Source of the DNA: Fluviirhizobium alvei
GTDB taxonomy: Bacteria > Pseudomonadota > Alphaproteobacteria > Rhizobiales > Rhizobiaceae
DNA length: 64,000 nt
Direction: 5' to 3'
Assembly (NCBI RefSeq): GCF_030551875.1
Contig: NZ_JAUOZU010000018.1
Coordinates: 62,001-126,000, forward strand
The notes under the pieces were generated by a model that saw only the letters and a program-made list of their open reading frames with translations, did not search any database and was not told the origin of the DNA. The position numbers and the translations under genes were made by a program. The stretch's first letter is position 1; every line of letters begins with the position of its first letter. Positions 1 to 64,000 of the stretch are shown in pieces.

Positions 1-605
1 TTCCGCCGAAGGCCGATGACGGGTATCTCGCGGACAGCCGTACTCTTTGCCGCCGCCTGTGTCTGTCTGCGGCTGCCTGCCAGATAGGCATCGAGATCCT
101 CATGCAGAATGCGGCCGGCGGGACCCGTGCCCTGCACCAGTTTCAGATCGACCCCGGCGTTGCGGGCGCGTCCCCGCACGGAGGGTGCAGCGAGCGGTCG
201 TGAAAACTCCTGCACGTTTGTCGGCGAGGGTCGGGTAGGCTGGGGGCGGATGTTTTCCGCTTCGGTCTTGATCGCGACCGGTGCCGGTTCCTCCGGCGCG
301 ACGTCGACCACAAGTGGCTGCTGCGCCGTTTGTTCTTCACTCTCGCCTTCTGGCGGCATGGCGCCGCTCAGATCAATCCGGATCAGATCCGAGCCGACCG
401 CGAGCGTCTGGCCCACCGTGCCACCGAGCCAGATGACGCGGCCTTCGGCATTGGAGGGGATTTCGACCGTCGCCTTGTCGGTCATGACGGCGGCCACGAT
501 CTGGTCCTCGCGCACAAGTTCGCCGACGGCAACATGCCACTCGACCAGTTCGGCCTCGGCGACGCCTTCGCCAACATCGGGCAATCGGATCGTATGAATG
601 CTCAT
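1..605 (-). CDS. bkdB: Dihydrolipoamide acyltransferase (E2) of branched-chain 2-oxoacid dehydrogenase, C-terminus off window
   Basis: The reading frame from the ATG at 605 runs off the left edge, so about 201 N-terminal residues are visible. Residues 1-80 form a lipoyl domain ([14 protein letters not shown] start; lipoyl-lysine motif [10 protein letters not shown]). A Pro/Glu-rich linker follows, and residues about 145-185 form an E3/E1-binding domain ([11 protein letters not shown]...[13 protein letters not shown]). The catalytic acyltransferase domain would lie outside the window. The start is one base after the E1 beta stop, so the two are surely co-transcribed. E2 moves the acyl group from lipoate to CoA in the cytoplasmic complex that oxidises the 2-oxoacids of Leu, Ile and Val. 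Acetoin dehydrogenase E2 is the main alternative; the Lrp-type neighbour favours Bkd. Confidence 0.9.
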
Positions 606-606
606 G

Positions 607-1620
607 TCAGGCCTCCATCACACGGTTGATCGCTTCGATGACGCGCGCGGGGCCGGGGAAATAGTCCCATTCCTGCGCATGTGGATAGGGCGTATCCCAG
701 CCTGCCACGCGTTCGACCGGTGCTTCGAGATGGTAGAAACAGTCTTTCTGGATCAGGGCGGCGAGTTCGGCACCGTAACCGGAGGTGAAAGTCGCCTCAT
801 GCAGGACAATGCAGCGACCGGTCTTGCGTACCGATTCCATGATGCGCGGCTTGTCGAGTGGCACGAGCGTGCGCAGATCGATGATTTCGGCATCGATTCC
901 GGCCTCGTCCGCTGCCGCTGCCGCGACATGGACCATGGTGCCATAGGTCACGATGGTCAGCGCACTTCCGGATCGATGAATGGCGGCCTGGCCGAGGGGG
1001 ATGCGGTAATAATCCTCGGCAACCTCGCCATCGTCCCGCTTCTTCCAGGAGACGATCGGTCGGTCATGGTGGCCATCGAAGGGGCCATTATAGAGACGCT
1101 TGGGCTCCAGGAAGATCACCGGGTCGGGATCCTCGATCGCTGAAAGCAGCAATCCCTTGGCATCGGCGGGATTGGAAGGAATGACCGTCTTGAGGCCGGC
1201 GACATGGGTGAACAGGGCTTCCGGGCTCTGGCTATGGGTCTGGGCGCCGTAGATGCCGCCGCCTGTGGGCATGCGGACGACGAGCGGGCAGGTGAATTCG
1301 CCCGCCGAACGATAGCGCAGGCGGGCGGCTTCCGATACGATCTGGTCGTAGGCGGGATACATGTAGTCGGCAAACTGGATTTCGACACAGGGCCGCATGC
1401 CATAGGCGGCCATGCCGACAGCGGCGCCGACGATGCCGAGTTCGCTGATCGGCGTGTCGAAGCAACGGGTGCGGCCGTATTTCTTCTGCAGACCGGCCGT
1501 GCAGCGGAAGACCCCGCCGAAATAGCCGACATCCTCGCCCATGACGATGACGCGTTCATCACGTCCCATCGCAAGGTCCAGCGCATTCTGGATGGCTTCG
1601 ATCATGGTCATTTTCGGCAT
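607..1620 (-). CDS. bkdA2: 2-oxoisovalerate dehydrogenase E1 beta subunit
   Basis: The 337-residue product matches the family length. It begins [15 protein letters not shown] and carries the transketolase pyrimidine-binding fold ([53 protein letters not shown]) and a C-terminal transketolase-like half ([10 protein letters not shown], then [15 protein letters not shown]). The beta subunit completes the thiamine diphosphate site with E1 alpha, so the two decarboxylate branched 2-oxoacids and acylate the E2 lipoyl group. Its start lies 3 bases after the E1 alpha stop and its stop 1 base before the E2 start, showing a tight alpha-beta-E2 operon. Pyruvate or acetoin dehydrogenase beta subunits are homologous alternatives. 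Confidence 0.92.
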
Positions 1621-1623
1621 GGT

Positions 1624-2886
<1,263 letters not shown>

Positions 2887-2908
2887 TCAAATGCGTATCA
2901 GGGTCGGG

Positions 2909-3193
2909 TCAGTTCGTATTGCAGAGCCTGGCCGTTCTTTCGGGCAGGGTGCGATTTTGCCAGGCGGTGGACGGTAGCAGTTCGAGCCCGTCGATTCTGG
3001 CCATGCGAAGACGAAGCGTGTCCGACGACAAGGGCCCGGCGGGTCGGAAATGGATGTTCACCCGGTAGGTTTCGCAATCCTCGCCCTCCACAGATAGCGA
3101 GAGAAGCGAAAAACCCATGGTCCGCAGGATATCGAGGGCGCGTGCAACGAGATCGTAGGGATTACCGGTCGTAAAGCAGATCAATTCGTCCAT
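2909..3193 (-). CDS. Small ACT-like domain protein heading the bkd operon
   Basis: This 94-residue frame begins MDELICFTTGNPYDLV and has a strong ribosome binding site (GAGGGAGG) ahead of the ATG at 3193, so it is probably expressed. The order of hydrophobic strands and one early helix (DLVARALDILRTMGF, LLSLSVEGE, TYRVNIHF, RLRMARIDGLELL) looks like a ferredoxin-like ACT domain, the fold that binds amino acids in IlvN- and Lrp-type proteins. It is the first gene of the bkd operon and divergent from the Lrp-type regulator. A branched-chain amino acid sensing role is inference. No family was recognised with confidence. Confidence 0.6.
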   Translation of the reverse strand: MDELICFTTGNPYDLVARALDILRTMGFSLLSLSVEGEDCETYRVNIHFRPAGPLSSDTLRLRMARIDGLELLPSTAWQNRTLPERTARLCNTN

Positions 3194-3264
3194 ACAAGCC
3201 TCCCTCTTGTCAGGAAGAGGTTATTGTCCCTTCTGCCAAATGTGTTATCGAAGTATCTTGGCAA

Positions 3265-3281
3265 ATTCGCCATGTGCGAAT
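3265..3281. promoter_or_regulatory. Palindrome in bkd/bkdR divergent promoter region
   Basis: A perfect 6-bp inverted repeat, ATTCGC-CATGT-GCGAAT, lies between the divergent ACT-like/bkd operon (start 3193) and the Lrp-type gene (start 3323). The surrounding 130 bases are AT-richer than the flanking coding sequence. An Lrp-family regulator usually binds such sites in its own divergent promoter, so this is a candidate BkdR site. Only the symmetry is seen; binding is inferred. Confidence 0.4.
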
Positions 3282-3322
3282 ATTTATTTCTCATATTGGC
3301 TGCATGGCAAAAGGTTATTTTA

Positions 3323-3805
3323 ATGGCGTCGAACCGAACCCCGGACCGTATCGATCGCAGAATCATGGCTGCTCTGATGGAGAATGGCAGGTTGACCAAC
3401 GCGGAACTTGCTGAAAAGGTTGGGCTTTCCGCTGCGCCCTGCTGGCAGCGCGTCCGCAGGCTGGAAGCCGATGGTTTCATCTCGGGTTACACAGCCGTGC
3501 TCGACCAGAGCCTTCTGGGCGTAAAGGAAACGGTGTTGCTGGAGGTGACGCTCGATCGCCATGATGACGAGGCGGTCGCCAATTTCGGTCGCGCCATGGC
3601 CGCCATGCCGGAAGTTCTCGAAGTCTATCTGACTACGGGCGAATATGATTATTTCATCAAGGTGGCGGTGGAAGGAACGCAGGGTTATGCCGATTTCCTT
3701 GGCAAGAAGCTCTATAAGATCCCGGGCGTCCGGCATTCGCGCTCAAGTTTCACCCTTGGATGCCTGAAGCGATCCTTGTCGGTCTCGCCGCTTCAAGAGA
3801 GTTGA
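3323..3805 (+). CDS. bkdR: Lrp/AsnC-family regulator of the bkd operon (BkdR-like)
   Basis: From the ATG at 3323 (AAAGG ribosome binding site about 10 bases upstream) the product is 160 residues, the standard Lrp length. An upstream in-frame start at 3224 would add a 33-residue hydrophobic extension foreign to the family. Residues 5-60 are the winged helix-turn-helix (DRIDRRIMAALMENGRLTN, then LAEKVGLSAAPCWQRVRRLE). Residues 70-150 form the RAM ligand-binding domain (VLLEVTLDRHDD...VLEVYLTTGEYDYFIKV). It is divergent from bkd, as BkdR is in pseudomonads and Agrobacterium, where it activates in response to branched-chain amino acids. Function here is inferred from context. Confidence 0.85.
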   Translation: MASNRTPDRIDRRIMAALMENGRLTNAELAEKVGLSAAPCWQRVRRLEADGFISGYTAVLDQSLLGVKETVLLEVTLDRHDDEAVANFGRAMAAMPEVLEVYLTTGEYDYFIKVAVEGTQGYADFLGKKLYKIPGVRHSRSSFTLGCLKRSLSVSPLQES

Positions 3806-3849
3806 ATGCCGGATCGGCGGTGATCTGCCCTTCGTGCCGCAGGAAAATT

Positions 3850-4746
3850 TCAGGCGTTACGGCGAAATGCCAATGGGGATTGTCCAACCAGATCGCGAAA
3901 AGCCCGGCCGAACTGGGATGCGCCATTGAAGCCTGTTGCTGCAGCGATCTCGGCAACCGGATGCTTGGTGGTCAATAGTAACTGGCGGGCAAGTTCGATG
4001 CGCTTTCGCATCAGATATTGATAGGGCGGCTCGCCGAAGCTCGCCTTGAAGGCGCGCGCAAAATGAAAACGTGTCAACCCGCATAGAGAAGCGAGTTCAT
4101 CCAATCCAATATCCTGTGCCAGGTTCTGGTCGATATAGTCGTGGAGCAATCGGATTTGCGCTGCAGTTAAACGGCCTGCGGTGAAGATCTGCGATGTGGC
4201 TTCGTGTGAAAGCCTGAACATTTCCAGTGCAGCCGTGAGACCGAGCGTCTCGGCGTAGGCTTTGGAAGCGGGCTTACGCTCGTCCCCCATCATTCGCGCG
4301 AGTTTGCGCATGGTCGCGCCCAGTTCAACATCCTGAAAGTAGATGTGAGGTACTGGGTTTGGGCCGTTGAACTCGGCGGCAAGCTCTTCTTCCATGGCTG
4401 CCGGGTCGAAAGATACCACGGTGAAAGCATTCATGCGGTCCGCCGGTGCCGCCCAACCGTTGATCGTCTGCCCTTTCGGCACATAGGTCATCTTGTCACG
4501 AAGATCTTTTGCGGCGATCGGCTTTTCGCCAAGAACCTCCATCTCGCCATCAGCCAGAATCAGATCGTGATGGGCAAGGTAATGACAGTTGCCATCCCAC
4601 TGGAACTCATATTCGGTCGGCAGTTTCAGACGTGAAAATTGTACCGAAACGCCACGCCAGTTCCGGATAGCATGGGTCTCTACTGGTGACTCTGTTTCCG
4701 CGAATCGGAGGTGAAGTTCTTCCGGTGTGTCCATAAATGATATCAT
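3850..4746 (-). CDS. AraC-family transcriptional regulator
   Basis: The C-terminal 100 residues are a clear AraC/XylS double helix-turn-helix (LDELASLCGLTRFHFARAFKA, PVAEIAAATGFNGASQFGRAF, ending DLVGQSPLAFRRNA). The N-terminal 170 residues look like a cupin-type sensing domain without a recognisable ligand signature. The start is uncertain: ATGs at 4746 and 4734 and an in-frame TTG at 4815 are possible and none has a good ribosome binding site; 4746 is used (298 residues). It is convergent with bkdR and divergent from the chemoreceptor gene, which share a 219-base AT-rich intergenic region. Target genes are unknown. Confidence 0.8.
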   Translation of the reverse strand: MISFMDTPEELHLRFAETESPVETHAIRNWRGVSVQFSRLKLPTEYEFQWDGNCHYLAHHDLILADGEMEVLGEKPIAAKDLRDKMTYVPKGQTINGWAAPADRMNAFTVVSFDPAAMEEELAAEFNGPNPVPHIYFQDVELGATMRKLARMMGDERKPASKAYAETLGLTAALEMFRLSHEATSQIFTAGRLTAAQIRLLHDYIDQNLAQDIGLDELASLCGLTRFHFARAFKASFGEPPYQYLMRKRIELARQLLLTTKHPVAEIAAATGFNGASQFGRAFRDLVGQSPLAFRRNA

Positions 4747-4965
4747 GGCCACGCAAGATTGTGGGAACCTTGTCTGAGCAAAATCCTGAATTGCCGTTGC
4801 CAATAGATACGGCAAGAAAAATGCAAATCGCGCAATAAAAATGCAATTATTGGGAAATGTTCACAGATCGTAAATTTTTTTATCCGAATTATTGCACTGT
4901 CGACGTTGTGGAACGATCGCTGTCCGTCCGGATCGGCAAGCAGGAAAACAATTTTGGAGGATAAG

Positions 4966-6765
4966 ATGTTTGGTTTTGGCGGCGGAGATGCGAAAGCCGT
5001 TCTCGAAGCTATGAGCAAATCGCAGGCAATCATCGAATTCAAACTCGATGGCACGATCATTGCTGCAAATGAGAATTTCTGTAGCGCGCTGGGCTATCCA
5101 CTGGCGGAAATCATTGGAAAACATCACCGGATCTTCGTCGATCCGGCAGAAGTCAACTCGGAAAGTTACAAGGAATTCTGGGCAAAACTGGCACGTGGTG
5201 AGTTTGATCGCCGTCAATACAAGCGGATCACAAAATCCGGCAGCGAGATCTGGATCGAGGCCTCCTACAATCCCGTATTCAGCGGTGGAAAGCCCTACAA
5301 GGTGGTCAAGTTTGCCACGGACATCACGGCTCAGAAACTGAAGGCGGCCGAGGATGCCGGAAAGCTGGATGCAATCTCCCGTGCCCAGGCCGTCATCGAA
5401 TTCACACCCAAGGGCGAAATCCTGACAGCGAACGAAAATTTCCTCAAGACGCTCGGTTACCAGCTGGCGGAAATCCAGGGCAAGCACCATTCGATGTTCT
5501 GCGAGCCGGCATATACTGCAAGCGAGGACTATCGCCGTTTCTGGACCAGGCTTGCGTCTGGCGAATTCGTGGCTGACGAATTCATGCGGATCGGCAAGGG
5601 CGGCGCGAAGGTTTACATTCAGGCCTCCTACAACCCGATTTTCGACATGAATGGCAAAGTCTTCAAGGTCGTGAAGTTCGCCAGCGACGTTTCGGAACGG
5701 GTCCGCAATGTCGAGGAACTGGCGGCATCGCTCAATGCCATGTCCGAAGGCGATCTGACCAAGGAACTGAATTCACCGTTCCTGCCCGCGCTTGAGAAAC
5801 TTAGGGTCGATTTCAACCAGACCGCCCGCAAACTCGCATCAGCGCTCGAGAATATCACACAAAACGCGGAAGCAATCGCAGCGGCATCGCAGGAAATCCA
5901 GTCGGCTTCCAACGATCTTTCGAAGCGGACCGAACAGCAGGCGGCGTCGGTCGAGGAAACGGCAGCAGCGCTGGAGGAAATCACCACCACGGTTGCCGAT
6001 TCAAGCCATCGTGCGCAAGAAGCGGGAAGCCTCGTGCGTCAGACCAAGCAAAATGCCGAGCATTCCGGCACGGTGGTCGGAAATGCGGTGGAAGCGATGG
6101 GCAAGATCGAGCAATCGGCCGGCGAAATTGCCAATATCATCGGCGTGATCGATGAAATCGCCTTCCAGACCAACCTCTTGGCCTTGAATGCAGGCGTGGA
6201 AGCCGCTCGTGCCGGAGAGGCCGGAAAGGGCTTTGCCGTCGTGGCGCAGGAAGTGCGCGAACTGGCGCAGCGTTCGGCAAAGGCGGCAAAGGAGATCAAG
6301 GATCTGATCAATACCTCCAACCAGCATGTGAAGAGTGGTGTCGAACTGGTGGGCAATACCGGAAAGGCGCTGAAAGAAATCGTCTCCCAGGTGGTACAGG
6401 TCGATGAGAATGTTTCCGCGATCGTGGAAGGGTCCAAGGAGCAGGCGACCGGGCTCAAGGAAATCAACCAGGCCGTCAACACGATGGACCAGGGAACCCA
6501 GCAAAACGCCGCGATGGTCGAGCAGACCACAGCGGCTGCCCATAGTCTGGCGCGGGAAGCAGAACAGCTGTTCAGCCTGCTGGGACAATTCAACATTGGT
6601 AGTGCCACTACGCGTCGCCGACCTGCAAGACCAGCGGCTCCGGCTCTGGTTACAAGCCAGTCGCGTCCGATGTCGTCTCCTGCCCGTGCGATGACCGCTA
6701 AGGTCGCGCAGGCCTTCAATGGAAATGCGGCCTTGAAAACAGGCGACTCCTGGGAGGAGTTCTGA
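4966..6765 (+). CDS. Cytoplasmic methyl-accepting chemotaxis protein with two PAS domains (McpY-like)
   Basis: The start at 4966 follows a GGAGG site; it gives 599 residues with no transmembrane segment. Residues about 10-125 and 135-250 are two tandem PAS domains with near-repeated sequence ([18 protein letters not shown] and [18 protein letters not shown]). Next come a short HAMP-like stretch ([13 protein letters not shown]) and a long coiled coil with the conserved signalling hairpin ([40 protein letters not shown]). The C-terminus is GDSWEEF, an xWxxF pentapeptide of the type that tethers CheR and CheB. The layout matches the soluble receptor McpY of S. meliloti. The signal sensed (redox, energy or an internal metabolite) cannot be read from sequence. 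Confidence 0.93.
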
Positions 6766-6815
6766 AAACTGACCGCTTCGCTATTGCTTTAGCAAGCCAA
6801 CGGATGGCCTGACAC

Positions 6816-6845
6816 ACGCCCCGCACCTTCGGTTGCGGGGCGTTT
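6816..6845 (+). terminator. Intrinsic terminator after the chemoreceptor gene
   Basis: CGCCCCGCA pairs with TGCGGGGCG around a short loop, followed by only a short T stretch (TTTGGATT). It lies 50 bases after the chemoreceptor stop and before the ABC transporter operon. Confidence 0.65.
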
Positions 6846-7051
6846 GGATTCTGGAGCGGACAAACGAAAGCAATCGAGCCGCTTCGCCAACCCGAACTGC
6901 ACAGTGCGTCAGAAAAACGAAATTGCGCTCATCCGGTCGAAGGATGATGTTTGCCTTCGAGGGCTCGGCTGAGGTCGAGCAAGGAGGACAGGATCCGCGC
7001 GTCAGCGTGGAGGAGGGGCAGACGGTATGACCGTTGCCCAGGGAGGCGCAT

Positions 7052-8062
7052 TTGGTTGGCGGCAGCAAATCCGTATCAACGGACCGTACGACAGGCAGGA
7101 AAATCAAGATCAGCCAGGAAGCCGTTGTTGTCGGCATTTCCGTGGCGCTGTTCCTGGTCTTTTCCGTGGTGCTCGACAAGTTCCTCTCGGAAGGCAACAT
7201 CATCGCCCTGCTCAAGAATGTCTCCATTCTCGGCACACTTGCGGTAGGCATGGGCTTCATCGTTGTCGGTCGCGGAATCGATCTGACCATGGTCGCGGTC
7301 ATGGTCGTCGGCGTTGCCTTCTCGATCTGGATTACCTCCTGGGGCATCGATTTCACGCTCGCCGTTCTGCTGGGCGCGCTGCTCGTGGCGTTGATCGGCC
7401 TTTTCACCGGCATCATGATCGCCTTTGCCGAAATCCCGCCGATCTTTGCGACGCTCGCCATCGCCTCGAGCGTCTATGGTGCCGGCCGTTTCGTTTTTGC
7501 CTCCGACGTCCTCTATGCGCCGAACAATGTGGCATGGCTGAAATGGGTCGGATCCGGCACCGTGCTCGGCATTCCGGCATCTGTCATCATTTTCGGCGTG
7601 GTCACTCTCGTCATGGGCGTCTTTCTCCGCAAGACCCGCTTCGGACGTCTTGTCTATGCTGCTGGCGACAATCCCAATGCCGCGCGCACAATGGGGCTTC
7701 CCACGCGACCCATCATCGTGACCCAGTATGTCATCAGTGCCCTGATCGCCTTTACAGCCGGCCTGATCATGACGGGCCTCGTTACCGGCATCAACACGAC
7801 GCTCTACAGCTCAAGCCTCATCTACGATGTGCTGCTGGTCGTCGTGCTTGGCGGGATCGGCCTTTCCGGCGGGCAGGGTGGCGTGCGCAATGTCGTGGTC
7901 GGCACCATTCTGGTCGGCATCCTGACCAACGGCATGACAATCCTGAATTTCAGCTACACGAGCCAGAACCTCATCAAGAGCGTCATTCTTTTGAGCGCGC
8001 TGGCTATCGACGCGATCATCAATCCGCGTGACGAGCAGACCTCGCAGAGCGGCGATATCTGA
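7052..8062 (+). CDS. Ribose-type ABC transporter permease
   Basis: This is a membrane permease of the RbsC / BPD_transp_2 family, about 336 residues with roughly ten hydrophobic segments (AVVVGISVALFLVFSVVL, AVGMGFIVVGRGIDLTM). It has the family loop VVVLGGIGLSGGQGGVRNVV near residue 270. The start is unusual: no ATG is in frame, and an AGGGAGG site at 7040-7046 sits 5 bases before a TTG at 7052, so a TTG start is proposed; a TTG at 7034 would lie upstream of that site. It is the first gene of an operon with binding protein, second permease and ATPase. Substrate is unknown; a sugar, polyol or sugar acid is typical of the family. Confidence 0.88.
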   Translation: MVGGSKSVSTDRTTGRKIKISQEAVVVGISVALFLVFSVVLDKFLSEGNIIALLKNVSILGTLAVGMGFIVVGRGIDLTMVAVMVVGVAFSIWITSWGIDFTLAVLLGALLVALIGLFTGIMIAFAEIPPIFATLAIASSVYGAGRFVFASDVLYAPNNVAWLKWVGSGTVLGIPASVIIFGVVTLVMGVFLRKTRFGRLVYAAGDNPNAARTMGLPTRPIIVTQYVISALIAFTAGLIMTGLVTGINTTLYSSSLIYDVLLVVVLGGIGLSGGQGGVRNVVVGTILVGILTNGMTILNFSYTSQNLIKSVILLSALAIDAIINPRDEQTSQSGDI

Positions 8063-8090
8063 CAACCGAGACGTCAACAGGGAGGAAACT

Positions 8091-9107
8091 ATGACGATTC
8101 TCAAGAAAATTCTGGTGGCTGGCCTCAGTGCCGCTACGCTTCTTTCTGCCCCCATGGCAGCGGTTTCTCAGGAAACCGATCAGGTGGGTCGCCAGGCCTA
8201 TCTCGACGCCGTCAAGGGCAAGAAGGTCATCTTCGTGCCGATCTCGCAGGGTATGGACCTCAACCAGGCCTGGGTCGTCGTCTGGCAGCGTCATGCGGCC
8301 CGCTACGGCTTCACGCTGGAAGTTCGCGATCCGAACGGCGATACCAATGCCGGCATCCGCGCCATGCAGGGTGCGATCGCTGAAAAGCCGGATCTGATCA
8401 TTGTCCAGAACCCGGATGTGCAGACCTATGCGCGTCTTCTGAAGCAGGCCCAGAGCGCCGGCATCAAGGTTTTGCAGGTCAACATGCAGTCCGCGACCCA
8501 GACCGACAGCTATGTCGGCAACGACTGGATCGAGATGGGCAAGCTGGAAATGACCGAGCTTGCCAAGACCTGCACGGGTCCGAATGCCCCGTCCCACAAG
8601 GTCATGTGGCTTGCGGGCGTTCAGACCGGTGCCGCCAACATCTACATGCGGACAGGCATCGACGAGATCCTGAAGCAGTATCCTGAGCTTGAACTGGTCT
8701 CCGACCAGCCCGCCGACTATTCGAGCGAAAAGGCGCGCCAGATCACCGAAACCGTCCTGCAGCAGCATCCGGATCTCTGCGGCATCATGGGCATCTGGGA
8801 CAATGCTGAAGTTGGCGCCGGTGCTGCCGTCGTTGCGGCAGGCAAGCAGGACCAAGTCACGATCGTTACCAACGGTGCCGGCTCGGAAACAGGCTGCAAG
8901 AGCATCGAGAACGGTCTTCTCGACGTGATCTTCAACTTCAACGCCCCTATCCAGGGTGAAATCTCCGCCCAGCAGATCTCCGAACTGCTGCAGCATCCGG
9001 AGCGTGAAGCGGGCAGCGAAAAGACCATATTCTTCGGCCCGATCACCCGCGTCGACAAGAACAATGCGACCGGCCGCAATTGCTGGAAGCTCGACGACTT
9101 CAAGTGA
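8091..9107 (+). CDS. Periplasmic sugar-type substrate-binding protein
   Basis: The start at 8091 follows AGGGAGG and gives 338 residues with a Sec signal peptide (MTILKKILVAGLSAATLLSA, cleavage near AVS-QE). The mature part is a type 1 periplasmic binding protein of the ribose/galactose class: KVIFVPISQGMDLNQAW, NAGIRAMQGAIAEKPDLIIVQ, LCGIMGIWDNAEVGAGAAVV, then a C-terminal hinge segment. It should deliver its ligand to the two permeases encoded on either side. The gene lies 28 bases after the first permease and 12 bases before the second, within one operon. The ligand is not predictable from sequence alone. Confidence 0.9.
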   Translation: MTILKKILVAGLSAATLLSAPMAAVSQETDQVGRQAYLDAVKGKKVIFVPISQGMDLNQAWVVVWQRHAARYGFTLEVRDPNGDTNAGIRAMQGAIAEKPDLIIVQNPDVQTYARLLKQAQSAGIKVLQVNMQSATQTDSYVGNDWIEMGKLEMTELAKTCTGPNAPSHKVMWLAGVQTGAANIYMRTGIDEILKQYPELELVSDQPADYSSEKARQITETVLQQHPDLCGIMGIWDNAEVGAGAAVVAAGKQDQVTIVTNGAGSETGCKSIENGLLDVIFNFNAPIQGEISAQQISELLQHPEREAGSEKTIFFGPITRVDKNNATGRNCWKLDDFK

Positions 9108-9119
9108 CGGAATAAACAA

Positions 9120-11237
9120 ATGAGCATGGCCGAAAGCCTCGTACGATTGCGCTATCGCTTCCTCCCCGACCATGTGGTCGGGGAGATCCTCGCCAAGAAA
9201 TGGATCGATAGCGTCATTCCCTTCTTCGCACTGGTTCTCCTGTGCGTGATATTCGGGTCGATCGTTCCCGGATTCTTCGATCTGACGACATTGACCAATC
9301 TCAGCGGCCAGACCGCAGAGCTTGGGCTTATCGTCCTTGGATTGACGATCGTCATGGTGTCGGGTGGCATCGATCTTTCGATCGGATCGACCTTCGCCCT
9401 GGCCGTGCTCGCTACTCTTTACGGTATGAATGTCGGCCAATGGAGTTTCGGGGTCGGCCTGGCCGCCACGCTCGCCGTTGGCGCTGCCTGCGGTGCCATC
9501 AATGCCTTCATGATCGGCATTCTGCGCATGCGGGCCTTCCTGACAACGCTCGTGACCCTGATCATTTTCCGTTCGATCTTCGAAATGATCTTCCCGCAGG
9601 TCTCGACCGCGCTGGTCACCAATTATCCGGATTCGCCGGTCTATGACTGGCTGGGCCTCGGCCAGTTGCTTGGCATGCCGGTTTCCTTCGTCTTCTTCGT
9701 CATCATTGCCATCATCGTCCATCTTGTGCTGTCGCGCGGACGTTATGGCTGGCGCCTCTTCGCCGTCGGTGGCGCACGGCGCTCGGCCTACAATGCCGGC
9801 ATCAATGTGCGGATGACCGTGTTCAGCGCCTATGTGGTCTGTTCGATGCTGGTGTCGCTTGCGGCTTTCCTGTTCTGCGCCCGCATCGGAAGTGCGGCTT
9901 CGGATGTCGGGTCCGGGCTCGAACTGCAGGCGCTCACGGCAACGGTGCTTGGCGGCATCTCGCTCGGTGGCGGCCGCGGCTCGGTTGCCAAGGCGCTGAT
10001 GGGTGTCGTCTTCGTTCTTATTCTTTCCAACAGCCTGCTGACGCTTGCGGTGCCTGGCCCGGTGAATGCGCTGATGCTCGGTCTCGTTCTGCTTGCCTCG
10101 GTGTTTCTCGATGTCCGTTGGGTCAAGAACCGTCACAAGATCCTGCGCAGCGTCTATATTTCGCCGACCTTTGCCAAGATGTCGAAGGCCGTTTCGACTG
10201 CGCCCGGAACGCCCATGGCCGTCAATGATCGGCTCAAGGATGTCGGTGTCATCGGTCTCGGTATTCTCGACGGTGCCGAAGACGTGATCTTCGACAAGGA
10301 AGACCGGCTCTATACGGGCAGCCGCCAGGGTGAAATCCTGCGTTTCTATCCGCCGGATTACACCCGCTCCGAGCTTTTTGCCCATATCGGCGGCTCGCCG
10401 CTCGGCATGGCCTTCGATCGCAACGACAATCTCGTCATCTGCGTTGCCGGCATGGGTCTCTATCAGGTGTCACCCGCAGGCGAAGCCAAGCTTCTGACTG
10501 CGGAGACGAACCGCAGCCTGACCTCGGTCGTCGACGACAGCACGATGAAGCTTGCAGACGATTGCGACATCCTGCCGGATGGCCGTATCGTCTTTTCGGA
10601 GGCCACCGTGCGTTTCGAGATGCACGACTGGTATGCCGATGCTTTGGAAAGCCGTGGCAATGGTCGTATCATCGTCCATGATCCAGCCACGGGCTCGACC
10701 CGGACGCTGATTTCCAACCTCGTCTTCCCGAATGGCGTCTGCACATCCTTCGACGGACAATCGGTGCTCTTCGCCGAAAGCTGGGCCTGCCGTATCAATC
10801 GCTACTACTTTGCCGGCCCCAAGGCCGGGAAGCTGGAACGGGTCATCGAAGGGTTGCCGGGCTATCCCGACAATATCAACCGCGCTTCGGACGGCACCTA
10901 CTGGCTCGCCCTCATGGGCATGCGGACGCCCGCACTCGACCTGTCGCTCGAAATGCCGGGTTTCCGTCGCCGCATGGCCCGCCGCGTGTCGGAAGATGCC
11001 TGGCTGATGCCGAACCTCAACACCGGTTGCGTGCTTCGCTTCAACGAACAGGGTGAGATCCTCGAAAGCTTCTGGGATCAGACCGGCGAGAAACATCCGA
11101 TGATCACCTCCATGCGCGAGCACAAGGGCGTTCTTTATCTGTGCGGCATCTTCAACAACAGGATGGGTACGCTCAAGCTGCCCGATGCCGACCAGTCCTG
11201 GTTCAGCACCGAATCCTACTGGGGGAAGCGCACATGA
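9120..11237 (+). CDS. ABC permease fused to SMP-30/strictosidine-synthase-like beta-propeller
   Basis: One uninterrupted 705-residue frame joins two families. Residues 1 to about 335 are a ribose-type permease (VLGLTIVMVSGGIDLSIGS, TATVLGGISLGGGRGS). Residues about 375-705 are a soluble six-bladed propeller of the SMP-30 / strictosidine synthase type (GAEDVIFDKEDRLYTGSRQG, GSPLGMAFDRNDNLVICVAG, LVFPNGVCTSFDGQSVLFAE, GYPDNINRASDGTYWLALMG). RbsC-type permeases have cytoplasmic ends, so the propeller should face the cytoplasm, where it might act on or sense the imported ligand, for instance as a lactonase; this is inference. Both parts are full-length and in frame, so this is a genuine fusion, not an annotation slip. 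The next gene overlaps it by ATGA. Confidence 0.9.
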   Translation: MSMAESLVRLRYRFLPDHVVGEILAKKWIDSVIPFFALVLLCVIFGSIVPGFFDLTTLTNLSGQTAELGLIVLGLTIVMVSGGIDLSIGSTFALAVLATLYGMNVGQWSFGVGLAATLAVGAACGAINAFMIGILRMRAFLTTLVTLIIFRSIFEMIFPQVSTALVTNYPDSPVYDWLGLGQLLGMPVSFVFFVIIAIIVHLVLSRGRYGWRLFAVGGARRSAYNAGINVRMTVFSAYVVCSMLVSLAAFLFCARIGSAASDVGSGLELQALTATVLGGISLGGGRGSVAKALMGVVFVLILSNSLLTLAVPGPVNALMLGLVLLASVFLDVRWVKNRHKILRSVYISPTFAKMSKAVSTAPGTPMAVNDRLKDVGVIGLGILDGAEDVIFDKEDRLYTGSRQGEILRFYPPDYTRSELFAHIGGSPLGMAFDRNDNLVICVAGMGLYQVSPAGEAKLLTAETNRSLTSVVDDSTMKLADDCDILPDGRIVFSEATVRFEMHDWYADALESRGNGRIIVHDPATGSTRTLISNLVFPNGVCTSFDGQSVLFAESWACRINRYYFAGPKAGKLERVIEGLPGYPDNINRASDGTYWLALMGMRTPALDLSLEMPGFRRRMARRVSEDAWLMPNLNTGCVLRFNEQGEILESFWDQTGEKHPMITSMREHKGVLYLCGIFNNRMGTLKLPDADQSWFSTESYWGKRT

Positions 11238-12328
11238 GGCTGTTTGGAGATTTCTTCGACCGCATGCTCGGTCGTGGCAGTTGGGCGGTAACGGTTCCGA
11301 CCTTTGACGGGCCGTTGCTTCCCAACCAGAGGCTTGAGGAAGCCGAGACCGTCGCCAACCTTCTCGAGGTCGACAATCTCGTTTCGACCGGAAAGGGTCT
11401 GCTGGCGTCGAGCGGCAACAAGCTGATGCTGGTTCAGCCCGACAGTTCCATGGAGGAACTGGTAGCGTTTCCGCAGGCTATTACTGCGCTTGCCGCTGCG
11501 CGCGGCATGACGGCGCTGGCGCTCGATGGCGAGGGCATCGTCATTCGCGGTGGGGCTCACGATGGCTTGTCGATCAAGTCATCGGGATTGCAGACGCTGA
11601 ACTGCGTGACCGCGCTCACATTTCTCGACAGCGAAACCCTGCTGGCCACCAATGGCTCGACCACGGTTGGGGCACAAGGCTGGCGTCGGGACCTGATGCA
11701 GAAAGGTGCAACCGGCAGCGTCTGGAAGATCGATCTCGCGCGCGGCAAGGCCGATCTCGTCAAGGATGGACTTGCCTGGCCGGCCGGTGTTGCCACCACG
11801 GGTTCCAACCGCATCTTTGTCTCGGAAGCCTGGCGCCATCGCATTATCGCGATCGATTTGGCAACGGGTGCGCAGGAGAATGTGCTCGAGCATCTGCCGG
11901 CCTATCCGGCGCGGATTTCGCCTGCCATTGATGCCGGTTACTGGGTGACCTTCTATTCCTGCCGTAACCAGCTGGTGGAATTCATTCTCAGGGAAGACCG
12001 GTTCCGCGACCGGATGCTGTCTGAAGTGCCCGAAGCCTTCTGGATGGCGCCATCGCTCAGCTCGTGGAACTCGTACCAGGAGCCGATGCAGGGAAGCCAG
12101 CTGAAGCAGATGGGTGTCCTGAAACCTTATGCCGTCACCCGCTCCTATGGACTGGTGGTCAATTGCGACCCCAAGATGCGACCACTTTCCAGCTACCACT
12201 CGCGCGCCGACGGAAAGGTTCATGGCATCCTGTCTGCCTGCGAGATCGGCGATGACCTGATCGTCGCATCGCGAGGCGGTTCGAAGATCCTGAAGCTCGC
12301 CGGCGTTGCCAGCGGAGAGCGAGGCTGA
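11234..12328 (+). CDS. Second SMP-30/strictosidine-synthase-like propeller protein
   Basis: The start at 11234 overlaps the stop of the fusion gene as ATGA. The 364-residue product has no signal peptide, so it is probably cytoplasmic. Repeated propeller strands are visible (NLVSTGKGLLASSGNKLMLV, GSVWKIDLARGKADLVKDGL, WPAGVATTGSNRIFVSEAWR, YPARISPAIDAGYWVTFYS), paralogous to the C-terminal half of the preceding fusion protein. Family members include gluconolactonases and strictosidine-synthase-like hydrolases. The tight coupling between permease-propeller and ATPase genes suggests it processes the transported compound or works with the transporter. The reaction is unknown. Confidence 0.8.
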   Translation: MRLFGDFFDRMLGRGSWAVTVPTFDGPLLPNQRLEEAETVANLLEVDNLVSTGKGLLASSGNKLMLVQPDSSMEELVAFPQAITALAAARGMTALALDGEGIVIRGGAHDGLSIKSSGLQTLNCVTALTFLDSETLLATNGSTTVGAQGWRRDLMQKGATGSVWKIDLARGKADLVKDGLAWPAGVATTGSNRIFVSEAWRHRIIAIDLATGAQENVLEHLPAYPARISPAIDAGYWVTFYSCRNQLVEFILREDRFRDRMLSEVPEAFWMAPSLSSWNSYQEPMQGSQLKQMGVLKPYAVTRSYGLVVNCDPKMRPLSSYHSRADGKVHGILSACEIGDDLIVASRGGSKILKLAGVASGERG

Positions 12329-12329
12329 G

Positions 12330-13823
12330 ATGAGCACCATCATCGAATTCAAGAATGCGACCAAGGCTTTCGGAGGCGTTGCCGCCTTTCGCAATGTCGA
12401 TTTCACGTTGAAGCCCGGCGAAATCCATGCGCTTCTCGGCGAAAATGGTGCTGGCAAATCCACCATGACCAAGGTCATGTCGGGCGTCTATCGACTCACG
12501 GAAGGCAAGTATTTCTTCGATGGCAAGGAGGTCGATTTCGGATCTCCCGCCGAAGCCCTGAAGGCCGGCATCGCAATGGTCTTTCAGGAAACCAACCTGG
12601 TTCCGGCCATGACGGTTGCCCAGAACCTCTATCTCGGCGAGGAAAAGTTCTTCAACCGTCTGCGTGGTCTGAACATCCAGGCCCGGCAGTTCCTCGTTGG
12701 CATGGGCTTCCAGGTCGATCCGACGGCGCAGGTCAGCACGCTCGGTGCGGCCCACAAGCAGATGGTGGAAATCGCCCGGGCCGTCCATCACAAGGCGCGC
12801 GTCATCATCTTTGACGAACCGACCGCAACGCTGACGCCGGAAGAAAAACGCCATTTCTTCAATCTCGTCGACCGGCTCGTCAAAGCCGGCGTTGCGATCA
12901 TCTTCATCACGCATGCGCTGGAAGAGGCGCTGCAGGTCGCCAACCGGATCACTGTGATGCGCGATGGCGAGATCGTCGCGACCGGTGCAGCGTCCGAGTT
13001 CACGCGCAATTCGATCGTCCAGGCGATGGTCGGGCGCAATCTCAGCGAAACGCTGCATGGCTCGGCGAAACGCGTGCCGCGCGGTTATGGCGAGAAGGTG
13101 CTGTCGGTTGAAAACCTGTCCTGCGCCGGTCTTGTCCGCAACTCCTCCTTCTCGGTGTTTGCCGGCCAGGTGACGGGCATGTTCGGCCTCGTCGGTGCCG
13201 GGCGCACGGAGATGGCCAAGGTTGTCGCCGGTGTGATGAAGCGCAACCTGTTTCACGGCGGAGAGATCCGCCTGTTCGGCAAATCGGTCCGCTATCGGGT
13301 GCCGCGTCCGGCCATGCTCGATGGCATCGTTTATGTGACGGAAGATCGCAAGCTAGACGGTTTTTTCGAAACCATGACGGCCGGCGAAAACCTGCAGATC
13401 GGCGAATTGTCCGAAACGGCCAATCCTCTGTCGGTCGTCTCGATGAGCCGGGCCAAGGAACTGGTGGCCGATTGGGGCGCGCGGTTGCGCCTCAAACAGA
13501 TAAACGACCGGGCGCGTATGATCGAGCTCTCGGGTGGTAACCAGCAGAAGGTGGTTATTGCCAAGTCGCTGATCCAGAAACCGAAACTCATCATTTTCGA
13601 TGAACCGACCCGCGGCGTCGATGTCGGTGCGATCGTCGAAATCCACCAGCTGATCAACGATCTTGCCGATCAGGGCATGGCCGTTGTCGTCATCTCGTCC
13701 TACCTGCCGGAAGTCATGTCCGTTTCCGATCGCATCCTCGTCGTCAAGCGTGGCCGCGTGGTCGAGGAAATGATGGCTTCCGACGCATCGGAAGAGAAAA
13801 TCATGTTTGCTGCCGTCCATTGA
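12330..13823 (+). CDS. Sugar ABC transporter ATP-binding protein (two ABC cassettes)
   Basis: The 497-residue length fits RbsA/XylG-type double ATPases. The N-terminal cassette has Walker A GENGAGKSTMTKV and Walker B VIIFDEPTATLT; its signature region (STLGAAHKQMVEIARAV) is degenerate. The C-terminal cassette keeps LSGGNQQKVVIAKSL and LIIFDEPTRGVD but has a divergent nucleotide loop (GLVGAGRTEMAK), as usual for this family. The ATG at 12330 sits one base after the preceding stop, so translation is coupled. It energises the importer made by the two flanking permeases. An intrinsic terminator follows. Confidence 0.93.
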   Translation: MSTIIEFKNATKAFGGVAAFRNVDFTLKPGEIHALLGENGAGKSTMTKVMSGVYRLTEGKYFFDGKEVDFGSPAEALKAGIAMVFQETNLVPAMTVAQNLYLGEEKFFNRLRGLNIQARQFLVGMGFQVDPTAQVSTLGAAHKQMVEIARAVHHKARVIIFDEPTATLTPEEKRHFFNLVDRLVKAGVAIIFITHALEEALQVANRITVMRDGEIVATGAASEFTRNSIVQAMVGRNLSETLHGSAKRVPRGYGEKVLSVENLSCAGLVRNSSFSVFAGQVTGMFGLVGAGRTEMAKVVAGVMKRNLFHGGEIRLFGKSVRYRVPRPAMLDGIVYVTEDRKLDGFFETMTAGENLQIGELSETANPLSVVSMSRAKELVADWGARLRLKQINDRARMIELSGGNQQKVVIAKSLIQKPKLIIFDEPTRGVDVGAIVEIHQLINDLADQGMAVVVISSYLPEVMSVSDRILVVKRGRVVEEMMASDASEEKIMFAAVH

Positions 13824-13846
13824 TCCCCTCCCAACTTGACTTCCCC

Positions 13847-13885
13847 AACCGTTTGCGCAGACCGTCGCAAACGGTTTCTTTTTTT
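13847..13885 (+). terminator. Intrinsic terminator of the ABC/propeller operon
   Basis: An 11-bp perfect inverted repeat, AACCGTTTGCG (13847-13857) with CGCAAACGGTT (13866-13876), is followed by TCTTTTTTT. It starts 23 bases after the ATPase stop. Confidence 0.88.
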
Positions 13886-13974
13886 GATCTCAGGGGTTCG
13901 ACGGGATCTCTGGTGCCAGTTGTTTCAGGTGGCGGCCTTTTCAAGGCCGTCATTTTCATCGAGAATGTTAGACC

Positions 13975-14871
13975 ATGACCAGCGTCAATTTGAAATTGCT
14001 TCAGACCTTCCTGCTTGCAGCTGAGTTCGGGAGTTTCCGCAAGGCGGCAGATGAGAGCAACCGGTCGCCGTCTGCGGTCAGCATGCAGATCCGGGATCTC
14101 GAGGAACAGATCGGCATTTCACTCTTCATCCGGACGCCGCAAAGGGTTAACCTGACCAGCGAAGGCCAGGCCCTGTTCGAGGAAATCGGGCGGGCGATGG
14201 CAGATGTACAGGCCAGCCTCGACAAGCTTACGGAACTGGCGGCGCGGCGCAAGGGCAAGATCCAGATCGCCTGTGCTCCCACGCTGGCCGCAAGCCGGCT
14301 GGGCGATATTCTCGCCACCTTCAAGCTCCGTTATCCGCGTAGCATCGTGGAAGTGCAGGAAACACCGCCACAGGCGGCGCTGGCGATGCTGCAACAGCAG
14401 GAAGTGGAATTCTACATCGGTCCTGAAGTACCCAATCTCAACGAATTCCAGTTCGAATCAATCATCGATGATCCGTTGGTCGCCTGCGTCCCGGAGGAGC
14501 TTTATAGCGGGGAAAAGAAGATCAAGCTCGAAACGCTGGCCCGCTTTCCTCTCATCATGCTGAACCGCAAGACAGCCGTTCGCGGATTGGTTGACCGCCT
14601 CATCCAGGAGGAGGGGATCGAGCTCAAGGCTCAATATGAGGTCGAGAATGCCCAGACGGCGCTGGCGCTCGCCTGTTCCGGCCTCGGGATTTCGATCGTG
14701 CCGGGCATCGCGCTCGGGGTCAATGTCGACAAGAGGGTGCGCGTGGTTCCGCTCGACAACCCCAATGCGCGGCGCGCCGTCGGTATCATCACCACGCGCG
14801 GCTATGTTCAGCAGCGCTATGCGGAGCAGCTGATTGCGCTGATCCGCACCAATCTACGTGGCGAAAGCTGA
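13975..14871 (+). CDS. LysR-family transcriptional regulator
   Basis: The 298-residue protein has the LysR N-terminal helix-turn-helix (LKLLQTFLLAAEFGSFRKAA, ADESNRSPSAVSMQIRDLEE, ISLFIRTPQRVNLTSEGQ) and a C-terminal periplasmic-binding-like effector domain (GKIQIACAPTLAASRLGDIL, PGIALGVNVDKRVRVVPLDN). It sits between the ABC/propeller operon and a convergent aldehyde dehydrogenase gene. The ABC operon ends in a terminator, so this gene has its own promoter. It may control the transporter, the dehydrogenases, or both; no operator could be assigned. Confidence 0.9.
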   Translation: MTSVNLKLLQTFLLAAEFGSFRKAADESNRSPSAVSMQIRDLEEQIGISLFIRTPQRVNLTSEGQALFEEIGRAMADVQASLDKLTELAARRKGKIQIACAPTLAASRLGDILATFKLRYPRSIVEVQETPPQAALAMLQQQEVEFYIGPEVPNLNEFQFESIIDDPLVACVPEELYSGEKKIKLETLARFPLIMLNRKTAVRGLVDRLIQEEGIELKAQYEVENAQTALALACSGLGISIVPGIALGVNVDKRVRVVPLDNPNARRAVGIITTRGYVQQRYAEQLIALIRTNLRGES

Positions 14872-14880
14872 TCGTTTCCG

Positions 14881-16377
14881 TCAGTCGGTCTGGATCCAGA
14901 CCGCTTTGGTTTCGAGATATTCGTGCAGATGCTCGGTCCCGCCCTCGCGGCCATAGCCGGACATCTTCATGCCGCCAAACGGAACGGCGGGATCGATGGC
15001 GTGATACATGTTGACCCAGACAGAACCGGCCTTGATACGGCGAACGAGCTTGTGTGCGAGCCCGAGATTCTGGGTGAAGATACCGGCGGCCAATCCATAG
15101 GGAGTGGCATTCGCCCGCTCGACCACTTCGTCGATCGTATCGAAAGGCATCGCGGAAATGACGGGACCGAAGATTTCCTCGCGTGCGATCCGCATGTCGT
15201 CCTTCACACCGCCGAACACGGTGGGCGTGATGAAGTTGCCGCCATCATAGAGGGGGCCGGAGAGACGATTGCCGCCCGCCATCAGGTTTGCGCCTTCGCT
15301 CTGGCCGGATGAAATGAAGCCCTCGACGACCTTTGCCTGTCGGGCAGATATCAGCGGACCGATATCAGTGTCTTCCTCGATGCCGTGGCCAATGCGGAGC
15401 GACCGGGCATAATCGGCGACCTTTCCAACGAACTCATCGTGGATTTCGCGTGCGACGAACAGGCGCGAGCCTGCAATGCAGATCTGGCCGGAATGGGCAA
15501 AAACGGCCATTGCAGCGATTGGCACGGCGCGCTCGATATCGGCATCGCGGCAGATGATCAGGGGCGATTTTCCACCCAGTTCGAGCGACACCCGCTTGAG
15601 ATTGCCGACGGCTGCACGGGCAATGGCCTGGCCGGTCGCGGTTGATCCGGTGAAGACGATCTTGTTGACGTCCGGATGCTCGGCCAACCGGGCTCCGGCG
15701 ACTGAGCCCTTGCCGGTTACGATATTGACAACGCCATCGGGGACGCCGGCTTCCTGCATCAGCTTGGCGATGAGAAGCGGGGTCAGCGGTGCGTCTTCAG
15801 AGGGTTTCAGAATAACCGTGCAGCCGGTCGCGAGCGCTGGCGCGATCTTCCAGATCGAAGCCGCCGTTGGCGCGTTCCACGGAATGATGGCGCCGACGAC
15901 GCCGATCGGCTCCCTGCGGGTGAAGCTGACGATCTCGCCCGGAAACGAATTGTCGATCACCTCGCCATGCAGCGAAGTTGCCATACCGGCATAGAACCGC
16001 AACATGCCGATGACGCGGCGCTTGTTGGCAATTGTCCGGCTGATCGGCATGCCCATGTTGAGCGTATCGGAGACCGAAAGTCTTTCCCAGTTCGCTTCGA
16101 AGAGATCGGCGATCTTGAGGAGCAGCACCTGTCGTTCATACGGCGTGAATTTCGACCACGGGCCTTCGAATGCCTTGCGGGCAGCAACCACGGCGGCATC
16201 GACATCGGCCGCACCGGCGAGCGGAACAGTCGCCAGCACTTCGCCCGTTGCGGGGTTATAAGCTTCACTTACCTCACCGGATTGGGCCGCGACCCACTGA
16301 CCGCCGATGAACATCGGGCGGAAGCCGCCATCATACAGGTCGCCCGCCAGCTTCTTGGCGTCGAAATTCAGTGTCAT
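14881..16377 (-). CDS. NAD(P)-dependent aldehyde dehydrogenase
   Basis: The start at 16377 (MTLNFDAKKL) follows a GGAGGAGAT site; 498 residues is the usual ALDH length. The cofactor and active-site signatures are complete: VVGAIIPWNAPTAASIWKIA, SLELGGKSPLIICRDADIER with the general-base Glu, HSGQICIAGSRLF with the catalytic Cys, and EEIFGPVISAMPFD. It oxidises an aldehyde to the acid in the cytoplasm; the substrate is not predictable. It is divergent from an SDR and an isopropylmalate-type dehydrogenase and convergent with the LysR gene, which suggests one small catabolic unit linked to the upstream transporter. Confidence 0.92.
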   Translation of the reverse strand: MTLNFDAKKLAGDLYDGGFRPMFIGGQWVAAQSGEVSEAYNPATGEVLATVPLAGAADVDAAVVAARKAFEGPWSKFTPYERQVLLLKIADLFEANWERLSVSDTLNMGMPISRTIANKRRVIGMLRFYAGMATSLHGEVIDNSFPGEIVSFTRREPIGVVGAIIPWNAPTAASIWKIAPALATGCTVILKPSEDAPLTPLLIAKLMQEAGVPDGVVNIVTGKGSVAGARLAEHPDVNKIVFTGSTATGQAIARAAVGNLKRVSLELGGKSPLIICRDADIERAVPIAAMAVFAHSGQICIAGSRLFVAREIHDEFVGKVADYARSLRIGHGIEEDTDIGPLISARQAKVVEGFISSGQSEGANLMAGGNRLSGPLYDGGNFITPTVFGGVKDDMRIAREEIFGPVISAMPFDTIDEVVERANATPYGLAAGIFTQNLGLAHKLVRRIKAGSVWVNMYHAIDPAVPFGGMKMSGYGREGGTEHLHEYLETKAVWIQTD

Positions 16378-16524
16378 GGCGATCTCCTCCCATTCCAATT
16401 CCGAGCGCGATATTCACCAGTTACCCGGTCGGGCACAAATAAAGAAACCTAAAAGGGCGTTCAGATAATCGGACTGTGAAATGCGGACGACTTGTCGGAT
16501 GTTGGGGCAAATGGAGGAGTCTTT

Positions 16525-17271
16525 ATGCGTCTGGCAAACAAAGTGGCCATCGTTACCGGTGGCGGTTCGGGATTCGGCGAGGGAATCGTTCGCAAATTCG
16601 TTGAAGAAGGCGCTCGCGTCGTTCTGGTTGATCGCGATCTTGCGGCAGCGGAGCGTGTAGCAGCCGCTTTCGGCGATGCCGTGGCAGCGATTTCCGGCGA
16701 TGTCGCCGTCCTCGACAGTTTCATCGCGGCGCGTGATCTCGCGCTCTCCCATTTCGGGAGCCTGCATATCCTGGTCAACAACGCCGGCGTCGGCCAGCTG
16801 CCGATGCCCATGGAAGAGATGGACGAGGCGCTTTTCGATCGCCTTTTCAATGTCAACATTCGCTCGATCTATAACGGCGCGCGCGCCGTCGTGCCGCATT
16901 TCAAGGCCCAAAGATATGGCGCCATTCTCAATGTGGCGTCGACCGGCGGCGTGTCGCCCCGCCCAAATCTGACCTGGTACAACGCTTCCAAGGGCTGGGA
17001 TATCGCAGCGACGCGCGGCATGGCCGTGGAACTGGCGCCATTCGGCATCCGCGTCAATGCCATCAATCCGGTGGCCGGCGATACGCCGCTCCTGTCGACC
17101 TTCATCGGTTCCGACAGCGAGGAAAGCCGTGCACGGATCGTTGCGACCATCCCGATCGGTCGTCTGTCGACGCCGGCCGACATGGGCAATGCCGCAGCGT
17201 TCCTGTGCTCGGATGAAGCCAGCATGATCACCGGCGTCGACCTGAATGTCGATGGCGGCAAGTGCATCTGA
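16525..17271 (+). CDS. Short-chain dehydrogenase/reductase (SDR)
   Basis: The start at 16525 follows GGAGGAG and gives 248 residues, typical of classical SDRs. The Rossmann motif TGGGSGFGEG, the NNAGV motif, the catalytic Ser in ILNVASTGG and the YNASK pair (YxxxK) are all present, as is the C-terminal ITGVDLNVDGGKCI. It is an NAD(P)-dependent alcohol or ketone oxidoreductase. The next gene starts 10 bases after its stop, so the two form an operon. The substrate is probably a hydroxy intermediate of the pathway served by the neighbouring transporter, but this is inference. Confidence 0.92.
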   Translation: MRLANKVAIVTGGGSGFGEGIVRKFVEEGARVVLVDRDLAAAERVAAAFGDAVAAISGDVAVLDSFIAARDLALSHFGSLHILVNNAGVGQLPMPMEEMDEALFDRLFNVNIRSIYNGARAVVPHFKAQRYGAILNVASTGGVSPRPNLTWYNASKGWDIAATRGMAVELAPFGIRVNAINPVAGDTPLLSTFIGSDSEESRARIVATIPIGRLSTPADMGNAAAFLCSDEASMITGVDLNVDGGKCI

Positions 17272-17281
17272 AGAGGCCGGG

Positions 17282-18379
17282 ATGAAAGAGATCTATGAGA
17301 TCGCGGTCGTCCATGGCGACGGTATCGGACCGGAGGTCTGCTCGGCTGCCGTCGAAGTGGTGAAGGCAGCGTTGGGCAACGGCTCGCCGCTCAATTTCCG
17401 CGAATATCCGGCCGGGGCTGAGCATTTCCTCAAGACGGGCGAGAGTTTTCCGGAGCCAACATTCGATGCCTGCCGAAGCTCCGATGCCATCCTGCATGGC
17501 GCTGGTGGCATTCCGGGTGTCGTCCATCCGGATGGGACCGAAGCCGGGCTTGACTTTACCCTGCGCCTTCGGTTCGAGCTCGATCTTTACGCCAACATCC
17601 GGCCGATCCGGCTCTTCGAAGGCGTGACATGCCCGCTCGCTGGCGTGAAGGCCGGCGAGATCGATTACATCATCCTGCGGGAGAACAGCGAAGGCCTTTA
17701 TGCCGCCCGCGGCGCAGGCGTGCAGCTTCGTGGCGAGCTTTCCGTCGATACCCTGGTCCAGACAAGGGTGGGTGTGGAGCGGATCGTCCGCAAGGCGTTT
17801 GAGCTGGCACGCGCTTCCAACGGCGCGCCGAAGGACGGTGTCAAGCGCGTGACATGCTGTGACAAGGCCAATGTGTTGCGATCCTATGCCTTCTTCCGCG
17901 CGGTGTTCGACGAGGTGGCGCCTGACTATCCAGATATCGAGGTCGAGCATGTGCTCATCGATGCGATGACCATGCATCTCGTGCTGCGACCGGGCCATTT
18001 CAACGTCATCGTGACGGAGAACATGTTCGGTGACATTATCTCCGATCTTGGTGCGGCCACGATCGGCGGCATGGGTCTCGCCCCCTCGGCCGAACTCGGG
18101 GAGCGGAACGGGTTCTTCCAGGCGGCGCACGGTTCGGCGCCCGATATCGCAGGCAAGGGCATCGCCAATCCCTATGGCACCGTTCTGTCAGCCGCTGCCA
18201 TGCTTGACTGGCTCGGTAGCAAGTACGCGGATTCCCGGCTGTCGGACGCGGCAGCCAATATCCGCGCCGCCACCAACAAGGCTCTGGCTGAAGGTTGCCT
18301 GAGCGCGGATCTCAAGGGCAACTGGAAGTCGGCGGATATTACGCGTCGTCTTTGCGATCAACTCGCCGCCATGCGTTGA
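17282..18379 (+). CDS. Isocitrate/isopropylmalate dehydrogenase-family enzyme
   Basis: The 365-residue product is a metal- and NAD(P)-dependent beta-decarboxylating dehydrogenase: GDGIGPEVCSAAVEV near the N-terminus, ENSEGLYAARG, a catalytic Lys in CCDKANVLR, the metal-binding IDAMTMHLVLRPGHF...ENMFGDIISDLG, and HGSAPDIAGKGIANP. Biosynthetic LeuB normally lies elsewhere with leucine genes, so the context (SDR, ALDH, ABC importer) favours a catabolic member such as a tartrate/D-malate or 3-alkylmalate dehydrogenase. A short hairpin follows, shared with the convergent PotD-like gene. Confidence 0.85.
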   Translation: MKEIYEIAVVHGDGIGPEVCSAAVEVVKAALGNGSPLNFREYPAGAEHFLKTGESFPEPTFDACRSSDAILHGAGGIPGVVHPDGTEAGLDFTLRLRFELDLYANIRPIRLFEGVTCPLAGVKAGEIDYIILRENSEGLYAARGAGVQLRGELSVDTLVQTRVGVERIVRKAFELARASNGAPKDGVKRVTCCDKANVLRSYAFFRAVFDEVAPDYPDIEVEHVLIDAMTMHLVLRPGHFNVIVTENMFGDIISDLGAATIGGMGLAPSAELGERNGFFQAAHGSAPDIAGKGIANPYGTVLSAAAMLDWLGSKYADSRLSDAAANIRAATNKALAEGCLSADLKGNWKSADITRRLCDQLAAMR

Positions 18380-18382
18380 AGC

Positions 18383-18402
18383 GAGGCCAGTTCGCTGGCC
18401 TC
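18383..18402. terminator. Hairpin between convergent genes
   Basis: GAGGCCAG and CTGGCCTC form a perfect 8-bp stem around a TTCG loop between convergent stops at 18379 and 18422. There is no long T run on either side, so it is a weak or bidirectional terminator candidate. Confidence 0.5.
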
Positions 18403-18421
18403 GTCTTCCTGCGGGCGATGA

Positions 18422-19501
18422 TCAATAGCCGGCCTTGATCTTCTCGAATTCGGCGATCATCTTTTCGCGGAGCGCGATTGGCATCGGCGACTGGAAGAGC
18501 GTGTTGTCGACGAACTTGTCGATGTTGTCGTAGCCCTTTGCCTTCAGGATGGCGGGATCGACCGCGGCCATGCCCTTGCCGTTGGCATGGCCGTAGCCCC
18601 AGGAATCCACCATATAGGTGGCAATGTCCGGGTTGGAGATCGCGTTGAGGAAGTCATAGGCGGTTTCGTCGGTGGCGCTGCTGTCCTTGAGGCGCACATA
18701 GCCGCAGACCCAGGTCGAATGGCCTTCTGCGGTGTCCTTTTTCATGGTGACGGGAATATTGTCCTTTTGCAGCGTCGTTCCGGTCTCGTTCCAGCCCCAG
18801 GCCAGATCCACTTCGCCCGACGCCATCGCCTGGCTGAGATCGGTGTTTTCCGTCCAGTAGAGCCGGACATTCTTGTGCACCTCGCGCAGGAAGGCCGAGG
18901 CCTCGGCGAATTGTGCGTCGGTCATTTTCGTCCAGTCCTTGAGGCCGATCGCGAGGCTCGCAAGGGCATAGGCATCATCGACATTGTCGCCGATCGATAC
19001 CCGATCCTTGAATTTGGGATCGGCGAAGGCTTTCAGTGACGCGACCTCGGCATCCGTGACCTTGTCGCTACGATAGATGGCAAGCGTATTGCCCCATTCG
19101 AAGGGCAGGAACCAGGCCTTGCCATCCGATGACGTCATGAGGTTGTTCATCTTGGCAATGCCCGGCAGAACATCCTTCCAGTTGGTCAGTTTGGCGGGAT
19201 CAAGTTCCTGCAGCAGGCCGGCCTCACGCCATTTCACAACGCTCTGCGAACAGGGGTGGGCGAGATCGGCCTTGAAGCCGGAGCGCAATTTCTGGAACGC
19301 TTCCTCTTCATCGCCGAAGAAGCTGAAATCCGGCTCGCTGCCATGTTTGGCGGTATAGGCGGGATGGAAGGCCGGATCCTCGTAGCCCGACCAGTCGAAG
19401 ATGGTCAGGTCGGCGGCCGAGGCTGCTGTTGGGCCAAACAGGGCCAAGGTCGAGAGGCAGACGGATGCAAAGAGGGTTCGGGTCCGGTTCGGCTTTGTCA
19501 T
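18422..19501 (-). CDS. PotD-like periplasmic substrate-binding protein
   Basis: The 359-residue protein has a signal peptide (TLFASVCLSTLALFGPTAASA) and the spermidine/putrescine-binding PotD/PotF fold (ADLTIFDWSGYEDP, EEEAFQKLRSGFKADLAHPC, MASGEVDLAWGWNETG, YDFLNAISNPDIATYMVDSW). An AAGGAG site precedes the ATG. It is the last gene of a methyltransferase-TetR-binding protein operon and has no permease next to it. A PotABC set without a binding protein lies at 36.9-39.8 kb, and an operator-like motif is shared between the two loci, so they may form one importer. The ligand is probably a cationic amine; betaines are as likely as polyamines. Confidence 0.85.
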   Translation of the reverse strand: MTKPNRTRTLFASVCLSTLALFGPTAASAADLTIFDWSGYEDPAFHPAYTAKHGSEPDFSFFGDEEEAFQKLRSGFKADLAHPCSQSVVKWREAGLLQELDPAKLTNWKDVLPGIAKMNNLMTSSDGKAWFLPFEWGNTLAIYRSDKVTDAEVASLKAFADPKFKDRVSIGDNVDDAYALASLAIGLKDWTKMTDAQFAEASAFLREVHKNVRLYWTENTDLSQAMASGEVDLAWGWNETGTTLQKDNIPVTMKKDTAEGHSTWVCGYVRLKDSSATDETAYDFLNAISNPDIATYMVDSWGYGHANGKGMAAVDPAILKAKGYDNIDKFVDNTLFQSPMPIALREKMIAEFEKIKAGY

Positions 19502-19525
19502 GCACTCTCTCCTTTTCAGCTTTTT

Positions 19526-20224
19526 CTAGCGCGGCTTTGGCCCGCCTGGTTCGATATGTTTCGGGAACAGGGCAACGAGATTGGCGATGGCGGCCGCATG
19601 CGCCGTCTCGCGCGACAATCCGTCATTCATCATCAGCCGGAACCAGAGGCCTTCGAGTGTGGCGCAAAGGGCCAGCGACGCCGCTTCCGGATCGTAATCA
19701 TATCCGGCTTCGGCCTTCATCTCGGCGCAGAGATTTTCGAATGTTTCCTGGTATTTGAGATCACGGGCGCCGCAGAGCGCCTGATAGGTGGGACGCGACT
19801 TGGCTTCACCCCAGAAGGCGCACCAGGCTGCGAGCTTGCGCTTGGTGCAGATGCGACGATCGAAATCGGCGGCAACCAGCGCCCAGATCTTGCTCGCCGG
19901 GTCGGCTGCCGCTTTGGAGAGGGCAGCGTTCCAATGGTTGGCATATTCGTCTGCCATGGATTGCAGGGTCGCAATCAGCAGGTTTTCCTTGCTCTCGAAA
20001 TGGAAATTGACGATGCCGCGGGAAAGCCCGGCACCATCGGCCACATTCGCGAGCGTGGTTTCTGCATAGCCGCGTTTGGCGAGCGAATCGATCGTTGCCT
20101 CGATCAGTTGCTGCTGACGTGTTTCCTTGGAAGCCTTGCGGCTCTTCTTGTCATTCTCGATTGCCCGCGCGGTGCCCATACTGGCCGCCATCTCCCTGGT
20201 CTCTCGGGCAAGCACCATAGCCAT
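19526..20224 (-). CDS. TetR-family regulator resembling BetI
   Basis: The chosen ATG at 20224 lies one base after the methyltransferase stop (TGAGATG), implying translational coupling; it gives 232 residues. The helix-turn-helix is TLANVADGAGLSRGIVNFHF, preceded by QQQLIEATIDSLAKRGYAET. The C-terminal part (LAAWCAFWGEAKSRPTYQ, GLWFRLMMNDGLSRE) resembles BetI, the choline-responsive repressor. The gene is in an operon with a PotD-like protein. A TTGAAYGRATATTCAR motif upstream of this operon recurs at two other amine loci in the window, so this protein is the best candidate for the factor that binds it. Confidence 0.87.
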   Translation of the reverse strand: MAMVLARETREMAASMGTARAIENDKKSRKASKETRQQQLIEATIDSLAKRGYAETTLANVADGAGLSRGIVNFHFESKENLLIATLQSMADEYANHWNAALSKAAADPASKIWALVAADFDRRICTKRKLAAWCAFWGEAKSRPTYQALCGARDLKYQETFENLCAEMKAEAGYDYDPEAASLALCATLEGLWFRLMMNDGLSRETAHAAAIANLVALFPKHIEPGGPKPR

Positions 20225-20225
20225 C

Positions 20226-21023
20226 TCAGCCTGCCCCTGGTTTGGTTGCGGCCAAGTGAGTGGGGCAATGTTCGCCGCTGTCAAGGACCTTTTGCATGGC
20301 CGTCCAGGTGCGGATATTCTTGTCAATGAAGGCGGGGCTGGTCAGGGCGACGGCCTGATCGTAGAGCGGACCCGTCAGCTGGGCGAGTTCGCCAGCGGCT
20401 TCCTTGCGGTACCATTCGTTGCGACTTTCGGTCCTGATGTCGACAAATCCCGCTTTCGCCATCGCCTGTCGATAGCGGGCGGGCGATGCCATGCCGAAGC
20501 TCAATCCTTCCGCCTCGATATAATTGAGCATGTCCTGCGAGGGCGGTTCGTCGTGGCCGATCAGCCAATCGGAGGCGGCAAAACGACCGCCGGGTTTGAG
20601 CACCCGGAAGATTTCGGCAAAGACGGCGTCCTTGTCGGGAACATGCACCATCGCATCCTTGGAGAAGACGAGGTCGAATTCACCATCGTCGAAGGGCAGA
20701 CGGCCCGGAGCAGCCTGAACGAAATCGACGCGATCGGACAGGCCCGCCTTCGCGGCACGTTCGCGGGCCCGTTCGATCACCGGTCTTTCCACATCAAAGC
20801 CTGTCATGTGACGCGGTGAAAAGCGCTCGGCGATGAAGAGGGTGATGCCGCCCGAGCCGCAACCGAGATCAAGTACGCGCAAACCGGCAAGATCGATGCC
20901 ATGGAGGATGCGTTCCACTTCCGAAGGCCCGCCCGGCGACAGATATCCATCGCCCCAGATCAGCTCCAGAAAGCGCATATGTTCGTCGTCATATTCGGCG
21001 TCACGCTGCATTTCCGCTGTCAT
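20226..21023 (-). CDS. SAM-dependent class I methyltransferase
   Basis: The start at 21023 (MTAEMQRDAEYDDEHMRFLE) is preferred because the frame upstream crosses the operator-like motif at 21104-21119. The 265-residue product has motif I (LRVLDLGCGSGGITLFIA), an acidic residue after strand 2 (MTGFDVERPVIE), DLVFSKDAMVHVPDKDAVFA and VLKPGGRFAASDW. It resembles phosphoethanolamine/sarcosine-type N-methyltransferases and methyltransferase type 11 proteins, but the acceptor cannot be told. It heads the operon with the TetR regulator and PotD-like protein and is divergent from the FAD oxidoreductases. Its role in an otherwise catabolic cluster is unclear. Confidence 0.83.
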   Translation of the reverse strand: MTAEMQRDAEYDDEHMRFLELIWGDGYLSPGGPSEVERILHGIDLAGLRVLDLGCGSGGITLFIAERFSPRHMTGFDVERPVIERARERAAKAGLSDRVDFVQAAPGRLPFDDGEFDLVFSKDAMVHVPDKDAVFAEIFRVLKPGGRFAASDWLIGHDEPPSQDMLNYIEAEGLSFGMASPARYRQAMAKAGFVDIRTESRNEWYRKEAAGELAQLTGPLYDQAVALTSPAFIDKNIRTWTAMQKVLDSGEHCPTHLAATKPGAG

Positions 21024-21103
21024 GTCGGGCCCCGAAATGGTCAGGAAAACATGTTCCTTGATATGAAATCCTATAACGAATTCCGCAGATTGCAATATGC
21101 TTG

Positions 21104-21119
21104 CTGAATATTCATTCAA
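21104..21119. promoter_or_regulatory. Operator-like motif, copy 1 (TTGAAYGRATATTCAR)
   Basis: Read on the minus strand it is TTGAATGAATATTCAG. It sits in the divergent region between the methyltransferase (start 21023) and the first FAD oxidoreductase (start 21180). The same 16-bp pattern recurs at 39890-39905 and 43073-43088, each time upstream of an amine-related gene. The partial dyad TTGAA...TTCA suits a TetR dimer. Binding by the TetR gene at 19526-20224 is inferred. Confidence 0.65.
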
Positions 21120-21179
21120 AATCTCTGGACAGGATTGCGCTTTCCGTGCCAGTTTTTACCGGTGAACCGGGAGAGCGGA

Positions 21180-22799
21180 ATGAAGCGGTACGACGCGGTG
21201 ATCATCGGGGGTGGCCACAATGGCCTGGTAACGGCCGGCTATCTGCAGCGCGCTGGGCTGGATGTCGTTGTTGTGGAAAAGAACCCCTGGGTTGGTGGGG
21301 CTGCGACCAGCCGCGAACTGACGCCGGGCGTTGCCTATTCCAACTGTTCCTATGTCTGCTCGCTGTTCCGGCCGGAGATCATGCGCGATCTCGAACTGCC
21401 GCGGCATGGGCTGCAGATCGTCGCCTATGAAGGCGGTGCGGTGATGACGCGGGAAGGCGGCTATCTCGCATCCTATCGCGACCACGACCGGCATCGGCGT
21501 GAATTCGCCCGTTATTCTGCCCGCGATGCGGAAGCCTATGAGCGCTATGCCCGCGATGTGACGCGGCAGTGCCGCCTGATCCAGCCCTTCCTCCTGCGCA
21601 CCGCTCCGGATCCCTTCTCCTTCAAGCCGCGCGACCTTTCGGAAATGCTCTTCCTGGCCCGCAAGTTCGGCGAGTTCAGCCCGAGCCAATTGGCCGAGAC
21701 GCTGCGGTTCTGGACCATGTCGATTTCGGATTTTCTCGACGAGTATTTCGAGACCGAGGTCATCAAGGCCTATCTGGCGCTGTCCGGCATCATCGGCACG
21801 GCGCTTGGCCCGATGTCGCCGGGCACGGCCTATGTGCTGCTCCACCACTATATGGGCGAGGTTGACGGTTCCGTCGGCGCCTGGGGCTATGCGCGCGGTG
21901 GCATGGGCGCTGTCACCCAGGCGCTCGCGGCCTCCTTCCGCGCGGCCGGCGGCACCATCCTGACCGAAAGCGAGGTTTCCCAGGTCCTCGTTCGCAATGG
22001 CAAGGCGGAGGGCGTGGTGCTCGCCAATGGCGATGAGGTGCACGGCAATCGCGTCATCTCCAATGCGGATGTTAAGCGGACCTTCCTGAAACTGGTCGAG
22101 GAAAAGGAACTGCCCGACGATTTCGTCCACCGCGTCAAGCATTTCAAGATGCGCGGCTCCTCCGGCAAGGTGAACATCGCGCTCGACGGCCTACCGGAAT
22201 TTCCGGCGTTGCCGGCCGGATCCAGCTGCATCAAGGGCGATCTCCATTTTACCGATACGGTGGAGCGGATCGAGCGCGCCTATGACGACTGGAAGGCGGG
22301 GCGCTGGTCTGCCGATCCGTTCCTTGATGCCATGATTCCGACCACGCTCGATCCGACCATGGCCGAGCCCGGCAAGCATTTCATGAGCTGCTTCGTGCAA
22401 TATTGCCCGCCGAAGGTCGAGGGTCGCGACTGGACCGATGCGGACCGGGATGGTTTTGCCGAGTCCGTCATCAGCCAGATCGCCGAATATTCCCCCGGTT
22501 TCCGCGACCGCATCCTGCATATGGAAGTGCGCACCCCGCGCGAGCTCGAAGCGGAAGTGGGGCTCACCGAGGGCAATATCTTCCAAGGCGAACTGACCTT
22601 CGACCAGTTGCTGTTCAATCGGCCGGTACCGGGCTACGCCCAGTATCGCAGCCCGATCCGCGATCTCTATATCTGCGGTTCGTCCACCCATCCCGGAGGC
22701 GGCGTGATGGGCGCGCCCGGCTACAATGCCGCCGCTGAAATTCTCCGTGACCTCGGCAAATCCCGTCATCACATGAGCCCGGCCCATGACATCCTTTGA
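21180..22799 (+). CDS. FAD-dependent oxidoreductase, phytoene-desaturase/PYROXD2-like (first of pair)
   Basis: The ATG at 21180 follows GGGAGAG; 539 residues. The N-terminal dinucleotide motif is AVIIGGGHNGLVTAGYLQRA with EKNPWVGGAATSRE, and the C-terminal FAD contact is YICGSSTHPGGGVMGAPGYN, as in the COG1233 family (phytoene desaturases, PYROXD2). These enzymes are flavin oxidases/dehydrogenases; carotenoid genes are absent here. The gene overlaps the next by 14 bases and sits in an operon with a GcvT-like folate protein, so oxidation of a C-N bond with transfer of the one-carbon unit is the likely role. That is inferred from context. Confidence 0.85.
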   Translation: MKRYDAVIIGGGHNGLVTAGYLQRAGLDVVVVEKNPWVGGAATSRELTPGVAYSNCSYVCSLFRPEIMRDLELPRHGLQIVAYEGGAVMTREGGYLASYRDHDRHRREFARYSARDAEAYERYARDVTRQCRLIQPFLLRTAPDPFSFKPRDLSEMLFLARKFGEFSPSQLAETLRFWTMSISDFLDEYFETEVIKAYLALSGIIGTALGPMSPGTAYVLLHHYMGEVDGSVGAWGYARGGMGAVTQALAASFRAAGGTILTESEVSQVLVRNGKAEGVVLANGDEVHGNRVISNADVKRTFLKLVEEKELPDDFVHRVKHFKMRGSSGKVNIALDGLPEFPALPAGSSCIKGDLHFTDTVERIERAYDDWKAGRWSADPFLDAMIPTTLDPTMAEPGKHFMSCFVQYCPPKVEGRDWTDADRDGFAESVISQIAEYSPGFRDRILHMEVRTPRELEAEVGLTEGNIFQGELTFDQLLFNRPVPGYAQYRSPIRDLYICGSSTHPGGGVMGAPGYNAAAEILRDLGKSRHHMSPAHDIL

Positions 22800-24345
22800 C
22801 ACGATCATCATTGGCGGCGGCCACAACGGTCTGGTGGCCGCTGGCCTGATGGCGAAGGCAGGCCGCCGTACCCTGCTTCTCGAGGCGTCCGATACGCTCG
22901 GCGGCGCGCTGCGCGATCATGAATTCGCCCCCGGCTTCCGGTCCGGCGGGCTAGTCCACATGCTCAACCGGCTTTCGCGGGAAGCGCTTGGCGATCTTGG
23001 CATCTCCGCCGACAGTTTTGGTTCGGAAAATCTCCCGACCGTGCTGTTGTCGGAGGGAAAGGCGCCCGTCATCCTGCGTGGCGCCTATGGTGCGAGCCTG
23101 GAAGGCATCGATGCTGAAGAAGCAAAGCGCTTTTCGGTGCTTCGGGAGACGCTCCTGCGACAGGCCTCCATCCTCAGGCGGTTTCTGGCAAAAGCGCCGC
23201 CGCGACCGGGCGCGATCGGCCCGATGGAAATGCTTGGTCTCGCCGGCACCGGTTTCGAGCTGATCCGGCATGGGCGGGCACCGGCGCGCGATTTCGCCCG
23301 CATGCTGCTGATGAATGTGACCGACGTTGCCGACGAGTATCTGACCGATGACCGGCTGAAGGGCTTGCTTGCGTTCGATGCAACGCTCGGAATTCACCTC
23401 GGACCTCGATCTCCGACCTCTCTTCTCGGCCTCTACTATCGGCTGACTGGTGAAGCGGCGGGGCTGATTGGGGGCCAGATGGTGCCCAAGGGTGGGTTCC
23501 AGACCCTGACCGGGTCATTGCAAGCGGCCTTTGCCCGCGCCGGCGGATCAGTGCGGCTTTCTGCGCCGGTGGCGCGCATTCTCACGGCGGGTGGCAGGGT
23601 TTCAGGCGTCCGGCTCGAAAATGGTGAAGAGATATTCGCGACCGAATTGATCGCGGCCATTCATCCCGGTTCAGCGCTGCAGGGGTTGCTCGCGCCGGGC
23701 GAAGTCGACACCGGTCTCTCCTCTGCCATCAGAAAAATCCGTAGCAAGGGCAACGTCGCCCGCCTGTCGCTGGCGCTTGATCGTTTGCCGGAGATTGCCG
23801 GCCTCACACCGAATGACCTGCGTGGACGAATGGTGATCGCGCCTTCCGTCAATCAGGTGGAAAATGCCTTCAATCCCGCCAAATACGGTGCGTTTTCGCC
23901 GGATCCCGTTATGGAATTCAGTTTCCCGAGCCTGCACAATCCGCATTTGGCGGCGGGCAACGGAGCCGTGCTTTCCGCACTCGTGCAGTTTGCGCCCTAT
24001 GATCTCAAGGGAGGCTGGGATACCGGGCGGGCAACCTTCCTCGAGAACGTCCTCAAGGTGCTCGAGCGGGCAGTTCCTGGCCTCAGCCAACGGATCGTCG
24101 GGTCCGAACTGCTCGTGCCGCCCGATATCGAGGCGCGCTACCGCATGCCCGGCGGCCATTGGCACCATGGCGAATTGCAGGCCGATCGTATGCTTCTCAA
24201 TCGTCCGGTCTTTGCCCTCTCGGATTATTTCACGCCGATCGACGGACTGTTTCTGGCCAGCGCCGGCTGCCATCCGGGCGGCGGCATTTCCGGTCTTGCC
24301 GGCCGCAATGCCGCGCGTGCAATTCTCAAGCGGAGGCGCTCATGA
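22786..24345 (+). CDS. FAD-dependent oxidoreductase, phytoene-desaturase/PYROXD2-like (second of pair)
   Basis: This 519-residue paralogue of the preceding gene begins 14 bases before that gene ends. FAD motifs are TIIIGGGHNGLVAAGLMAKA, LLEASDTLGGALRDHEFAPG, and the C-terminal LFLASAGCHPGGGISGLAGR. Its stop overlaps the following GcvT-like start as ATGA. Two similar oxidoreductases in tandem could form a heterodimer, or could carry out two successive dealkylations of the same amine. Neither has a fused folate domain, unlike the dimethylglycine dehydrogenase-like proteins at 47-52 kb. Confidence 0.85.
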   Translation: MTSFDTIIIGGGHNGLVAAGLMAKAGRRTLLLEASDTLGGALRDHEFAPGFRSGGLVHMLNRLSREALGDLGISADSFGSENLPTVLLSEGKAPVILRGAYGASLEGIDAEEAKRFSVLRETLLRQASILRRFLAKAPPRPGAIGPMEMLGLAGTGFELIRHGRAPARDFARMLLMNVTDVADEYLTDDRLKGLLAFDATLGIHLGPRSPTSLLGLYYRLTGEAAGLIGGQMVPKGGFQTLTGSLQAAFARAGGSVRLSAPVARILTAGGRVSGVRLENGEEIFATELIAAIHPGSALQGLLAPGEVDTGLSSAIRKIRSKGNVARLSLALDRLPEIAGLTPNDLRGRMVIAPSVNQVENAFNPAKYGAFSPDPVMEFSFPSLHNPHLAAGNGAVLSALVQFAPYDLKGGWDTGRATFLENVLKVLERAVPGLSQRIVGSELLVPPDIEARYRMPGGHWHHGELQADRMLLNRPVFALSDYFTPIDGLFLASAGCHPGGGISGLAGRNAARAILKRRRS

Positions 24346-25571
24346 TCCCGACCGCACGATCCCGCAATCTTGCGGCCATCCAGCATGGCCATATCGGCGA
24401 GGAGCTTCGCCAGACGCCGTTCCATCCGCGACTGGAAGCGCTTGCGCATGCCAATGACTGGTATGCCTGGTCCGGCTTCAAGGCACCGCATTCGCTCTAC
24501 GACGAGGAGCTCGAATATTTCGCCATCCGTTCGACGGCGGCCCTCTTCGATATTTCACCGATGACGAAGTATCGCATCGAGGGGCCGGGGGCCGAAGCCT
24601 TCCTCAATCGGCTGACGCTCCGCGATGTCCGCAAGCTCGCGCCCGGTCGCGTCCACTATACCGCCTGGTGCGACGATGAGGGCCATGTTCTGGATGATGG
24701 CACGCTTTTCCGGCTGGCGCCGGACCGGTTCCGGCTCTGCTCGCAGGAACGGCATCTACCATGGCTGCTCGATAGCGCAGTGGGGTTCGATGTCCGCATC
24801 ACCGATGAAACGGAGGCTGTTGCGGGGCTCGCGCTGCAGGGGCCCTGTGCCTATGCGGTTCTCAGGGATGCCGGTTTCGATGGCGTCGAAAAGCTGCGGC
24901 CATTCCAGCTGGCGGATTTTCCGCATGCAGCGGGAACCGTGACGATCTCGCGGACCGGCTTTACCGGCGATCTCGGCTACGAACTGTTCGTGTCTGCCGA
25001 TCTGGCCTTGTCTCTCTGGGACCGGATCTGGCAGAGCGGCCAGCGCAATCGCCTGAGAGCGATCGGCTATTCGGCCCTCAACCGGGCCCGGATCGAGGCG
25101 GGTTTCATTGTCGCCAACGCCGATTTTGTCACTGCCGAGACGGCCTTGCGCGAGGATCGGTTGCGGTTGCCCGACGAGATCGGGCTCGACTGGATGGTCG
25201 ATCTCGAAAAGCCGAATTTCAATGGTCGCCATGCCATGATGGAGGCGCGCCGGACCGGGTCTCTCCGCCATGTTCTCGTCGGACTGGAGGTCGACGGCAA
25301 TGTCGCAGGCCCGCTGTCGCTGATTTATCATCGCCAGAAGCGGGAGGTGGGGATAGTGACGGCTGCCACCTGGTCGCCCATCCTCAAGAAATCGATTGCG
25401 ATTGCCAGCCTGTCGCGTCCTTTCGGTATCAGCCGCAATGATGATCTGTGGGTCGAGATCTATGTGTTGCGCGAGCTTCAGTACCAGAAACTGATGAAGC
25501 GGGTTCGGATTGTGCCGCGGCCGTTCCTGAAACTCGACCGGCGCGGCGCCAATCCGCCAGGGTTGCTCTGA
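24342..25571 (+). CDS. GcvT-like aminomethyltransferase-family protein
   Basis: The start at 24342 overlaps the previous stop (ATGA) and gives 409 residues. The fold is GcvT/YgfZ: EYFAIRSTAALFDISPMTKY, VHYTAWCDDEGHVLDDGTLF with the folate-site Asp pair, SRTGFTGDLGYELFVSADLA, and the C-terminal barrel (LVGLEVDGNVAGP...VGIVTAATWSPILKKSIAIA). GcvT proteins bind tetrahydrofolate and capture a methylene group released from an amine. No other glycine-cleavage genes are near, so it is a stand-alone partner of the two FAD oxidoreductases. Together they look like a split version of the fused FAD-GcvT dimethylglycine dehydrogenases. Confidence 0.88.
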   Translation: MIPTARSRNLAAIQHGHIGEELRQTPFHPRLEALAHANDWYAWSGFKAPHSLYDEELEYFAIRSTAALFDISPMTKYRIEGPGAEAFLNRLTLRDVRKLAPGRVHYTAWCDDEGHVLDDGTLFRLAPDRFRLCSQERHLPWLLDSAVGFDVRITDETEAVAGLALQGPCAYAVLRDAGFDGVEKLRPFQLADFPHAAGTVTISRTGFTGDLGYELFVSADLALSLWDRIWQSGQRNRLRAIGYSALNRARIEAGFIVANADFVTAETALREDRLRLPDEIGLDWMVDLEKPNFNGRHAMMEARRTGSLRHVLVGLEVDGNVAGPLSLIYHRQKREVGIVTAATWSPILKKSIAIASLSRPFGISRNDDLWVEIYVLRELQYQKLMKRVRIVPRPFLKLDRRGANPPGLL

Positions 25572-25876
25572 TGCCATCGGATCAAGCCATTCCCGGGGCG
25601 GTGGATCCGGAGGAGGTCGCCAACTGGAGGCTTATTCTCACGCCTGCCGGCGAGGAATGGTCCGGACGCGCCCGCTATGCCGCGGCGATGTTTTTCAACC
25701 GCCGCGGCGAGATGCCGCTCGATGTGCTCGAGATCTACCGCATCTGTTCACGCATCGACAACGAAGACGCGATTGATGCGCTCCGGGCCTACAGGATGGG
25801 CGCCGCGTGGATCGAACGCGTCGAGAGGATGCGGTTAGTCTTGGTCGCCCAGCCTGATGGTTCTTCAGGGACTTGA
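25571..25876 (+). CDS. Small protein of unknown function in the FAD/GcvT operon
   Basis: The ATG at 25571 overlaps the GcvT-like stop as TGATG, giving 101 residues. No family was recognised. The sequence is soluble, mostly helical in appearance and rich in Trp/Arg (EEVANWRLILTPAGEEWSGR, MPLDVLEIYRICSRIDNEDA). The overlap shows it belongs to the FAD-FAD-GcvT operon, perhaps as a small subunit comparable in position to the accessory subunits of heteromeric sarcosine oxidase, though no sequence resemblance is claimed. Its end overlaps the convergent DUF1127 gene by 12 bases. Confidence 0.7.
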   Translation: MPSDQAIPGAVDPEEVANWRLILTPAGEEWSGRARYAAAMFFNRRGEMPLDVLEIYRICSRIDNEDAIDALRAYRMGAAWIERVERMRLVLVAQPDGSSGT

Positions 25877-26230
25877 AGCCTTTACCCGACCTTGGATACC
25901 GTGCCAGTCGGTTTCACAAATTGCATTTTGACGGTTCTGCCTTCCGGTCAAAACGTTCGTGTCGCCTGGTAAGTGGGCCCTGCGGTACGCATTGATGATG
26001 ATCTGCCAGCCTTCCGTCGGATGGGCTGCAATCATTGCCAATGCAATATCCCTTCGGGTAAGTCCGATGTCCCGCAGCAGGTGGTCATCCTTTGCGGCGA
26101 GGCCATTCAACTCGGCTCTGAAACGCTGCCAACGCCGCCATTCCACGATCCGCGAGATTGCGGTGCGAAAGGGTCGCGGTCGCAGGACGTTCTGCAAGGC
26201 TTGCTGGTTCAGGATTGTCAAAATCAACAT
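25865..26230 (-). CDS. DUF1127-domain small protein
   Basis: The 121-residue product has the Arg-rich DUF1127 (YjiS-like) core at residues 25-65: RIVEWRRWQRFRAELNGLAA, then DDHLLRDIGLTRRDI. Proteins of this family are short and often RNA-binding or stress-linked in alphaproteobacteria. The ATG follows a GAGGGG site and lies 12 bases after the RTX-protein stop, so the two are probably co-transcribed. It is longer than most family members because of an unrelated tail of about 45 residues. Role here is unknown. Confidence 0.75.
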   Translation of the reverse strand: MLILTILNQQALQNVLRPRPFRTAISRIVEWRRWQRFRAELNGLAAKDDHLLRDIGLTRRDIALAMIAAHPTEGWQIIINAYRRAHLPGDTNVLTGRQNRQNAICETDWHGIQGRVKASSP

Positions 26231-26242
26231 GTTCTGATCCCC

Positions 26243-27541
26243 TCAATACTCGAAGTCCGAGACGGATATGTTGGCCTTGCTCATACCTTCCAGGATAAGG
26301 ACATCGCCATTGCCGAGATCGATCTCGACATTTACTCCAACCTGGTGGATCTTCGTGGAAAAAGCAGAATAGTCGTAGATCGAGTCCATGCCCTCGACTT
26401 TGAGCTTGTCGGCGCCATCTTCGAAGCCGAGAATAGTGTCGCGGTCATAGTCTCTGGAAAAGACGAAGATGTCATCGCCCAGGTGACCATGGAGGATGTC
26501 GTCACCCTTGCGTCCATCGAGAATGTCATTTCCCTGGTAGCCCGAGAGCGTGTTCTCCTTGTTTGAGCCCACCAATCTGTTGTCCAGCGCATTTCCTGTG
26601 GCTTCCTGTGCATTGCCAAGAAGCACGAGATTTTCGACGTAGTCACCAAGTGTGTAGGAGACGCTGCTTTTGACTGTGTCCACACCTTTGAAGATTCCTT
26701 CGACGATCTGGAATCCCTGCAGGGGGCTGATCCCGGTGATGATGTAGGTGTCGCTTCCCGCGCCGCCATAGACTTTGCCATCAATCGATCCGCCACGGGT
26801 GATGAATGTGTCGTTCCCGCCTTCCAGGAGAACGTTTCCGAAAATCTTGCCGCGATTGATAACGGTGGTGGAAACATCTTCGTCTATCATGGCGCGCGGC
26901 GCGCGAATGATGCCATCATTCACCAGACGATTGCCGTCCGTGCCTCTGAAGATGATCCCGATATTGTCCGACCGAATGATCCCATCCTCGCCGTTGATCA
27001 TCGTCGCGGTTGTCTTGGCACCAGCTGCGGTATCCGTCGCTGAGCTGGAAAGTCCGGTCATGTCGACGCCGACACTATCTGCATCGATAAGCCTTTCGTT
27101 CGTTACTCTGCCAGCGGCGTTCTGGTCCTTGCAGGCAATTTCAATCCCTGTCTCTCCACGGATTGTGCCATCGTTGAAAACGTTGCCGCCATTGTTGAGG
27201 TTGACTCCCCACTCACCGGATTCGAGGTGGCCGTGGTTGACGATCGAAACGTTCTTCCCATCGCCGCCAATGGCTACTGCTGCTGCGCCGCTGACTGTGA
27301 TGTTCGATGTGGCACCAACAAAGATGCTTGTTTTGCCACCAGTGGCATTGATGCCGCACTCATCGTTGCTGCTGGTCGTTAAATCTCCGAAGATCTTGAT
27401 CCTGGTATTTGAAAAGCCGTTGGTATCGATTCCGGTTCCATCGATCTGGAAGTGAGCCTGTTGCCCCACGACCCAGAGATCTCCACCCTTGGTGATATTC
27501 CAGGTGCTGGTGCGATCCTCGTTGGTAAAGTGCCTCGCCAT
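26243..27541 (-). CDS. RTX-repeat calcium-binding protein, probably type I secreted
   Basis: The start at 27541 (MARHFTNEDRTSTWNI) follows AAGGAGAAGG; 432 residues without an N-terminal signal peptide. Residues 10-230 are a repetitive beta-solenoid-like stretch (VNLNNGGNVFNDGTIRGETG, GNRLVNDGIIRAPRAMIDED). Residues about 250-370 carry RTX nonapeptides (GGAGSDTYI, GYQGNDILDG, GRKGDDILHG, HLGDDIFVF). The C-terminus (ILEGMSKANISVSDFEY) resembles an uncleaved type I secretion signal. No secretion genes are nearby. Base composition looks less GC-rich than neighbouring genes, which hints at different ancestry. Its promoter region shares repeats with the divergent DeoR gene. Confidence 0.85.
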   Translation of the reverse strand: MARHFTNEDRTSTWNITKGGDLWVVGQQAHFQIDGTGIDTNGFSNTRIKIFGDLTTSSNDECGINATGGKTSIFVGATSNITVSGAAAVAIGGDGKNVSIVNHGHLESGEWGVNLNNGGNVFNDGTIRGETGIEIACKDQNAAGRVTNERLIDADSVGVDMTGLSSSATDTAAGAKTTATMINGEDGIIRSDNIGIIFRGTDGNRLVNDGIIRAPRAMIDEDVSTTVINRGKIFGNVLLEGGNDTFITRGGSIDGKVYGGAGSDTYIITGISPLQGFQIVEGIFKGVDTVKSSVSYTLGDYVENLVLLGNAQEATGNALDNRLVGSNKENTLSGYQGNDILDGRKGDDILHGHLGDDIFVFSRDYDRDTILGFEDGADKLKVEGMDSIYDYSAFSTKIHQVGVNVEIDLGNGDVLILEGMSKANISVSDFEY

Positions 27542-27571
27542 TGCCTTCTCCTTTCCGTCATAGACTGATTG

Positions 27572-27588
27572 CATGAAGTTGCACGAAT
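27572..27588 (-). promoter_or_regulatory. DeoR-type operator candidate upstream of the RTX gene
   Basis: CATGAAGTTGCACGAAT is the inverted copy (one mismatch in 17) of 27711-27727 in front of the divergent DeoR gene. It lies about 30 bases upstream of the RTX start codon. The repetition is seen; regulation of the RTX gene by the DeoR protein is inferred. Confidence 0.5.
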
Positions 27589-27700
27589 TTCATTGAATGG
27601 TTGCCTTGCCCATTCGGGTTCGGTAGGTTCGCCAGGCGTATCGCCGATAAATCCACCGTAACTGCCCGAATATTCCCGATACGCATGTCATCTCAGATTT

Positions 27701-27727
27701 ATTCGTGCATATTCGTGCAATTTCATG
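27701..27727 (+). promoter_or_regulatory. Tandem ATTCGTGCA repeats before the DeoR gene
   Basis: Two direct copies of ATTCGTGCA start at 27701 and 27711, exactly one helical turn apart. The second continues as an inverted partner of 27572-27588. They end about 20 bases before the DeoR start at 27747, a good place for autoregulation. Confidence 0.5.
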
Positions 27728-27746
27728 ACTTCGTCAAGGAGGGAAG

Positions 27747-28502
27747 ATGCTGACCACGGAACGCAAGGCGCTGCTGATGGACCGGTTACGGCGGGATGGC
27801 CGCATCGTGGCGAAGGCGATCGCGGAAGAATTCATGCTGTCAGAAGACACGATTCGTCGCGATCTCAGGGAGTTGGCGGCAGAAGGCCTGCTCAATCGTG
27901 TCCATGGCGGGGCGTTGCCGATTTCACCGGATCTGCCGGATTTTGCCACGCGTACTCGGATCGAGTCAGATGAAAAGCAGCGCCTGGCGTCTGCCGCGGT
28001 CACGCTGGTCTCTCCCGGGCAGATGCTGTTTCTCGATGGTGGAACAACGAATGCGGCGCTCGCGCGGATTTTGCCCCGCCATTTCGCCTTCACCGTGGTC
28101 ACGCATAGTCCAACCATCGCTGCCGAACTCGAGCAACATCCCACCGCGGAGGTCATTCTGCTGGGTGGCCGCCTTTACAAACACTCGATGGTGGCTGTGG
28201 GGGCGATGACAGCCGAGGCGATCGGTCGGCTACGGCCCGATCTCTTTTTCCTCGGGGTGACGGCCGCGCATCCGACCGAGGGTTTTTCGACCGGCGATAT
28301 CGAGGAAGCGGCGATCAAGCGTCAGATCGTGCAGCAGGCGGCATCGACCTGGATCCTGTTGACATCCAACAAGCTCGATGCCGCATCGCCGGCCAATGTG
28401 GTGGCAAGCGATCAGATCACCGGGTTGGTGGTTTCGAATACAGTCGAAGCCAGCCGGCTGGCTGGCTTCGAAGCCAAGGGCATCAGGCTTCTGCGCGCCT
28501 GA
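27747..28502 (+). CDS. DeoR-family transcriptional regulator
   Basis: The 251-residue protein starts after AAGGAGGG. The N-terminal DeoR helix-turn-helix is clear (LTTERKALLMDRLRRDGRIV, LSEDTIRRDLRELAAEGLLN, RVHGGALP). The C-terminal DeoRC sensor domain resembles phosphosugar isomerases (MLFLDGGTTNAALARIL, VVTHSPTIAAELEQHPTAEV, LFFLGVTAAHPTEGFSTGD). Such regulators normally respond to phosphorylated sugars. It is convergent with the CaiD-like gene and divergent from the RTX gene, with which it shares repeated sequence motifs. No sugar-metabolism gene is adjacent, so its effector is open. Confidence 0.9.
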   Translation: MLTTERKALLMDRLRRDGRIVAKAIAEEFMLSEDTIRRDLRELAAEGLLNRVHGGALPISPDLPDFATRTRIESDEKQRLASAAVTLVSPGQMLFLDGGTTNAALARILPRHFAFTVVTHSPTIAAELEQHPTAEVILLGGRLYKHSMVAVGAMTAEAIGRLRPDLFFLGVTAAHPTEGFSTGDIEEAAIKRQIVQQAASTWILLTSNKLDAASPANVVASDQITGLVVSNTVEASRLAGFEAKGIRLLRA

Positions 28503-28520
28503 TCACCTTTCCGCTCAAGG

Positions 28521-29306
28521 TCAGCGACCTTTCCAGACCGGGTCGCGCTTTTCGGCAAAGGCGCGCGCACCTTCGAGATTGTCTTCCGACCCGTAAAGAA
28601 CGTCGACTGTCTTCAGCTGCCGGCGAGTGATCTTGTTCATCGTGTCCTGGAACTTGTTGCCCTCGGCTTCCCGGACCACTTCCTTGATGGCGGCATAGAC
28701 GAGCGGCGGACCGCTTTCGAGCAGGCGGGCAAGCTCCCATGCGCGTTCCATCAGCTTGTCGGCGGGAAGGATTTCATTGACGAAGCCCCAGCGATGCGCC
28801 TCCTGCGCATCGAGCCAGCGGCCGGTCAGCAGCATGTCCATGGCGATATGATAGGGAATGCGCTTGGGCAGCTTGATCGAGGCGGCGTCAGCCACCGTGC
28901 CGGAGCGGATTTCGGGCAGCGCGAAGGTGGCATGGTCCGCAGCCAGGATCAGATCCGTCGACAAGGCGATCTCGAGCCCGCCGCCGCAGCAGATGCCGTT
29001 GATGGCGGCGATGATCGGCTTGTTGAGATCACGCAATTCCTGCATGCCGCCGAAACCGCCAACGCCGTAATCGCCATCGACCGCATCACCGGCTGCTGCT
29101 GCCTTCAGGTCCCAGCCGGGGCAGAAGAATTTGGGACCTGATCCGGTGATGATGGCAACGCGGAGCGTGTCGTCATCGCGGAAATCCTGAAAGATCTTTC
29201 CCATGATGCGGGAGGTGATCAGGTCGATTGCATTGGCCTTCGGCCGGTCGATCGTGACTTCGAGAATACCGCCTTCGCGGCGGGTCTTGATGGGCGTATC
29301 GGTCAT
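28521..29306 (-). CDS. caiD: Crotonobetainyl-CoA hydratase (CaiD-like)
   Basis: The 261-residue crotonase-family enzyme ends in AFAEKRDPVWKGR, which I recall as the end of E. coli CaiD, and shares FGGMQELRDLNKPIIAAING, GGGLEIALSTDLILAADHAT and FALPEIRSGTVADA. The Glu of FALPE is the expected catalytic acid/base. CaiD hydrates crotonobetainyl-CoA to carnitinyl-CoA in the cytoplasm. GAGGGAG precedes the ATG. The gene lies downstream of an acyl-CoA synthetase and acyl-CoA dehydrogenase on the same strand, consistent with turning gamma-butyrobetaine or crotonobetaine into carnitine. A generic enoyl-CoA hydratase is the alternative. Confidence 0.85.
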   Translation of the reverse strand: MTDTPIKTRREGGILEVTIDRPKANAIDLITSRIMGKIFQDFRDDDTLRVAIITGSGPKFFCPGWDLKAAAAGDAVDGDYGVGGFGGMQELRDLNKPIIAAINGICCGGGLEIALSTDLILAADHATFALPEIRSGTVADAASIKLPKRIPYHIAMDMLLTGRWLDAQEAHRWGFVNEILPADKLMERAWELARLLESGPPLVYAAIKEVVREAEGNKFQDTMNKITRRQLKTVDVLYGSEDNLEGARAFAEKRDPVWKGR

Positions 29307-29340
29307 ATCGGTTCTCCCTCTTATCCTGTTAGAGGGCTTT

Positions 29341-29541
29341 ACCCCTCACCAACTACGGCCAGGGTTCGCTACGCTTACCCGGCCTTCGTATCCTCTCCCG
29401 CAAGGGGCAAGGTAAACCCGTGGAGCCCACAGTGCCTTAAATGGGCGGTGCTTGTGGCACCCTACCTCTCCCCTTGCGGGAGAGGATAGCAAGCCCGGAT
29501 GAGACCGGAGGTCGAAGGCATGGGCGCGCTTGGTGAGGGGT
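29341..29541. repeat. Extragenic palindromic repeat, family A, copy 1
   Basis: A 201-base element bounded by the inverted ends ACCCCTCACCAA and TTGGTGAGGGGT, with an inner inverted pair (TCCTCTCCCGCAAGGGG near 29390 and CCCCTTGCGGGAGAGGA near 29470). A 200-base relative lies at 34741-34940. It fills the gap between the CaiD-like and acyl-CoA synthetase genes and resembles RIME-type mosaic repeats of rhizobia. Confidence 0.8.
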
Positions 29542-29563
29542 GACTTTCCCTCAGCAAGCCTGC

Positions 29564-31630
29564 TTATCTCCTAATCCTCACCAGCGCATCCGCCGCGACA
29601 ACACCTTGCCCCTCCGGCAGCACCATCAGCGGATTGATGTCCAGTTCCTCGATCGAGTCGGCATGGGCAATGACGAAATCGGCTGCAGCGGCAATGGCTG
29701 CGACCAGTGCTTCCATGTCGCCCTTTGCCTGGCCGCGATAGCCGGTCAGAAGCTTCGTGATCTTCAGTCCCGCAAGGGCCTCTTCGATTTGAGCCTTGGT
29801 CGCGGGCAGGGTGATAACAGCGCTGTCATCCATCAATTCGACAAGAATGCCGCCGGCGCCAACCGTCAGCACCGGACCCGCCACCGGATCGCGCAACGCA
29901 CCGATAATGAGTTCCGCCACCGGTCGGGACGCCATCTTCTCGATGAGGAATTCGTCGGCAATGTCTTGCATCGACGTATGGGCTGACCGTACGGCCTCTG
30001 CCGAGGTCAGGTTGAGACGGACGGCGCCAGCCTCGGTCTTGTGGGCGATGCCGGATCCCTTGAGCACGACGGGAAAGCCGATTTCGGCTGCCGCTTCGAC
30101 GGCTTCATCGACAGAGGCCACCAGGCGACCTTTCGGTACCGGCAATCCGTAATCCTTGAGCAGGTCCTTCGACTGGAATTCGGTGAATGTTCTGGCTTCG
30201 CCCTCTCTCACATCCGATTTCAGAAGCGGCAGGGGCTCGGGCCGCGCCCAGGCCTTGGCAATCGCATGGGCGGTCTGGGCCGCGACCAGGGCCTCATCGA
30301 TGCCCATGAAGGGCACAACGCCATTGTCCAGCAAACGGAAGGCGACGTTTTCCGGCAGGTTTTCGCCCATCGACGCAACGATACCGGCATTGGCACCGGT
30401 TGCCTTGTGGGCGGCAATGACCGCATCGACCGTGGTCATCCAGTCGGCCGGATCGCAGCGATCGGAACGGGGAAAATCGAGAATGACGAGGTTGAGGGAA
30501 TAGCCGCCCTTCATCATTTCCGAAAAGGCAATCGTCTGCTTTTCGCCATTGCCCCAGACGAAGGTGTGGTAATCGAGCGGATTGGAGAGCGTCACCATCT
30601 GCCCGAGCGTTTCGCGCAGCACCGGCAGCTGTTCCGGCTTGAGATCGCGGAAATTCACATCGAGGCCGACGGCGGAATCGGCGATCAGGGAGGCTTCGCC
30701 ACCCGAGCAACTCATCGAGGAGATTTCGTTGGTCGCGAGTGGGCCGACGAGGTGCAGCAGCTTGAGTGTCTCCAGAAGGGCCGGTAGCGAACTGACGCGA
30801 CCGATTCCGAGCCGCTCGAGCACGGCGCCGGAGACCTTGTCATTGCCGGCCAGCGAGGCGGTGTGGGAGACGGTGGCTTTCTGGGCCGCTTCCGATTTGC
30901 CCATCTTCAGGGCGACGACGGGCTTCTTGAGTTCGCGGGCCCGCTTGCCCAAGAGTTCCAGCATCTCGAGATCATCAAAACCCTCGATATGGAGACCGAC
31001 GGCGGTGACGCGTGGATCTTCAAGCGCTGCCACGGCGAGTGCAGAAAGACCCGTCTGCGCCTGGTTGCCGGCAGTCATCAGATAGGCGAGCGGCAGGCCG
31101 CGCATCTGCATGGAAATGTTGCAGGCAATGTTGGAGCTTTGCGTCAGAACCGCTACGCCCTTCTCCGTCCGCACCATGCCATGCTGGTCCGGCCATAGAA
31201 GCGCGCCATCGAGCATGTTGATGAAGCCGTAGCAGTTGGGACCAACGACAGCCATGTCGCCAGCCGCCTCGACGAGCTGCGCCTGCAGGTCATGGCCATC
31301 GGCCAGTTCCGCCACGGCTTCGGAAAAGCCCGAGGCATAACAGATGGCGCCGCCCGCACCCTTGTCGCGCAGCTGCCGCATGATGTCGATTGTCAGCATG
31401 CGATTGACGCCGACGAAGGCCGCATCGGGGGCTGCAGGCAGATCAGCGACGGATCGGTAGCATTTATAGCCATGCACCTCATCCTTGGTCGGATGCACGG
31501 GCCAGATCTCACCCTTGTAACCCATCTTCTTCGACTGCTCGACGACACGGCCGGCTTCCTTGCCGCCGAAGACGGCAATCGATTTCGGGCGGATGAGGCG
31601 GGAAAGGGAATTGGGCGAGAGCGTTTTCAT
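29564..31630 (-). CDS. NDP-forming acyl-CoA synthetase, probably for carnitine or gamma-butyrobetaine
   Basis: An AGGAG site lies 9 bases before the ATG at 31630, favouring it over the ATG at 31639; 688 residues. Residues 1-130 are a CoA-binding domain (PKSIAVFGGKEAGRVVEQSK), followed by succinyl-CoA-ligase-like domains with the phospho-His motif KATVSHTASLAG, and a C-terminal ATP-grasp domain (GFPVVLKGSGIAHKTEAGAV, VGAGGILVELMDDS). This is the acetyl-CoA synthetase (ADP-forming) superfamily, not the AMP-forming CaiC type. It lies between acyl-CoA dehydrogenase and CaiD-like genes, so it probably activates gamma-butyrobetaine, crotonobetaine or carnitine. The exact substrate is inferred. Confidence 0.85.
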   Translation of the reverse strand: MKTLSPNSLSRLIRPKSIAVFGGKEAGRVVEQSKKMGYKGEIWPVHPTKDEVHGYKCYRSVADLPAAPDAAFVGVNRMLTIDIMRQLRDKGAGGAICYASGFSEAVAELADGHDLQAQLVEAAGDMAVVGPNCYGFINMLDGALLWPDQHGMVRTEKGVAVLTQSSNIACNISMQMRGLPLAYLMTAGNQAQTGLSALAVAALEDPRVTAVGLHIEGFDDLEMLELLGKRARELKKPVVALKMGKSEAAQKATVSHTASLAGNDKVSGAVLERLGIGRVSSLPALLETLKLLHLVGPLATNEISSMSCSGGEASLIADSAVGLDVNFRDLKPEQLPVLRETLGQMVTLSNPLDYHTFVWGNGEKQTIAFSEMMKGGYSLNLVILDFPRSDRCDPADWMTTVDAVIAAHKATGANAGIVASMGENLPENVAFRLLDNGVVPFMGIDEALVAAQTAHAIAKAWARPEPLPLLKSDVREGEARTFTEFQSKDLLKDYGLPVPKGRLVASVDEAVEAAAEIGFPVVLKGSGIAHKTEAGAVRLNLTSAEAVRSAHTSMQDIADEFLIEKMASRPVAELIIGALRDPVAGPVLTVGAGGILVELMDDSAVITLPATKAQIEEALAGLKITKLLTGYRGQAKGDMEALVAAIAAAADFVIAHADSIEELDINPLMVLPEGQGVVAADALVRIRR

Positions 31631-31824
31631 CCGAGCCATCTCCTGGAGAGAAAGAAGCCAGCTTCCAGCAGGGAAAACTGGGCCTGACGTATCTTGGCAA
31701 CGTCGGGCAGGAGGCGCGACGGTGCCGGTATGTCAAATCGCCATGCGGGGAACAGGTCCTGCAGCAGCTGTGGTGCCGCAGGTCCATCAGGTTCTTCAAA
31801 CTGCCCCGCACTTTCGTCCGTCAT
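31627..31824 (-). CDS. 65-residue protein between acyl-CoA dehydrogenase and CoA synthetase genes
   Basis: The frame starts 2 bases after the acyl-CoA dehydrogenase stop with a GGAG site 7 bases before its ATG, and its stop overlaps the synthetase start at 31630 as ATGA. Such coupling on both sides supports a real gene. The product begins MTDESAGQFEEPDGPAAPQL and contains LLQDLFPAWRFDIPAPSRLL; no domain was recognised. Its place suggests an accessory peptide for one of the neighbouring CoA enzymes, or a frame kept for translational coupling. Confidence 0.55.
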   Translation of the reverse strand: MTDESAGQFEEPDGPAAPQLLQDLFPAWRFDIPAPSRLLPDVAKIRQAQFSLLEAGFFLSRRWLG

Positions 31825-31826
31825 GG

Positions 31827-32987
31827 TCAGGCTCCGAACGGACGGAGGAGATCACGGCTGATGATGTGGCGCTGGATTTCGCTGGTGCCATCCCAGATTC
31901 GTTCGACGCGGGCATCGCGCCAGAAGCGGGCGAGTGGCAGATCGTCCATCAGGCCCATGCCGCCATAGATCTGGATCGCCTGGTCGGTGACGCGGGCGAG
32001 CATTTCAGAGGCGTAGAGTTTGGCGGAGGCGATTTCGCGGTTGGACGGCTTTTTCTGATCGAGCAGCCAGGCGCCATGCAATGTCAGGAAATCGGCGGCG
32101 TCGATTTCGGTGATCATGTCGGCAAGCTTGAAGGAAACGCCCTGGTTGGCTCCGATCGGCTTGCCGAATTGCTTGCGTTCGGCGGCATAGGGCACGCAAT
32201 AATCGAACACGCGGCGGGCACGACCGACGCAATTGGCAGCCACCGTCAGGCGGGTGCCATAGAGCCAGTCATTGGCAAGGTCAAAGCCCTTGTGTACTTC
32301 GCCGAGGATCTGCGAAGAGGGCAGGCGGCATTCGTCGAAATTCAGCACGCAGTTCTTGTAACCGCGATGGGAGACCGAATTGTAGCCGTCGCGGATCTCG
32401 AAGCCCGGTGTGCCGCGATCAACGAGGAAGCAGGTGATCAGCTTCTTCGGTCCCTTCGGCGTCTGTTCTTCGCCAGTCGCGATGAAGACGATGACGAAAT
32501 CGGCAATGTTGGCGTGGCTGATGAAATGCTTGGTGCCGTTGACGATCCAATCGTCGCCATCCTTGCGGGCGAAGCATTTCATGCCGCGCACGTCAGAGCC
32601 GGCGCCCGGTTCGGTCATGGCGAGCGCATCGAACTTGTCTCCCCTGGTCGCCGGAATCAGGTACTTTTCGCGCTGTTCGTCATTGCAGCCCATCAGAATC
32701 CCAGACGGGCGGCCGAAGAAAACGGTGAGCGCCATCGAGCCACGGCCGAGTTCGCGCTCGACCAGCGTGAAGGTGAGGTGATCGAGGCCGGCGCCGCCGA
32801 CATCTTCAGGCATGTTGCAGCCGAAGAAACCGAGATCCTTCACCTTGCGGGCAATCTCCTGTCCCATTTCCGGCGGTACGAAGCCGAGCTTTTCTACTTC
32901 GTCCTCGAGCGGATAGATCTCCGTTTCCACGAAGCTCCGCACGGTGTTGACGATCATGTCCTGTTCTTCGGTCAGTCCGAAATTCAT
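31827..32987 (-). CDS. caiA: Acyl-CoA dehydrogenase (CaiA-like, probably gamma-butyrobetainyl-CoA dehydrogenase)
   Basis: The ATG at 32987 (MNFGLTEEQDMIVNTVRSFV) gives 386 residues, the usual length for the family. FAD and substrate motifs are present: AMTEPGAGSDVRGMKCFARK, a catalytic-Glu region IYGGMGLMDDLPLARFWRDA, and the C-terminal RIWDGTSEIQRHIISRDLLR. CaiA of E. coli works as crotonobetainyl-CoA reductase with an electron-transfer flavoprotein; in an aerobic soil bacterium the reverse oxidation of gamma-butyrobetainyl-CoA is more likely. The neighbouring CoA synthetase, CaiD-like hydratase and carnitine dehydrogenase support this role. Substrate specificity is inferred from context. 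Confidence 0.85.
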   Translation of the reverse strand: MNFGLTEEQDMIVNTVRSFVETEIYPLEDEVEKLGFVPPEMGQEIARKVKDLGFFGCNMPEDVGGAGLDHLTFTLVERELGRGSMALTVFFGRPSGILMGCNDEQREKYLIPATRGDKFDALAMTEPGAGSDVRGMKCFARKDGDDWIVNGTKHFISHANIADFVIVFIATGEEQTPKGPKKLITCFLVDRGTPGFEIRDGYNSVSHRGYKNCVLNFDECRLPSSQILGEVHKGFDLANDWLYGTRLTVAANCVGRARRVFDYCVPYAAERKQFGKPIGANQGVSFKLADMITEIDAADFLTLHGAWLLDQKKPSNREIASAKLYASEMLARVTDQAIQIYGGMGLMDDLPLARFWRDARVERIWDGTSEIQRHIISRDLLRPFGA

Positions 32988-33025
32988 GGTGTGGTTCTCC
33001 CAAAATCTCTGCCGATCAGGGTTGG

Positions 33026-33191
33026 AACCCCTCATCCGGCCTTCGGCCACCTTCTCCCCAAGGGGAGAAGAGGGCGGTTGCCGCGCCCTCTCGGCTTGTT
33101 CTCTATGCTCCAGACTTCCCCTGGAGGCCGAACCCGGTCTCCCTCTTCTCCCCTTGGGGAGAAGGTGGCCCGAAGGGCCGGATGAGGGGTT
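33026..33191. repeat. RIME1-like palindromic repeat, copy 1
   Basis: A 166-base element with inverted ends AACCCCTCATCCGGCC and GGCCGGATGAGGGGTT and inner palindromes CTTCTCCCCAAGGGGAGAAG and CTTCTCCCCTTGGGGAGAAG. This matches the two-palindrome design of the Rhizobium intergenic mosaic element RIME1. It lies between the carnitine dehydrogenase and acyl-CoA dehydrogenase genes. Confidence 0.85.
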
Positions 33192-33209
33192 CCCAGCGCG
33201 CGATCCAGC

Positions 33210-34700
33210 CTATTTCCGTTGACCCACAGTCCGACCGGCTGTTTCTGGAACCGGCAGGCTGGCATGGGCATCGGCGAACTGATTGAACTTCTCAAGGACT
33301 GCCGGCAGCGGCGGCACCGATTTGCCTTCCTTGGAGGAGACATGCAGCATCATATGTTCGCAGGTCGCGAGCAGTGCGTTGTCAGAGGCGCGACGCAGCC
33401 ACATGTAGGTGTGGATGCGCTTGCCGTCCGATGGCAGAACCTGGGCTTCGACAAAGAGCGCATCGCCCAGCTTGGCCTCGTCGAGCCACTGATTGTGCGC
33501 TTCGACCGTATAGTAGCTGTGACCTGCCGCGACATAATCCATGTCGACGCCGATCAGGCGCAGGAAGGCGTCGGCCGCATCGGCAAAGCACTGGTTATAG
33601 CGGAACTCGGTCATATGGCCGTTGTAATCGACCCAGGACGGATGCACTTTCGGCTCAAGCAGCTTGAGTAGGTCGGCACTGGCCTTGGCTTCCGGCTTGG
33701 GTGCGTTGGCCCAGAGCTGCGCTTCGAATTCAGAGAGCAGCTTACCCGCGCCCCAACCCTTGCCGCCATTGGACCCCTTCAGCGTCTGCATGATGCCGAC
33801 GAGGTTTTCGTCGCGGATCCGTTCCAGTTCGCGGAAACCGTAGGCGCCCGACTGCGCGTCGGACTGGCTGGCGATCTTGTCGATCAGTTCATCGGTGAGA
33901 TCGACCACATCGGTGAGCTTGGTCCAGGGCCAGGAGAGGCAGGGACCGAACTGGGCAATGAAGTGCCGCATACCGGCTTCGCCACCGGCGATGCGGTAGG
34001 TTTCGAACATGCCCATCTGCGCCCAGCGCATGCCGAACGAATAGCGGATCACGTCATCGAGTGTTTCGGTATCGCAGATGTCGTCCTTGATCAGCCACAG
34101 GCCTTCGCGCCAGACGGCTTCGAGCAGGCGGTCACCGACAAAGGCTTCGATTTCCTTCTTGAGGATGACGCCCTTCATGCCGATCGGTGCCAGTCGCGCC
34201 TTGGCGAGTTCCAGTGTTTCCGGAGCCGTCTTTTCCCCGCCGACCAGTTCGGCGAGCGGCAGCAAATAGACGGGATTATAGGGATGGGCGACGAACATCC
34301 GCTCGGGATGTTTCATGTCGCGCTGCAGTTCGGTCGGCATGATGCCGGATGTCGAGGAGCCTATCAGCGCCTTAGGGTCAGCGGCTGCGTCGATCTGGGT
34401 AATGACGTTCCGCTTGAGGTCGACGCGTTCGGGAACGCTTTCCTGGATCCAGTCGGCGCCTTCGACAGCCTCCTCGATCGTCTTGACGAAGGTCAGCTTG
34501 CCCTTCTTGGGCAGCGGCGCCATGGTGAGCAGGCCATAGGCGCGCTCGGCATTGGCCATGACTTCGCCGACGATCCGTTCGGCTTCCGGATGCGGATCGA
34601 ACATCTTGGTGTCGATTCCGGCGAGCACGAAGCGGGCCGCCCAGGCTCCGCCAATCACGCCACCGCCGATACATGCTGCTTTCTGGATTTTCGTGGTCAT
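33210..34700 (-). CDS. lcdH: L-carnitine dehydrogenase fused to betainyl-CoA thioesterase domain
   Basis: The 496-residue protein has a 3-hydroxyacyl-CoA-dehydrogenase-like N-terminal part (CIGGGVIGGAWAARFVLAGI, SSTSGIMPTELQRDMKHPER with FVAHPYNPVYLLPLAELVGG) up to about residue 320. A hotdog thioesterase domain follows at about residues 345-480 (VHPSWVDYNGHMTEFRYNQC, ATCEHMMLHVSSKEGKSV). Fused carnitine dehydrogenases of this type are known in rhizobia. The first domain oxidises carnitine to 3-dehydrocarnitine with NAD; the second is proposed to hydrolyse betainyl-CoA made by the next enzyme. The gene follows the 3-dehydrocarnitine cleavage enzyme on the same strand, which completes carnitine conversion to glycine betaine. 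Confidence 0.93.
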   Translation of the reverse strand: MTTKIQKAACIGGGVIGGAWAARFVLAGIDTKMFDPHPEAERIVGEVMANAERAYGLLTMAPLPKKGKLTFVKTIEEAVEGADWIQESVPERVDLKRNVITQIDAAADPKALIGSSTSGIMPTELQRDMKHPERMFVAHPYNPVYLLPLAELVGGEKTAPETLELAKARLAPIGMKGVILKKEIEAFVGDRLLEAVWREGLWLIKDDICDTETLDDVIRYSFGMRWAQMGMFETYRIAGGEAGMRHFIAQFGPCLSWPWTKLTDVVDLTDELIDKIASQSDAQSGAYGFRELERIRDENLVGIMQTLKGSNGGKGWGAGKLLSEFEAQLWANAPKPEAKASADLLKLLEPKVHPSWVDYNGHMTEFRYNQCFADAADAFLRLIGVDMDYVAAGHSYYTVEAHNQWLDEAKLGDALFVEAQVLPSDGKRIHTYMWLRRASDNALLATCEHMMLHVSSKEGKSVPPLPAVLEKFNQFADAHASLPVPETAGRTVGQRK

Positions 34701-34740
34701 TTTGGTTCATACCCTTCAAATTTGTCTGGAAGGGCGCTTT

Positions 34741-34940
34741 ACCCCTCACCAACTTCGGCCAAGGGTTCGCTACGCTCTCCCGGCCTTCGTATCCTCTCCC
34801 GCAAGGGGAGAGGTAAACTCGCGGCGCTCTGGTGCCTCAAGTGAGGCCGAGCTTATGGCTGTCTACCTCTCCCCTTGCGGGAGAGGATAGTTCATCCCCA
34901 AGAGCCGAAGGCGATTGGCTGGATGAACTTGGTGAGGGGT
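34741..34940. repeat. Extragenic palindromic repeat, family A, copy 2
   Basis: A 200-base element with ends ACCCCTCACCAA and TTGGTGAGGGGT and inner pair TCCTCTCCCGCAAGGGGAGA and CCCCTTGCGGGAGAGGA. It is close to the copy at 29341-29541 and sits between the cleavage-enzyme and carnitine dehydrogenase genes. Confidence 0.8.
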
Positions 34941-34955
34941 AAGATCCCCTCCAGA

Positions 34956-35858
34956 TTACCGCTTCGTCAGCTTCAGCTTCTTGCGGACTTCTTCGGGGCC
35001 GATGATTTTGGCACCCATGCCCTCGATCACATTCACAGCCTTTTCGACCAGTTGCGCGTTGGTGGCGAGCTGGCCCTTGCCGACATAGAGATTGTCCTCA
35101 AGCCCGACGCGGACATTGCCGCCGGCGAGCACGGCTGCGGCCGGATAGGCGAGCGCGTTGCGGCCGATCGAGAAGGCGGAGAAGGTCCAGTTCGATGGCA
35201 CGTTGTTGACCATGGCCATGAAGGTGTTGAGGTCATCGGGTGCGCCCCACGGAATGCCCATGCAGAGCTGGATCAGAACCGGATCCTCGATCACGCCTTC
35301 CTCGACGAGCTGCTTGGCGAACCAGAGATGGCCGGTATCGAAGGCTTCGATCTCCGGACGGACGCCGAGATCGGTCATCATCTTGCCCATGGCACGCAGC
35401 ATCGACGGCGTGTTGGTCATGACATAGTCGCCGAGCGAGAAGTTCATCGTGCCGCAGTCGAGCGTGCAGATTTCCGGCAGGCATTCGGCGACATGAGCGA
35501 CACGCTCTGTGGCACCCGCCATGTCTGTTCCGATATCCTTGAGCGGCAATGGATGTTCGACATCGCCGAAAATCATGTCGCCGCCCATGCCGGCGGTCAG
35601 GTTCAGCACCACGTCGGTTTCGGAATCGCGGATGCGGTCGGTGACTTCCTTGTAAAGTGACTTGAGACGCGAGGGCGCGCCGGTTTCAGGATCGCGAACG
35701 TGGCAGTGAACCACGGCTGCACCGGCCTTGGCAGCATCGATTGCCGAGGCTGCGATTTCCTTGGGAGAACGCGGAACATGGGGTGATTTGCCGGCCGTGT
35801 CGCCGGAGCCGGTGACGGCGCAGGTGATGAAAACTTCGCGGTTCATGTTCAGCGGCAT
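34956..35858 (-). CDS. 3-dehydrocarnitine cleavage enzyme (BKACE, DUF849 family)
   Basis: The 300-residue protein is a beta-keto acid cleavage enzyme. Family marks are CAVTGSGDTAGKSPHVPRSP near the N-terminus, AVVHCHVRDPETGAPS with the zinc-binding HxH, and IEAFDTGHLWFAKQLVEEGV. Such enzymes transfer the acyl part of a beta-keto acid to acetyl-CoA; with 3-dehydrocarnitine they yield betainyl-CoA and acetoacetate. It is the first gene of the carnitine operon, next to the carnitine dehydrogenase-thioesterase, and divergent from a CdhR-like activator. A GGGAGAGG site precedes the ATG. The carnitine assignment rests on this context. Confidence 0.9.
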   Translation of the reverse strand: MPLNMNREVFITCAVTGSGDTAGKSPHVPRSPKEIAASAIDAAKAGAAVVHCHVRDPETGAPSRLKSLYKEVTDRIRDSETDVVLNLTAGMGGDMIFGDVEHPLPLKDIGTDMAGATERVAHVAECLPEICTLDCGTMNFSLGDYVMTNTPSMLRAMGKMMTDLGVRPEIEAFDTGHLWFAKQLVEEGVIEDPVLIQLCMGIPWGAPDDLNTFMAMVNNVPSNWTFSAFSIGRNALAYPAAAVLAGGNVRVGLEDNLYVGKGQLATNAQLVEKAVNVIEGMGAKIIGPEEVRKKLKLTKR

Positions 35859-35956
35859 GGGCCTCTCCCGTTATTCGATTGCGCAATTAAGAGGCAGGTT
35901 TGCTTGCCATGCTTTTCATTATCGGCAATATTTCATACATAATCGGAAAGTGCTGC

Positions 35957-36922
35957 ATGCTGGAATCACAGGACAAGACGGTCGAGATCGACATTCTCGC
36001 CTTCCCGGAAACAACGCTCATACTGCTTGCTGCGGTCATCGAACCCTTGCGCGCTGCAAACCGCATTTCCGGCCAGCCGCTCTATTCCTGGCGGCTTCTG
36101 AGTCCCGATGGTGGGCCAGTGGAAACGACCGCCGGGATCCAGATCCCGGTCGATGGCAGGTTCGAGGCCGACAAGGATTCCCGACCGCTTTTCGTGGTTT
36201 CGAGCTACAACTGGCGTCGCAGTGCGACGACCGCAATGAAAATGGCACTGTCCCGCACCGCCCGCTACCGGTCGCTGATCGTTGGCATCGAATCCGGCAG
36301 TTGGCTGATGGCCGAGGCCGGATTGTTTGCCGATCATCGGGTCACGGTCCATTGGGAGGATAACGAGGAATTCTCGGCACGCTATCCCGCCCTCGATGTC
36401 GTGCGCGAGCGGTTTGTCATCGATCGCCGACGGATGACGACCAGCGGCTCCATTCCGACGCTCGACCTGATGCTTGAACTTGTCCGCCGGCGCCTTGGCT
36501 ATTCGATGGCGCTCGAGGTCGCGCGATCCTTCATCTATGAGCGTGATGGCGGTGGGCGTGACCTGCTGCCGAGCCCTCACAACAGTCCGGGGACCATGGA
36601 TCGCCGTCTGACCGAGGCTGTCCGGCTGATGGAGGAGACTGTCGATCAGCCTCTGTCACTCCAGCGGCTGGCCCGCCGGGCCAAAGTGTCGGCGCGTCAC
36701 CTGCAAAGCCTGTTTGCCGATGCCTTCGGCGTGTCGCCGCATGTTCATTATCTGGCGCTGAGGCTTAACGCGGCGCGCCGAAAGGTCATCGAGACGCGCG
36801 CAACCTTTGCAGAGATCGCGGCGCAGACGGGTTTCAATTCGGCCTCGTCCTTTTCGCGATCCTACCGGACCCAGTTTCGCGAGAGCCCATCGGACACGCG
36901 GAAGCGGCTTCACGGGCGTTGA
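35957..36922 (+). CDS. cdhR: GlxA/CdhR-type AraC regulator of carnitine genes
   Basis: The start at 35957 (MLESQDKTVEIDILAF) gives 321 residues. Residues 10-180 form a DJ-1/PfpI-like sensor domain (LILLAAVIEPLRAANRISGQ, SLIVGIESGSWLMAEAGLFA), and residues 215-315 an AraC DNA-binding domain (SLQRLARRAKVSARHLQSLF, FAEIAAQTGFNSASSFSRSY). This layout is that of GbdR and CdhR, activators of glycine betaine and carnitine catabolism in pseudomonads. The divergent position next to the 3-dehydrocarnitine cleavage enzyme fits a CdhR role. It is convergent with the potA-like gene. Confidence 0.88.
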   Translation: MLESQDKTVEIDILAFPETTLILLAAVIEPLRAANRISGQPLYSWRLLSPDGGPVETTAGIQIPVDGRFEADKDSRPLFVVSSYNWRRSATTAMKMALSRTARYRSLIVGIESGSWLMAEAGLFADHRVTVHWEDNEEFSARYPALDVVRERFVIDRRRMTTSGSIPTLDLMLELVRRRLGYSMALEVARSFIYERDGGGRDLLPSPHNSPGTMDRRLTEAVRLMEETVDQPLSLQRLARRAKVSARHLQSLFADAFGVSPHVHYLALRLNAARRKVIETRATFAEIAAQTGFNSASSFSRSYRTQFRESPSDTRKRLHGR

Positions 36923-36931
36923 ACCAACCGA

Positions 36932-38041
36932 TCAGGCGACGATTCGTTCGGCAGCCCGATCTTCGCCGAGCAGCACCATGGCGTCGGGGTCGTAGGCAAG
37001 CCGGATCTCGGCGCCGATCGGCAGGTCATCGGCGCCGTAATTGTTGGTTTCGATCATCGACAGCGTGCGCTCCAACCCTTCGACGGCGACCTCGAGATGG
37101 GTCGTTTCGCCGAAATAGGCACGGTTGTGGACCTTGCCGGTCAATTCGTGTTCTGCCGTTTCGCCTTCCCACAGCAAACGCAGACGTTCCGGCCGGATGC
37201 CGATCGTGGCCTGGCTGCCATTGCCCTGGTAGCCGGATGGCTTCTCCATGTTGAGGACACCGAATTTTGCCGTTTCCACCGTCAGACGGTTGCCGTTTTC
37301 GCCCGTGACGCGGGCCGAAAGGAAATTCATGCCGCCGAGAAAGTCGGCCACGCGCCGCGTCAGGGGGCGCTGGTAGATCTCCTTGGGTGTGGCAATCTGG
37401 GCGATCTTGCCATCGAACATCACGGCGATCCGATCGGACAGGGCCAGCGCCTCATACTGGTCATGGGTCACCAGCACGAAGGTGATGCCGACGGCCTTCT
37501 GCAACAGGCGCAGTTCGATCTGCATTTCCTCGCGCAGTTTCTTGTCCAGGGCCGACAAGGGCTCATCGAGCAGCAGGACTTTCGGTTTCATGACGAGCGC
37601 GCGGGCAAGCGCCACACGTTGGCGCTGGCCGCCCGACAGTTCGTTGGGCATGCGCTTGCCGAGATTGCCGAGACGCACCTGCTCGATCGCGGCGCCGACA
37701 CGGGCACGCTCTTCCTCGGTGGAAAGCCGCAGCTTTTTCAGTCCGTAGGCAATGTTTGCTTCGACATTGAGATGCGGAAAGATGGCATAGGACTGGAAGA
37801 CCATGTTGACCGGGCGCTTGTTCGGCGGCGTGCCAGTCATCTCCTGCCCATCGATCCGGATCGTGCCGTCACTGGGCGTCTCGAAACCGGCAATGGAGCG
37901 AAGAAGCGTGGTCTTGCCGCATCCGGAGGGGCCGAGCAGCGAGAAGAATTCTCCCTGGGCGATATCGAGCGAAACCGCGTCGAGGGCTTTATAGATTCCG
38001 TAATGTTTGCTGACGGTATCGATCGAAATCATGGTGGTCAT
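36932..38041 (-). CDS. PotA-like ABC transporter ATP-binding protein
   Basis: The 369-residue protein has Walker A GPSGCGKTTLLRSIAGFE, signature [16 protein letters not shown], Walker B VLLLDEPLSALDKKLREEM and a C-terminal TOBE domain (AEHELTGKVHNRAYFGETTH). It belongs to the spermidine/putrescine (PotA) group. The start at 38041 overlaps the preceding permease stop as ATGA, so potB-potC-potA are translated together. No binding protein is encoded in this operon. The upstream intergenic region contains the shared TTGAAYGRATATTCAR motif. Confidence 0.92.
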   Translation of the reverse strand: MTTMISIDTVSKHYGIYKALDAVSLDIAQGEFFSLLGPSGCGKTTLLRSIAGFETPSDGTIRIDGQEMTGTPPNKRPVNMVFQSYAIFPHLNVEANIAYGLKKLRLSTEEERARVGAAIEQVRLGNLGKRMPNELSGGQRQRVALARALVMKPKVLLLDEPLSALDKKLREEMQIELRLLQKAVGITFVLVTHDQYEALALSDRIAVMFDGKIAQIATPKEIYQRPLTRRVADFLGGMNFLSARVTGENGNRLTVETAKFGVLNMEKPSGYQGNGSQATIGIRPERLRLLWEGETAEHELTGKVHNRAYFGETTHLEVAVEGLERTLSMIETNNYGADDLPIGAEIRLAYDPDAMVLLGEDRAAERIVA

Positions 38042-38856
38042 GTCAGGGCTCCTTCGCTGCCGATCCGGCTTTCGGCGCGGCGGCGGATAATTTCTGCCGT
38101 GGCCAGCAGAATGACTGAAATGGCGAGAATGATGGTGCCGAGGGCCAGCACTCCGGGCAATTTGGCGGCGAACCGTAACTGACCCCAGATATAGACCGGC
38201 AGTGTCGGTTGGGTTCCCGAAAGGAAAAAGGCGAGAATGAACTCGTCGAGCGAAATGGTGAAAGAGACGAGAAGGCTTGAAATGATCGCCGGCGACACAA
38301 CGGGTAACACGACCCGGCGGAAGGTGCCGGCCGCAGTTTCGCCGAGATCGAGCGAGGCTTCTTCAAGCGAACGGTCGAAACCGGAAAAGCCGGATATCAG
38401 CACGCTCATCGCATAGGGCAGACAGAAGACGGTTTGACCTAGAATGACCGAGAGCAGCGAGGTTCCGATGCCGGTCGACAACAGAATGGTCAGAAGCGAT
38501 ACCGCGACGATGATCTCGGGCAGGAAGAGCGGCGCCATGATCAGCCCCGACATCGGTCGCTGGCCGATGAAGCGATGGCGGGTGATGGCACGAGCGGCGA
38601 GGATACCGAGCAAGGTCGACAGCAAAGATACCGAAATGCCGACGATCAGGCTGTTGGTGGCTGCCTGCAGCATCTGCGAATTGCCCCACAGCGAGGCGTA
38701 CCATTTGGTTGTGAAGCCCGCGAGCGGCAGGGTCGGTGCGGCAGCGTTGTTGAAGGAGAATATCGGCAGCAGCAGCACAGGCAGATAGAGAAAGACAAGA
38801 TAGATTCCGACATAGGCCGGCAGAAGTCGTGACGCGTTGCCGATCGTTCCCCGCAT
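38038..38856 (-). CDS. PotC-like ABC transporter permease
   Basis: The ATG at 38856 overlaps the potB-like stop as ATGA (MRGTIGNASRLLPAYVGIYL), giving 272 residues. There are six hydrophobic segments and the EAA loop characteristic of these permeases (SLEEASLDLGETAAGTFRRV...LPVVSPAI). It forms the inner-membrane channel with the PotB-like subunit for import of a cationic amine. The ATGA overlap with the ATPase gene on the other side shows one tightly coupled unit. Confidence 0.92.
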   Translation of the reverse strand: MRGTIGNASRLLPAYVGIYLVFLYLPVLLLPIFSFNNAAAPTLPLAGFTTKWYASLWGNSQMLQAATNSLIVGISVSLLSTLLGILAARAITRHRFIGQRPMSGLIMAPLFLPEIIVAVSLLTILLSTGIGTSLLSVILGQTVFCLPYAMSVLISGFSGFDRSLEEASLDLGETAAGTFRRVVLPVVSPAIISSLLVSFTISLDEFILAFFLSGTQPTLPVYIWGQLRFAAKLPGVLALGTIILAISVILLATAEIIRRRAESRIGSEGALT

Positions 38857-39764
38857 CACCGGATCCTCCGGACCAGGCCGCGGAAGGCCAGCACGCAGAA
38901 GGCCGCGGTCAGCGAGACCACGATCATCGTCGTAACCGACAGGGCCGCGCCCAAGGGCCAGTTGTTGCCCTTGCCGAACTGCGATTCAATGGCAGAGGCG
39001 ATCATGACGCCATCCTTGCCGCCCACCAGTTTCGGCGTGACATAATCGCCGACTGTCGGGATCATTACGATGAGGAAGGCAGAAATCACCCCTGGCATCG
39101 ACAGCGGCAAAGTCACCCGCAGGAAGGAACGGATCGCACCATCGCCGAGATCGCGCGAGGCTTCAACGAGTGAGCGGTCGATTTTCTCAAGCGCCACGAA
39201 GATCGGCAGGATCGCAAAGGCTGCCCAGGAATGGACGAGCGTGATCAGAACCGCATTCGAATTGTAAAGGATAGAGGTCAGCGGCTGGTCGATGATGCCG
39301 ACCGAGAGCAGGCCGGAATTGAGGACGCCCTGATAGCCGAGAATGACCTTCCAGGCCATGACGCGCAGGAGATAGCTGGTCCAGCAGGGCACGGTGACGA
39401 GAAACAGCCACAGGCCTTTTCGACGACCGCCGTGGAAGGAAATGTACCAGGCGATCGGGTAGGAAAAGACGACAGTGGCAAGGCTGACCAGCAGCGAGAT
39501 CCACAACGAACGGCCGAGAAGATCGCGATAGATCGGGTCCGTCAGCGCTCGCACATAATTGGCAAGCGTGAAGGTGCGGTCGATCGTCAGATAATCCTGT
39601 GTCCAGAAAGAATAGAGAAAGACGATCAGGATCGGCAGGGCAAGGAGCGCAAGCGCATAAAGAAAGGTCGGCGAAATCAGAAGCAGGCCGGTGAGAGACC
39701 CGCCCCGAAAGAGGTCCCAGCGGTTTCGGACGCTGATCGCCTCCGCCGCCATCAGATCGGACAC
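38856..39764 (-). CDS. PotB-like ABC transporter permease
   Basis: The 302-residue protein has six predicted membrane segments (SLTGLLLISPTFLYALALLA, WISLLVSLATVVFSYPIAWY) and the EAA loop (SLVEASRDLGDGAIRSFLRV...LPLSMPGV). It is the first gene of the potB-C-A unit and is divergent from the class III aminotransferase. The 210-base divergent region contains an operator-like motif at 39890-39905. The substrate is likely a polyamine- or betaine-like cation, and the PotD-like protein at 18.4-19.5 kb is the only candidate binding partner in the window. Confidence 0.92.
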   Translation of the reverse strand: MSDLMAAEAISVRNRWDLFRGGSLTGLLLISPTFLYALALLALPILIVFLYSFWTQDYLTIDRTFTLANYVRALTDPIYRDLLGRSLWISLLVSLATVVFSYPIAWYISFHGGRRKGLWLFLVTVPCWTSYLLRVMAWKVILGYQGVLNSGLLSVGIIDQPLTSILYNSNAVLITLVHSWAAFAILPIFVALEKIDRSLVEASRDLGDGAIRSFLRVTLPLSMPGVISAFLIVMIPTVGDYVTPKLVGGKDGVMIASAIESQFGKGNNWPLGAALSVTTMIVVSLTAAFCVLAFRGLVRRIR

Positions 39765-39889
39765 CGTTCACGCATCGTGCGCGCCGGAGCTTGCCACAGT
39801 TCGGTGTGCATGCGCCGTTCTCCCCTTGTTATGCTGTTAGGATGAGCGCAAATCGGGATTGAAATCAAGAGCTAATTCTGCAATATTGA

Positions 39890-39905
39890 TTGAACGGATA
39901 TTCAA
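39890..39905. promoter_or_regulatory. Operator-like motif, copy 3 (TTGAAYGRATATTCAR)
   Basis: TTGAACGGATATTCAA on the plus strand is the most symmetric copy: TTGAA and TTCAA arms around six bases. It lies about 70 bases upstream of the aminotransferase start (39975) and about 126 upstream of potB (39764), so it could control both. The other copies are at 21104-21119 and 43073-43088. Confidence 0.68.
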
Positions 39906-39974
39906 AATAATTTTGATTTTCCGTTTACGCCCAATTGATTGGGCTGTCTGGAAACGTTTTTGAGAGGATTGAAA

Positions 39975-41387
39975 ATGGCGGCAATACGTGAAGAGGCTGA
40001 TGTCAGTCCGTCGGGCGCCGCTGCAATCGAGGATATTGCGACCCGCCATCTGGTGCAGCCCTGGCCGACCTCGGGTTCGATCGGAGCGGAAGCGCGCGGA
40101 CTGATCCAGAGCGGCGAGGGCATCTACGTGACGGATCACACCGGGCGCCGGCTGATCGATGGTCCTGCCGGCATGTGGTGCGTCAATGTCGGCCATCGCC
40201 GGCCGGAACTGGCGCAGGTTCTCTATGATCAGGCGATGGATCTCTCCTACAACTCACCCTGGTACACGACGAATGCGCCCTCGGCGGTTCTTGCCGAGCG
40301 TCTCGCCGGCCATGCGCCCGAGGGTATGAACCACGTCTTCTATACGACCGGCGGCTCGTCGGCGGTCGAGACCGCGCTGCGTTTCATGCAGTTCTATAAC
40401 AATGTCCGGGGGCGACCGGAAAAGAAACTGATCGTCTCGCGGGAGGGAGCCTATCATGGCTCGACCTATCTTTCCGCTTCGCTCAACGGGCGGCCGCGCG
40501 ATCATGACTGGATGGATTCCGCGAGCCAGCTTGTGCTGAAGCTCTCATCGCCCAATCCGTTCCGGCGGCCATCGGGCGTGAGCGTCGAGGCGTTCTGTGA
40601 CGGTCTGGTCGAGGAGTTCCGCACATTGATCGCAACCACTGGCGCAGAGCGGATCGGCGCCTTCGTTGCCGAGCCGATCCAGGCCTCCGGCGGCGTCATC
40701 GTTCCGCCCGGTGACTATCTCAAGCGCATGCGTGCGCTCTGCACCGAGCATGACATTCTCTATATTTCGGATGAAGTCGTCACCGCCTTCGGGCGGCTCG
40801 GCCAGGTCTTTGCTTCCGATGATGTCTTCGGCATCAAGCCGGACATGATCACCTTCGCGAAGGGCGTGACATCCGGCTATTTTCCGCTCGGCGGTGTGAT
40901 GATTGCGTCGCGGCTCTTTTCCGATCTCAGGCAGTCGAACCATTCGGATGCAATGTTTGCGCATGGTCTGACCTATTCCAGCCATCCGATCGGGTGTGCG
41001 GTCGCGCTCAAGAACCTCGATATTCTGGAAGACGGGCTTCTGGAGCAGGCACGAACGATTTCCGGTCATTTCCAGTCACGGCTAAAGGCGCTCGAGGCGT
41101 TGCCGCTGGTCGGGGAGGTTCGCGGCCTTGGCCTGATGGCCTGCATCGAATGCGTGGCCGACCGGGTTTCCAACAATCCTTTGACGCTCGATCTTGAAGT
41201 CGGAAAGCGGATCGACAAGCATTGCCAGGAAATGGGTCTGCTTGTGCGGCCGCTGATCAACATGTGCGTGATGAGCCCGCCGCTGACGATTTCCGAAAAC
41301 CAGATCGACGAGATGGCAGACATTCTCGATCGCAGCATCCGGCTGACACAGGACGAACTGGTTCGCGAAGGTCTCTGGAAGGGATGA
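39975..41387 (+). CDS. Class III (omega) aminotransferase
   Basis: The start at 39975 follows GAGAGGA; 470 residues. It shows the fold-type I features of class III transaminases: YTTGGSSAVETALRFMQFYN, SREGAYHGSTYLSASLNG, ERIGAFVAEPIQASGGVIVP, LYISDEVVTAFGRLG and the PLP lysine in DMITFAKGVTSGYFPLGG. Members act on the terminal amino group of beta-alanine, GABA, putrescine, taurine and similar compounds, usually with pyruvate. It is divergent from the PotBCA transporter and shares the operator-like motif, so it may deaminate the compound imported and N-demethylated by the other members of that set. The substrate is inferred only. Confidence 0.9.
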   Translation: MAAIREEADVSPSGAAAIEDIATRHLVQPWPTSGSIGAEARGLIQSGEGIYVTDHTGRRLIDGPAGMWCVNVGHRRPELAQVLYDQAMDLSYNSPWYTTNAPSAVLAERLAGHAPEGMNHVFYTTGGSSAVETALRFMQFYNNVRGRPEKKLIVSREGAYHGSTYLSASLNGRPRDHDWMDSASQLVLKLSSPNPFRRPSGVSVEAFCDGLVEEFRTLIATTGAERIGAFVAEPIQASGGVIVPPGDYLKRMRALCTEHDILYISDEVVTAFGRLGQVFASDDVFGIKPDMITFAKGVTSGYFPLGGVMIASRLFSDLRQSNHSDAMFAHGLTYSSHPIGCAVALKNLDILEDGLLEQARTISGHFQSRLKALEALPLVGEVRGLGLMACIECVADRVSNNPLTLDLEVGKRIDKHCQEMGLLVRPLINMCVMSPPLTISENQIDEMADILDRSIRLTQDELVREGLWKG

Positions 41388-41394
41388 GGCAACC

Positions 41395-41763
41395 TCAGCC
41401 TTCGTCGGACGGGTCCATCTTCTCGGAAAGATATTTGCGGATAGCGCTCGGCTGGGCAATATGCCGGCCGAGCGTGACCGCGAAGCTGATCATGACGCCG
41501 AGACCGGCGATCACATAGACGACGGTGAAAAGCTTCGCCATGTCCGATGTGAGTACGAAGCCTTCCGGCGTGATGGTGGCAAGGATCATCGTCGAGCGAT
41601 AGAGAGAATCGACCCAGCTCCAGCCTTCCGCCTGATGATAGAAGAGGGTGCCGCCGAGCAGCACCAGCGCCAGAACGAAGAGCAAGGCGCGAAAATCCGG
41701 GTCTCGAAACCCCCGGATCAGCCCTTTTAAGAGGCGCACCAGCGCAAATCCGAACGAAACCAT
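41395..41763 (-). CDS. Small two-helix ion channel protein with atypical filter
   Basis: A GGAG site supports the ATG at 41763 (MVSFGFALVRLLKGLI), giving 122 residues; the frame is open to an ATG at 41799. Two membrane helices (ALLFVLALVLLGGTLFYH and LFTVVYVIAGLGVMISFAV) flank a pore-like loop (WSWVDSLYRSTMILATITPE). The loop reads TITPEGF where potassium channels have TVGYGD, so ion selectivity is doubtful. It resembles the Ion_trans_2 family of bacterial channels. It is convergent with the aminotransferase and lies 86 bases downstream of the Rieske gene on the same strand. Confidence 0.78.
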   Translation of the reverse strand: MVSFGFALVRLLKGLIRGFRDPDFRALLFVLALVLLGGTLFYHQAEGWSWVDSLYRSTMILATITPEGFVLTSDMAKLFTVVYVIAGLGVMISFAVTLGRHIAQPSAIRKYLSEKMDPSDEG

Positions 41764-41849
41764 CCTGCTCTCCAATCCGTCGATTGCGGTTGGTAGCAAA
41801 CGCTCCGCACTGCCGACAAGTCGGGTGAAGGCTCATCCGACGATTTCGG

Positions 41850-43055
41850 CTAGCCTGATTTCGCCAGCCGCATCCTGTCGTTCAGTGTTGCCATTTCCTT
41901 TTCCTCCGGCGCCTTGTCCAACGTCATCACCGGCAGGACATTGCGCAGATGGTCATGATGGGTGCGGACGCCGTATTCCAGATCCGAGAGGTAGAAGTGG
42001 CTGTAATTCTTCGAGCCCATCGCCTCATTGGACCAGATGGTCAGCTGTACATCCTCGGCCTGGGTATCGCGATCGATACGGGCGGCGAGATAGCGGGCCA
42101 GTCGCTGGCGACGGGTTTCTTCCGGATAGCGATAGACAGCGCCCCGGAGCAGGGTCTTGTCCTTTGCGAGCGGGAACTCCTGATAGAACTGAATTGTTTC
42201 CGGTGTCACCGCAATCACGGTGTTGGGGAAGAGGCCATAGTAGATCCAGGCCTTCTTGAGCTTTTCCGGCAGCCGTTCCGGTTCTTCCGTGATCTTGACA
42301 TACTGGCGCACGCTCCAGCGGCGGCCGGCATGCGGGTTGTAAGTGGCAAATGACCGGCAGAGTCCGTTGACGAACGGCTCGTCATAATAGGTCGAACCAT
42401 AGAGATCCTGCAGCGCCGGATGCGCCATGGCAACGTGATAGCCCTCATTGTCGACATCGCGCACCGATTTCCAGTTGACCGGCGACAGTTGCGTCCAGGT
42501 TCCGGCAGTTGGGATTGCGATCTCCGGCTTGTAATGGGCCAGTTCCTCGGCAAAGGGCGCCATGGTTTCGGCAATGCTCGCCTGCGGTCCCTTTTCGAAA
42601 CGGATGAAGACGAAGCCCATCCAGACCTCGCAATCGATCTCGGTCAGGCCGAAGGCTTTCTTGTCGAGCGGCGGGAAACTGTCGGGCCGGGCCGGACCGC
42701 GCAGGGTTCCGTCAAGATTATAGACCCAGCCATGGAAGGGACAGACCAGCGCATTGCGGCAGGCGCCCTTCTCGTCCGCCACCAAGCGGGAGCCGCGATG
42801 TTTGCAGATGTTGTGGAAGGCGCGGACAACATGATCCTGTCCGCGCAGGATCAAAGCCCGTTCGCCGACGATATCCAGAGAAAGGTAATTTCCCGGCTCG
42901 GGCAGATCGGACACATGGCAGGCGATCTGCCAATGTTCGCGAAAAATATGCTGCTTCTCGAGCTCGAAAAGTGCCTCCGAATGGTAGGTCCATCCGGGCA
43001 ATCCGCGTCGATCCCAGTCGGCGGGAATGGTGAGGTCCCTGATCATTTCGTTCAT
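41850..43055 (-). CDS. Rieske non-heme iron oxygenase, quaternary-amine type (alpha subunit)
   Basis: The ATG at 43055 follows GGAGG; 401 residues. The Rieske cluster ligands are in CKHRGSRL and CPFHGW (residues about 85-110). The mononuclear iron site is DNEGYHVAMAH, where the residue three before the first His is Glu rather than the usual Asp, as described for CntA-like oxygenases of quaternary amines. The family includes glycine betaine, proline betaine and carnitine oxygenases. Such enzymes need a flavin/ferredoxin reductase, and none is encoded in the window. A copy of the shared operator-like motif lies 18 bases upstream of the start codon. Confidence 0.88.
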   Translation of the reverse strand: MNEMIRDLTIPADWDRRGLPGWTYHSEALFELEKQHIFREHWQIACHVSDLPEPGNYLSLDIVGERALILRGQDHVVRAFHNICKHRGSRLVADEKGACRNALVCPFHGWVYNLDGTLRGPARPDSFPPLDKKAFGLTEIDCEVWMGFVFIRFEKGPQASIAETMAPFAEELAHYKPEIAIPTAGTWTQLSPVNWKSVRDVDNEGYHVAMAHPALQDLYGSTYYDEPFVNGLCRSFATYNPHAGRRWSVRQYVKITEEPERLPEKLKKAWIYYGLFPNTVIAVTPETIQFYQEFPLAKDKTLLRGAVYRYPEETRRQRLARYLAARIDRDTQAEDVQLTIWSNEAMGSKNYSHFYLSDLEYGVRTHHDHLRNVLPVMTLDKAPEEKEMATLNDRMRLAKSG

Positions 43056-43072
43056 CGCGGCCTCCGTATTTG

Positions 43073-43088
43073 CTGAATATCCATTCAA
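43073..43088. promoter_or_regulatory. Operator-like motif, copy 2 (TTGAAYGRATATTCAR)
   Basis: Minus-strand sequence TTGAATGGATATTCAG, ending 18 bases before the Rieske oxygenase ATG at 43055. The position would block translation start or transcription, fitting a repressor. It matches the copies at 21104-21119 and 39890-39905 in 14-15 of 16 positions. Confidence 0.65.
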
Positions 43089-43265
43089 TATAATCACAAT
43101 TATCGTTTATTTGGAATAGGTTGACGGAAATTTGTTTTTGTGCGCGTTCGTGTCGGAAAAACGGAAATTCCGGAAGCAGGATCAAGGAGATGGCCTGAAA
43201 GACCGCCGTTTCTGGCCGTTCAGCGGCCGCCAGACGATCCGGAAACGGGATCATGAAAGCGATGA

Positions 43266-44183
43266 TCAGACGAGATCGGCCGCCTGCGATTTCAGCCAGT
43301 CCGAAAAAAGCATCGCTTCAGCGGTCAGCCGCTTCTGGCCCTCGGGCTGCACGAGATAGTGCGATTCGTCGATCGTGAGCCGCGTTGAAATGGCAGGCTC
43401 AAGCGCGCCCTTGCGGATATAGGGTTCGGCCAGCGCTTCAAGAACGATTGCCGGGCCGACGCCGGAAGCGGCCATTTCCAGCGCGGAGATGGTAGTATCG
43501 ATGTTGATGCTGGTGGCGTTCAGGACGTGGATGTCATGGGCGGATGCCATCTTCTTCCAGAGATTGTCGTAGCCCGTCACATGGATCAGCGGCCTGCCGG
43601 TGAAGAGGCTCGCCAGCCGGTCGCGGTCCGTCTCGCCTGTTGCCATGCCGGGTGAACAGACGGCCACTGCCGATTGCCGCAACAGCAAGGTCGATCGGGC
43701 ACCACTCCAGTTGCCATCTCCGTAACGGATATCGACATCGGCCGGATCATCGTTGAGTGATGGAGCCCAGACGACGGTCGACATGCGCAGCGAGATATCG
43801 GGCCAGCGGCTGATGAAATCGTCAAGCCTTGGTGCGAGCCACAGGGCAGCAAAGGAAATCGGTGCGCGGATCGACAGGGTTCGTTTTCCCACCGGGCCAA
43901 AGAGGCCGGCCGTCGCGGCTGCCAGTTCGTCGAAGGCGTTGCGCAGTGGCGGCAGGTAGGCGGCACCTTTTTCGGTCAACATCAGGGACCGCGGCAAGCG
44001 CTTGAACAGGGTGACGCCCAGATGCTTCTCGAGCGTGCGAACCTGATGGCTGACGGCTGCCTGCGTGAGGTTGAGTTCGGTTGCCGCAAGCGTGAAGCTT
44101 TGATGGCGTGCGGCTGCCTCGAAGGCGCGCAACCAGGCCAGGGGCGGTAATTGATAGCCGGAAAAAGGATTGTGATCGGTCAT
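43266..44183 (-). CDS. LysR-family regulator (GcvA-like)
   Basis: The ATG at 44183 (MTDHNPFSGYQLPPLAWLRA) gives 305 residues. The N-terminal winged helix is typical of the GcvA/AmpR branch (FEAAARHQSFTLAATELNLT, QAAVSHQVRTLEKHLGVTLF, KRLPRSLMLTEKG), and the effector domain follows (LSIRAPISFAALWLAPRLDD). It lies 85 bases downstream of the GMC dehydrogenase gene on the same strand. GcvA-type proteins often control neighbouring catabolic genes, so the GMC/3-hydroxyisobutyrate dehydrogenase pair or the Rieske gene are possible targets. Confidence 0.88.
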   Translation of the reverse strand: MTDHNPFSGYQLPPLAWLRAFEAAARHQSFTLAATELNLTQAAVSHQVRTLEKHLGVTLFKRLPRSLMLTEKGAAYLPPLRNAFDELAAATAGLFGPVGKRTLSIRAPISFAALWLAPRLDDFISRWPDISLRMSTVVWAPSLNDDPADVDIRYGDGNWSGARSTLLLRQSAVAVCSPGMATGETDRDRLASLFTGRPLIHVTGYDNLWKKMASAHDIHVLNATSINIDTTISALEMAASGVGPAIVLEALAEPYIRKGALEPAISTRLTIDESHYLVQPEGQKRLTAEAMLFSDWLKSQAADLV

Positions 44184-44268
44184 TTTGGCCGGAGGGATAT
44201 TTGCAATAGGGCCAGACTCTAAGCACAAGTCCGGCGCTTTTGCAAAACAGCCCTGCAGCCCGCCGGCT

Positions 44269-45903
44269 TCAACGCCCGTCGGCCTCTTCGAGGATCATGG
44301 TTGAGGCCTTTGCTGCCACCATCATGGTGGGGGCGTTGGTATTGCCGGAAACCACCGAAGGGAAAACCGAGGCATCCGCCACCCGCAATCCGGAAAAGCC
44401 GTGGACCCGCAGACGATCATCGACGACGGATTGGCGCGGGTCCTTGCCCATGCGGGCGGTTCCGCAGGCATGATAGACGGTACCGGAACGGCTGCGGAAA
44501 TCATCGATCAGCTGTTCGTCGCTGACGATTGCCTTGCCTGGCGCAAGTTCCTCATCGGTAATCTCGGAGAGTGCCGGCTGGCTGACAATCCGGCGGATCA
44601 GTTTCACGCCATCGAGCATATCCTCGAGATCGCCTTCGCCACCATAGGCATTGGGACGGATGGCCGGTGCATCGCAAGGGTCCGACGACCGGATCAGGAT
44701 GGAGCCGCGTGCCTTCGGACGACAGCTTGAGAGGCCGATCGCGAAACCCGGATAGGGATCGGGATAGAGAAGCGGGCGAGTGCCCTTCTTGGCCTCGTGC
44801 GTGCTGATGGCCTGGAAATAGAGCTGGATATTCGGCCTTTCGGCCTCCGGACGCGTTTTGACGAAACCGCCACCCTGGTTGAGGCTGAGGCTGAGAGGGC
44901 CAGAGCCGCCGAGCAGATATTCGATGCCGGCGCGTGCCTTGCCCCACCAGGGGCCGAGTGTCTGGTTGAGAGTCGGTGTCCTGGCCCGGAAGACATAGTT
45001 GATGCCGAGATGATCCTGAAGATGATGGCCAACCGCCGGACTGTCGAGCCTCGGTTCAATGCCGACACTGGCAAGATGCGCGTAAGGCCCTATGCCCGAC
45101 AATTGCAGCAACTGCGGCGAATTGACGGCGCCGGCGGCCAGAATTACCTCGCCCCGTGCCCGGATGAACTGGCGGATGCCCGCTCGTTCCACTTCGATGC
45201 CGGTCACGCGGCGTCCTTCAAAAACGAGGCGGGTCGCCAGAACCTCAGAGAAGAGCGTCAGGTTCTTTCGCTTGAGTGCCGGGCGCAGAAAGGCGCGCGC
45301 TGCGGAATGGCGCAAACCCCTCTTGGTGTTGATCTGGTAGATGCCGACGCCTTCCTGGCTCTCACCGTTGAAATCCCGGTTATGGCGAAACCCGGCCTGG
45401 ACACCCGCCGCGACGAACCGATTGGCAAGCGGATGGCAACGGCGGCTCTGGTCGGTAATATGAAGCGGTCCACCCTTTCCACGCCAGGTATCGGCACCGG
45501 CCTCGTTATCCTCCAGATCCTTGAAGACCGGCAGGACATCGCGATAGGACCAGCCGCTGTTGCCTTCGCTGGCCCAGTCATCGAAATCGCGCGCATCGCC
45601 ACGGATCCAGACCATGGCATTGATCGAGCCGGACCCGCCGAGGATCTTGCCGCGCGGCCAGAAATCCTGCTGACCGTTCAGTCCGGGGTCCGGTTCAGTT
45701 CTATAGTTCCAGTTGATCGACCGGTCGAAGAAGGTCTTGCCGTAACCGAGCGGCATCTGGACGAAAAGCTTGCGGTCGGATCCGCCTGCCTCGATGATCG
45801 CGACGGAATGTCGACCGCTTCGCGTCAGATAGTCCGCGAGAACGCAGCCGGCGGAGCCGGCGCCGACGATCACGTAATCGAAAGTGGCAAGCGTTTCGAC
45901 CAT
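44269..45903 (-). CDS. GMC-family FAD alcohol dehydrogenase (choline dehydrogenase-like)
   Basis: The 544-residue protein has the GMC FAD motif YVIVGAGSAGCVLADYLTRS, signature 1 (PRGKILGGSGSINAMVWIRG), signature 2 (GAVNSPQLLQLSGIGP) and the active-site region VYHACGTARMG...SGNTNAPTMMVAAKAS with catalytic His and Asn. BetA, the choline dehydrogenase, is the best-known bacterial member, but many GMC enzymes oxidise other alcohols. It starts 3 bases after the 3-hydroxyisobutyrate dehydrogenase-like gene, forming an operon. No betaine aldehyde dehydrogenase is adjacent, so a choline role is not established. Confidence 0.87.
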   Translation of the reverse strand: MVETLATFDYVIVGAGSAGCVLADYLTRSGRHSVAIIEAGGSDRKLFVQMPLGYGKTFFDRSINWNYRTEPDPGLNGQQDFWPRGKILGGSGSINAMVWIRGDARDFDDWASEGNSGWSYRDVLPVFKDLEDNEAGADTWRGKGGPLHITDQSRRCHPLANRFVAAGVQAGFRHNRDFNGESQEGVGIYQINTKRGLRHSAARAFLRPALKRKNLTLFSEVLATRLVFEGRRVTGIEVERAGIRQFIRARGEVILAAGAVNSPQLLQLSGIGPYAHLASVGIEPRLDSPAVGHHLQDHLGINYVFRARTPTLNQTLGPWWGKARAGIEYLLGGSGPLSLSLNQGGGFVKTRPEAERPNIQLYFQAISTHEAKKGTRPLLYPDPYPGFAIGLSSCRPKARGSILIRSSDPCDAPAIRPNAYGGEGDLEDMLDGVKLIRRIVSQPALSEITDEELAPGKAIVSDEQLIDDFRSRSGTVYHACGTARMGKDPRQSVVDDRLRVHGFSGLRVADASVFPSVVSGNTNAPTMMVAAKASTMILEEADGR

Positions 45904-45906
45904 GGG

Positions 45907-46812
45907 TCAGAGTTCCGCCGGGAAGCCCGGGGCCCGCAGATCCGTCCCCACCGCATCCTCAAGCAGCTTGACGATCTTCGAAGACCAGGCATCGCCACCA
46001 TAGGTGCTGCGGCCACGAATGAAGGTCTGCAACGTATGGCCGGCAAGGTCGAGGGGGACGCCGAATTCCTTGCCGAAGCCAAGGGCAAAACCCAGATCCT
46101 TGACGGCGAGATCCATGGTGAAGTTGATGTTGTAGGAGCCGTTGAGGATGACCTGGCCCTCCGTCTCGTGGACGAAAGAATTGCCTGAGGAAGCCTTGAT
46201 GATGTTGAAGGCATCCGTGAGGTCGATGCCGCCCTTCTTGGCCAGCATCAGCGCTTCGCCGGTTGCCAGGAGATGGATGAAGGCGAGCATGTTGGTGATG
46301 ACCTTGATGATCGCTGCCTTGCCGAGCGGTCCGGCATGGAAAATCTCGCCGCCCATGGCTTCGAGCGCAGGCCGATGCAGTTCGAAGAGATCCTTGTCGC
46401 CGCCGGCAATCACCGTGATATCGCCGGCTGCGGCGCGATGAACGCCGCCGGTGACCGGCGATTCCATCATGCGAATGCCCTTCGAAGCGGCCACTGCCGA
46501 CAGGCGGGCCACTTCGTTATGATCTAGGGTCGACATTTCGATCCAGGTTCCGCCCGATTTCAAACCGGCGAGAATGCCGCGCGGTCCCGTGAGAACGGCT
46601 TCGGAAATCTTCGGCGACGGCAGACAGGTGATCACGTGATCAACCGCCTCGGCGACCGACTGGGCATCATCGGCCCATTTGGCGCCCTTGGCGATCAGCA
46701 CTTCGGCGTTGCCGCGATCGAGATCGTTGACCGTCACGTCAAAGCCCTCGCGGATAAGGCTGCCTGCCAGATGCTGGCCGAGATTGCCGAGACCGATGAA
46801 ACCGTAGCGCAT
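45907..46812 (-). CDS. 3-hydroxyisobutyrate dehydrogenase-family NAD(P) oxidoreductase
   Basis: The 301-residue protein starts with the dinucleotide motif MRYGFIGLGNLGQHLAGSLI and carries MESPVTGGVHRAAAGDITVI (substrate loop) and GKAAIIKVITNMLAFIHLLA with the catalytic Lys. This beta-hydroxyacid dehydrogenase family includes 3-hydroxyisobutyrate, tartronate semialdehyde and sulfolactaldehyde-type reductases. GAGGGA precedes the ATG. It is the first gene of an operon with the GMC dehydrogenase, suggesting that an alcohol or its aldehyde product is shared between them; the compound is unknown. Confidence 0.87.
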   Translation of the reverse strand: MRYGFIGLGNLGQHLAGSLIREGFDVTVNDLDRGNAEVLIAKGAKWADDAQSVAEAVDHVITCLPSPKISEAVLTGPRGILAGLKSGGTWIEMSTLDHNEVARLSAVAASKGIRMMESPVTGGVHRAAAGDITVIAGGDKDLFELHRPALEAMGGEIFHAGPLGKAAIIKVITNMLAFIHLLATGEALMLAKKGGIDLTDAFNIIKASSGNSFVHETEGQVILNGSYNINFTMDLAVKDLGFALGFGKEFGVPLDLAGHTLQTFIRGRSTYGGDAWSSKIVKLLEDAVGTDLRAPGFPAEL

Positions 46813-47006
46813 GCTTTATCCCTCGCGAAAATGTCGATGCACCGTTTTCCCAAGCCGCGCATCGCCAGACAAACGAAGAAATTCCAAGCTGAGGGGTCGA
46901 TTATTTTGTGACAATCGCCAATTTTCAATAGTGGTCCCGTCTTCGCACAAAATTTCTTTGTGCATTGGCCTCATATCCTTTGTTTGCCAGCCAGCGTTGC
47001 GACCGT

Positions 47007-47028
47007 GAAACTCGTTGGAATTTCACAA
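47007..47028. promoter_or_regulatory. Inverted repeat upstream of the FAD-GcvT/MttB operon
   Basis: GTGAAA and TTTCAC form a perfect dyad with a 10-base spacer, ending 44 bases before the start codon at 47073. The rest of the 260-base gap (46813-47072) contains nothing else recognisable. An operator role is possible but only the symmetry is seen. Confidence 0.35.
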
Positions 47029-47072
47029 ATGTAGAATTAAGCTCATTGCCAGGCTGAGAAAGGGAGGTTCGT

Positions 47073-49520
47073 ATGTCTGAATTGCCGAGTACGGCGAGGG
47101 TGGTGATCATCGGTGGCGGCGCGGTTGGTGCGTCCAGCCTCTATCATCTTGCCAAGGCTGGCTGGACCGACTGCCTTCTTCTCGAAAAGAACGAACTGAC
47201 GGCGGGATCGACCTGGCACGCGGCCGGCAATGTGCCGACCTTTTCCGCGTCCTGGTCGCTGATGAACATGCAGCGCTATTCGGCAGAACTCTATCGCACG
47301 CTCGGTGAAGCGGTCGATTATCCGATGAACTACCATGTGACTGGGTCCGTTCGCCTCGGCCATTCCAACGAGCGGCTGCGGGAATTCAAGCGCGTGGTCG
47401 GCATGGGCCGTTACCAGGGCATGGATCTCGATATCCTGTCGCCGGATGAAATCCGCAGCAAATATCCCTTCGTCGAAACGCATGACCTGACCGGTGCGCT
47501 TTACGATCCCTATGATGGCGATATCGATCCGGCCCAGCTCACCCAGGCGCTTGCCAAGGGTGCGCGTGATCTCGGTGCGAAGATCATCCGTTTCTGCCCG
47601 GTGACTTCGGTTCGCCGCGAGAATGACGAGTGGGTGATCGTGACGCCGAAGGGCGAGGTGCGCTGCGAATATGTCGTCAATGCTGCCGGTTATTATGCCC
47701 GCGAAGTCGGCAAGATGTTCGGTCGCGATGTGCCGATGATGGTGATGAGCCACCAGTACATGCTGTTCGACACGATTCCAGAGCTTGAAGCCTGGTCGAA
47801 GGAGGCCGGTCACAAACTGCCGCTCCTGCGCGACGTCGACAGTTCCTACTATCTCCGCCAGGAGAAGTACGGCATGAATCTCGGCCCCTATGAGAAGAAT
47901 TGCAAGGCGCATTGGGTGACCAAGGACGACCCGATGCCAGAGGATTTCTCCTTCCAGCTGTTTCCGGACGATCTCGAGCGGCTGGAATGGTATCTGAACG
48001 ATGCGATCGAGCGGGTGCCGATCCTCGGTACGGCGGGCCTTTCGAAGATGATCAATGGCCCGATTCCCTATGCGCCGGATGGCAATCCGCTGATCGGCCC
48101 GATGCCCGGCGTGCCGAATGCCTTCGAGGCCTGCGTCTTTACCTTCGGCATCTGCCAGGCGGGTGGCGCCGGCAAGGTGCTGGCCGAATGGGTCATGCAT
48201 GGCGAGACCGAATGGGACATGTGGTCCTGCGATCCACGCCGGTACACCGATTACACCGATCAGGACTATTGCGTCGCCAAGGGCATGGAAATCTACGGCC
48301 ATGAATATGCGATGCACTTTCCGAAGCATTATTGGCCCGCAGGCCGCGACCGCAAGAAATCGGCAATCCATGAACGCATCAAGGCGCTCGGCGCCCAGTT
48401 CAAGCCCTACAATGGCTGGGAACGGGCGATGTGGTATGCCAAGCCGGGTGACGACATTTCCGAAGAAGCCACCCAGACCTGGGCCCGCAAGGGCCCCTGG
48501 AGCCCGCGCATCGAGGAGGAATGCCTGGCGGTGCGCGATGCCGCCGGTATCCTCGACCTCCCCGGCTTTTCCCGCTATCGCGTCAAGGGCGCGGGTGCTG
48601 ACGAATGGCTCAAGGGTCTGATCACCGGCAAGCTGCCGAAGCCGGGCCGGATCGGCCTCGCTTACTTCTCCGATGACAAGGGACGCATCGTCACCGAAAT
48701 GTCGGTGATGGCGATTACCGAGGATTTCTTCTTCCTGATCACGGCTGCAACGGCGCAATGGCATGATTTCGAATGGCTCAAGAAGCACATGCCGAAGGAT
48801 GCCGCCTTTACGATCGAGGATGTGACGGTAGCGTTCTCCTGCCAGATCCTGACCGGTCCGAAATCGCGCGACATTCTGGCGGCTGTCACCGATGCCGATC
48901 TCACCAAGCCCTGGCTCACGCATCAGTCGTGCCAGATTGCCGGTCGCTGGCTGCAACTCGTTCGCGTGTCCTTTGCCGGCGAACTGGGCTGGGAACTGCA
49001 TACCAAGGTCGAGGATACCGAAGCGGTATTCGATGCTGTCTGGGCGTCCGGCCAGGCCCATGGTCTCAAGCCTTTCGGCATGGAAGCGCTCGACAGTTTG
49101 CGCATCGAAAAGGGCTACCGCGCCTGGAAGGGCGATCTCTCGACCGATTACACGATCCTGCAGGGCGGGCTCGAACGGTTCGTCGACTGGTCGAAGGATG
49201 GTTTCAAGGGCAAGGCAGCCCTGTTGGCCGAAAAGCAGGCGGGCGTCAGCAAGCGTTTCGTGACGCTCGTGGTCGATGCCGGCGATTGCGATGCGCCCTA
49301 CATGTCGACGCTCTGGCACGATGGCAAGGTGGTTGGCGAAACCACCTCCGGCAACTGGGGCTTCCGGATCGGCAAATCGGTGGCGCTTGGCATGTTGCGT
49401 GCCGATCTGGCCGTTCCGGGTACCGAAATCGAGGTTGAAATCTTCGGGGATCGTTTCAAGGCAGTGGTGCAGGAAGACAAGCCGCTGTGGGATCCCGCCA
49501 ATGAAAGGCTGCGCGCATGA
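47073..49520 (+). CDS. Dimethylglycine/sarcosine dehydrogenase-like FAD-GcvT protein (first)
   Basis: The ATG at 47073 follows AGGGAGG; 815 residues, as in dimethylglycine dehydrogenases. Residues 8-400 are the DAO-type FAD domain (VVIIGGGAVGASSLYHLAKA) with TAGSTWHAAGN, where the His of TWHAAG is the expected covalent FAD attachment site. Residues about 430-720 are a GcvT domain (RVSFAGELGWELHTKVEDTE) and about 725-810 the GcvT C-terminal barrel. It oxidises an N-methyl group and passes the one-carbon unit to tetrahydrofolate. Its stop overlaps the next gene as ATGA. Which methylamine it uses is not determined by sequence. Confidence 0.9.
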   Translation: MSELPSTARVVIIGGGAVGASSLYHLAKAGWTDCLLLEKNELTAGSTWHAAGNVPTFSASWSLMNMQRYSAELYRTLGEAVDYPMNYHVTGSVRLGHSNERLREFKRVVGMGRYQGMDLDILSPDEIRSKYPFVETHDLTGALYDPYDGDIDPAQLTQALAKGARDLGAKIIRFCPVTSVRRENDEWVIVTPKGEVRCEYVVNAAGYYAREVGKMFGRDVPMMVMSHQYMLFDTIPELEAWSKEAGHKLPLLRDVDSSYYLRQEKYGMNLGPYEKNCKAHWVTKDDPMPEDFSFQLFPDDLERLEWYLNDAIERVPILGTAGLSKMINGPIPYAPDGNPLIGPMPGVPNAFEACVFTFGICQAGGAGKVLAEWVMHGETEWDMWSCDPRRYTDYTDQDYCVAKGMEIYGHEYAMHFPKHYWPAGRDRKKSAIHERIKALGAQFKPYNGWERAMWYAKPGDDISEEATQTWARKGPWSPRIEEECLAVRDAAGILDLPGFSRYRVKGAGADEWLKGLITGKLPKPGRIGLAYFSDDKGRIVTEMSVMAITEDFFFLITAATAQWHDFEWLKKHMPKDAAFTIEDVTVAFSCQILTGPKSRDILAAVTDADLTKPWLTHQSCQIAGRWLQLVRVSFAGELGWELHTKVEDTEAVFDAVWASGQAHGLKPFGMEALDSLRIEKGYRAWKGDLSTDYTILQGGLERFVDWSKDGFKGKAALLAEKQAGVSKRFVTLVVDAGDCDAPYMSTLWHDGKVVGETTSGNWGFRIGKSVALGMLRADLAVPGTEIEVEIFGDRFKAVVQEDKPLWDPANERLRA

Positions 49521-51973
49521 AAAAGCCCATTCCCTCCAAGGCCCGCGCGGTCATCATCGGCGGTGGTGTTTCGGGTTGTTCCGTCGCCTATCATCTGGCG
49601 AAACTCGGCTGGACGGATGTCGTTCTGCTCGAGCGCAAGCAGCTCACCTGCGGCACCACCTGGCATGCGGCCGGGTTGATCGGCCAGTTGCGCGCAAGCC
49701 AGAACATGACCCGGCTCGCGAAATATTCCGCCGATCTCTATGTCCGGCTTGAAGCCGAAACCGGTATCGGCACCGGCATGAAGCAGAACGGCTCAATGAC
49801 GGTTGCGCTGACCGACGAGCGCAAGGAGGAGATCTACCGTCAGGCATCGCTGGCGCGGGCCTTCAATGTCGATGTGCGCGAGATTTCGCCGCAGGAAGTC
49901 AAGGAGATGTACCCGCATCTCAATGTCGGGGATATCAAGGCGGCCGTGCATCTGCCGCTCGATGGCCAGTGCGATCCGGCCAACATTGCCATGGCCTTGG
50001 CCAAGGGCGCACGCCAGAACGGTGCGACCATCATCGAAGGGGTCATCGTTACCGGCGTTAGCACCAAAGATGGCCGCGTCACCGGTGTGACCTGCGAGCA
50101 GGATGGCGAGACCTATACGATCGAAACCGACAATGTCGTCAATGCGGCCGGCATGTGGGGCCGCAATCTCGCTGCTCATTCGGGCGTGACCGTGCCGCTG
50201 CATGCCTGCGAGCATTTCTATATCGTCACCGAACCGATCACTGGGCTCAAGCAGTTGCCGGTGCTGCGCGTGCCGGACGAGGCGACCTACTACAAGGAAG
50301 ATGCCGGCAAGATGCTTGTGGGCGCTTTCGAACTGAAGGCCAAACCCTGGCCGGCCAAGGGGGAAGCGATCCGGGCCGATTTCTGTTTCGATCAGCTGCC
50401 GGAAGATTTCGACCATTTCCAGCACATCCTCGAAATGGCGGTCAACCGTATGCCGATGCTGGAAACGGCCGGCATTCACACCTTCTTCAACGGGCCCGAG
50501 AGCTTCACGCCCGATGATCGCTACTATCTCGGCGAGGCACCCGAGTTGAAGGGCTACTGGGTCGCTGCCGGTTATAACTCGATCGGCATCGTTTCCTCCG
50601 GCGGTGCCGGCATGGCGCTGGCGCAATGGATGAACGATGGCGAACCGCCGTTCGACCTCTGGGAGGTCGATATCCGTCGCGTGCAACCGTTCCAGAAGAA
50701 CCGCACCTATCTGCGTGAGCGCGTCTCCGAAACGCTTGGCCTGCTCTATGCCGATCACTTTCCCTTCCGCCAGATGGCAACGGCCCGCGGTGTCCGCCGT
50801 TCGCCCCTGCATGAACATCTCAAGGCGAGAGGAGCCGTCTTCGGCGAGGTTGCGGGCAACGAGCGGGCCAACTGGTTTGCCAAGCCAGGTCAGGAGCGCG
50901 AATATCGCTATAGCTGGAAGCGTCAGAACTGGTTCGAGAACCAGCGCGACGAGCATATGGCGGTCCGCACCGGTGTGGGCTTTTTCGACATGTCGAGCTT
51001 CGGCAAGATCCGTGTCGAAGGCCGCGATGCGCTCGCTTTCCTGCAGCGGCTCTGTGCCAACCAGATGGATGTGCCCGCCGGTCGTATCGTCTATACCCAG
51101 ATGCTCAACAGGCGCGGCGGTATCGAGAGCGACCTGACCGTGACGCGGCTTTCGGAAACGGCCTTCTTCCTCGTTGTGCCCGGTGCCACGCTGCAGCGCG
51201 ATCTGGCCTGGCTGCGCAAGAACCTGACCGGCGACGAGTTCGTCGTGATCACCGATGTCACGGCGGCGGAATCGGTGCTCTGCATCATGGGGCCGAAGGC
51301 GCGCAATCTGATGGCGTCCGTCAGCCCGAACGACCTTTCCAACGCGCACCATCCGTTCGGGACCGCGCGCGAGATCGAAGTGGGCATGGGCCTCGCCCGC
51401 GCCCATCGCGTCACCTATGTCGGCGAACTGGGCTGGGAACTCTATGTCTCGTCCGATCAGACCGCCCATGTGTTCGAGGCGATCGAGGAGGCAGGGATTG
51501 CCCATGGGCTGAAGCTCTGCGGCCTGCACACGCTCGACAGCTGCCGTATTGAGAAGGCCTTCCGCCATTTCGGCCACGATATTACCGACGAGGATCACGT
51601 CCTGGAAGCGGGCCTCGGCTTTGCCGTACGTACGAAGAAGGGCGATTTTCTCGGTCGCGATGCGGTGCTTCGGGTGCAGGAAGAGGGCCTCAAGCGCCGC
51701 ATGGTACAGTTCCGATTGAACGACCCGGAGCCGCTCCTGTTCCACAACGAGGCTGTGGTCCGCGATGGCAAGATCGTTTCGACGATCACGTCCGGCAATT
51801 ATGGCCATTTCCTCGGTGGTGCCATCGGCATGGGCTATGTGCCCTGCGAAGGTCAAACCGAGGCGGATCTGCTTGCCTCGTCTTATGAGATCGAAATTGC
51901 CGGTCGGCGTGTGCCGGCCACCGCCTCGCTCGTGCCGATGTACGATCCCAAGGCGGAACGGGTGCGGATGTAG
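49517..51973 (+). CDS. Dimethylglycine/sarcosine dehydrogenase-like FAD-GcvT protein (second)
   Basis: The start overlaps the first gene's stop (ATGA). The 818-residue protein has the same layout: FAD motif AVIIGGGVSGCSVAYHLAKL, covalent-flavin motif CGTTWHAAGLIG, a mid-domain RYYLGEAPELKGYWVAAGYN, a GcvT domain (HRVTYVGELGWELYVSSDQT) and C-terminal barrel (TSGNYGHFLGGAIGMGYVP). Two paralogues in tandem suggest sequential demethylation, for example dimethylglycine to sarcosine to glycine, following betaine made by the carnitine block. A separate heteromeric sarcosine oxidase is not in the window. Individual substrates cannot be assigned. Confidence 0.9.
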   Translation: MKKPIPSKARAVIIGGGVSGCSVAYHLAKLGWTDVVLLERKQLTCGTTWHAAGLIGQLRASQNMTRLAKYSADLYVRLEAETGIGTGMKQNGSMTVALTDERKEEIYRQASLARAFNVDVREISPQEVKEMYPHLNVGDIKAAVHLPLDGQCDPANIAMALAKGARQNGATIIEGVIVTGVSTKDGRVTGVTCEQDGETYTIETDNVVNAAGMWGRNLAAHSGVTVPLHACEHFYIVTEPITGLKQLPVLRVPDEATYYKEDAGKMLVGAFELKAKPWPAKGEAIRADFCFDQLPEDFDHFQHILEMAVNRMPMLETAGIHTFFNGPESFTPDDRYYLGEAPELKGYWVAAGYNSIGIVSSGGAGMALAQWMNDGEPPFDLWEVDIRRVQPFQKNRTYLRERVSETLGLLYADHFPFRQMATARGVRRSPLHEHLKARGAVFGEVAGNERANWFAKPGQEREYRYSWKRQNWFENQRDEHMAVRTGVGFFDMSSFGKIRVEGRDALAFLQRLCANQMDVPAGRIVYTQMLNRRGGIESDLTVTRLSETAFFLVVPGATLQRDLAWLRKNLTGDEFVVITDVTAAESVLCIMGPKARNLMASVSPNDLSNAHHPFGTAREIEVGMGLARAHRVTYVGELGWELYVSSDQTAHVFEAIEEAGIAHGLKLCGLHTLDSCRIEKAFRHFGHDITDEDHVLEAGLGFAVRTKKGDFLGRDAVLRVQEEGLKRRMVQFRLNDPEPLLFHNEAVVRDGKIVSTITSGNYGHFLGGAIGMGYVPCEGQTEADLLASSYEIEIAGRRVPATASLVPMYDPKAERVRM

Positions 51974-51985
51974 GGCGGGGGGTCA

Positions 51986-52110
51986 CGCTCTCACCCCGCC
52001 TCCGCTGCGCTCGGCGGACCTCTCCCCAGGGGGAGAGGAGGCAGGAAAGGGTCGCGTCTTGCCTCTTCTCCCCTTGGGGAGAAGGTGGCCCGCAGGGCCG
52101 GATGAGGGGG
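51986..52110. repeat. RIME1-like palindromic repeat, copy 2
   Basis: The right half is nearly the same as the copy at 33026-33191 (CTTCTCCCCTTGGGGAGAAG then GGCCGGATGAGGGG); the left half is a variant (CTCACCCCGCC, then CCTCTCCCCAGGGGGAGAGG). It lies between the second FAD-GcvT gene and the MttB homologue. Confidence 0.8.
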
Positions 52111-52183
52111 AGGTCCCCATGCAGACAGTGCTAATGTCCTGCGCCTTGAGGTGCGGGACCAACAGATGAGGTGAGGAGCAGCC

Positions 52184-53722
52184 ATGAACGAACTTTCCCC
52201 CGTCAGCCGCCGATCCGGCGGTCGCGCAGCCCGCGTCGCCGCTCGCTCGGCACCGCTTGCCGAAAATTTGCGCCCCATCCGTCCCGGTCTGCCGGGCGGC
52301 CAGTACAAGCCGCTGACGGAGGCAGGCGTCAAGCGCATCCATGAGGCAGCTCTTGAGGCGCTCGAGGTCATCGGTCTCAGTCAGGCACCCGAGTCGGGCG
52401 TCGAGATCATGACGAAGGCTGGCGCCATACTGGGCGATGACGGACGGCTGAGATTTCCGCGTGCGTTGGTCGAGGACATGCTGGCGAAAGCGGCCCGCAA
52501 CATCACGCTTTTCGGGCGCGATCCGAAATATGACATGCATCTTTCGGGCACCAACACCTATTTCGGTACCGCCGGCGCCGCCGTCCATATCGTCGATGTC
52601 GAGAAGCGCGAATACCGTGAATCGACCTCACATGACTTGCTGGCGGCCTCCAAGCTCGTCCACCACCTCGACAACATCCATTTCTTCCAGCGAGCGATGG
52701 TTTGCCGCGACGTGACCGACAATCTGCTGATGGACATGAACACGCTCTATGCCTGCTGTGCGGGCACGACCAAGCATGTCGGCACCAGCTTCTCGGATCC
52801 GAGCCATGTCGCCGATGGCTTCGACATGCTGCACATGATCGCCGGCGGCGAGGACAAGTGGCGGGCGCGGCCCTTCGTGTCGAACTCGAACTGCTTTGTC
52901 GTGCCGCCGATGAAGTTCGCGACCGAAAGCTGCCAGACGATGGAACATTGCATCCGCGAGGGCATGCCTGTCCTGCTGCTGTCAGCGGGTCAGGCCGGCG
53001 CCACAGCGCCGGCGCCTTTGGCAACGGCCATTGTGCAGGCCGTTGCCGAATGCCTGGCGGGCGTGGTCTATGTCAATGCCATGTCGCCCGGCTTCCCGGC
53101 CATCTTCGGCACTTGGCCCTTTGTGTCGGATCTGCGCACCGGCGCCATGTCGGGCGGTTCGGGCGAGCAGGGCCTGCTGACAGCGGGTTGTGCCCAGATG
53201 CACCAGTTCTATGGCCTGCCCGGCGGGGCTGCCGGCGGCATGTCGGATTCCAAGCTGCCGGATATGCAGGCGGGCTGGGAACAGGGCATCCTCAATGTTA
53301 TGGCCGGCCTCTCCGGCCTCAACATGATTTATGAATCGGTTGGCATGCATGCATCGCTGCTCGGTTTCTGCCTGGAATCGCTTGTTCTGGGTGACGACCT
53401 CCTGGGACAGGTACAGCGCTGCATCCGTGGCATCGACGTGACCGAAGATTCGGTGTCGATCGAAACGATGAAATCGGTCTGCCTGGAAGGTCCGGGACAT
53501 TATCTCGGCCATAACCAGACGCTCGAGGTCATGCAGACCGAATATGTCTACCCGGTCGTTGCCAACCGTTCGAGCCCGAAGGAATGGGTCGAACTCGGCA
53601 AGCCCGACCTCATCCAGAAGGCCATCGAACGCAAGAACCGCATTCTGGCCGAAGCCGCCCCGTCGCTTATTGATGCAGAGGCGGATGCGGCGATCCGGAA
53701 GCGGTGGGAGATTTATTGCTGA
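52184..53722 (+). CDS. Trimethylamine methyltransferase (MttB) family protein without pyrrolysine
   Basis: The ATG follows GAGGTGAGGAG; the 512-residue frame has no in-frame amber codon, so it is a non-pyrrolysine MttB homologue, like the glycine betaine methyltransferase MtgB. Family sequence is visible as IHEAALEALEVIGLSQAPES, YFGTAGAAVHIVDVEKREYR, TKHVGTSFSDPSHVADGFDM, GLPGGAAGGMSDSKLPDMQA and GPGHYLGHNQTLEVMQTEYV. MtgB moves a methyl group from a quaternary amine to a corrinoid protein. No corrinoid-binding protein gene is present here. The gene is 210 bases downstream of two FAD-GcvT genes and is followed by a terminator, which supports a shared methylamine pathway. Confidence 0.88.
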   Translation: MNELSPVSRRSGGRAARVAARSAPLAENLRPIRPGLPGGQYKPLTEAGVKRIHEAALEALEVIGLSQAPESGVEIMTKAGAILGDDGRLRFPRALVEDMLAKAARNITLFGRDPKYDMHLSGTNTYFGTAGAAVHIVDVEKREYRESTSHDLLAASKLVHHLDNIHFFQRAMVCRDVTDNLLMDMNTLYACCAGTTKHVGTSFSDPSHVADGFDMLHMIAGGEDKWRARPFVSNSNCFVVPPMKFATESCQTMEHCIREGMPVLLLSAGQAGATAPAPLATAIVQAVAECLAGVVYVNAMSPGFPAIFGTWPFVSDLRTGAMSGGSGEQGLLTAGCAQMHQFYGLPGGAAGGMSDSKLPDMQAGWEQGILNVMAGLSGLNMIYESVGMHASLLGFCLESLVLGDDLLGQVQRCIRGIDVTEDSVSIETMKSVCLEGPGHYLGHNQTLEVMQTEYVYPVVANRSSPKEWVELGKPDLIQKAIERKNRILAEAAPSLIDAEADAAIRKRWEIYC

Positions 53723-53763
53723 ACGGATTGCGGTAGAACAATCTTGGGTTTAAATCTCGATCG

Positions 53764-53790
53764 ACCGGCACCGTATCGGTGCCGGTTTTT
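53764..53790 (+). terminator. Intrinsic terminator after the MttB homologue
   Basis: ACCGGCACC (53764-53772) pairs with GGTGCCGGT (53778-53786) and is followed by TTTT. It marks the end of the FAD-GcvT/MttB operon, 41 bases after the stop. Confidence 0.85.
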
Positions 53791-53810
53791 CGTGCGAGAC
53801 TACCAAGTCG

Positions 53811-54530
53811 ATGAGATCCAAAATCTACCCGTTCGTTACAGAGGCGCTTTCGACCATCGAGCCTATCGTCGACGACAGCTACGGCCCGATCTACAGGTGT
53901 TCGGCGACGCTGGAGGACGGGACATTTCTTCCCTGTGTCACGCTGCAATCCCGGGATGCGATTGCCCATTTGGCGAGGCTTCGCATCACCGAAGCGTTAC
54001 AAGGAAGAAGCAAGTTTAGAAGCGACGACCCGTTTGGCGAGATGGTTGCGCATTTCGCAGCGAGTGGAACCCAGGTGAGTGACTACAAAATCCGATCGAT
54101 TGGCCCATCAAGATTCGCGATCCCGTTGTCGCTCATGCAGCAGATCCATGGCGAAACCACGATGGCCTGGACGGGCTGGGTGTTCCGTATGCGTGACGGG
54201 CGTTGTTTCTCCTACGGAAGCCCTTTTAGGTGGGACTTCCTCGACTTGCCCGACGACTACGAATTTTCCGACGTTGCCGAGGTTATCAACCACAGCTATG
54301 TCGATCTCGACGGACAGGTGAAACCACTAAGGCAGGGCAGTTTTTTGCCAGAGGGATACGCTGACATCCATGTGATGAGAGAACGCATTCACTTCGTCTG
54401 CTATGTTGATGGCATTGAGGCGCCTCAGATGGAAAATCCGCCCAATCTTTCTTCAAGCTTCAGAATCGTCGCCGCATCCGCATTCGCAAACGCAAAGCGC
54501 AGATGGTTTTCCTGGCCTTCGCCGAAATAG
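53811..54530 (+). CDS. Protein of unknown function overlapping the convergent aminotransferase gene
   Basis: The 239-residue frame starts 20 bases after a terminator, with no clear ribosome binding site. No family was recognised. The first 200 residues look like a soluble protein (YGPIYRCSATLEDGTFLPCV, MAWTGWVFRMRDGRCFSYGS, LDLPDDYEFSDVAEVINHSY). The last 35 residues are read from the antisense of the aminotransferase gene, a 106-base convergent overlap, which suggests the original stop was lost or that the gene was placed here by rearrangement. It has no apparent link to amine metabolism. Confidence 0.6.
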   Translation: MRSKIYPFVTEALSTIEPIVDDSYGPIYRCSATLEDGTFLPCVTLQSRDAIAHLARLRITEALQGRSKFRSDDPFGEMVAHFAASGTQVSDYKIRSIGPSRFAIPLSLMQQIHGETTMAWTGWVFRMRDGRCFSYGSPFRWDFLDLPDDYEFSDVAEVINHSYVDLDGQVKPLRQGSFLPEGYADIHVMRERIHFVCYVDGIEAPQMENPPNLSSSFRIVAASAFANAKRRWFSWPSPK

Positions 54531-55588
54531 GCCCCGGGTAGGCAGATGACGCCGTAGTCGCGGGCGAGCTTTTCCGCAACGGTCTCTGATTTCACGCCGG
54601 GGAACGGATGTCTGACATAGGCGAAATAGGCGCCTATGGCGGAGATCTCCCATGCGGGGAGGCGGGTCATTACATCCTTCATCGCCGCCACGCGTCTGCT
54701 GATCTCGTCATTGTTGGCCTTGCGCCAATCCGCCAGGGCGGTGATCGCCTTGGCCACAGCGGCCTGGGCAGCGCGCGGGGCGCAGATCTGCAGGTTGTCC
54801 ATAACCTTGGCGACCTGGTCGATCATCTCGGCGCCTGCGGTAATGGCGCCCAGCCGATGGCCGGGGATGCAGTAGGATTTGGAGAAACTGTAGGTCAGGG
54901 CCAGCGTCTTCTCCCAGTCCGGGCGACCTATCAGCCTGTGAGGTGCGCCACTCCCCGACGGCAGGAAGTCACGATAGGTCTCGTCGAGGATGAGCCAGAC
55001 ATTGCCGGCGCGGCAGATTTCGTAGATCTCGTCGAGCAGAGCCGGAGGATAGGCGGCACCCGTCGGATTGTTGGGCGTAACCAGAACCAGCGCTCTGATG
55101 CCGCTCTTAACCGCCGCTTTCACCGAGGAGACGTCGGGCAGGAAGCCGGCGTCGCAGGCAATCGGCACCGTGCGGATGCCGAGCATCGCGAGCGTGGTGT
55201 CGTGGTTGAAGTAAAAGGGCAGCGGCAGCGCCACCGCCTCGCCGGCTTTGGCGACCGCCATGATCAGGCACATGAAAGCCTGATTGGCGCCCGACGTGAT
55301 ATGGATATTGGTTGGCGACATCGTCGCGCCATAGAGCCCGGCGACGTGAGACGCATAGGCTTGGCGCAGTTCCGGCTCGCCCTCGATCTCGCCATAGTTG
55401 GTGAAATCCTGCTTTGCCGCCATCTCGCCCAGCCATTTCAGCATGTCCGGGTGGGTCGGATATCCCGGCACAGCCTGGCTGAGATTGATCCGCTCGCCGC
55501 GCGAACCGTCATAAGCCCGCGACCAGGCCAGAACGGACGGGATCGGCGGCGGCGACAGCGGGAAGACGAGGGGATTGAATTCGGCCAT
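54425..55588 (-). CDS. Class I/II PLP-dependent aminotransferase
   Basis: The ATG at 55588 (MAEFNPLVFPLSPPPIP) has a GGAG site; 387 residues. Fold-type I features are present: ITSGANQAFMCLIMAVAKAG, LVLVTPNNPTGAAYP, LILDETYRDF and the PLP lysine in LTYSFSKSYCIPGHRLGAIT. It transfers an amino group between an amino acid and a 2-oxoacid in the cytoplasm; aspartate/aromatic aminotransferases are the nearest well-known relatives. It stands between an unrelated gene and the agl terminator, so it is probably transcribed alone. Substrate unknown. Confidence 0.88.
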   Translation of the reverse strand: MAEFNPLVFPLSPPPIPSVLAWSRAYDGSRGERINLSQAVPGYPTHPDMLKWLGEMAAKQDFTNYGEIEGEPELRQAYASHVAGLYGATMSPTNIHITSGANQAFMCLIMAVAKAGEAVALPLPFYFNHDTTLAMLGIRTVPIACDAGFLPDVSSVKAAVKSGIRALVLVTPNNPTGAAYPPALLDEIYEICRAGNVWLILDETYRDFLPSGSGAPHRLIGRPDWEKTLALTYSFSKSYCIPGHRLGAITAGAEMIDQVAKVMDNLQICAPRAAQAAVAKAITALADWRKANNDEISRRVAAMKDVMTRLPAWEISAIGAYFAYVRHPFPGVKSETVAEKLARDYGVICLPGAYFGEGQENHLRFAFANADAATILKLEERLGGFSI

Positions 55589-55694
55589 GTAGGGCTGTCT
55601 CCATGCTTTATGGCACGCTCCATTGTGGCGGCTCATGCCCTGTCATGATCCGACTTCTGCATATCGCCCGCCGCTTCGCAACTGGGGTGGATCA

Positions 55695-55730
55695 CAAAAG
55701 AAACCCTCCCCTCGTTGTGGCGGGGAGGGT
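55695..55730 (-). terminator. Intrinsic terminator of the agl operon
   Basis: On the minus strand ACCCTCCCC pairs with GGGGAGGGT (55703-55711 with 55722-55730 in plus coordinates) and is followed by TTTCTTTTG. It lies 67 bases after the aglK stop. Confidence 0.82.
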
Positions 55731-55796
55731 GGCCAGGAGCAGCCGGGAGGAGAATGAAGTGAGCCATCCGGAACTTCGATGTCTGGTCTATGCCCG

Positions 55797-56807
55797 TCAA
55801 GCCTTGACCGGCTTGCCGTCCGCGCCGAAGCGATGTGCCTTGCCGTCCATGGCTTTCACTGACACGGTATCGCCGACATTATGCGGCGTTGTGCCGTTTT
55901 CACGCACCGTCAACGGCTCGTCTGTGCCGATATCGATGTAGATGAAGGAATCTGCACCCAGCTTTTCGGTATGGATGACCTTGCCAGTCCATTGACCACC
56001 GGCACTGCCGACGACTTCCAGATGTTCCGGCCGGATGCCGAGCGTCGTGCAGCCGAATGGCGCTGCCAGCGCCCCCTCAAGGAAATTCATCTTCGGCGAG
56101 CCGATGAAGCCGGCGACGAACAGCGATTGCGGCCGTTCGTAGAGTTCGAGCGGCGTGCCGACCTGCTCGATCTTACCAGCCGAGAGCACGACGATCCGGT
56201 CTGCCAGCGTCATGGCCTCCACCTGGTCGTGGGTGACGTAGATCATCGAGGAATCCGGCATGCTTTCATGCAGCTTGGCAATCTCGATGCGGGTTGCCAC
56301 GCGCAGGGCGGCATCGAGGTTGGAGAGCGGTTCGTCGAACAGGAAGACCTTGGGGTTGCGGACGATGGCGCGGCCGATCGCCACCCGCTGGCGCTGACCG
56401 CCGGATAGCGCTTTCGGCAGACGTTCAAGATAGGGGGTCAGCTGCAGGATTTCGGCTGCGGCCTTGACGCGACGGTCGATCTCCTCGTGCGAAGCCTTGG
56501 CGATCCGCATGCCGAAGGCCATGTTGTCATAGACCGTCATGTGCGGATAGAGCGCATAGGACTGGAACACCATGGCGATGCCGCGGCGCGACGGAGGCAC
56601 GTCGTTGACGCGTTCGCCATCGATATACATGTCGCCGCTGGTGATTTCCTCCAGGCCGGCAATCATGCGCAGCAGCGTTGACTTGCCACAGCCGGACGGG
56701 CCGACGAAGACAATGAATTCGCCCTTGCGGATTTCAAGATCAACGCCCTTGATGACATTGACGGCGCCATAGGACTTGGTGATGCTCTTCAAGGTCACAT
56801 CAGACAT
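55797..56807 (-). CDS. aglK: Alpha-glucoside ABC transporter ATP-binding protein
   Basis: The 336-residue protein is a MalK/UgpC-type ATPase: Walker [17 protein letters not shown], signature [16 protein letters not shown], Walker [17 protein letters not shown], and TOBE regulatory domain at the C-terminus ([20 protein letters not shown]). It powers the AglEFG importer for sucrose, maltose, trehalose and related alpha-glucosides. It is the last gene of the operon, 24 bases after aglA, with an AGGAGGGG site. The gene order is the same as in S. meliloti. Confidence 0.95.
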
Positions 56808-56831
56808 GCCATTCCCCTCCTCACCCGTTTC

Positions 56832-58484
56832 TCAGGCCAGCCGGCCGAACCATGCGCCCAAGGGCGGCAGGTTGATTTTCTGATTGTCTCTTTCCGCTGC
56901 AAATCCATGCCCCGAAAGCGTTTCCCATTCGCCGGCGGGAAGATCGAGCTTCGCCGCCCGTTCCGACATGTTGAATGCGCAGATCAGCGTCTCGTTGCCA
57001 TGGCTGCGCGTGTAGGCCAGGCACTGATCGTCCGCATGGGCAAAATCAATCTTCCCCTTGGCGAGTGCCGGATGCTCGCGCCGGAAGGCGAGAAAGCGCC
57101 GGTAATGGTGCAGCACCGAACCTGCATCCTTCTCCTGAACATCAACCGCGCGGACCGTATGGCGAGCGGGAACCGGCAGCCAGGGCTTTCCGGTTGAGAA
57201 GGCACCATTCGGAACAGCGCTTTCCCAGACCATCGGCGTGCGGCATCCGTCGCGACCCTTGAATTCCGGCCAGAACTGGATGCCATAGGGGTCCTGCAGG
57301 TCCTCGAAGGCGAGATCGGCTTCCGGCAGTGCCAGTTCTTCGCCCTCGTAGATGCAGACGGATCCGCGCAGGGTCATCAGAAGCGCCGCCAGCTGTTTCG
57401 CATGGGCGTCATGATCGGAAATGCCTGCACCCCAGCGCGAAACGTGGCGAACCACATCATGGTTCGAGAAAGCCCAGCAAGCCCATCCTTCAGGCGCGGC
57501 CTTCTCGAAATCCTTGAGGACTTCGCGGACATAGGCAGGGCTCAGCGGATCGACCGAGAGGAATTCGAAGGCGTAACACATCTGCATCTTGTCATTGCCG
57601 GATGTGTATTCGCCGACGATTTCCAGCCCGCGCTGGGAATCGCCCACTTCGCCCACGGCTGCGATGGCGGGGAATTCGTCGAGCACGGCGCGGAAGCGCT
57701 TGAGGAATTCAAGGTTCTCCGGCTGGTTCTTGTCGTAGAGATGCAGCTGGTGGTTATAGGGATTGACGGCAGGCGCGGTTTTCGCGTTGCGCAGTTCCGG
57801 CGCCAGGCCGGGATTGTCGCGCAGCTGCTTGTCATGGAAATAGAAGTTGATCGTGTCCAGCCGGAAGCCATCGACTCCCCGCTCCAGCCAGAAGCGCGTT
57901 ACGCTGAGAAGTGCGTCCTGAACTTCCGGATTGTGGAAGTTGAGGTCCGGCTGCGAGGTCAGGAAGTTGTGCAGGTAATACTGGCAGCGCCGCGTATCCC
58001 ACTGCCAGGCCGAGCCGCCGAAAATCGACAGCCAGTTCGTCGGCGGCGTGCCATCCGGCTTGGGATCGGCCCAGACATACCAGTCGGCCTTCGCATTGGT
58101 CTTGGACGCACGGCTTTCGACGAACCAGGGATGCTGGTCGGACGTGTGCGACAGCACGAGATCGATCATGACCTTTATGTCGAGGCGATGGGCTTCTGCG
58201 ATCATCGCATCGAAATCGGAAAGCGAGCCGAAGATCGGGTCGATGTCGCAATAGTTCGAGACGTCGTAGCCGAAATCCTTCATCGGCGAGGTGAAGAAGG
58301 GCGAGATCCAGATCGCGTCGGCGCCAAGCGATGCGATATGCGAAAGCCGCCGTGTGATGCCCTTGAGATCGCCGATCCCGTCGCCGTTGGAATCCTGGTA
58401 GGAGCGCGGATAGATCTGATAGATCACCGCACCGCGCCACCAATCCTTGTCCACGGTTTGGGCCTGATTGTTCCTGTCTGCCAT
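56832..58484 (-). CDS. aglA: Alpha-glucosidase, glycoside hydrolase family 13
   Basis: The 550-residue cytoplasmic enzyme has the GH13 conserved regions: DLVLSHTSDQHPWF, GFRLDTINFYFHD with the nucleophile Asp, VGEVGDSQRGLEIVGEY with the acid/base Glu, and WAFSNHDVVRHVSRWG with the transition-state-stabilising Asp. No signal peptide is present, so it hydrolyses alpha-glucosides after import. Its position between aglG and aglK is the standard agl layout. The start at 58484 follows CAGGA. Confidence 0.95.
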   Translation of the reverse strand: MADRNNQAQTVDKDWWRGAVIYQIYPRSYQDSNGDGIGDLKGITRRLSHIASLGADAIWISPFFTSPMKDFGYDVSNYCDIDPIFGSLSDFDAMIAEAHRLDIKVMIDLVLSHTSDQHPWFVESRASKTNAKADWYVWADPKPDGTPPTNWLSIFGGSAWQWDTRRCQYYLHNFLTSQPDLNFHNPEVQDALLSVTRFWLERGVDGFRLDTINFYFHDKQLRDNPGLAPELRNAKTAPAVNPYNHQLHLYDKNQPENLEFLKRFRAVLDEFPAIAAVGEVGDSQRGLEIVGEYTSGNDKMQMCYAFEFLSVDPLSPAYVREVLKDFEKAAPEGWACWAFSNHDVVRHVSRWGAGISDHDAHAKQLAALLMTLRGSVCIYEGEELALPEADLAFEDLQDPYGIQFWPEFKGRDGCRTPMVWESAVPNGAFSTGKPWLPVPARHTVRAVDVQEKDAGSVLHHYRRFLAFRREHPALAKGKIDFAHADDQCLAYTRSHGNETLICAFNMSERAAKLDLPAGEWETLSGHGFAAERDNQKINLPPLGAWFGRLA

Positions 58485-58508
58485 TGCAAATTCCTGACGT
58501 CCGATGTC

Positions 58509-59654
58509 TTAGCCGCCCTTGACCGATCCAGCCAGCAGGCCGCGCACGAGGTAGCGCTGCAGGGTGAAGAAGACGAGCAAGGGGACGATGATGGTGATGA
58601 AGGCGGAGGCGGTGAGGATTTCCCAGTTGCCGCCGCGCGAGCCGAGCAGGTTGACCAGCCGGCCGGTGAGAACGAGTTCGTCCTTGCCGGTGCCCAGGAA
58701 CACCATGGCGACGAGCAGGTCGTTCCAGGTCCAGAGGAACTGGAAGATCGCAAACGATGCCAGGGCCGGGAAGGACAGGGGCAGCACGATCTTGAGGAAG
58801 ATCTCGAAATCGGATGCGCCATCGACCCGGGCCGATTCCATGATTTCCCGCGGCAGGCCGGCCATATAGTTGCGCAGAAGATAGATGGCGAGCGGCAGGC
58901 CGAAACCCATATGGGCGAGCCAGATGCCGAGATAGGTTTTCGAGGGCACGCCAAAGAAGCCGCCAACCTCGTTATAGAAGCGCAGGAGCGGGATCAGCGA
59001 CATCTGCAGCGGCACGACCAGCAGGCCGACAATGACGGCGATCAGCAAGGCGCGTCCGGGAAACTTCATCCAGGCCAATGCGTAGGCCGCAAAAGCCGCA
59101 ACCAGGATCGGGATGATGGTCGAGGGAATGGCAACCGTCAGCGAATTGATGAAGGAAGAACCGATGCCTTCGGCGGTCAGCACTTCGCGGTAATTGTCGA
59201 GCGTGAAGCGCGGGGCGATCTCGGCGACGAAGGCGATGCGCTGGCCACGCTCGGTTTCGATCTTCGTCGGCGAGACGATCTCGAAATTGCCGTCGGCACT
59301 GACGGTCAGGGTCGAGCCGTCGCGCAGCGTCGTCGATGTGCCGGGCTCGAATTCAGACGGTTTGTTGACGTTGGTGCTCCAGGCAGCAACTACGCCGCCG
59401 CGATTTTCAAGCACATTGCCGGAAATGACGAACTTGCCATCCTTTTCGACCTGGCCCGATGCGCCGGGGGCGCGGAAGACGATGTTCTGGGACGAGGTCG
59501 CAAGCGCCGTCCACCAGCCGGAAACGGCCAGCTGGTCCTTGTCGCGGAAGGAGGAGATCAGGAGACCGGCTGTCGGCAAGGTCCAGAGAACCACCAGCAG
59601 CAGCACCGAAAGATGAACGACCCAGAGAAGGGGGGAGCGTTTGGTCGACAGCAT
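58509..59654 (-). CDS. aglG: Alpha-glucoside ABC transporter permease AglG
   Basis: The 381-residue inner-membrane protein has an N-terminal helix (PLLWVVHLSVLLLVVLWTLP), a large periplasmic domain typical of MalG-like AglG (residues about 45-165), and five later membrane segments. The EAA loop is MESARVDGASDFEIFLKIVL...LPLSFPAL. The start is 5 bases after the aglF stop, with a GGAG site. It pairs with AglF to form the pore. Confidence 0.94.
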   Translation of the reverse strand: MLSTKRSPLLWVVHLSVLLLVVLWTLPTAGLLISSFRDKDQLAVSGWWTALATSSQNIVFRAPGASGQVEKDGKFVISGNVLENRGGVVAAWSTNVNKPSEFEPGTSTTLRDGSTLTVSADGNFEIVSPTKIETERGQRIAFVAEIAPRFTLDNYREVLTAEGIGSSFINSLTVAIPSTIIPILVAAFAAYALAWMKFPGRALLIAVIVGLLVVPLQMSLIPLLRFYNEVGGFFGVPSKTYLGIWLAHMGFGLPLAIYLLRNYMAGLPREIMESARVDGASDFEIFLKIVLPLSFPALASFAIFQFLWTWNDLLVAMVFLGTGKDELVLTGRLVNLLGSRGGNWEILTASAFITIIVPLLVFFTLQRYLVRGLLAGSVKGG

Positions 59655-59659
59655 CGGCG

Positions 59660-60661
59660 TTACTCCATCTCTTTGCGGGCGTTGCGGATGTTCCAGATCA
59701 TGATCGGGATGACCAGAACCATGATGACGATGGCGATGGCCGCACCGCGGCCGAAATCGCCGCCGCCTCTGAACATCCAGTCAAACATCAGGTTGGCCAG
59801 AACCTGCGTCTGCCACTGACCATTGGTCATCGCCAGAACGATATCGAACACCTTGAGAACCAGGATCGTGATCGTCGTCCAGACGACGGCAATGGTGCCC
59901 CAGATCTGCGGAACCATGATCTTGAAGAAGATCTGCAGGCCGTTGGCGCCGTCGATCACGGCGGCTTCGATCGTCTCGTCGGGGATGCCGCGAATGGCAG
60001 CCGACAGGATGACCATGGCAAATCCGGTCTGGATCCAGACGAGGATCGCCATCAGGAAGAAGTTGTTCCAGAAGGGGATGGTGATCCAGGCCTGCGGATC
60101 GCCGCCGAAATAGACGACGATGGCATTGAGAATGCCGATCTGTTCGGAACCGGCGTCCCGATAATCATAGACGAATTTCCAGATCACGGCGGCGCCGACG
60201 AAGGAAATCGCCATTGGCATGAAGATGAGCGACTTGGCGATGTTGCCCCACCAGATACGGTCGGTGAGCGCGGCGATGATCAGGCCGAAGAAGGTCGCCG
60301 CAGCCGGCACCACAAGCAGCCAGAGGAAGTTGTTGAGGATCGACTCGCGGAATTCGCGATCGCCGAACATCCAGACATAATTGTCGAAACCGACAAAGGT
60401 CTGGCCGGCCTTGTCATGCAGCGAAAGCCGGATCGATTCGAAGACGGGATAAACGAGGTAGAGGGCTAGGGCGAGCACGGCGGGAGCGAGAAACAGCCAG
60501 GGCCGGATCATCGCGGCGCGGCGCATGTTGCGCGCAGCCTGCGCGCTATCCGCCAGGCGGGCCGGAAAGACCAGATCGAGAATGAGGTTGCTGCCGTAGA
60601 AATAGGCGGCGCACCCCAGGACGCCAGCCACCATCGTTGCGATGGCATAGATCAACTGCAT
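59660..60661 (-). CDS. aglF: Alpha-glucoside ABC transporter permease AglF
   Basis: The ATG at 60661 (MQLIYAIATMVAGVLGCAAY) follows GGGAGG and gives 333 residues. Membrane segments include PWLFLAPAVLALALYLVYPV, and the permease loop is DETIEAAVIDGANGLQIFFK...MVPQIWGT. It is a MalF-like partner of AglG. It is separated from aglE by 131 bases containing a terminator-like hairpin, which should lower its expression relative to the binding protein. Confidence 0.94.
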   Translation of the reverse strand: MQLIYAIATMVAGVLGCAAYFYGSNLILDLVFPARLADSAQAARNMRRAAMIRPWLFLAPAVLALALYLVYPVFESIRLSLHDKAGQTFVGFDNYVWMFGDREFRESILNNFLWLLVVPAAATFFGLIIAALTDRIWWGNIAKSLIFMPMAISFVGAAVIWKFVYDYRDAGSEQIGILNAIVVYFGGDPQAWITIPFWNNFFLMAILVWIQTGFAMVILSAAIRGIPDETIEAAVIDGANGLQIFFKIMVPQIWGTIAVVWTTITILVLKVFDIVLAMTNGQWQTQVLANLMFDWMFRGGGDFGRGAAIAIVIMVLVIPIMIWNIRNARKEME

Positions 60662-60751
60662 CGGTTGTCCTCCCGTGTCCCGTTTATCGTTCTTCTTGTC
60701 GGGAATAGAAAATAGCAAATGCGCTTGCGCAAATCGCTGCGCCATCCAGTC

Positions 60752-60779
60752 AAAAAAGGCGGCGGGAGGGCCCGCCGCC
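60752..60779 (-). terminator. Terminator-like attenuator between aglE and aglF
   Basis: On the minus strand a perfect 9-bp stem (GGCGGCGGG with CCCGCCGCC, 4-base loop) is followed by six T residues. Within an operon, immediately after a binding-protein gene, this usually gives partial termination and higher levels of the binding protein. Confidence 0.85.
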
Positions 60780-60792
60780 AGTTTCGGGAGGT

Positions 60793-62151
60793 TTACTTGA
60801 TCGCGTCCCAGGCCTTCTGGATATCAGCCGCCACATCGGCTGCGGACTTGCCGCCGACATAATCGACCATACCTGTCCAGAAAGCGCCCGCGCCGATCTT
60901 GCCCGGCATCATGTCGGAGCCATCGAAGCGGAATGTTGTCGCATTCGTGAGGATTTCACCCATCTTCTTGGAGGGCGCATTGGCATAGGTGTCGGGGTTG
61001 ACGCCCTTGAACGGTGTCAGGAAGCTCGACTGCGCCATCCAGACTTCATGCGCGATCGGCGTCTTCAGCCATTCGATGAAAACGCGAGCCGCCGGCGTAT
61101 CCTTGGTGATCGTCACCAACGTGCCGGCACCGAGGACCGGATTGCCGAGATCGGGCTTGGAGGCATAGGGCGGTAGGTAGAAGAAGTCCGCATCTTCGCC
61201 AACCTTCGTTCCTTCCGGGAAGAAGGACGGGATGAAGGAGGCCTGGCGGTGCATGTAGCACTTCGGCGGCGAAGTGAAGAGGCCCTTCGGGCTGTCACGG
61301 AAATCGGTCGAGGCCACAGCCTTGGCGCCGCCTTCGACAAACTTGTCGTTCTTGGCAAACCAGCCGAATTCATCAATGGCGCCGACAACGGCCGGATCGG
61401 TGAAGGGGATCTCGTTCTTGACCCACTGGTCATAGACGGCAGGTGTCTGCGTCCTGAGCATCATGTCTTCGACCCAGTCGGTTGCCGGCCAGCCGGTGGC
61501 GCCGCCCGAACCGAGCCCGATGCACCAGGGGGTGCCGCCATCGGCGACGATCTTTTCGGTCAGAGCCTTGAGCTCTTCCATGGTCTTGGGCACTTCATAG
61601 CCGGCATCGGCAAAATTGTCCGGCGAATACCAGACGAGCGACTTCAGGTCAGCCTTGTAGGAAAAGCCGTAGAAGTGATTGGCGCCGTCCTTGCCCTTGT
61701 AGGTGCCGAGATCGACCCAGGACTGGCCGGCGGCGTAATTATCCTTCATCCAGGTCGCGGATGCTTCGCCGAGGTCAACAAGGAAACCCTTGGAGGCGAG
61801 ATCGGCCAGAAGGCCCGGCTGCGGCAGGATGGCGATATCCGGCGGGCTGCCGGCCTGCGTATCGATGACGATCTGCTGCTCGTAGTTTTCCGAGGACGAG
61901 TATTTCACCGTCACACCGGTCTGCTCTTCGAAATAGGCGAACACGGAGCGGAAAAGGGTTTCGTCTTCACCGCGCCATGGGCCGAAGATCGTCAGGGTCT
62001 GGCCCTTGAGGTCGTTGCTCTTCTTGAATTCCTCGAAAGAAGCCCAATTGAACTTCGCATCTTCACCCGGCTTGAACTTGAGCTCGGCGGCCTGAGCGGC
62101 GCCGGCGAACAGCGCAATTGCTGCAACGCCCATCAAAAAAGACTTCATCAT
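60793..62151 (-). CDS. aglE: Alpha-glucoside periplasmic binding protein
   Basis: The 452-residue protein has a signal peptide (MMKSFLMGVAAIALFAGAAQ, cleavage near AQA-AE) and the MalE-like extracellular solute-binding family 1 fold (LKGQTLTIFGPWRGEDETLF, DTQAGSPPDIAILPQPGLLA, PWCIGLGSGGATGWPATDWV). It binds alpha-glucosides in the periplasm and passes them to AglFG. A GGGAGGA site precedes the ATG. It is the first gene of the aglEFGAK operon, divergent from aglR. Confidence 0.95.
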   Translation of the reverse strand: MMKSFLMGVAAIALFAGAAQAAELKFKPGEDAKFNWASFEEFKKSNDLKGQTLTIFGPWRGEDETLFRSVFAYFEEQTGVTVKYSSSENYEQQIVIDTQAGSPPDIAILPQPGLLADLASKGFLVDLGEASATWMKDNYAAGQSWVDLGTYKGKDGANHFYGFSYKADLKSLVWYSPDNFADAGYEVPKTMEELKALTEKIVADGGTPWCIGLGSGGATGWPATDWVEDMMLRTQTPAVYDQWVKNEIPFTDPAVVGAIDEFGWFAKNDKFVEGGAKAVASTDFRDSPKGLFTSPPKCYMHRQASFIPSFFPEGTKVGEDADFFYLPPYASKPDLGNPVLGAGTLVTITKDTPAARVFIEWLKTPIAHEVWMAQSSFLTPFKGVNPDTYANAPSKKMGEILTNATTFRFDGSDMMPGKIGAGAFWTGMVDYVGGKSAADVAADIQKAWDAIK

Positions 62152-62251
62152 CCGATAATCCTCCCGTGGATCTGGAATGTTTTTCGCCGCAGCAGGGCGG
62201 CATGGTTCAAAGCGTTTTCGGCTGAAGGGCTTTCAAGATGTCAACCTCCCA

Positions 62252-62269
62252 TTTGAAAGCGCTTTAAAA
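62252..62269. promoter_or_regulatory. LacI-type operator near aglE (AglR site candidate)
   Basis: TTTGAAAGCGCTTTAAAA contains the perfect palindrome AAAGCGCTTT, the pattern bound by LacI/GalR-family repressors. It is 100 bases upstream of the aglE start, within the 410-base aglE-aglR divergent region. Confidence 0.8.
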
Positions 62270-62458
62270 CAATAAAGCGCATCTCCTGCGGGAAAGTCAA
62301 GCGATTTCACCGGACAAATTGGCGCATTTGCTTGGCCGATTTGTCCTGAAATATGATTAGTGTATTTAATAACAGATGTTTAGCTGATGATTGCATAGCC
62401 ACCTGAAGCCATCGAAGCGCGCCGGTATCGACTGTGAAACTCTTCGATTTTTCAATTG

Positions 62459-62472
62459 ATGGCGCTTTCAAA
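62459..62472. promoter_or_regulatory. Second AglR-like half operator near aglR
   Basis: ATGGCGCTTTCAAA is the inverse of the TTTGAAAGCGC half of the site at 62252. It lies about 90 bases upstream of the aglR start and could serve autoregulation or looping. The rest of the 62152-62561 gap is AT-rich promoter sequence with no reading frame of note. Confidence 0.55.
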
Positions 62473-62561
62473 AATTGTCATATTTAAAGTCTGGGATCGA
62501 GCGGGGAGGCTCGATGCCAAGTGCGGTCCGGTGCTGCCATCGGGGGAGGAGACAAGGTCAT

Positions 62562-63584
62562 ATGAACCTGAAGGAATTTGCTCAGGCCATCGGGATGAGC
62601 CAGACGACCGTAAGTCGGGCCCTGTCGGGCTATCCCGAGGTCAAGCCCGAGACCCGCCAGCGCATTCTCAAGCTTGCAGACGAGTTGGGCTACCATCCCA
62701 ACCGGTCGGCTGCCGGACTTGCAACCGGCCGCGCGGGTGCAGTCGGTATCGTTCTGAAGGAAGCGACGGGCTTCGATCCCAATACGACCGAATTCATGGC
62801 CGGGCTCGGGACCCGGCTCGAGACAGGCCAGATCGATATCCTCATCACGGTGGTCGATAACGAAGCCGGTGAACTGGCGGCCTATCGGCGCCTGGCTGCC
62901 TCCAAGCGCGTGGATGCGGTGATCGTCCATACGCCGAAAACGGGGGACGGACGAATGGCTTTTCTGAAGGCCCTCGGCATGCCCTTCATCGTTCATGGCC
63001 GCGGCGTTGAAGGCGAGGGCTATCCCTGGCTGGATATCGACAATTTTGGCGCTGTCCATCGCGCGACCAGCTATCTGCTGCAACTCGGCCACCGGCAGAT
63101 CGGCCTCATCAATGGTGCCCGGGGCGATGTGTTTGCCGAGCACCGGCTTGCCGGCTATCGCAAGGCCATGAAGGATTACGGAATTTCGGCTCCCGAACGA
63201 TGGATTGTGCACGGGCCGTTCACTGACGATGTCGGCTATCGGGCGACGCAGGATTTCCTGGCCCTTCCCGATCCGCCGACGGCGCTCCTGGCCGGATCGA
63301 TGATGACGGCGCTCGGGGTCATGCGCGCGGTTCGCTCGGCCGGGCTTGCGCTTGGAGCCGATATTTCGCTGATCGCCCATGATGATGTGTTCAATTACAT
63401 CAATGCCGATAACATGGTGCCGACGGTGTCGACCACCCGATCATCGATGCGCGAGGCCGGTGCGCGGATCGGCGATCTGCTGCTTCAGATGCTGTCGGGT
63501 CGCGATATCAGCAAATTCAGCGAGATCTGGCCGGTCGAACTGGTCTTGCGAGAATCCACCTGTCCGCCGCCGGTCAACCGGTAG
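62562..63584 (+). CDS. aglR: LacI-family repressor of the agl operon
   Basis: The ATG at 62562 follows GGGGGAGGAG; 340 residues. The N-terminal LacI helix-turn-helix is MNLKEFAQAIGMSQTTVSRA, LSGYPEVKPETRQRILKLAD, and the C-terminal sensor domain is a type 1 periplasmic-binding fold (AVGIVLKEATGFDPNTTEFM, LQLGHRQIGLINGARGDVFA). It lies divergent from aglE, as in S. meliloti, where AglR represses agl genes without alpha-glucosides. Its end overlaps the convergent gluconokinase gene by 11 bases. Confidence 0.93.
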   Translation: MNLKEFAQAIGMSQTTVSRALSGYPEVKPETRQRILKLADELGYHPNRSAAGLATGRAGAVGIVLKEATGFDPNTTEFMAGLGTRLETGQIDILITVVDNEAGELAAYRRLAASKRVDAVIVHTPKTGDGRMAFLKALGMPFIVHGRGVEGEGYPWLDIDNFGAVHRATSYLLQLGHRQIGLINGARGDVFAEHRLAGYRKAMKDYGISAPERWIVHGPFTDDVGYRATQDFLALPDPPTALLAGSMMTALGVMRAVRSAGLALGADISLIAHDDVFNYINADNMVPTVSTTRSSMREAGARIGDLLLQMLSGRDISKFSEIWPVELVLRESTCPPPVNR

Positions 63585-64000
63585 CGTTGAGAAACGCCGC
63601 CACGGCGGCGATCGCTTCCTGCTTGACCTCGGCAGAGGAGCCGGAAATGTCGATTGCGAGGACTGACGGTTCACCCTTCGGCGGTTCCAGAACAGCCAAT
63701 TGGTTCTTCAGCAGCGAGACCGGCATGAAATGGCCTTCGCGCCTGCTCATCCGCCCGGTCAGGAGCTCTTCCGAACCCTCGAGATAGACGAACAGCACGC
63801 GTCCGGCATGTCGCAGGCGGTCGCGGTAGGCCTTGCGCAGCGAGGAGCAGGACACGACGACCGACCGTCCCTCCCGCTGGGCGTTGCTGATGATCTGGCC
63901 GATGCGATCCAGCCAGGGCCAGCGGTCTTCATCCGTCAGCGGAATGCCGTTCGACATCTTGTCGATGTTCGCCGGCGGGTGCAGTTCGTCGCCCTCGACG
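63574..64000 (-). CDS. gntK: Gluconokinase (GntK family), N-terminus off window
   Basis: The frame continues to the right edge without a start, so about 142 C-terminal residues are seen. GntK marks are GDELHPPANIDKMSNGIPLT, DEDRWPWLDRIGQIISNAQR, SVVVSCSSLRKAYRDRLR, FVYLEGSEELLTGRMSRREG and HFMPVSLLKNQLAVLEPP. The phosphate-binding loop would be outside the window. It phosphorylates gluconate to 6-phosphogluconate for the Entner-Doudoroff or pentose phosphate route. An in-frame ATG at 63957 is internal to the conserved sequence, not the true start. Confidence 0.93.
   Translation of the reverse strand, partial: VEGDELHPPANIDKMSNGIPLTDEDRWPWLDRIGQIISNAQREGRSVVVSCSSLRKAYRDRLRHAGRVLFVYLEGSEELLTGRMSRREGHFMPVSLLKNQLAVLEPPKGEPSVLAIDISGSSAEVKQEAIAAVAAFLNATG

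Follow-up and report, generated by a model that had tools for sequence, protein, structure and literature searches.

What do the transport and oxidation genes between positions 18422 and 43055 of this DNA do, and on which compound do they act? In the window (the whole 64,000-nt stretch of a Fluviirhizobium alvei contig that was analyzed), an initial annotation had proposed import, three N-demethylations and transamination of a quaternary amino acid. Profile scans bore out the genes and strands of every part it named, i.e., an importer, a Rieske oxygenase, two FAD enzymes, a GcvT-like protein and a class III aminotransferase. Beside this module we also found genes for a BetI-like TetR protein, a methyltransferase and a protein of ~100 aa, which it had not listed. 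The module comprises the following features:

18422..19501 (−), PotD-like periplasmic substrate-binding protein (NF007048, 73 bits, cut-off 582; PF13416, 64.7 bits)
19526..20179 (−), TetR-family regulator, BetI-like (TIGR03384, 117.6 bits, cut-off 201.3)
20226..21023 (−), class I SAM methyltransferase (PF13847, 95.6 bits; start codon picked by eye)
21105..21119 (−), putative operator palindrome between methyltransferase/TetR and FAD1 (motif counts)
21180..22799 (+), FAD1, CrtI/CrtO-like flavoenzyme (NF045689, 303 bits, cut-off 1000; PF01593, 60 bits)
22786..24345 (+), FAD2, flavoenzyme paralogous to FAD1 (PF01593, 61 bits)
24342..25571 (+), GcvT-like folate-binding protein (PF01571, 190 bits)
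25571..25873 (+), all-helical protein of ~100 aa without a family match (AF2 pLDDT 85.7)
36932..38041 (−), PotA-like ATPase of the importer (TIGR01187, 355.5 bits, cut-off 355.6)
38038..38859 (−), PotC-like permease (NF007047, 183 bits, below the cut-off of 326)
38856..39764 (−), PotB-like permease (NF007044, 203 bits, below the cut-off of 348)
39890..39904 (+), putative operator palindrome between PotB and the aminotransferase (motif counts)
39975..41387 (+), class III aminotransferase (NF005447/PRK07036, 694 bits, over the cut-off of 618)
41850..43055 (−), Rieske non-heme iron oxygenase alpha subunit (PF00848, 95.8 bits; PF00355, 65.6 bits)
43074..43088 (−), putative operator palindrome 5′ of the Rieske gene (motif counts)

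The motif that we find common to the promoters of the module genes is the palindrome TTGAAYGNATATTCA, present in three exact copies in the window, one at each of three promoters. With up to two mismatches allowed, the window holds five matches compared with 0.43 expected, a count reached in 0 of 100 shuffles. Across the 5.2-Mb genome, TGAAYGNATATTCA has four exact matches (three of them in the window) and two more with one mismatch, and the reversed pattern has none. Among relatives, the palindrome recurs at the FAD1 promoter in 69 of 81 loci, at the aminotransferase/PotB promoter in 62 of 63 and at the Rieske promoter in 20 of 30; the exact form is absent in 6 of 13 order-level relatives (G037, G087, G009, G039, G186 and G129). 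Over 98 loci, 170 of 196 matches lie close upstream of a module gene, and six control palindromes gave three matches in sum. The palindrome is presumed to be the operator of the BetI-like TetR, whose gene is present at 79 of the best 80 of at least 571 FAD1 loci and which scores below the cut-off of a second BetI model as well (NF001978, 110.1 versus 118 bits).

Co-occurrence across genomes, the check that the initial annotation had named for itself, came out in its favor. Among 151 family genomes, FAD1 occurs in 31, the aminotransferase in 33 and Rieske in 36, and all 31 genomes with FAD1 have both partners. FAD1 relatives are found in at least 571 public genome stretches (tblastn, E up to 1e-3, where some may be distant); the best 80 of these at least 571 loci, from Rhizobium, Shinella, Mesorhizobium and kin (79–89% identity), include FAD2 in 79, GcvT in 77, PotD in 75 and the aminotransferase in 70. 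The unit is contiguous in G085, G069 and G136, with no methyltransferase match in G085 and no carnitine-cluster match within 40 kb in any of the three. Chance or hitch-hiking as the origin of the common motif and clustering could appeal to the mere three exact sites in the window, but the shuffles, the upstream positions compared with the controls and the constant company of FAD1 make it practically negligible. The three promoters and their common palindrome are a real regulon, one conserved unit.

The importer belongs to the same transporter family as the PotABCD polyamine importer. Its PotD-like protein retains the aromatic cage W34, Y37, W229 and W255 (89 sequences), but the residues that we take, by their roles in E. 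coli PotD, to be those of the ligand site (E36, D168, E171 and D257) read G, N, D and C in 89 of 89 sequences; three of the four polyamine-site acids are thus gone (E36G, D168N and D257C). On these residues, a cage kept without three acids suits a mono-cation or zwitterion as ligand. Polyamine import was rejected on this binding-site comparison.

In glycine betaine demethylation, the Rieske system GbcAB acts before dimethylglycine and sarcosine enzymes. The module is similar in that a Rieske step would come first, flavoenzyme and folate-type steps next, and in its BetI-like regulator. However, its Rieske protein scores 134.1 bits with the GbcA equivalog model, far under the cut-off of 670, its flavoenzymes are CrtI/CrtO-like and not of the DAO type, its GcvT-like protein stands alone, and an aminotransferase and a Pot-type importer are added. 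In a PDB sequence search, carnitine monooxygenase CntA proved the nearest solved relative (129 bits), and the stachydrine demethylase Stc2 (group V) is also among the closest. The Rieske ligands CxH...CxxH at 84–108 and, for the His pair of the catalytic domain, NEGYHVAMAH are conserved in 24 orthologs, and the bridging position of CntA is Glu here too. Unlike CntA and Stc2, the module protein lacks the Cys-X-X-Cys pair beside the iron site (EGYHV where ECYHC stands), and no Rieske reductase partner is found among the regulon genes. According to part of PMC10952381, this pair is unique to some group V Rieske members, and CntA substrates include carnitine and butyrobetaine.

Both FAD oxidoreductases and their GcvT partner are where the initial annotation had placed them, but FAD1 and FAD2 score best with CrtO/crtI and Amino_oxidase models, not as DAO-type dimethylglycine/sarcosine enzymes; PF01266 covers only residues 20–151 of FAD1 and 5–41 of FAD2 (numbered by the ORFs as scanned), short of full DAO-family membership. 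We know of no N-demethylase in the CrtI/CrtO branch. The FAD fingerprint of FAD2 is retained in 74 orthologs, and the predicted structure of FAD1 (pLDDT 48) is too poor for fold comparison. In the GcvT-like protein, the GCV_T domain scores 190 bits (gathering threshold 25.6), and the VLDDGT segment, presumably the site of the catalytic Asp, is kept, with DDGT conserved in 71 orthologs. Its nearest solved relative is TMAO demethylase (167 bits). Both this enzyme and heterotetrameric sarcosine oxidase score with the GcvT-like protein and pair a demethylase part with a folate domain; in the module, by contrast, distinct chains, which belong to other families, make up the flavin part and the folate part. 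FAD1 and FAD2 might instead be desaturases or carbon–nitrogen oxidases unrelated to N-methyl groups, with the GcvT-like protein demethylating O- or S-methyl groups in the fashion of DmdA/LigM. Carotenoid-type enzymes are indeed nearest to FAD1, and the GcvT-fold demethylase models NF009133 and NF047633 give 115 and 59 bits, both below cut-off, but the resemblance of Rieske to quaternary-ammonium enzymes, the BetI-like regulator and TMAO demethylase as the best GcvT match render this very unlikely.

The ~100-aa protein matches nothing in Pfam or NCBIfam, and its model has no PDB fold match (best E of 7). Its ORF is present at 74 of the best 80 of at least 571 loci and is retained in G208, G252 and G283, which lack FAD1; because of this persistence, a role as a subunit of an FAD/GcvT complex was dropped. 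The methyltransferase occurs at 67 of the same best 80 loci and also in G208 and G283. An extra ORF in 46 of 98 loci falls into one cluster with a protein resembling monoamine oxidase, as judged by the profile of one representative.

The aminotransferase conserves its TFAKGVTSGY region in 57 orthologs, and its nearest solved relative is 3i5t (453 bits), labelled only "Aminotransferase." Beta-alanine and GABA transaminases are among its class III relatives in the PDB sequence search. Lyases share the fold as well (e.g., NF049939), and therefore a terminal amino group, assumed at first, does not follow from class III membership.

A separate butyrobetaine/carnitine cluster (28521–36922), absent from the initial annotation, lies within the same interval:

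28521..29306 (−), crotonobetainyl-CoA hydratase-like (best family NF002936, 309.8 bits, below the cut-off of 500)
29564..31639 (−), ADP-forming acyl-CoA ligase-like (NF045494, 276.5 bits, below the cut-off of 1200)
31827..33050 (−), acyl-CoA dehydrogenase (NF042972, 304 bits, below cut-off; crotonobetainyl-CoA dehydrogenase model NF002885, 178 bits, below cut-off)
33210..34700 (−), carnitine 3-dehydrogenase, full-length match (NF005716, 838 bits, over the cut-off of 592)
34956..35858 (−), beta-keto acid cleavage enzyme, BKACE (PF05853, 328 bits, cut-off 24.8)
35900..36922 (+), AraC-family regulator, GbdR/CdhR-like (NF052371, 214 bits, below the cut-off of 480)

NF005716 over cut-off together with BKACE marks a carnitine 3-dehydrogenase cluster; for butyrobetaine activation, the hydratase stays under its equivalog cut-off, with NF002936 still its best family. 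The cluster holds no exact palindrome copy, Rieske gene, FAD pair or aminotransferase. Sinorhizobium meliloti reportedly possesses the butyrobetaine-to-carnitine half of such a pathway. The carnitine-to-glycine betaine pathway of S. meliloti (Bazire 2019, as cited in PMC12482172) and the carnitine operon under CdhR control in Pseudomonas aeruginosa (PMC5806209) have, as far as the parts of these sources go, the same kinds of enzymes as this cluster, but their counterpart here stands apart from the palindrome regulon. The cluster here would handle, by another route, one of the substrates first suggested for the module.

Ignoring kinship, the hydratase is present in 35 of 36 Rieske-positive versus 40 of 115 other genomes among the 151 (OR 66); of two controls, pobA gave an OR of 1.4 and hutU, itself weakly associated, 9.7 (p 0.01). 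The carnitine association is weaker at the order level (8 of the 14 genomes that carry FAD1 at ≥60% identity versus 18 of the 185 others, kinship again ignored). The sole Rieske-positive genome without the hydratase, G299, has a carnitine-dehydrogenase match adjoining an acyl-CoA dehydrogenase. Seven module genomes lack a hydratase match: all seven match the carnitine-dehydrogenase model, which also scores other dehydrogenases (four over cut-off), and five match the acyl-CoA dehydrogenase, the exceptions being G085 (full module) and G120. Module and cluster adjoin, in differing gene order, in the window, in L071 and L093, in G013 (1 of 13 order-level loci) and in G213 and G283 (2 of 9 chosen genomes); adjacency within 10 kb is rare in the best 80 of at least 571 loci, with L071 and L093 the 2 of 80. 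Side-by-side placement is weak evidence of a carnitine link, and genome-wide co-occurrence is stronger.

We propose, at a probability of roughly 50%, that the TetR-controlled regulon imports and oxidatively degrades a single N-methylated compound, a probable zwitterion akin to gamma-butyrobetaine or carnitine. TetR would occupy the palindrome at three promoters until the substrate releases it; the Pot-type ABC system would bring the compound in through an aromatic cage unfit for polyamines; Rieske would oxidize it first, most likely by taking a methyl group off the quaternary nitrogen; FAD1 and FAD2 would oxidize the remaining N-methyl groups; the GcvT-like protein would pass the one-carbon unit to tetrahydrofolate; and the aminotransferase would remove the nitrogen. 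We infer the regulator–operator pairing, each reaction, their order and the substrate from observed features, i.e., gene presence, the palindrome, conservation, co-occurrence, catalytic signatures and the statistical tie to hydratase genomes. Demethylation followed by transamination, as first suggested, gains from the conserved unit, common operator, CntA-like Rieske and GcvT signatures. Its strict order of three demethylations is possible but unproven, because Rieske is kept with the aminotransferase (G208 and G252) or with a different class III aminotransferase (G283) in stretches lacking FAD1-FAD2-GcvT; FAD1 is also absent genome-wide from these three at E ≤ 1e-200. Several points besides these variants speak against our proposal: it has no place for the methyltransferase or for the small helical protein and no need of the monoamine-oxidase-like ORF, the FAD enzymes score with the CrtI/CrtO branch, a reductase is missing from the regulon, the control hutU is itself weakly associated, the carnitine association weakens at the order level, and six order-level relatives lack the exact palindrome. 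Tentatively, FAD1-FAD2-GcvT may constitute a folate-dependent N-demethylase of a new kind, with several chains, two of them flavoproteins of the CrtI/CrtO type, and no relation to dimethylglycine/sarcosine oxidases. It would serve an aerobic route not yet described, which acts on a betaine akin to carnitine and is wired to the Rhizobiaceae carnitine pathway.

The near nesting of the module in hydratase genomes would also follow if the module turned a precursor (e.g., trimethyllysine or a trimethylated diamine) into gamma-butyrobetaine/carnitine, which the separate CoA pathway would then carry to glycine betaine; the aminotransferase would attack a primary amine that the precursor itself already bears, with the trimethylammonium group left intact until later. 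G299, the dehydrogenase matches in hydratase-less genomes, the adjoining loci and the variants without FAD1-FAD2-GcvT agree with this, but the demethylation-type trio is left unexplained where present, acyl-CoA dehydrogenase matches are missing in G085 and G120, adjacency is rare, and the carnitine-dehydrogenase model also scores other dehydrogenases. We regard this reading as rather doubtful. Complete demethylation of an omega-betaine (beta-alanine betaine, butyrobetaine or delta-valerobetaine) and class III transamination, independent of the carnitine pathway, is unlikely: the enzyme set is logical, and the class III relatives and the reported CntA substrates fit, but neither the near nesting nor the trio-less variants are explained.

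Mgd is a demethylation enzyme of homarine catabolism. Homarine was set aside as substrate on this background and on one passage of PMC13390433, which gives Mgd a part in homarine catabolism; the comparison was at the level of the compound (N-methylated) and of the hosts (environmental bacteria). PMC9870897 does not mention homarine.

In the literature searched (titles and starts of abstracts, few subscription papers), we found no description of the regulon, its substrate or, as the initial annotation had supposed, a pathway with this enzyme set. Solving this widespread module would assign roles to some ten gene families together, might reveal a new N-demethylase type and would show how rhizobia use methylated nitrogen compounds other than glycine betaine, stachydrine and carnitine. 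The interval 18422–43055 also contains two genes that the initial annotation had not listed, one of RTX type and one for a DeoR protein.

Profile scans verified all the genes that the initial annotation had named at 18422-43055 as a system for uptake, three N-demethylations and transamination of a quaternary amino acid, but a separate carnitine cluster that splits the module in two had been overlooked. The genome measures 5.2 Mb, and the window, which is positions 62001-126000 of its contig C10, holds the following features:

FAD1 and carnitine features of the window
21180-22799, FAD1 (FAD oxidoreductase), start of a head-to-tail run with small overlaps
22786-24345, FAD2 (second FAD oxidoreductase), head to tail after FAD1 with a small overlap
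24342-25571, GcvT-like gene, head to tail after FAD2 with a small overlap
25571-25873, ORF of ~100 aa (the small protein), end of the FAD1-FAD2-GcvT run
28521-36922, carnitine cluster: hydratase-like protein, ADP-forming CoA ligase-like protein, acyl-CoA dehydrogenase, carnitine 3-dehydrogenase, beta-keto acid cleavage enzyme, GbdR/CdhR-like regulator

The methyltransferase, BetI-like TetR and PotD-like genes diverge from the FAD1 run, while a second promoter region lies between PotB-C-A and the class III aminotransferase gene, which are transcribed away from each other, and the Rieske gene has a promoter of its own. These three promoters each carry one exact copy of the motif TTGAAYGNATATTCA, which at ≤2 mismatches has five matches in the window (0.43 expected). 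The whole genome contains four exact copies, the fourth being located just upstream of a second PotD-like gene, which permease genes follow (L004, contig C4:32187 of the source genome, G000); the motif scan found no exact copy within the carnitine cluster stretch (28521-36922). Across 98 loci (2.27 Mb, window included), the palindrome TGAAYRNNYRTTCA occurred 196 times, and 170 of these sites fell ≤450 bases upstream of, or ≤200 bases inside, a module gene; six control palindromes gave three matches in all in the same loci. Specifically, 69 of 81 loci have it at FAD1 or the methyltransferase gene, 62 of 63 at the aminotransferase gene or PotB, and 20 of 30 at the Rieske gene. The module's TetR presumably binds the palindrome. 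The site is not kept throughout, since it is absent from the more distant loci of G037, G087, G009, G039, G186 and G129 (G-numbers denote genomes of relatives). In the window, a relative of the palindrome with two mismatches (27706-27720) immediately precedes the DeoR gene that, with an RTX calcium-binding repeat protein, separates the module from the carnitine cluster (26243-28502), an arrangement not seen in locus L071.

Analysis of the encoded proteins revealed that the cluster ligands of the Rieske protein are intact, that its iron site reads NEGYH and that a Glu stands at the position of the Glu of CntA (carnitine monooxygenase), with no Cys pair at the iron site in the sequence comparison. 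The GcvT-like protein aligns with trimethylamine N-oxide (TMAO) demethylase and T-proteins over most of its length and keeps VLDDGT, the FAD fingerprint is retained in both FAD1 and FAD2, which score best against CrtI/CrtO models, and the aminotransferase keeps TFAKGVTSGY. The small protein (motif WSGRxRYAA...LExYR...RxD) is confidently predicted to be all-helical, and its model has no fold match in the PDB. In the binding protein, all 89 sequences have the aromatic residues of PotD positions 34, 37, 229 and 255, and 88 have Gln327 (the other has a gap there), while PotD E36, D168, D257 and E171 are replaced by G, N, C and D, respectively, in all 89. These are ligand-site positions of PotD, and with E36, D168 and D257 lost and the aromatic residues kept, the ligand is probably less positively charged than a polyamine.

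Next to the Rieske gene (43266-46812) are genes for a GcvA-like LysR regulator, a choline-dehydrogenase-like GMC enzyme and a beta-hydroxyacid dehydrogenase; among 80 loci, these were found at ≥45% identity only in L071, L072 and L073, likewise adjacent to Rieske. The 80 loci are the best of at least 571 confirmed stretches, mostly from Rhizobium, Shinella and Mesorhizobium, and at that threshold they contained FAD1 (80), FAD2 (79), TetR (79), GcvT (77), PotD (75), the small protein (74), PotA (71), the aminotransferase (70), PotC (70), PotB (69), the methyltransferase (67) and Rieske (29), with each carnitine-cluster gene at 2; these counts are lower bounds, because no flank exceeded 10 kb and a number of contigs ended sooner. 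We also inspected four regions from the 21 plasmid records matched, which showed the unit in Shinella zoogloeoides and Rhizobium sp. SL42 and variants of it in Fuscovulum ytuae and Parasedimentitalea marina. In Fuscovulum, the importer genes of the variant are followed by genes for a DMSP-lyase-family protein and an Amidohydro_3 protein (L068:26647-29098).

In an order-level sample of 199 genomes, 13 relatives with FAD1 at ≥60% identity were fetched and mapped. G085, G069 and G136 have a contiguous unit with no carnitine-cluster match within 40 kb; the methyltransferase has no match in G085 and partial matches only in G069 and G136. The unit is also contiguous in Shinella granuli DSM 18401 (locus L077). 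G105 shows the same block, its contig starting just before the aminotransferase gene, which leaves Rieske out of view, and G129 has a different order with no small-protein match. Five genomes (G013, G120, G087, G004 and G186) retain FAD1-FAD2-GcvT and TetR, flanked by different enzymes that include another class III aminotransferase with 27-28% identity; G037, G009 and G039 have partial gene sets, the contigs of G009 and G037 being short. The variant locus L049 (12725-14164) encodes as its aminotransferase a class III protein that resembles GntE and glutamate-semialdehyde aminomutase (463 bits against a cut-off of 525) and is 72% identical to that of variant locus L155 (13438-14889). A monoamine-oxidase-like flavoenzyme (L046:14572-16008; nearest solved structure, cyclohexylamine oxidase, with MAO and putrescine oxidase also matched) sits between PotA and PotD in G136, and ORFs clustering with it occur at 46 of 98 loci (one representative profiled).

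The co-occurrence of parts that the initial reading called for is borne out among 151 family genomes: FAD1 was present in 31 (25 of 109 genera), the aminotransferase in 33 and Rieske in 36, and all 31 FAD1 genomes had both of the others. G208 and G252 have the aminotransferase and Rieske, together with TetR, the small protein and a beta-lactamase-fold hydrolase, with no FAD1-FAD2-GcvT trio in either and no methyltransferase match in G252 within the 34 kb fetched. At the thresholds used, G283, G285 and G309 have Rieske with neither FAD1 nor the aminotransferase; G285 contains an aminotransferase fragment (73%) adjoining Rieske on a 5.2-kb contig, G309 has one at 49%, and in G283, Rieske, a second-type aminotransferase, TetR, the methyltransferase and the small protein adjoin carnitine-cluster genes. 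The small protein accompanies TetR and Rieske in genomes lacking FAD1 at the locus. The G208, G252 and G283 variants indicate that the trio is frequent but replaceable, and such gene content speaks against the trio as an obligatory step before transamination, unless enzymes encoded elsewhere replace it.

The carnitine 3-dehydrogenase of the carnitine cluster scored 838 bits (cut-off, 592) in the profile scan, and such a gene set, according to Sinorhizobium meliloti work attributed to Bazire (2019), reportedly converts butyrobetaine to glycine betaine. The carnitine half of the route is described in PMC12482172 and PMC5806209. The crotonobetainyl-CoA hydratase-like protein (E up to 1e-95) was present in 75 of 151 family genomes: 35 of 36 with Rieske versus 40 of 115 without (odds ratio [OR] 66, p = 3e-12) and 30 of 31 with FAD1 versus 45 of 120 without (OR 50), kinship being ignored in both comparisons. 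Controls against Rieske, likewise ignoring kinship, gave OR 1.4 (p = 0.43) for 4-hydroxybenzoate hydroxylase and OR 9.7 (p = 0.01) for urocanate hydratase. The link was weaker in the order sample, where the hydratase was present in 8 of the 14 genomes that have FAD1 at ≥60% identity and in 18 of the other 185. Seven module genomes lack a hydratase match (six of the order sample and G299); all seven match the carnitine-dehydrogenase model, four over its cut-off, although this model also scores other dehydrogenases, and five have the acyl-CoA dehydrogenase, which is absent from G085 and G120.

We put at about one in two the probability that the module serves oxidative catabolism of a carnitine-/butyrobetaine-related N-methylated zwitterion, which the Rieske oxygenase would N-demethylate and in whose breakdown the flavin/folate relay would act. 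The main rival, which we consider less likely, is that the module acts as a feeder pathway supplying butyrobetaine or carnitine. The reaction kinds of the module are known; the gene set, its operator and the tie to hydratase-bearing genomes had no description in the literature searched, most subscription journals being outside its reach.

Six genomes (G251, G339, G298, G271, G201 and G268) encode a further urocanate-hydratase homologue, with a lower score than the first, at a distance of ~15-19 kb from the hydratase of the carnitine cluster, which may connect it with histidine-derived betaines. At 47073-53722 of the window, two tandem DAO+GcvT proteins of the dimethylglycine/sarcosine dehydrogenase type are followed by a protein with a match to the trimethylamine methyltransferase (MttB) model (347 bits; cut-off, 525), a set that might represent corrinoid-type glycine betaine demethylation. 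Elsewhere in the genome, loci L001 and L003 (contigs C12 and C13) encode two more proteins, scoring 113.5 and 54.4 bits for a Rieske catalytic domain, one of which could be a glycine betaine oxygenase.
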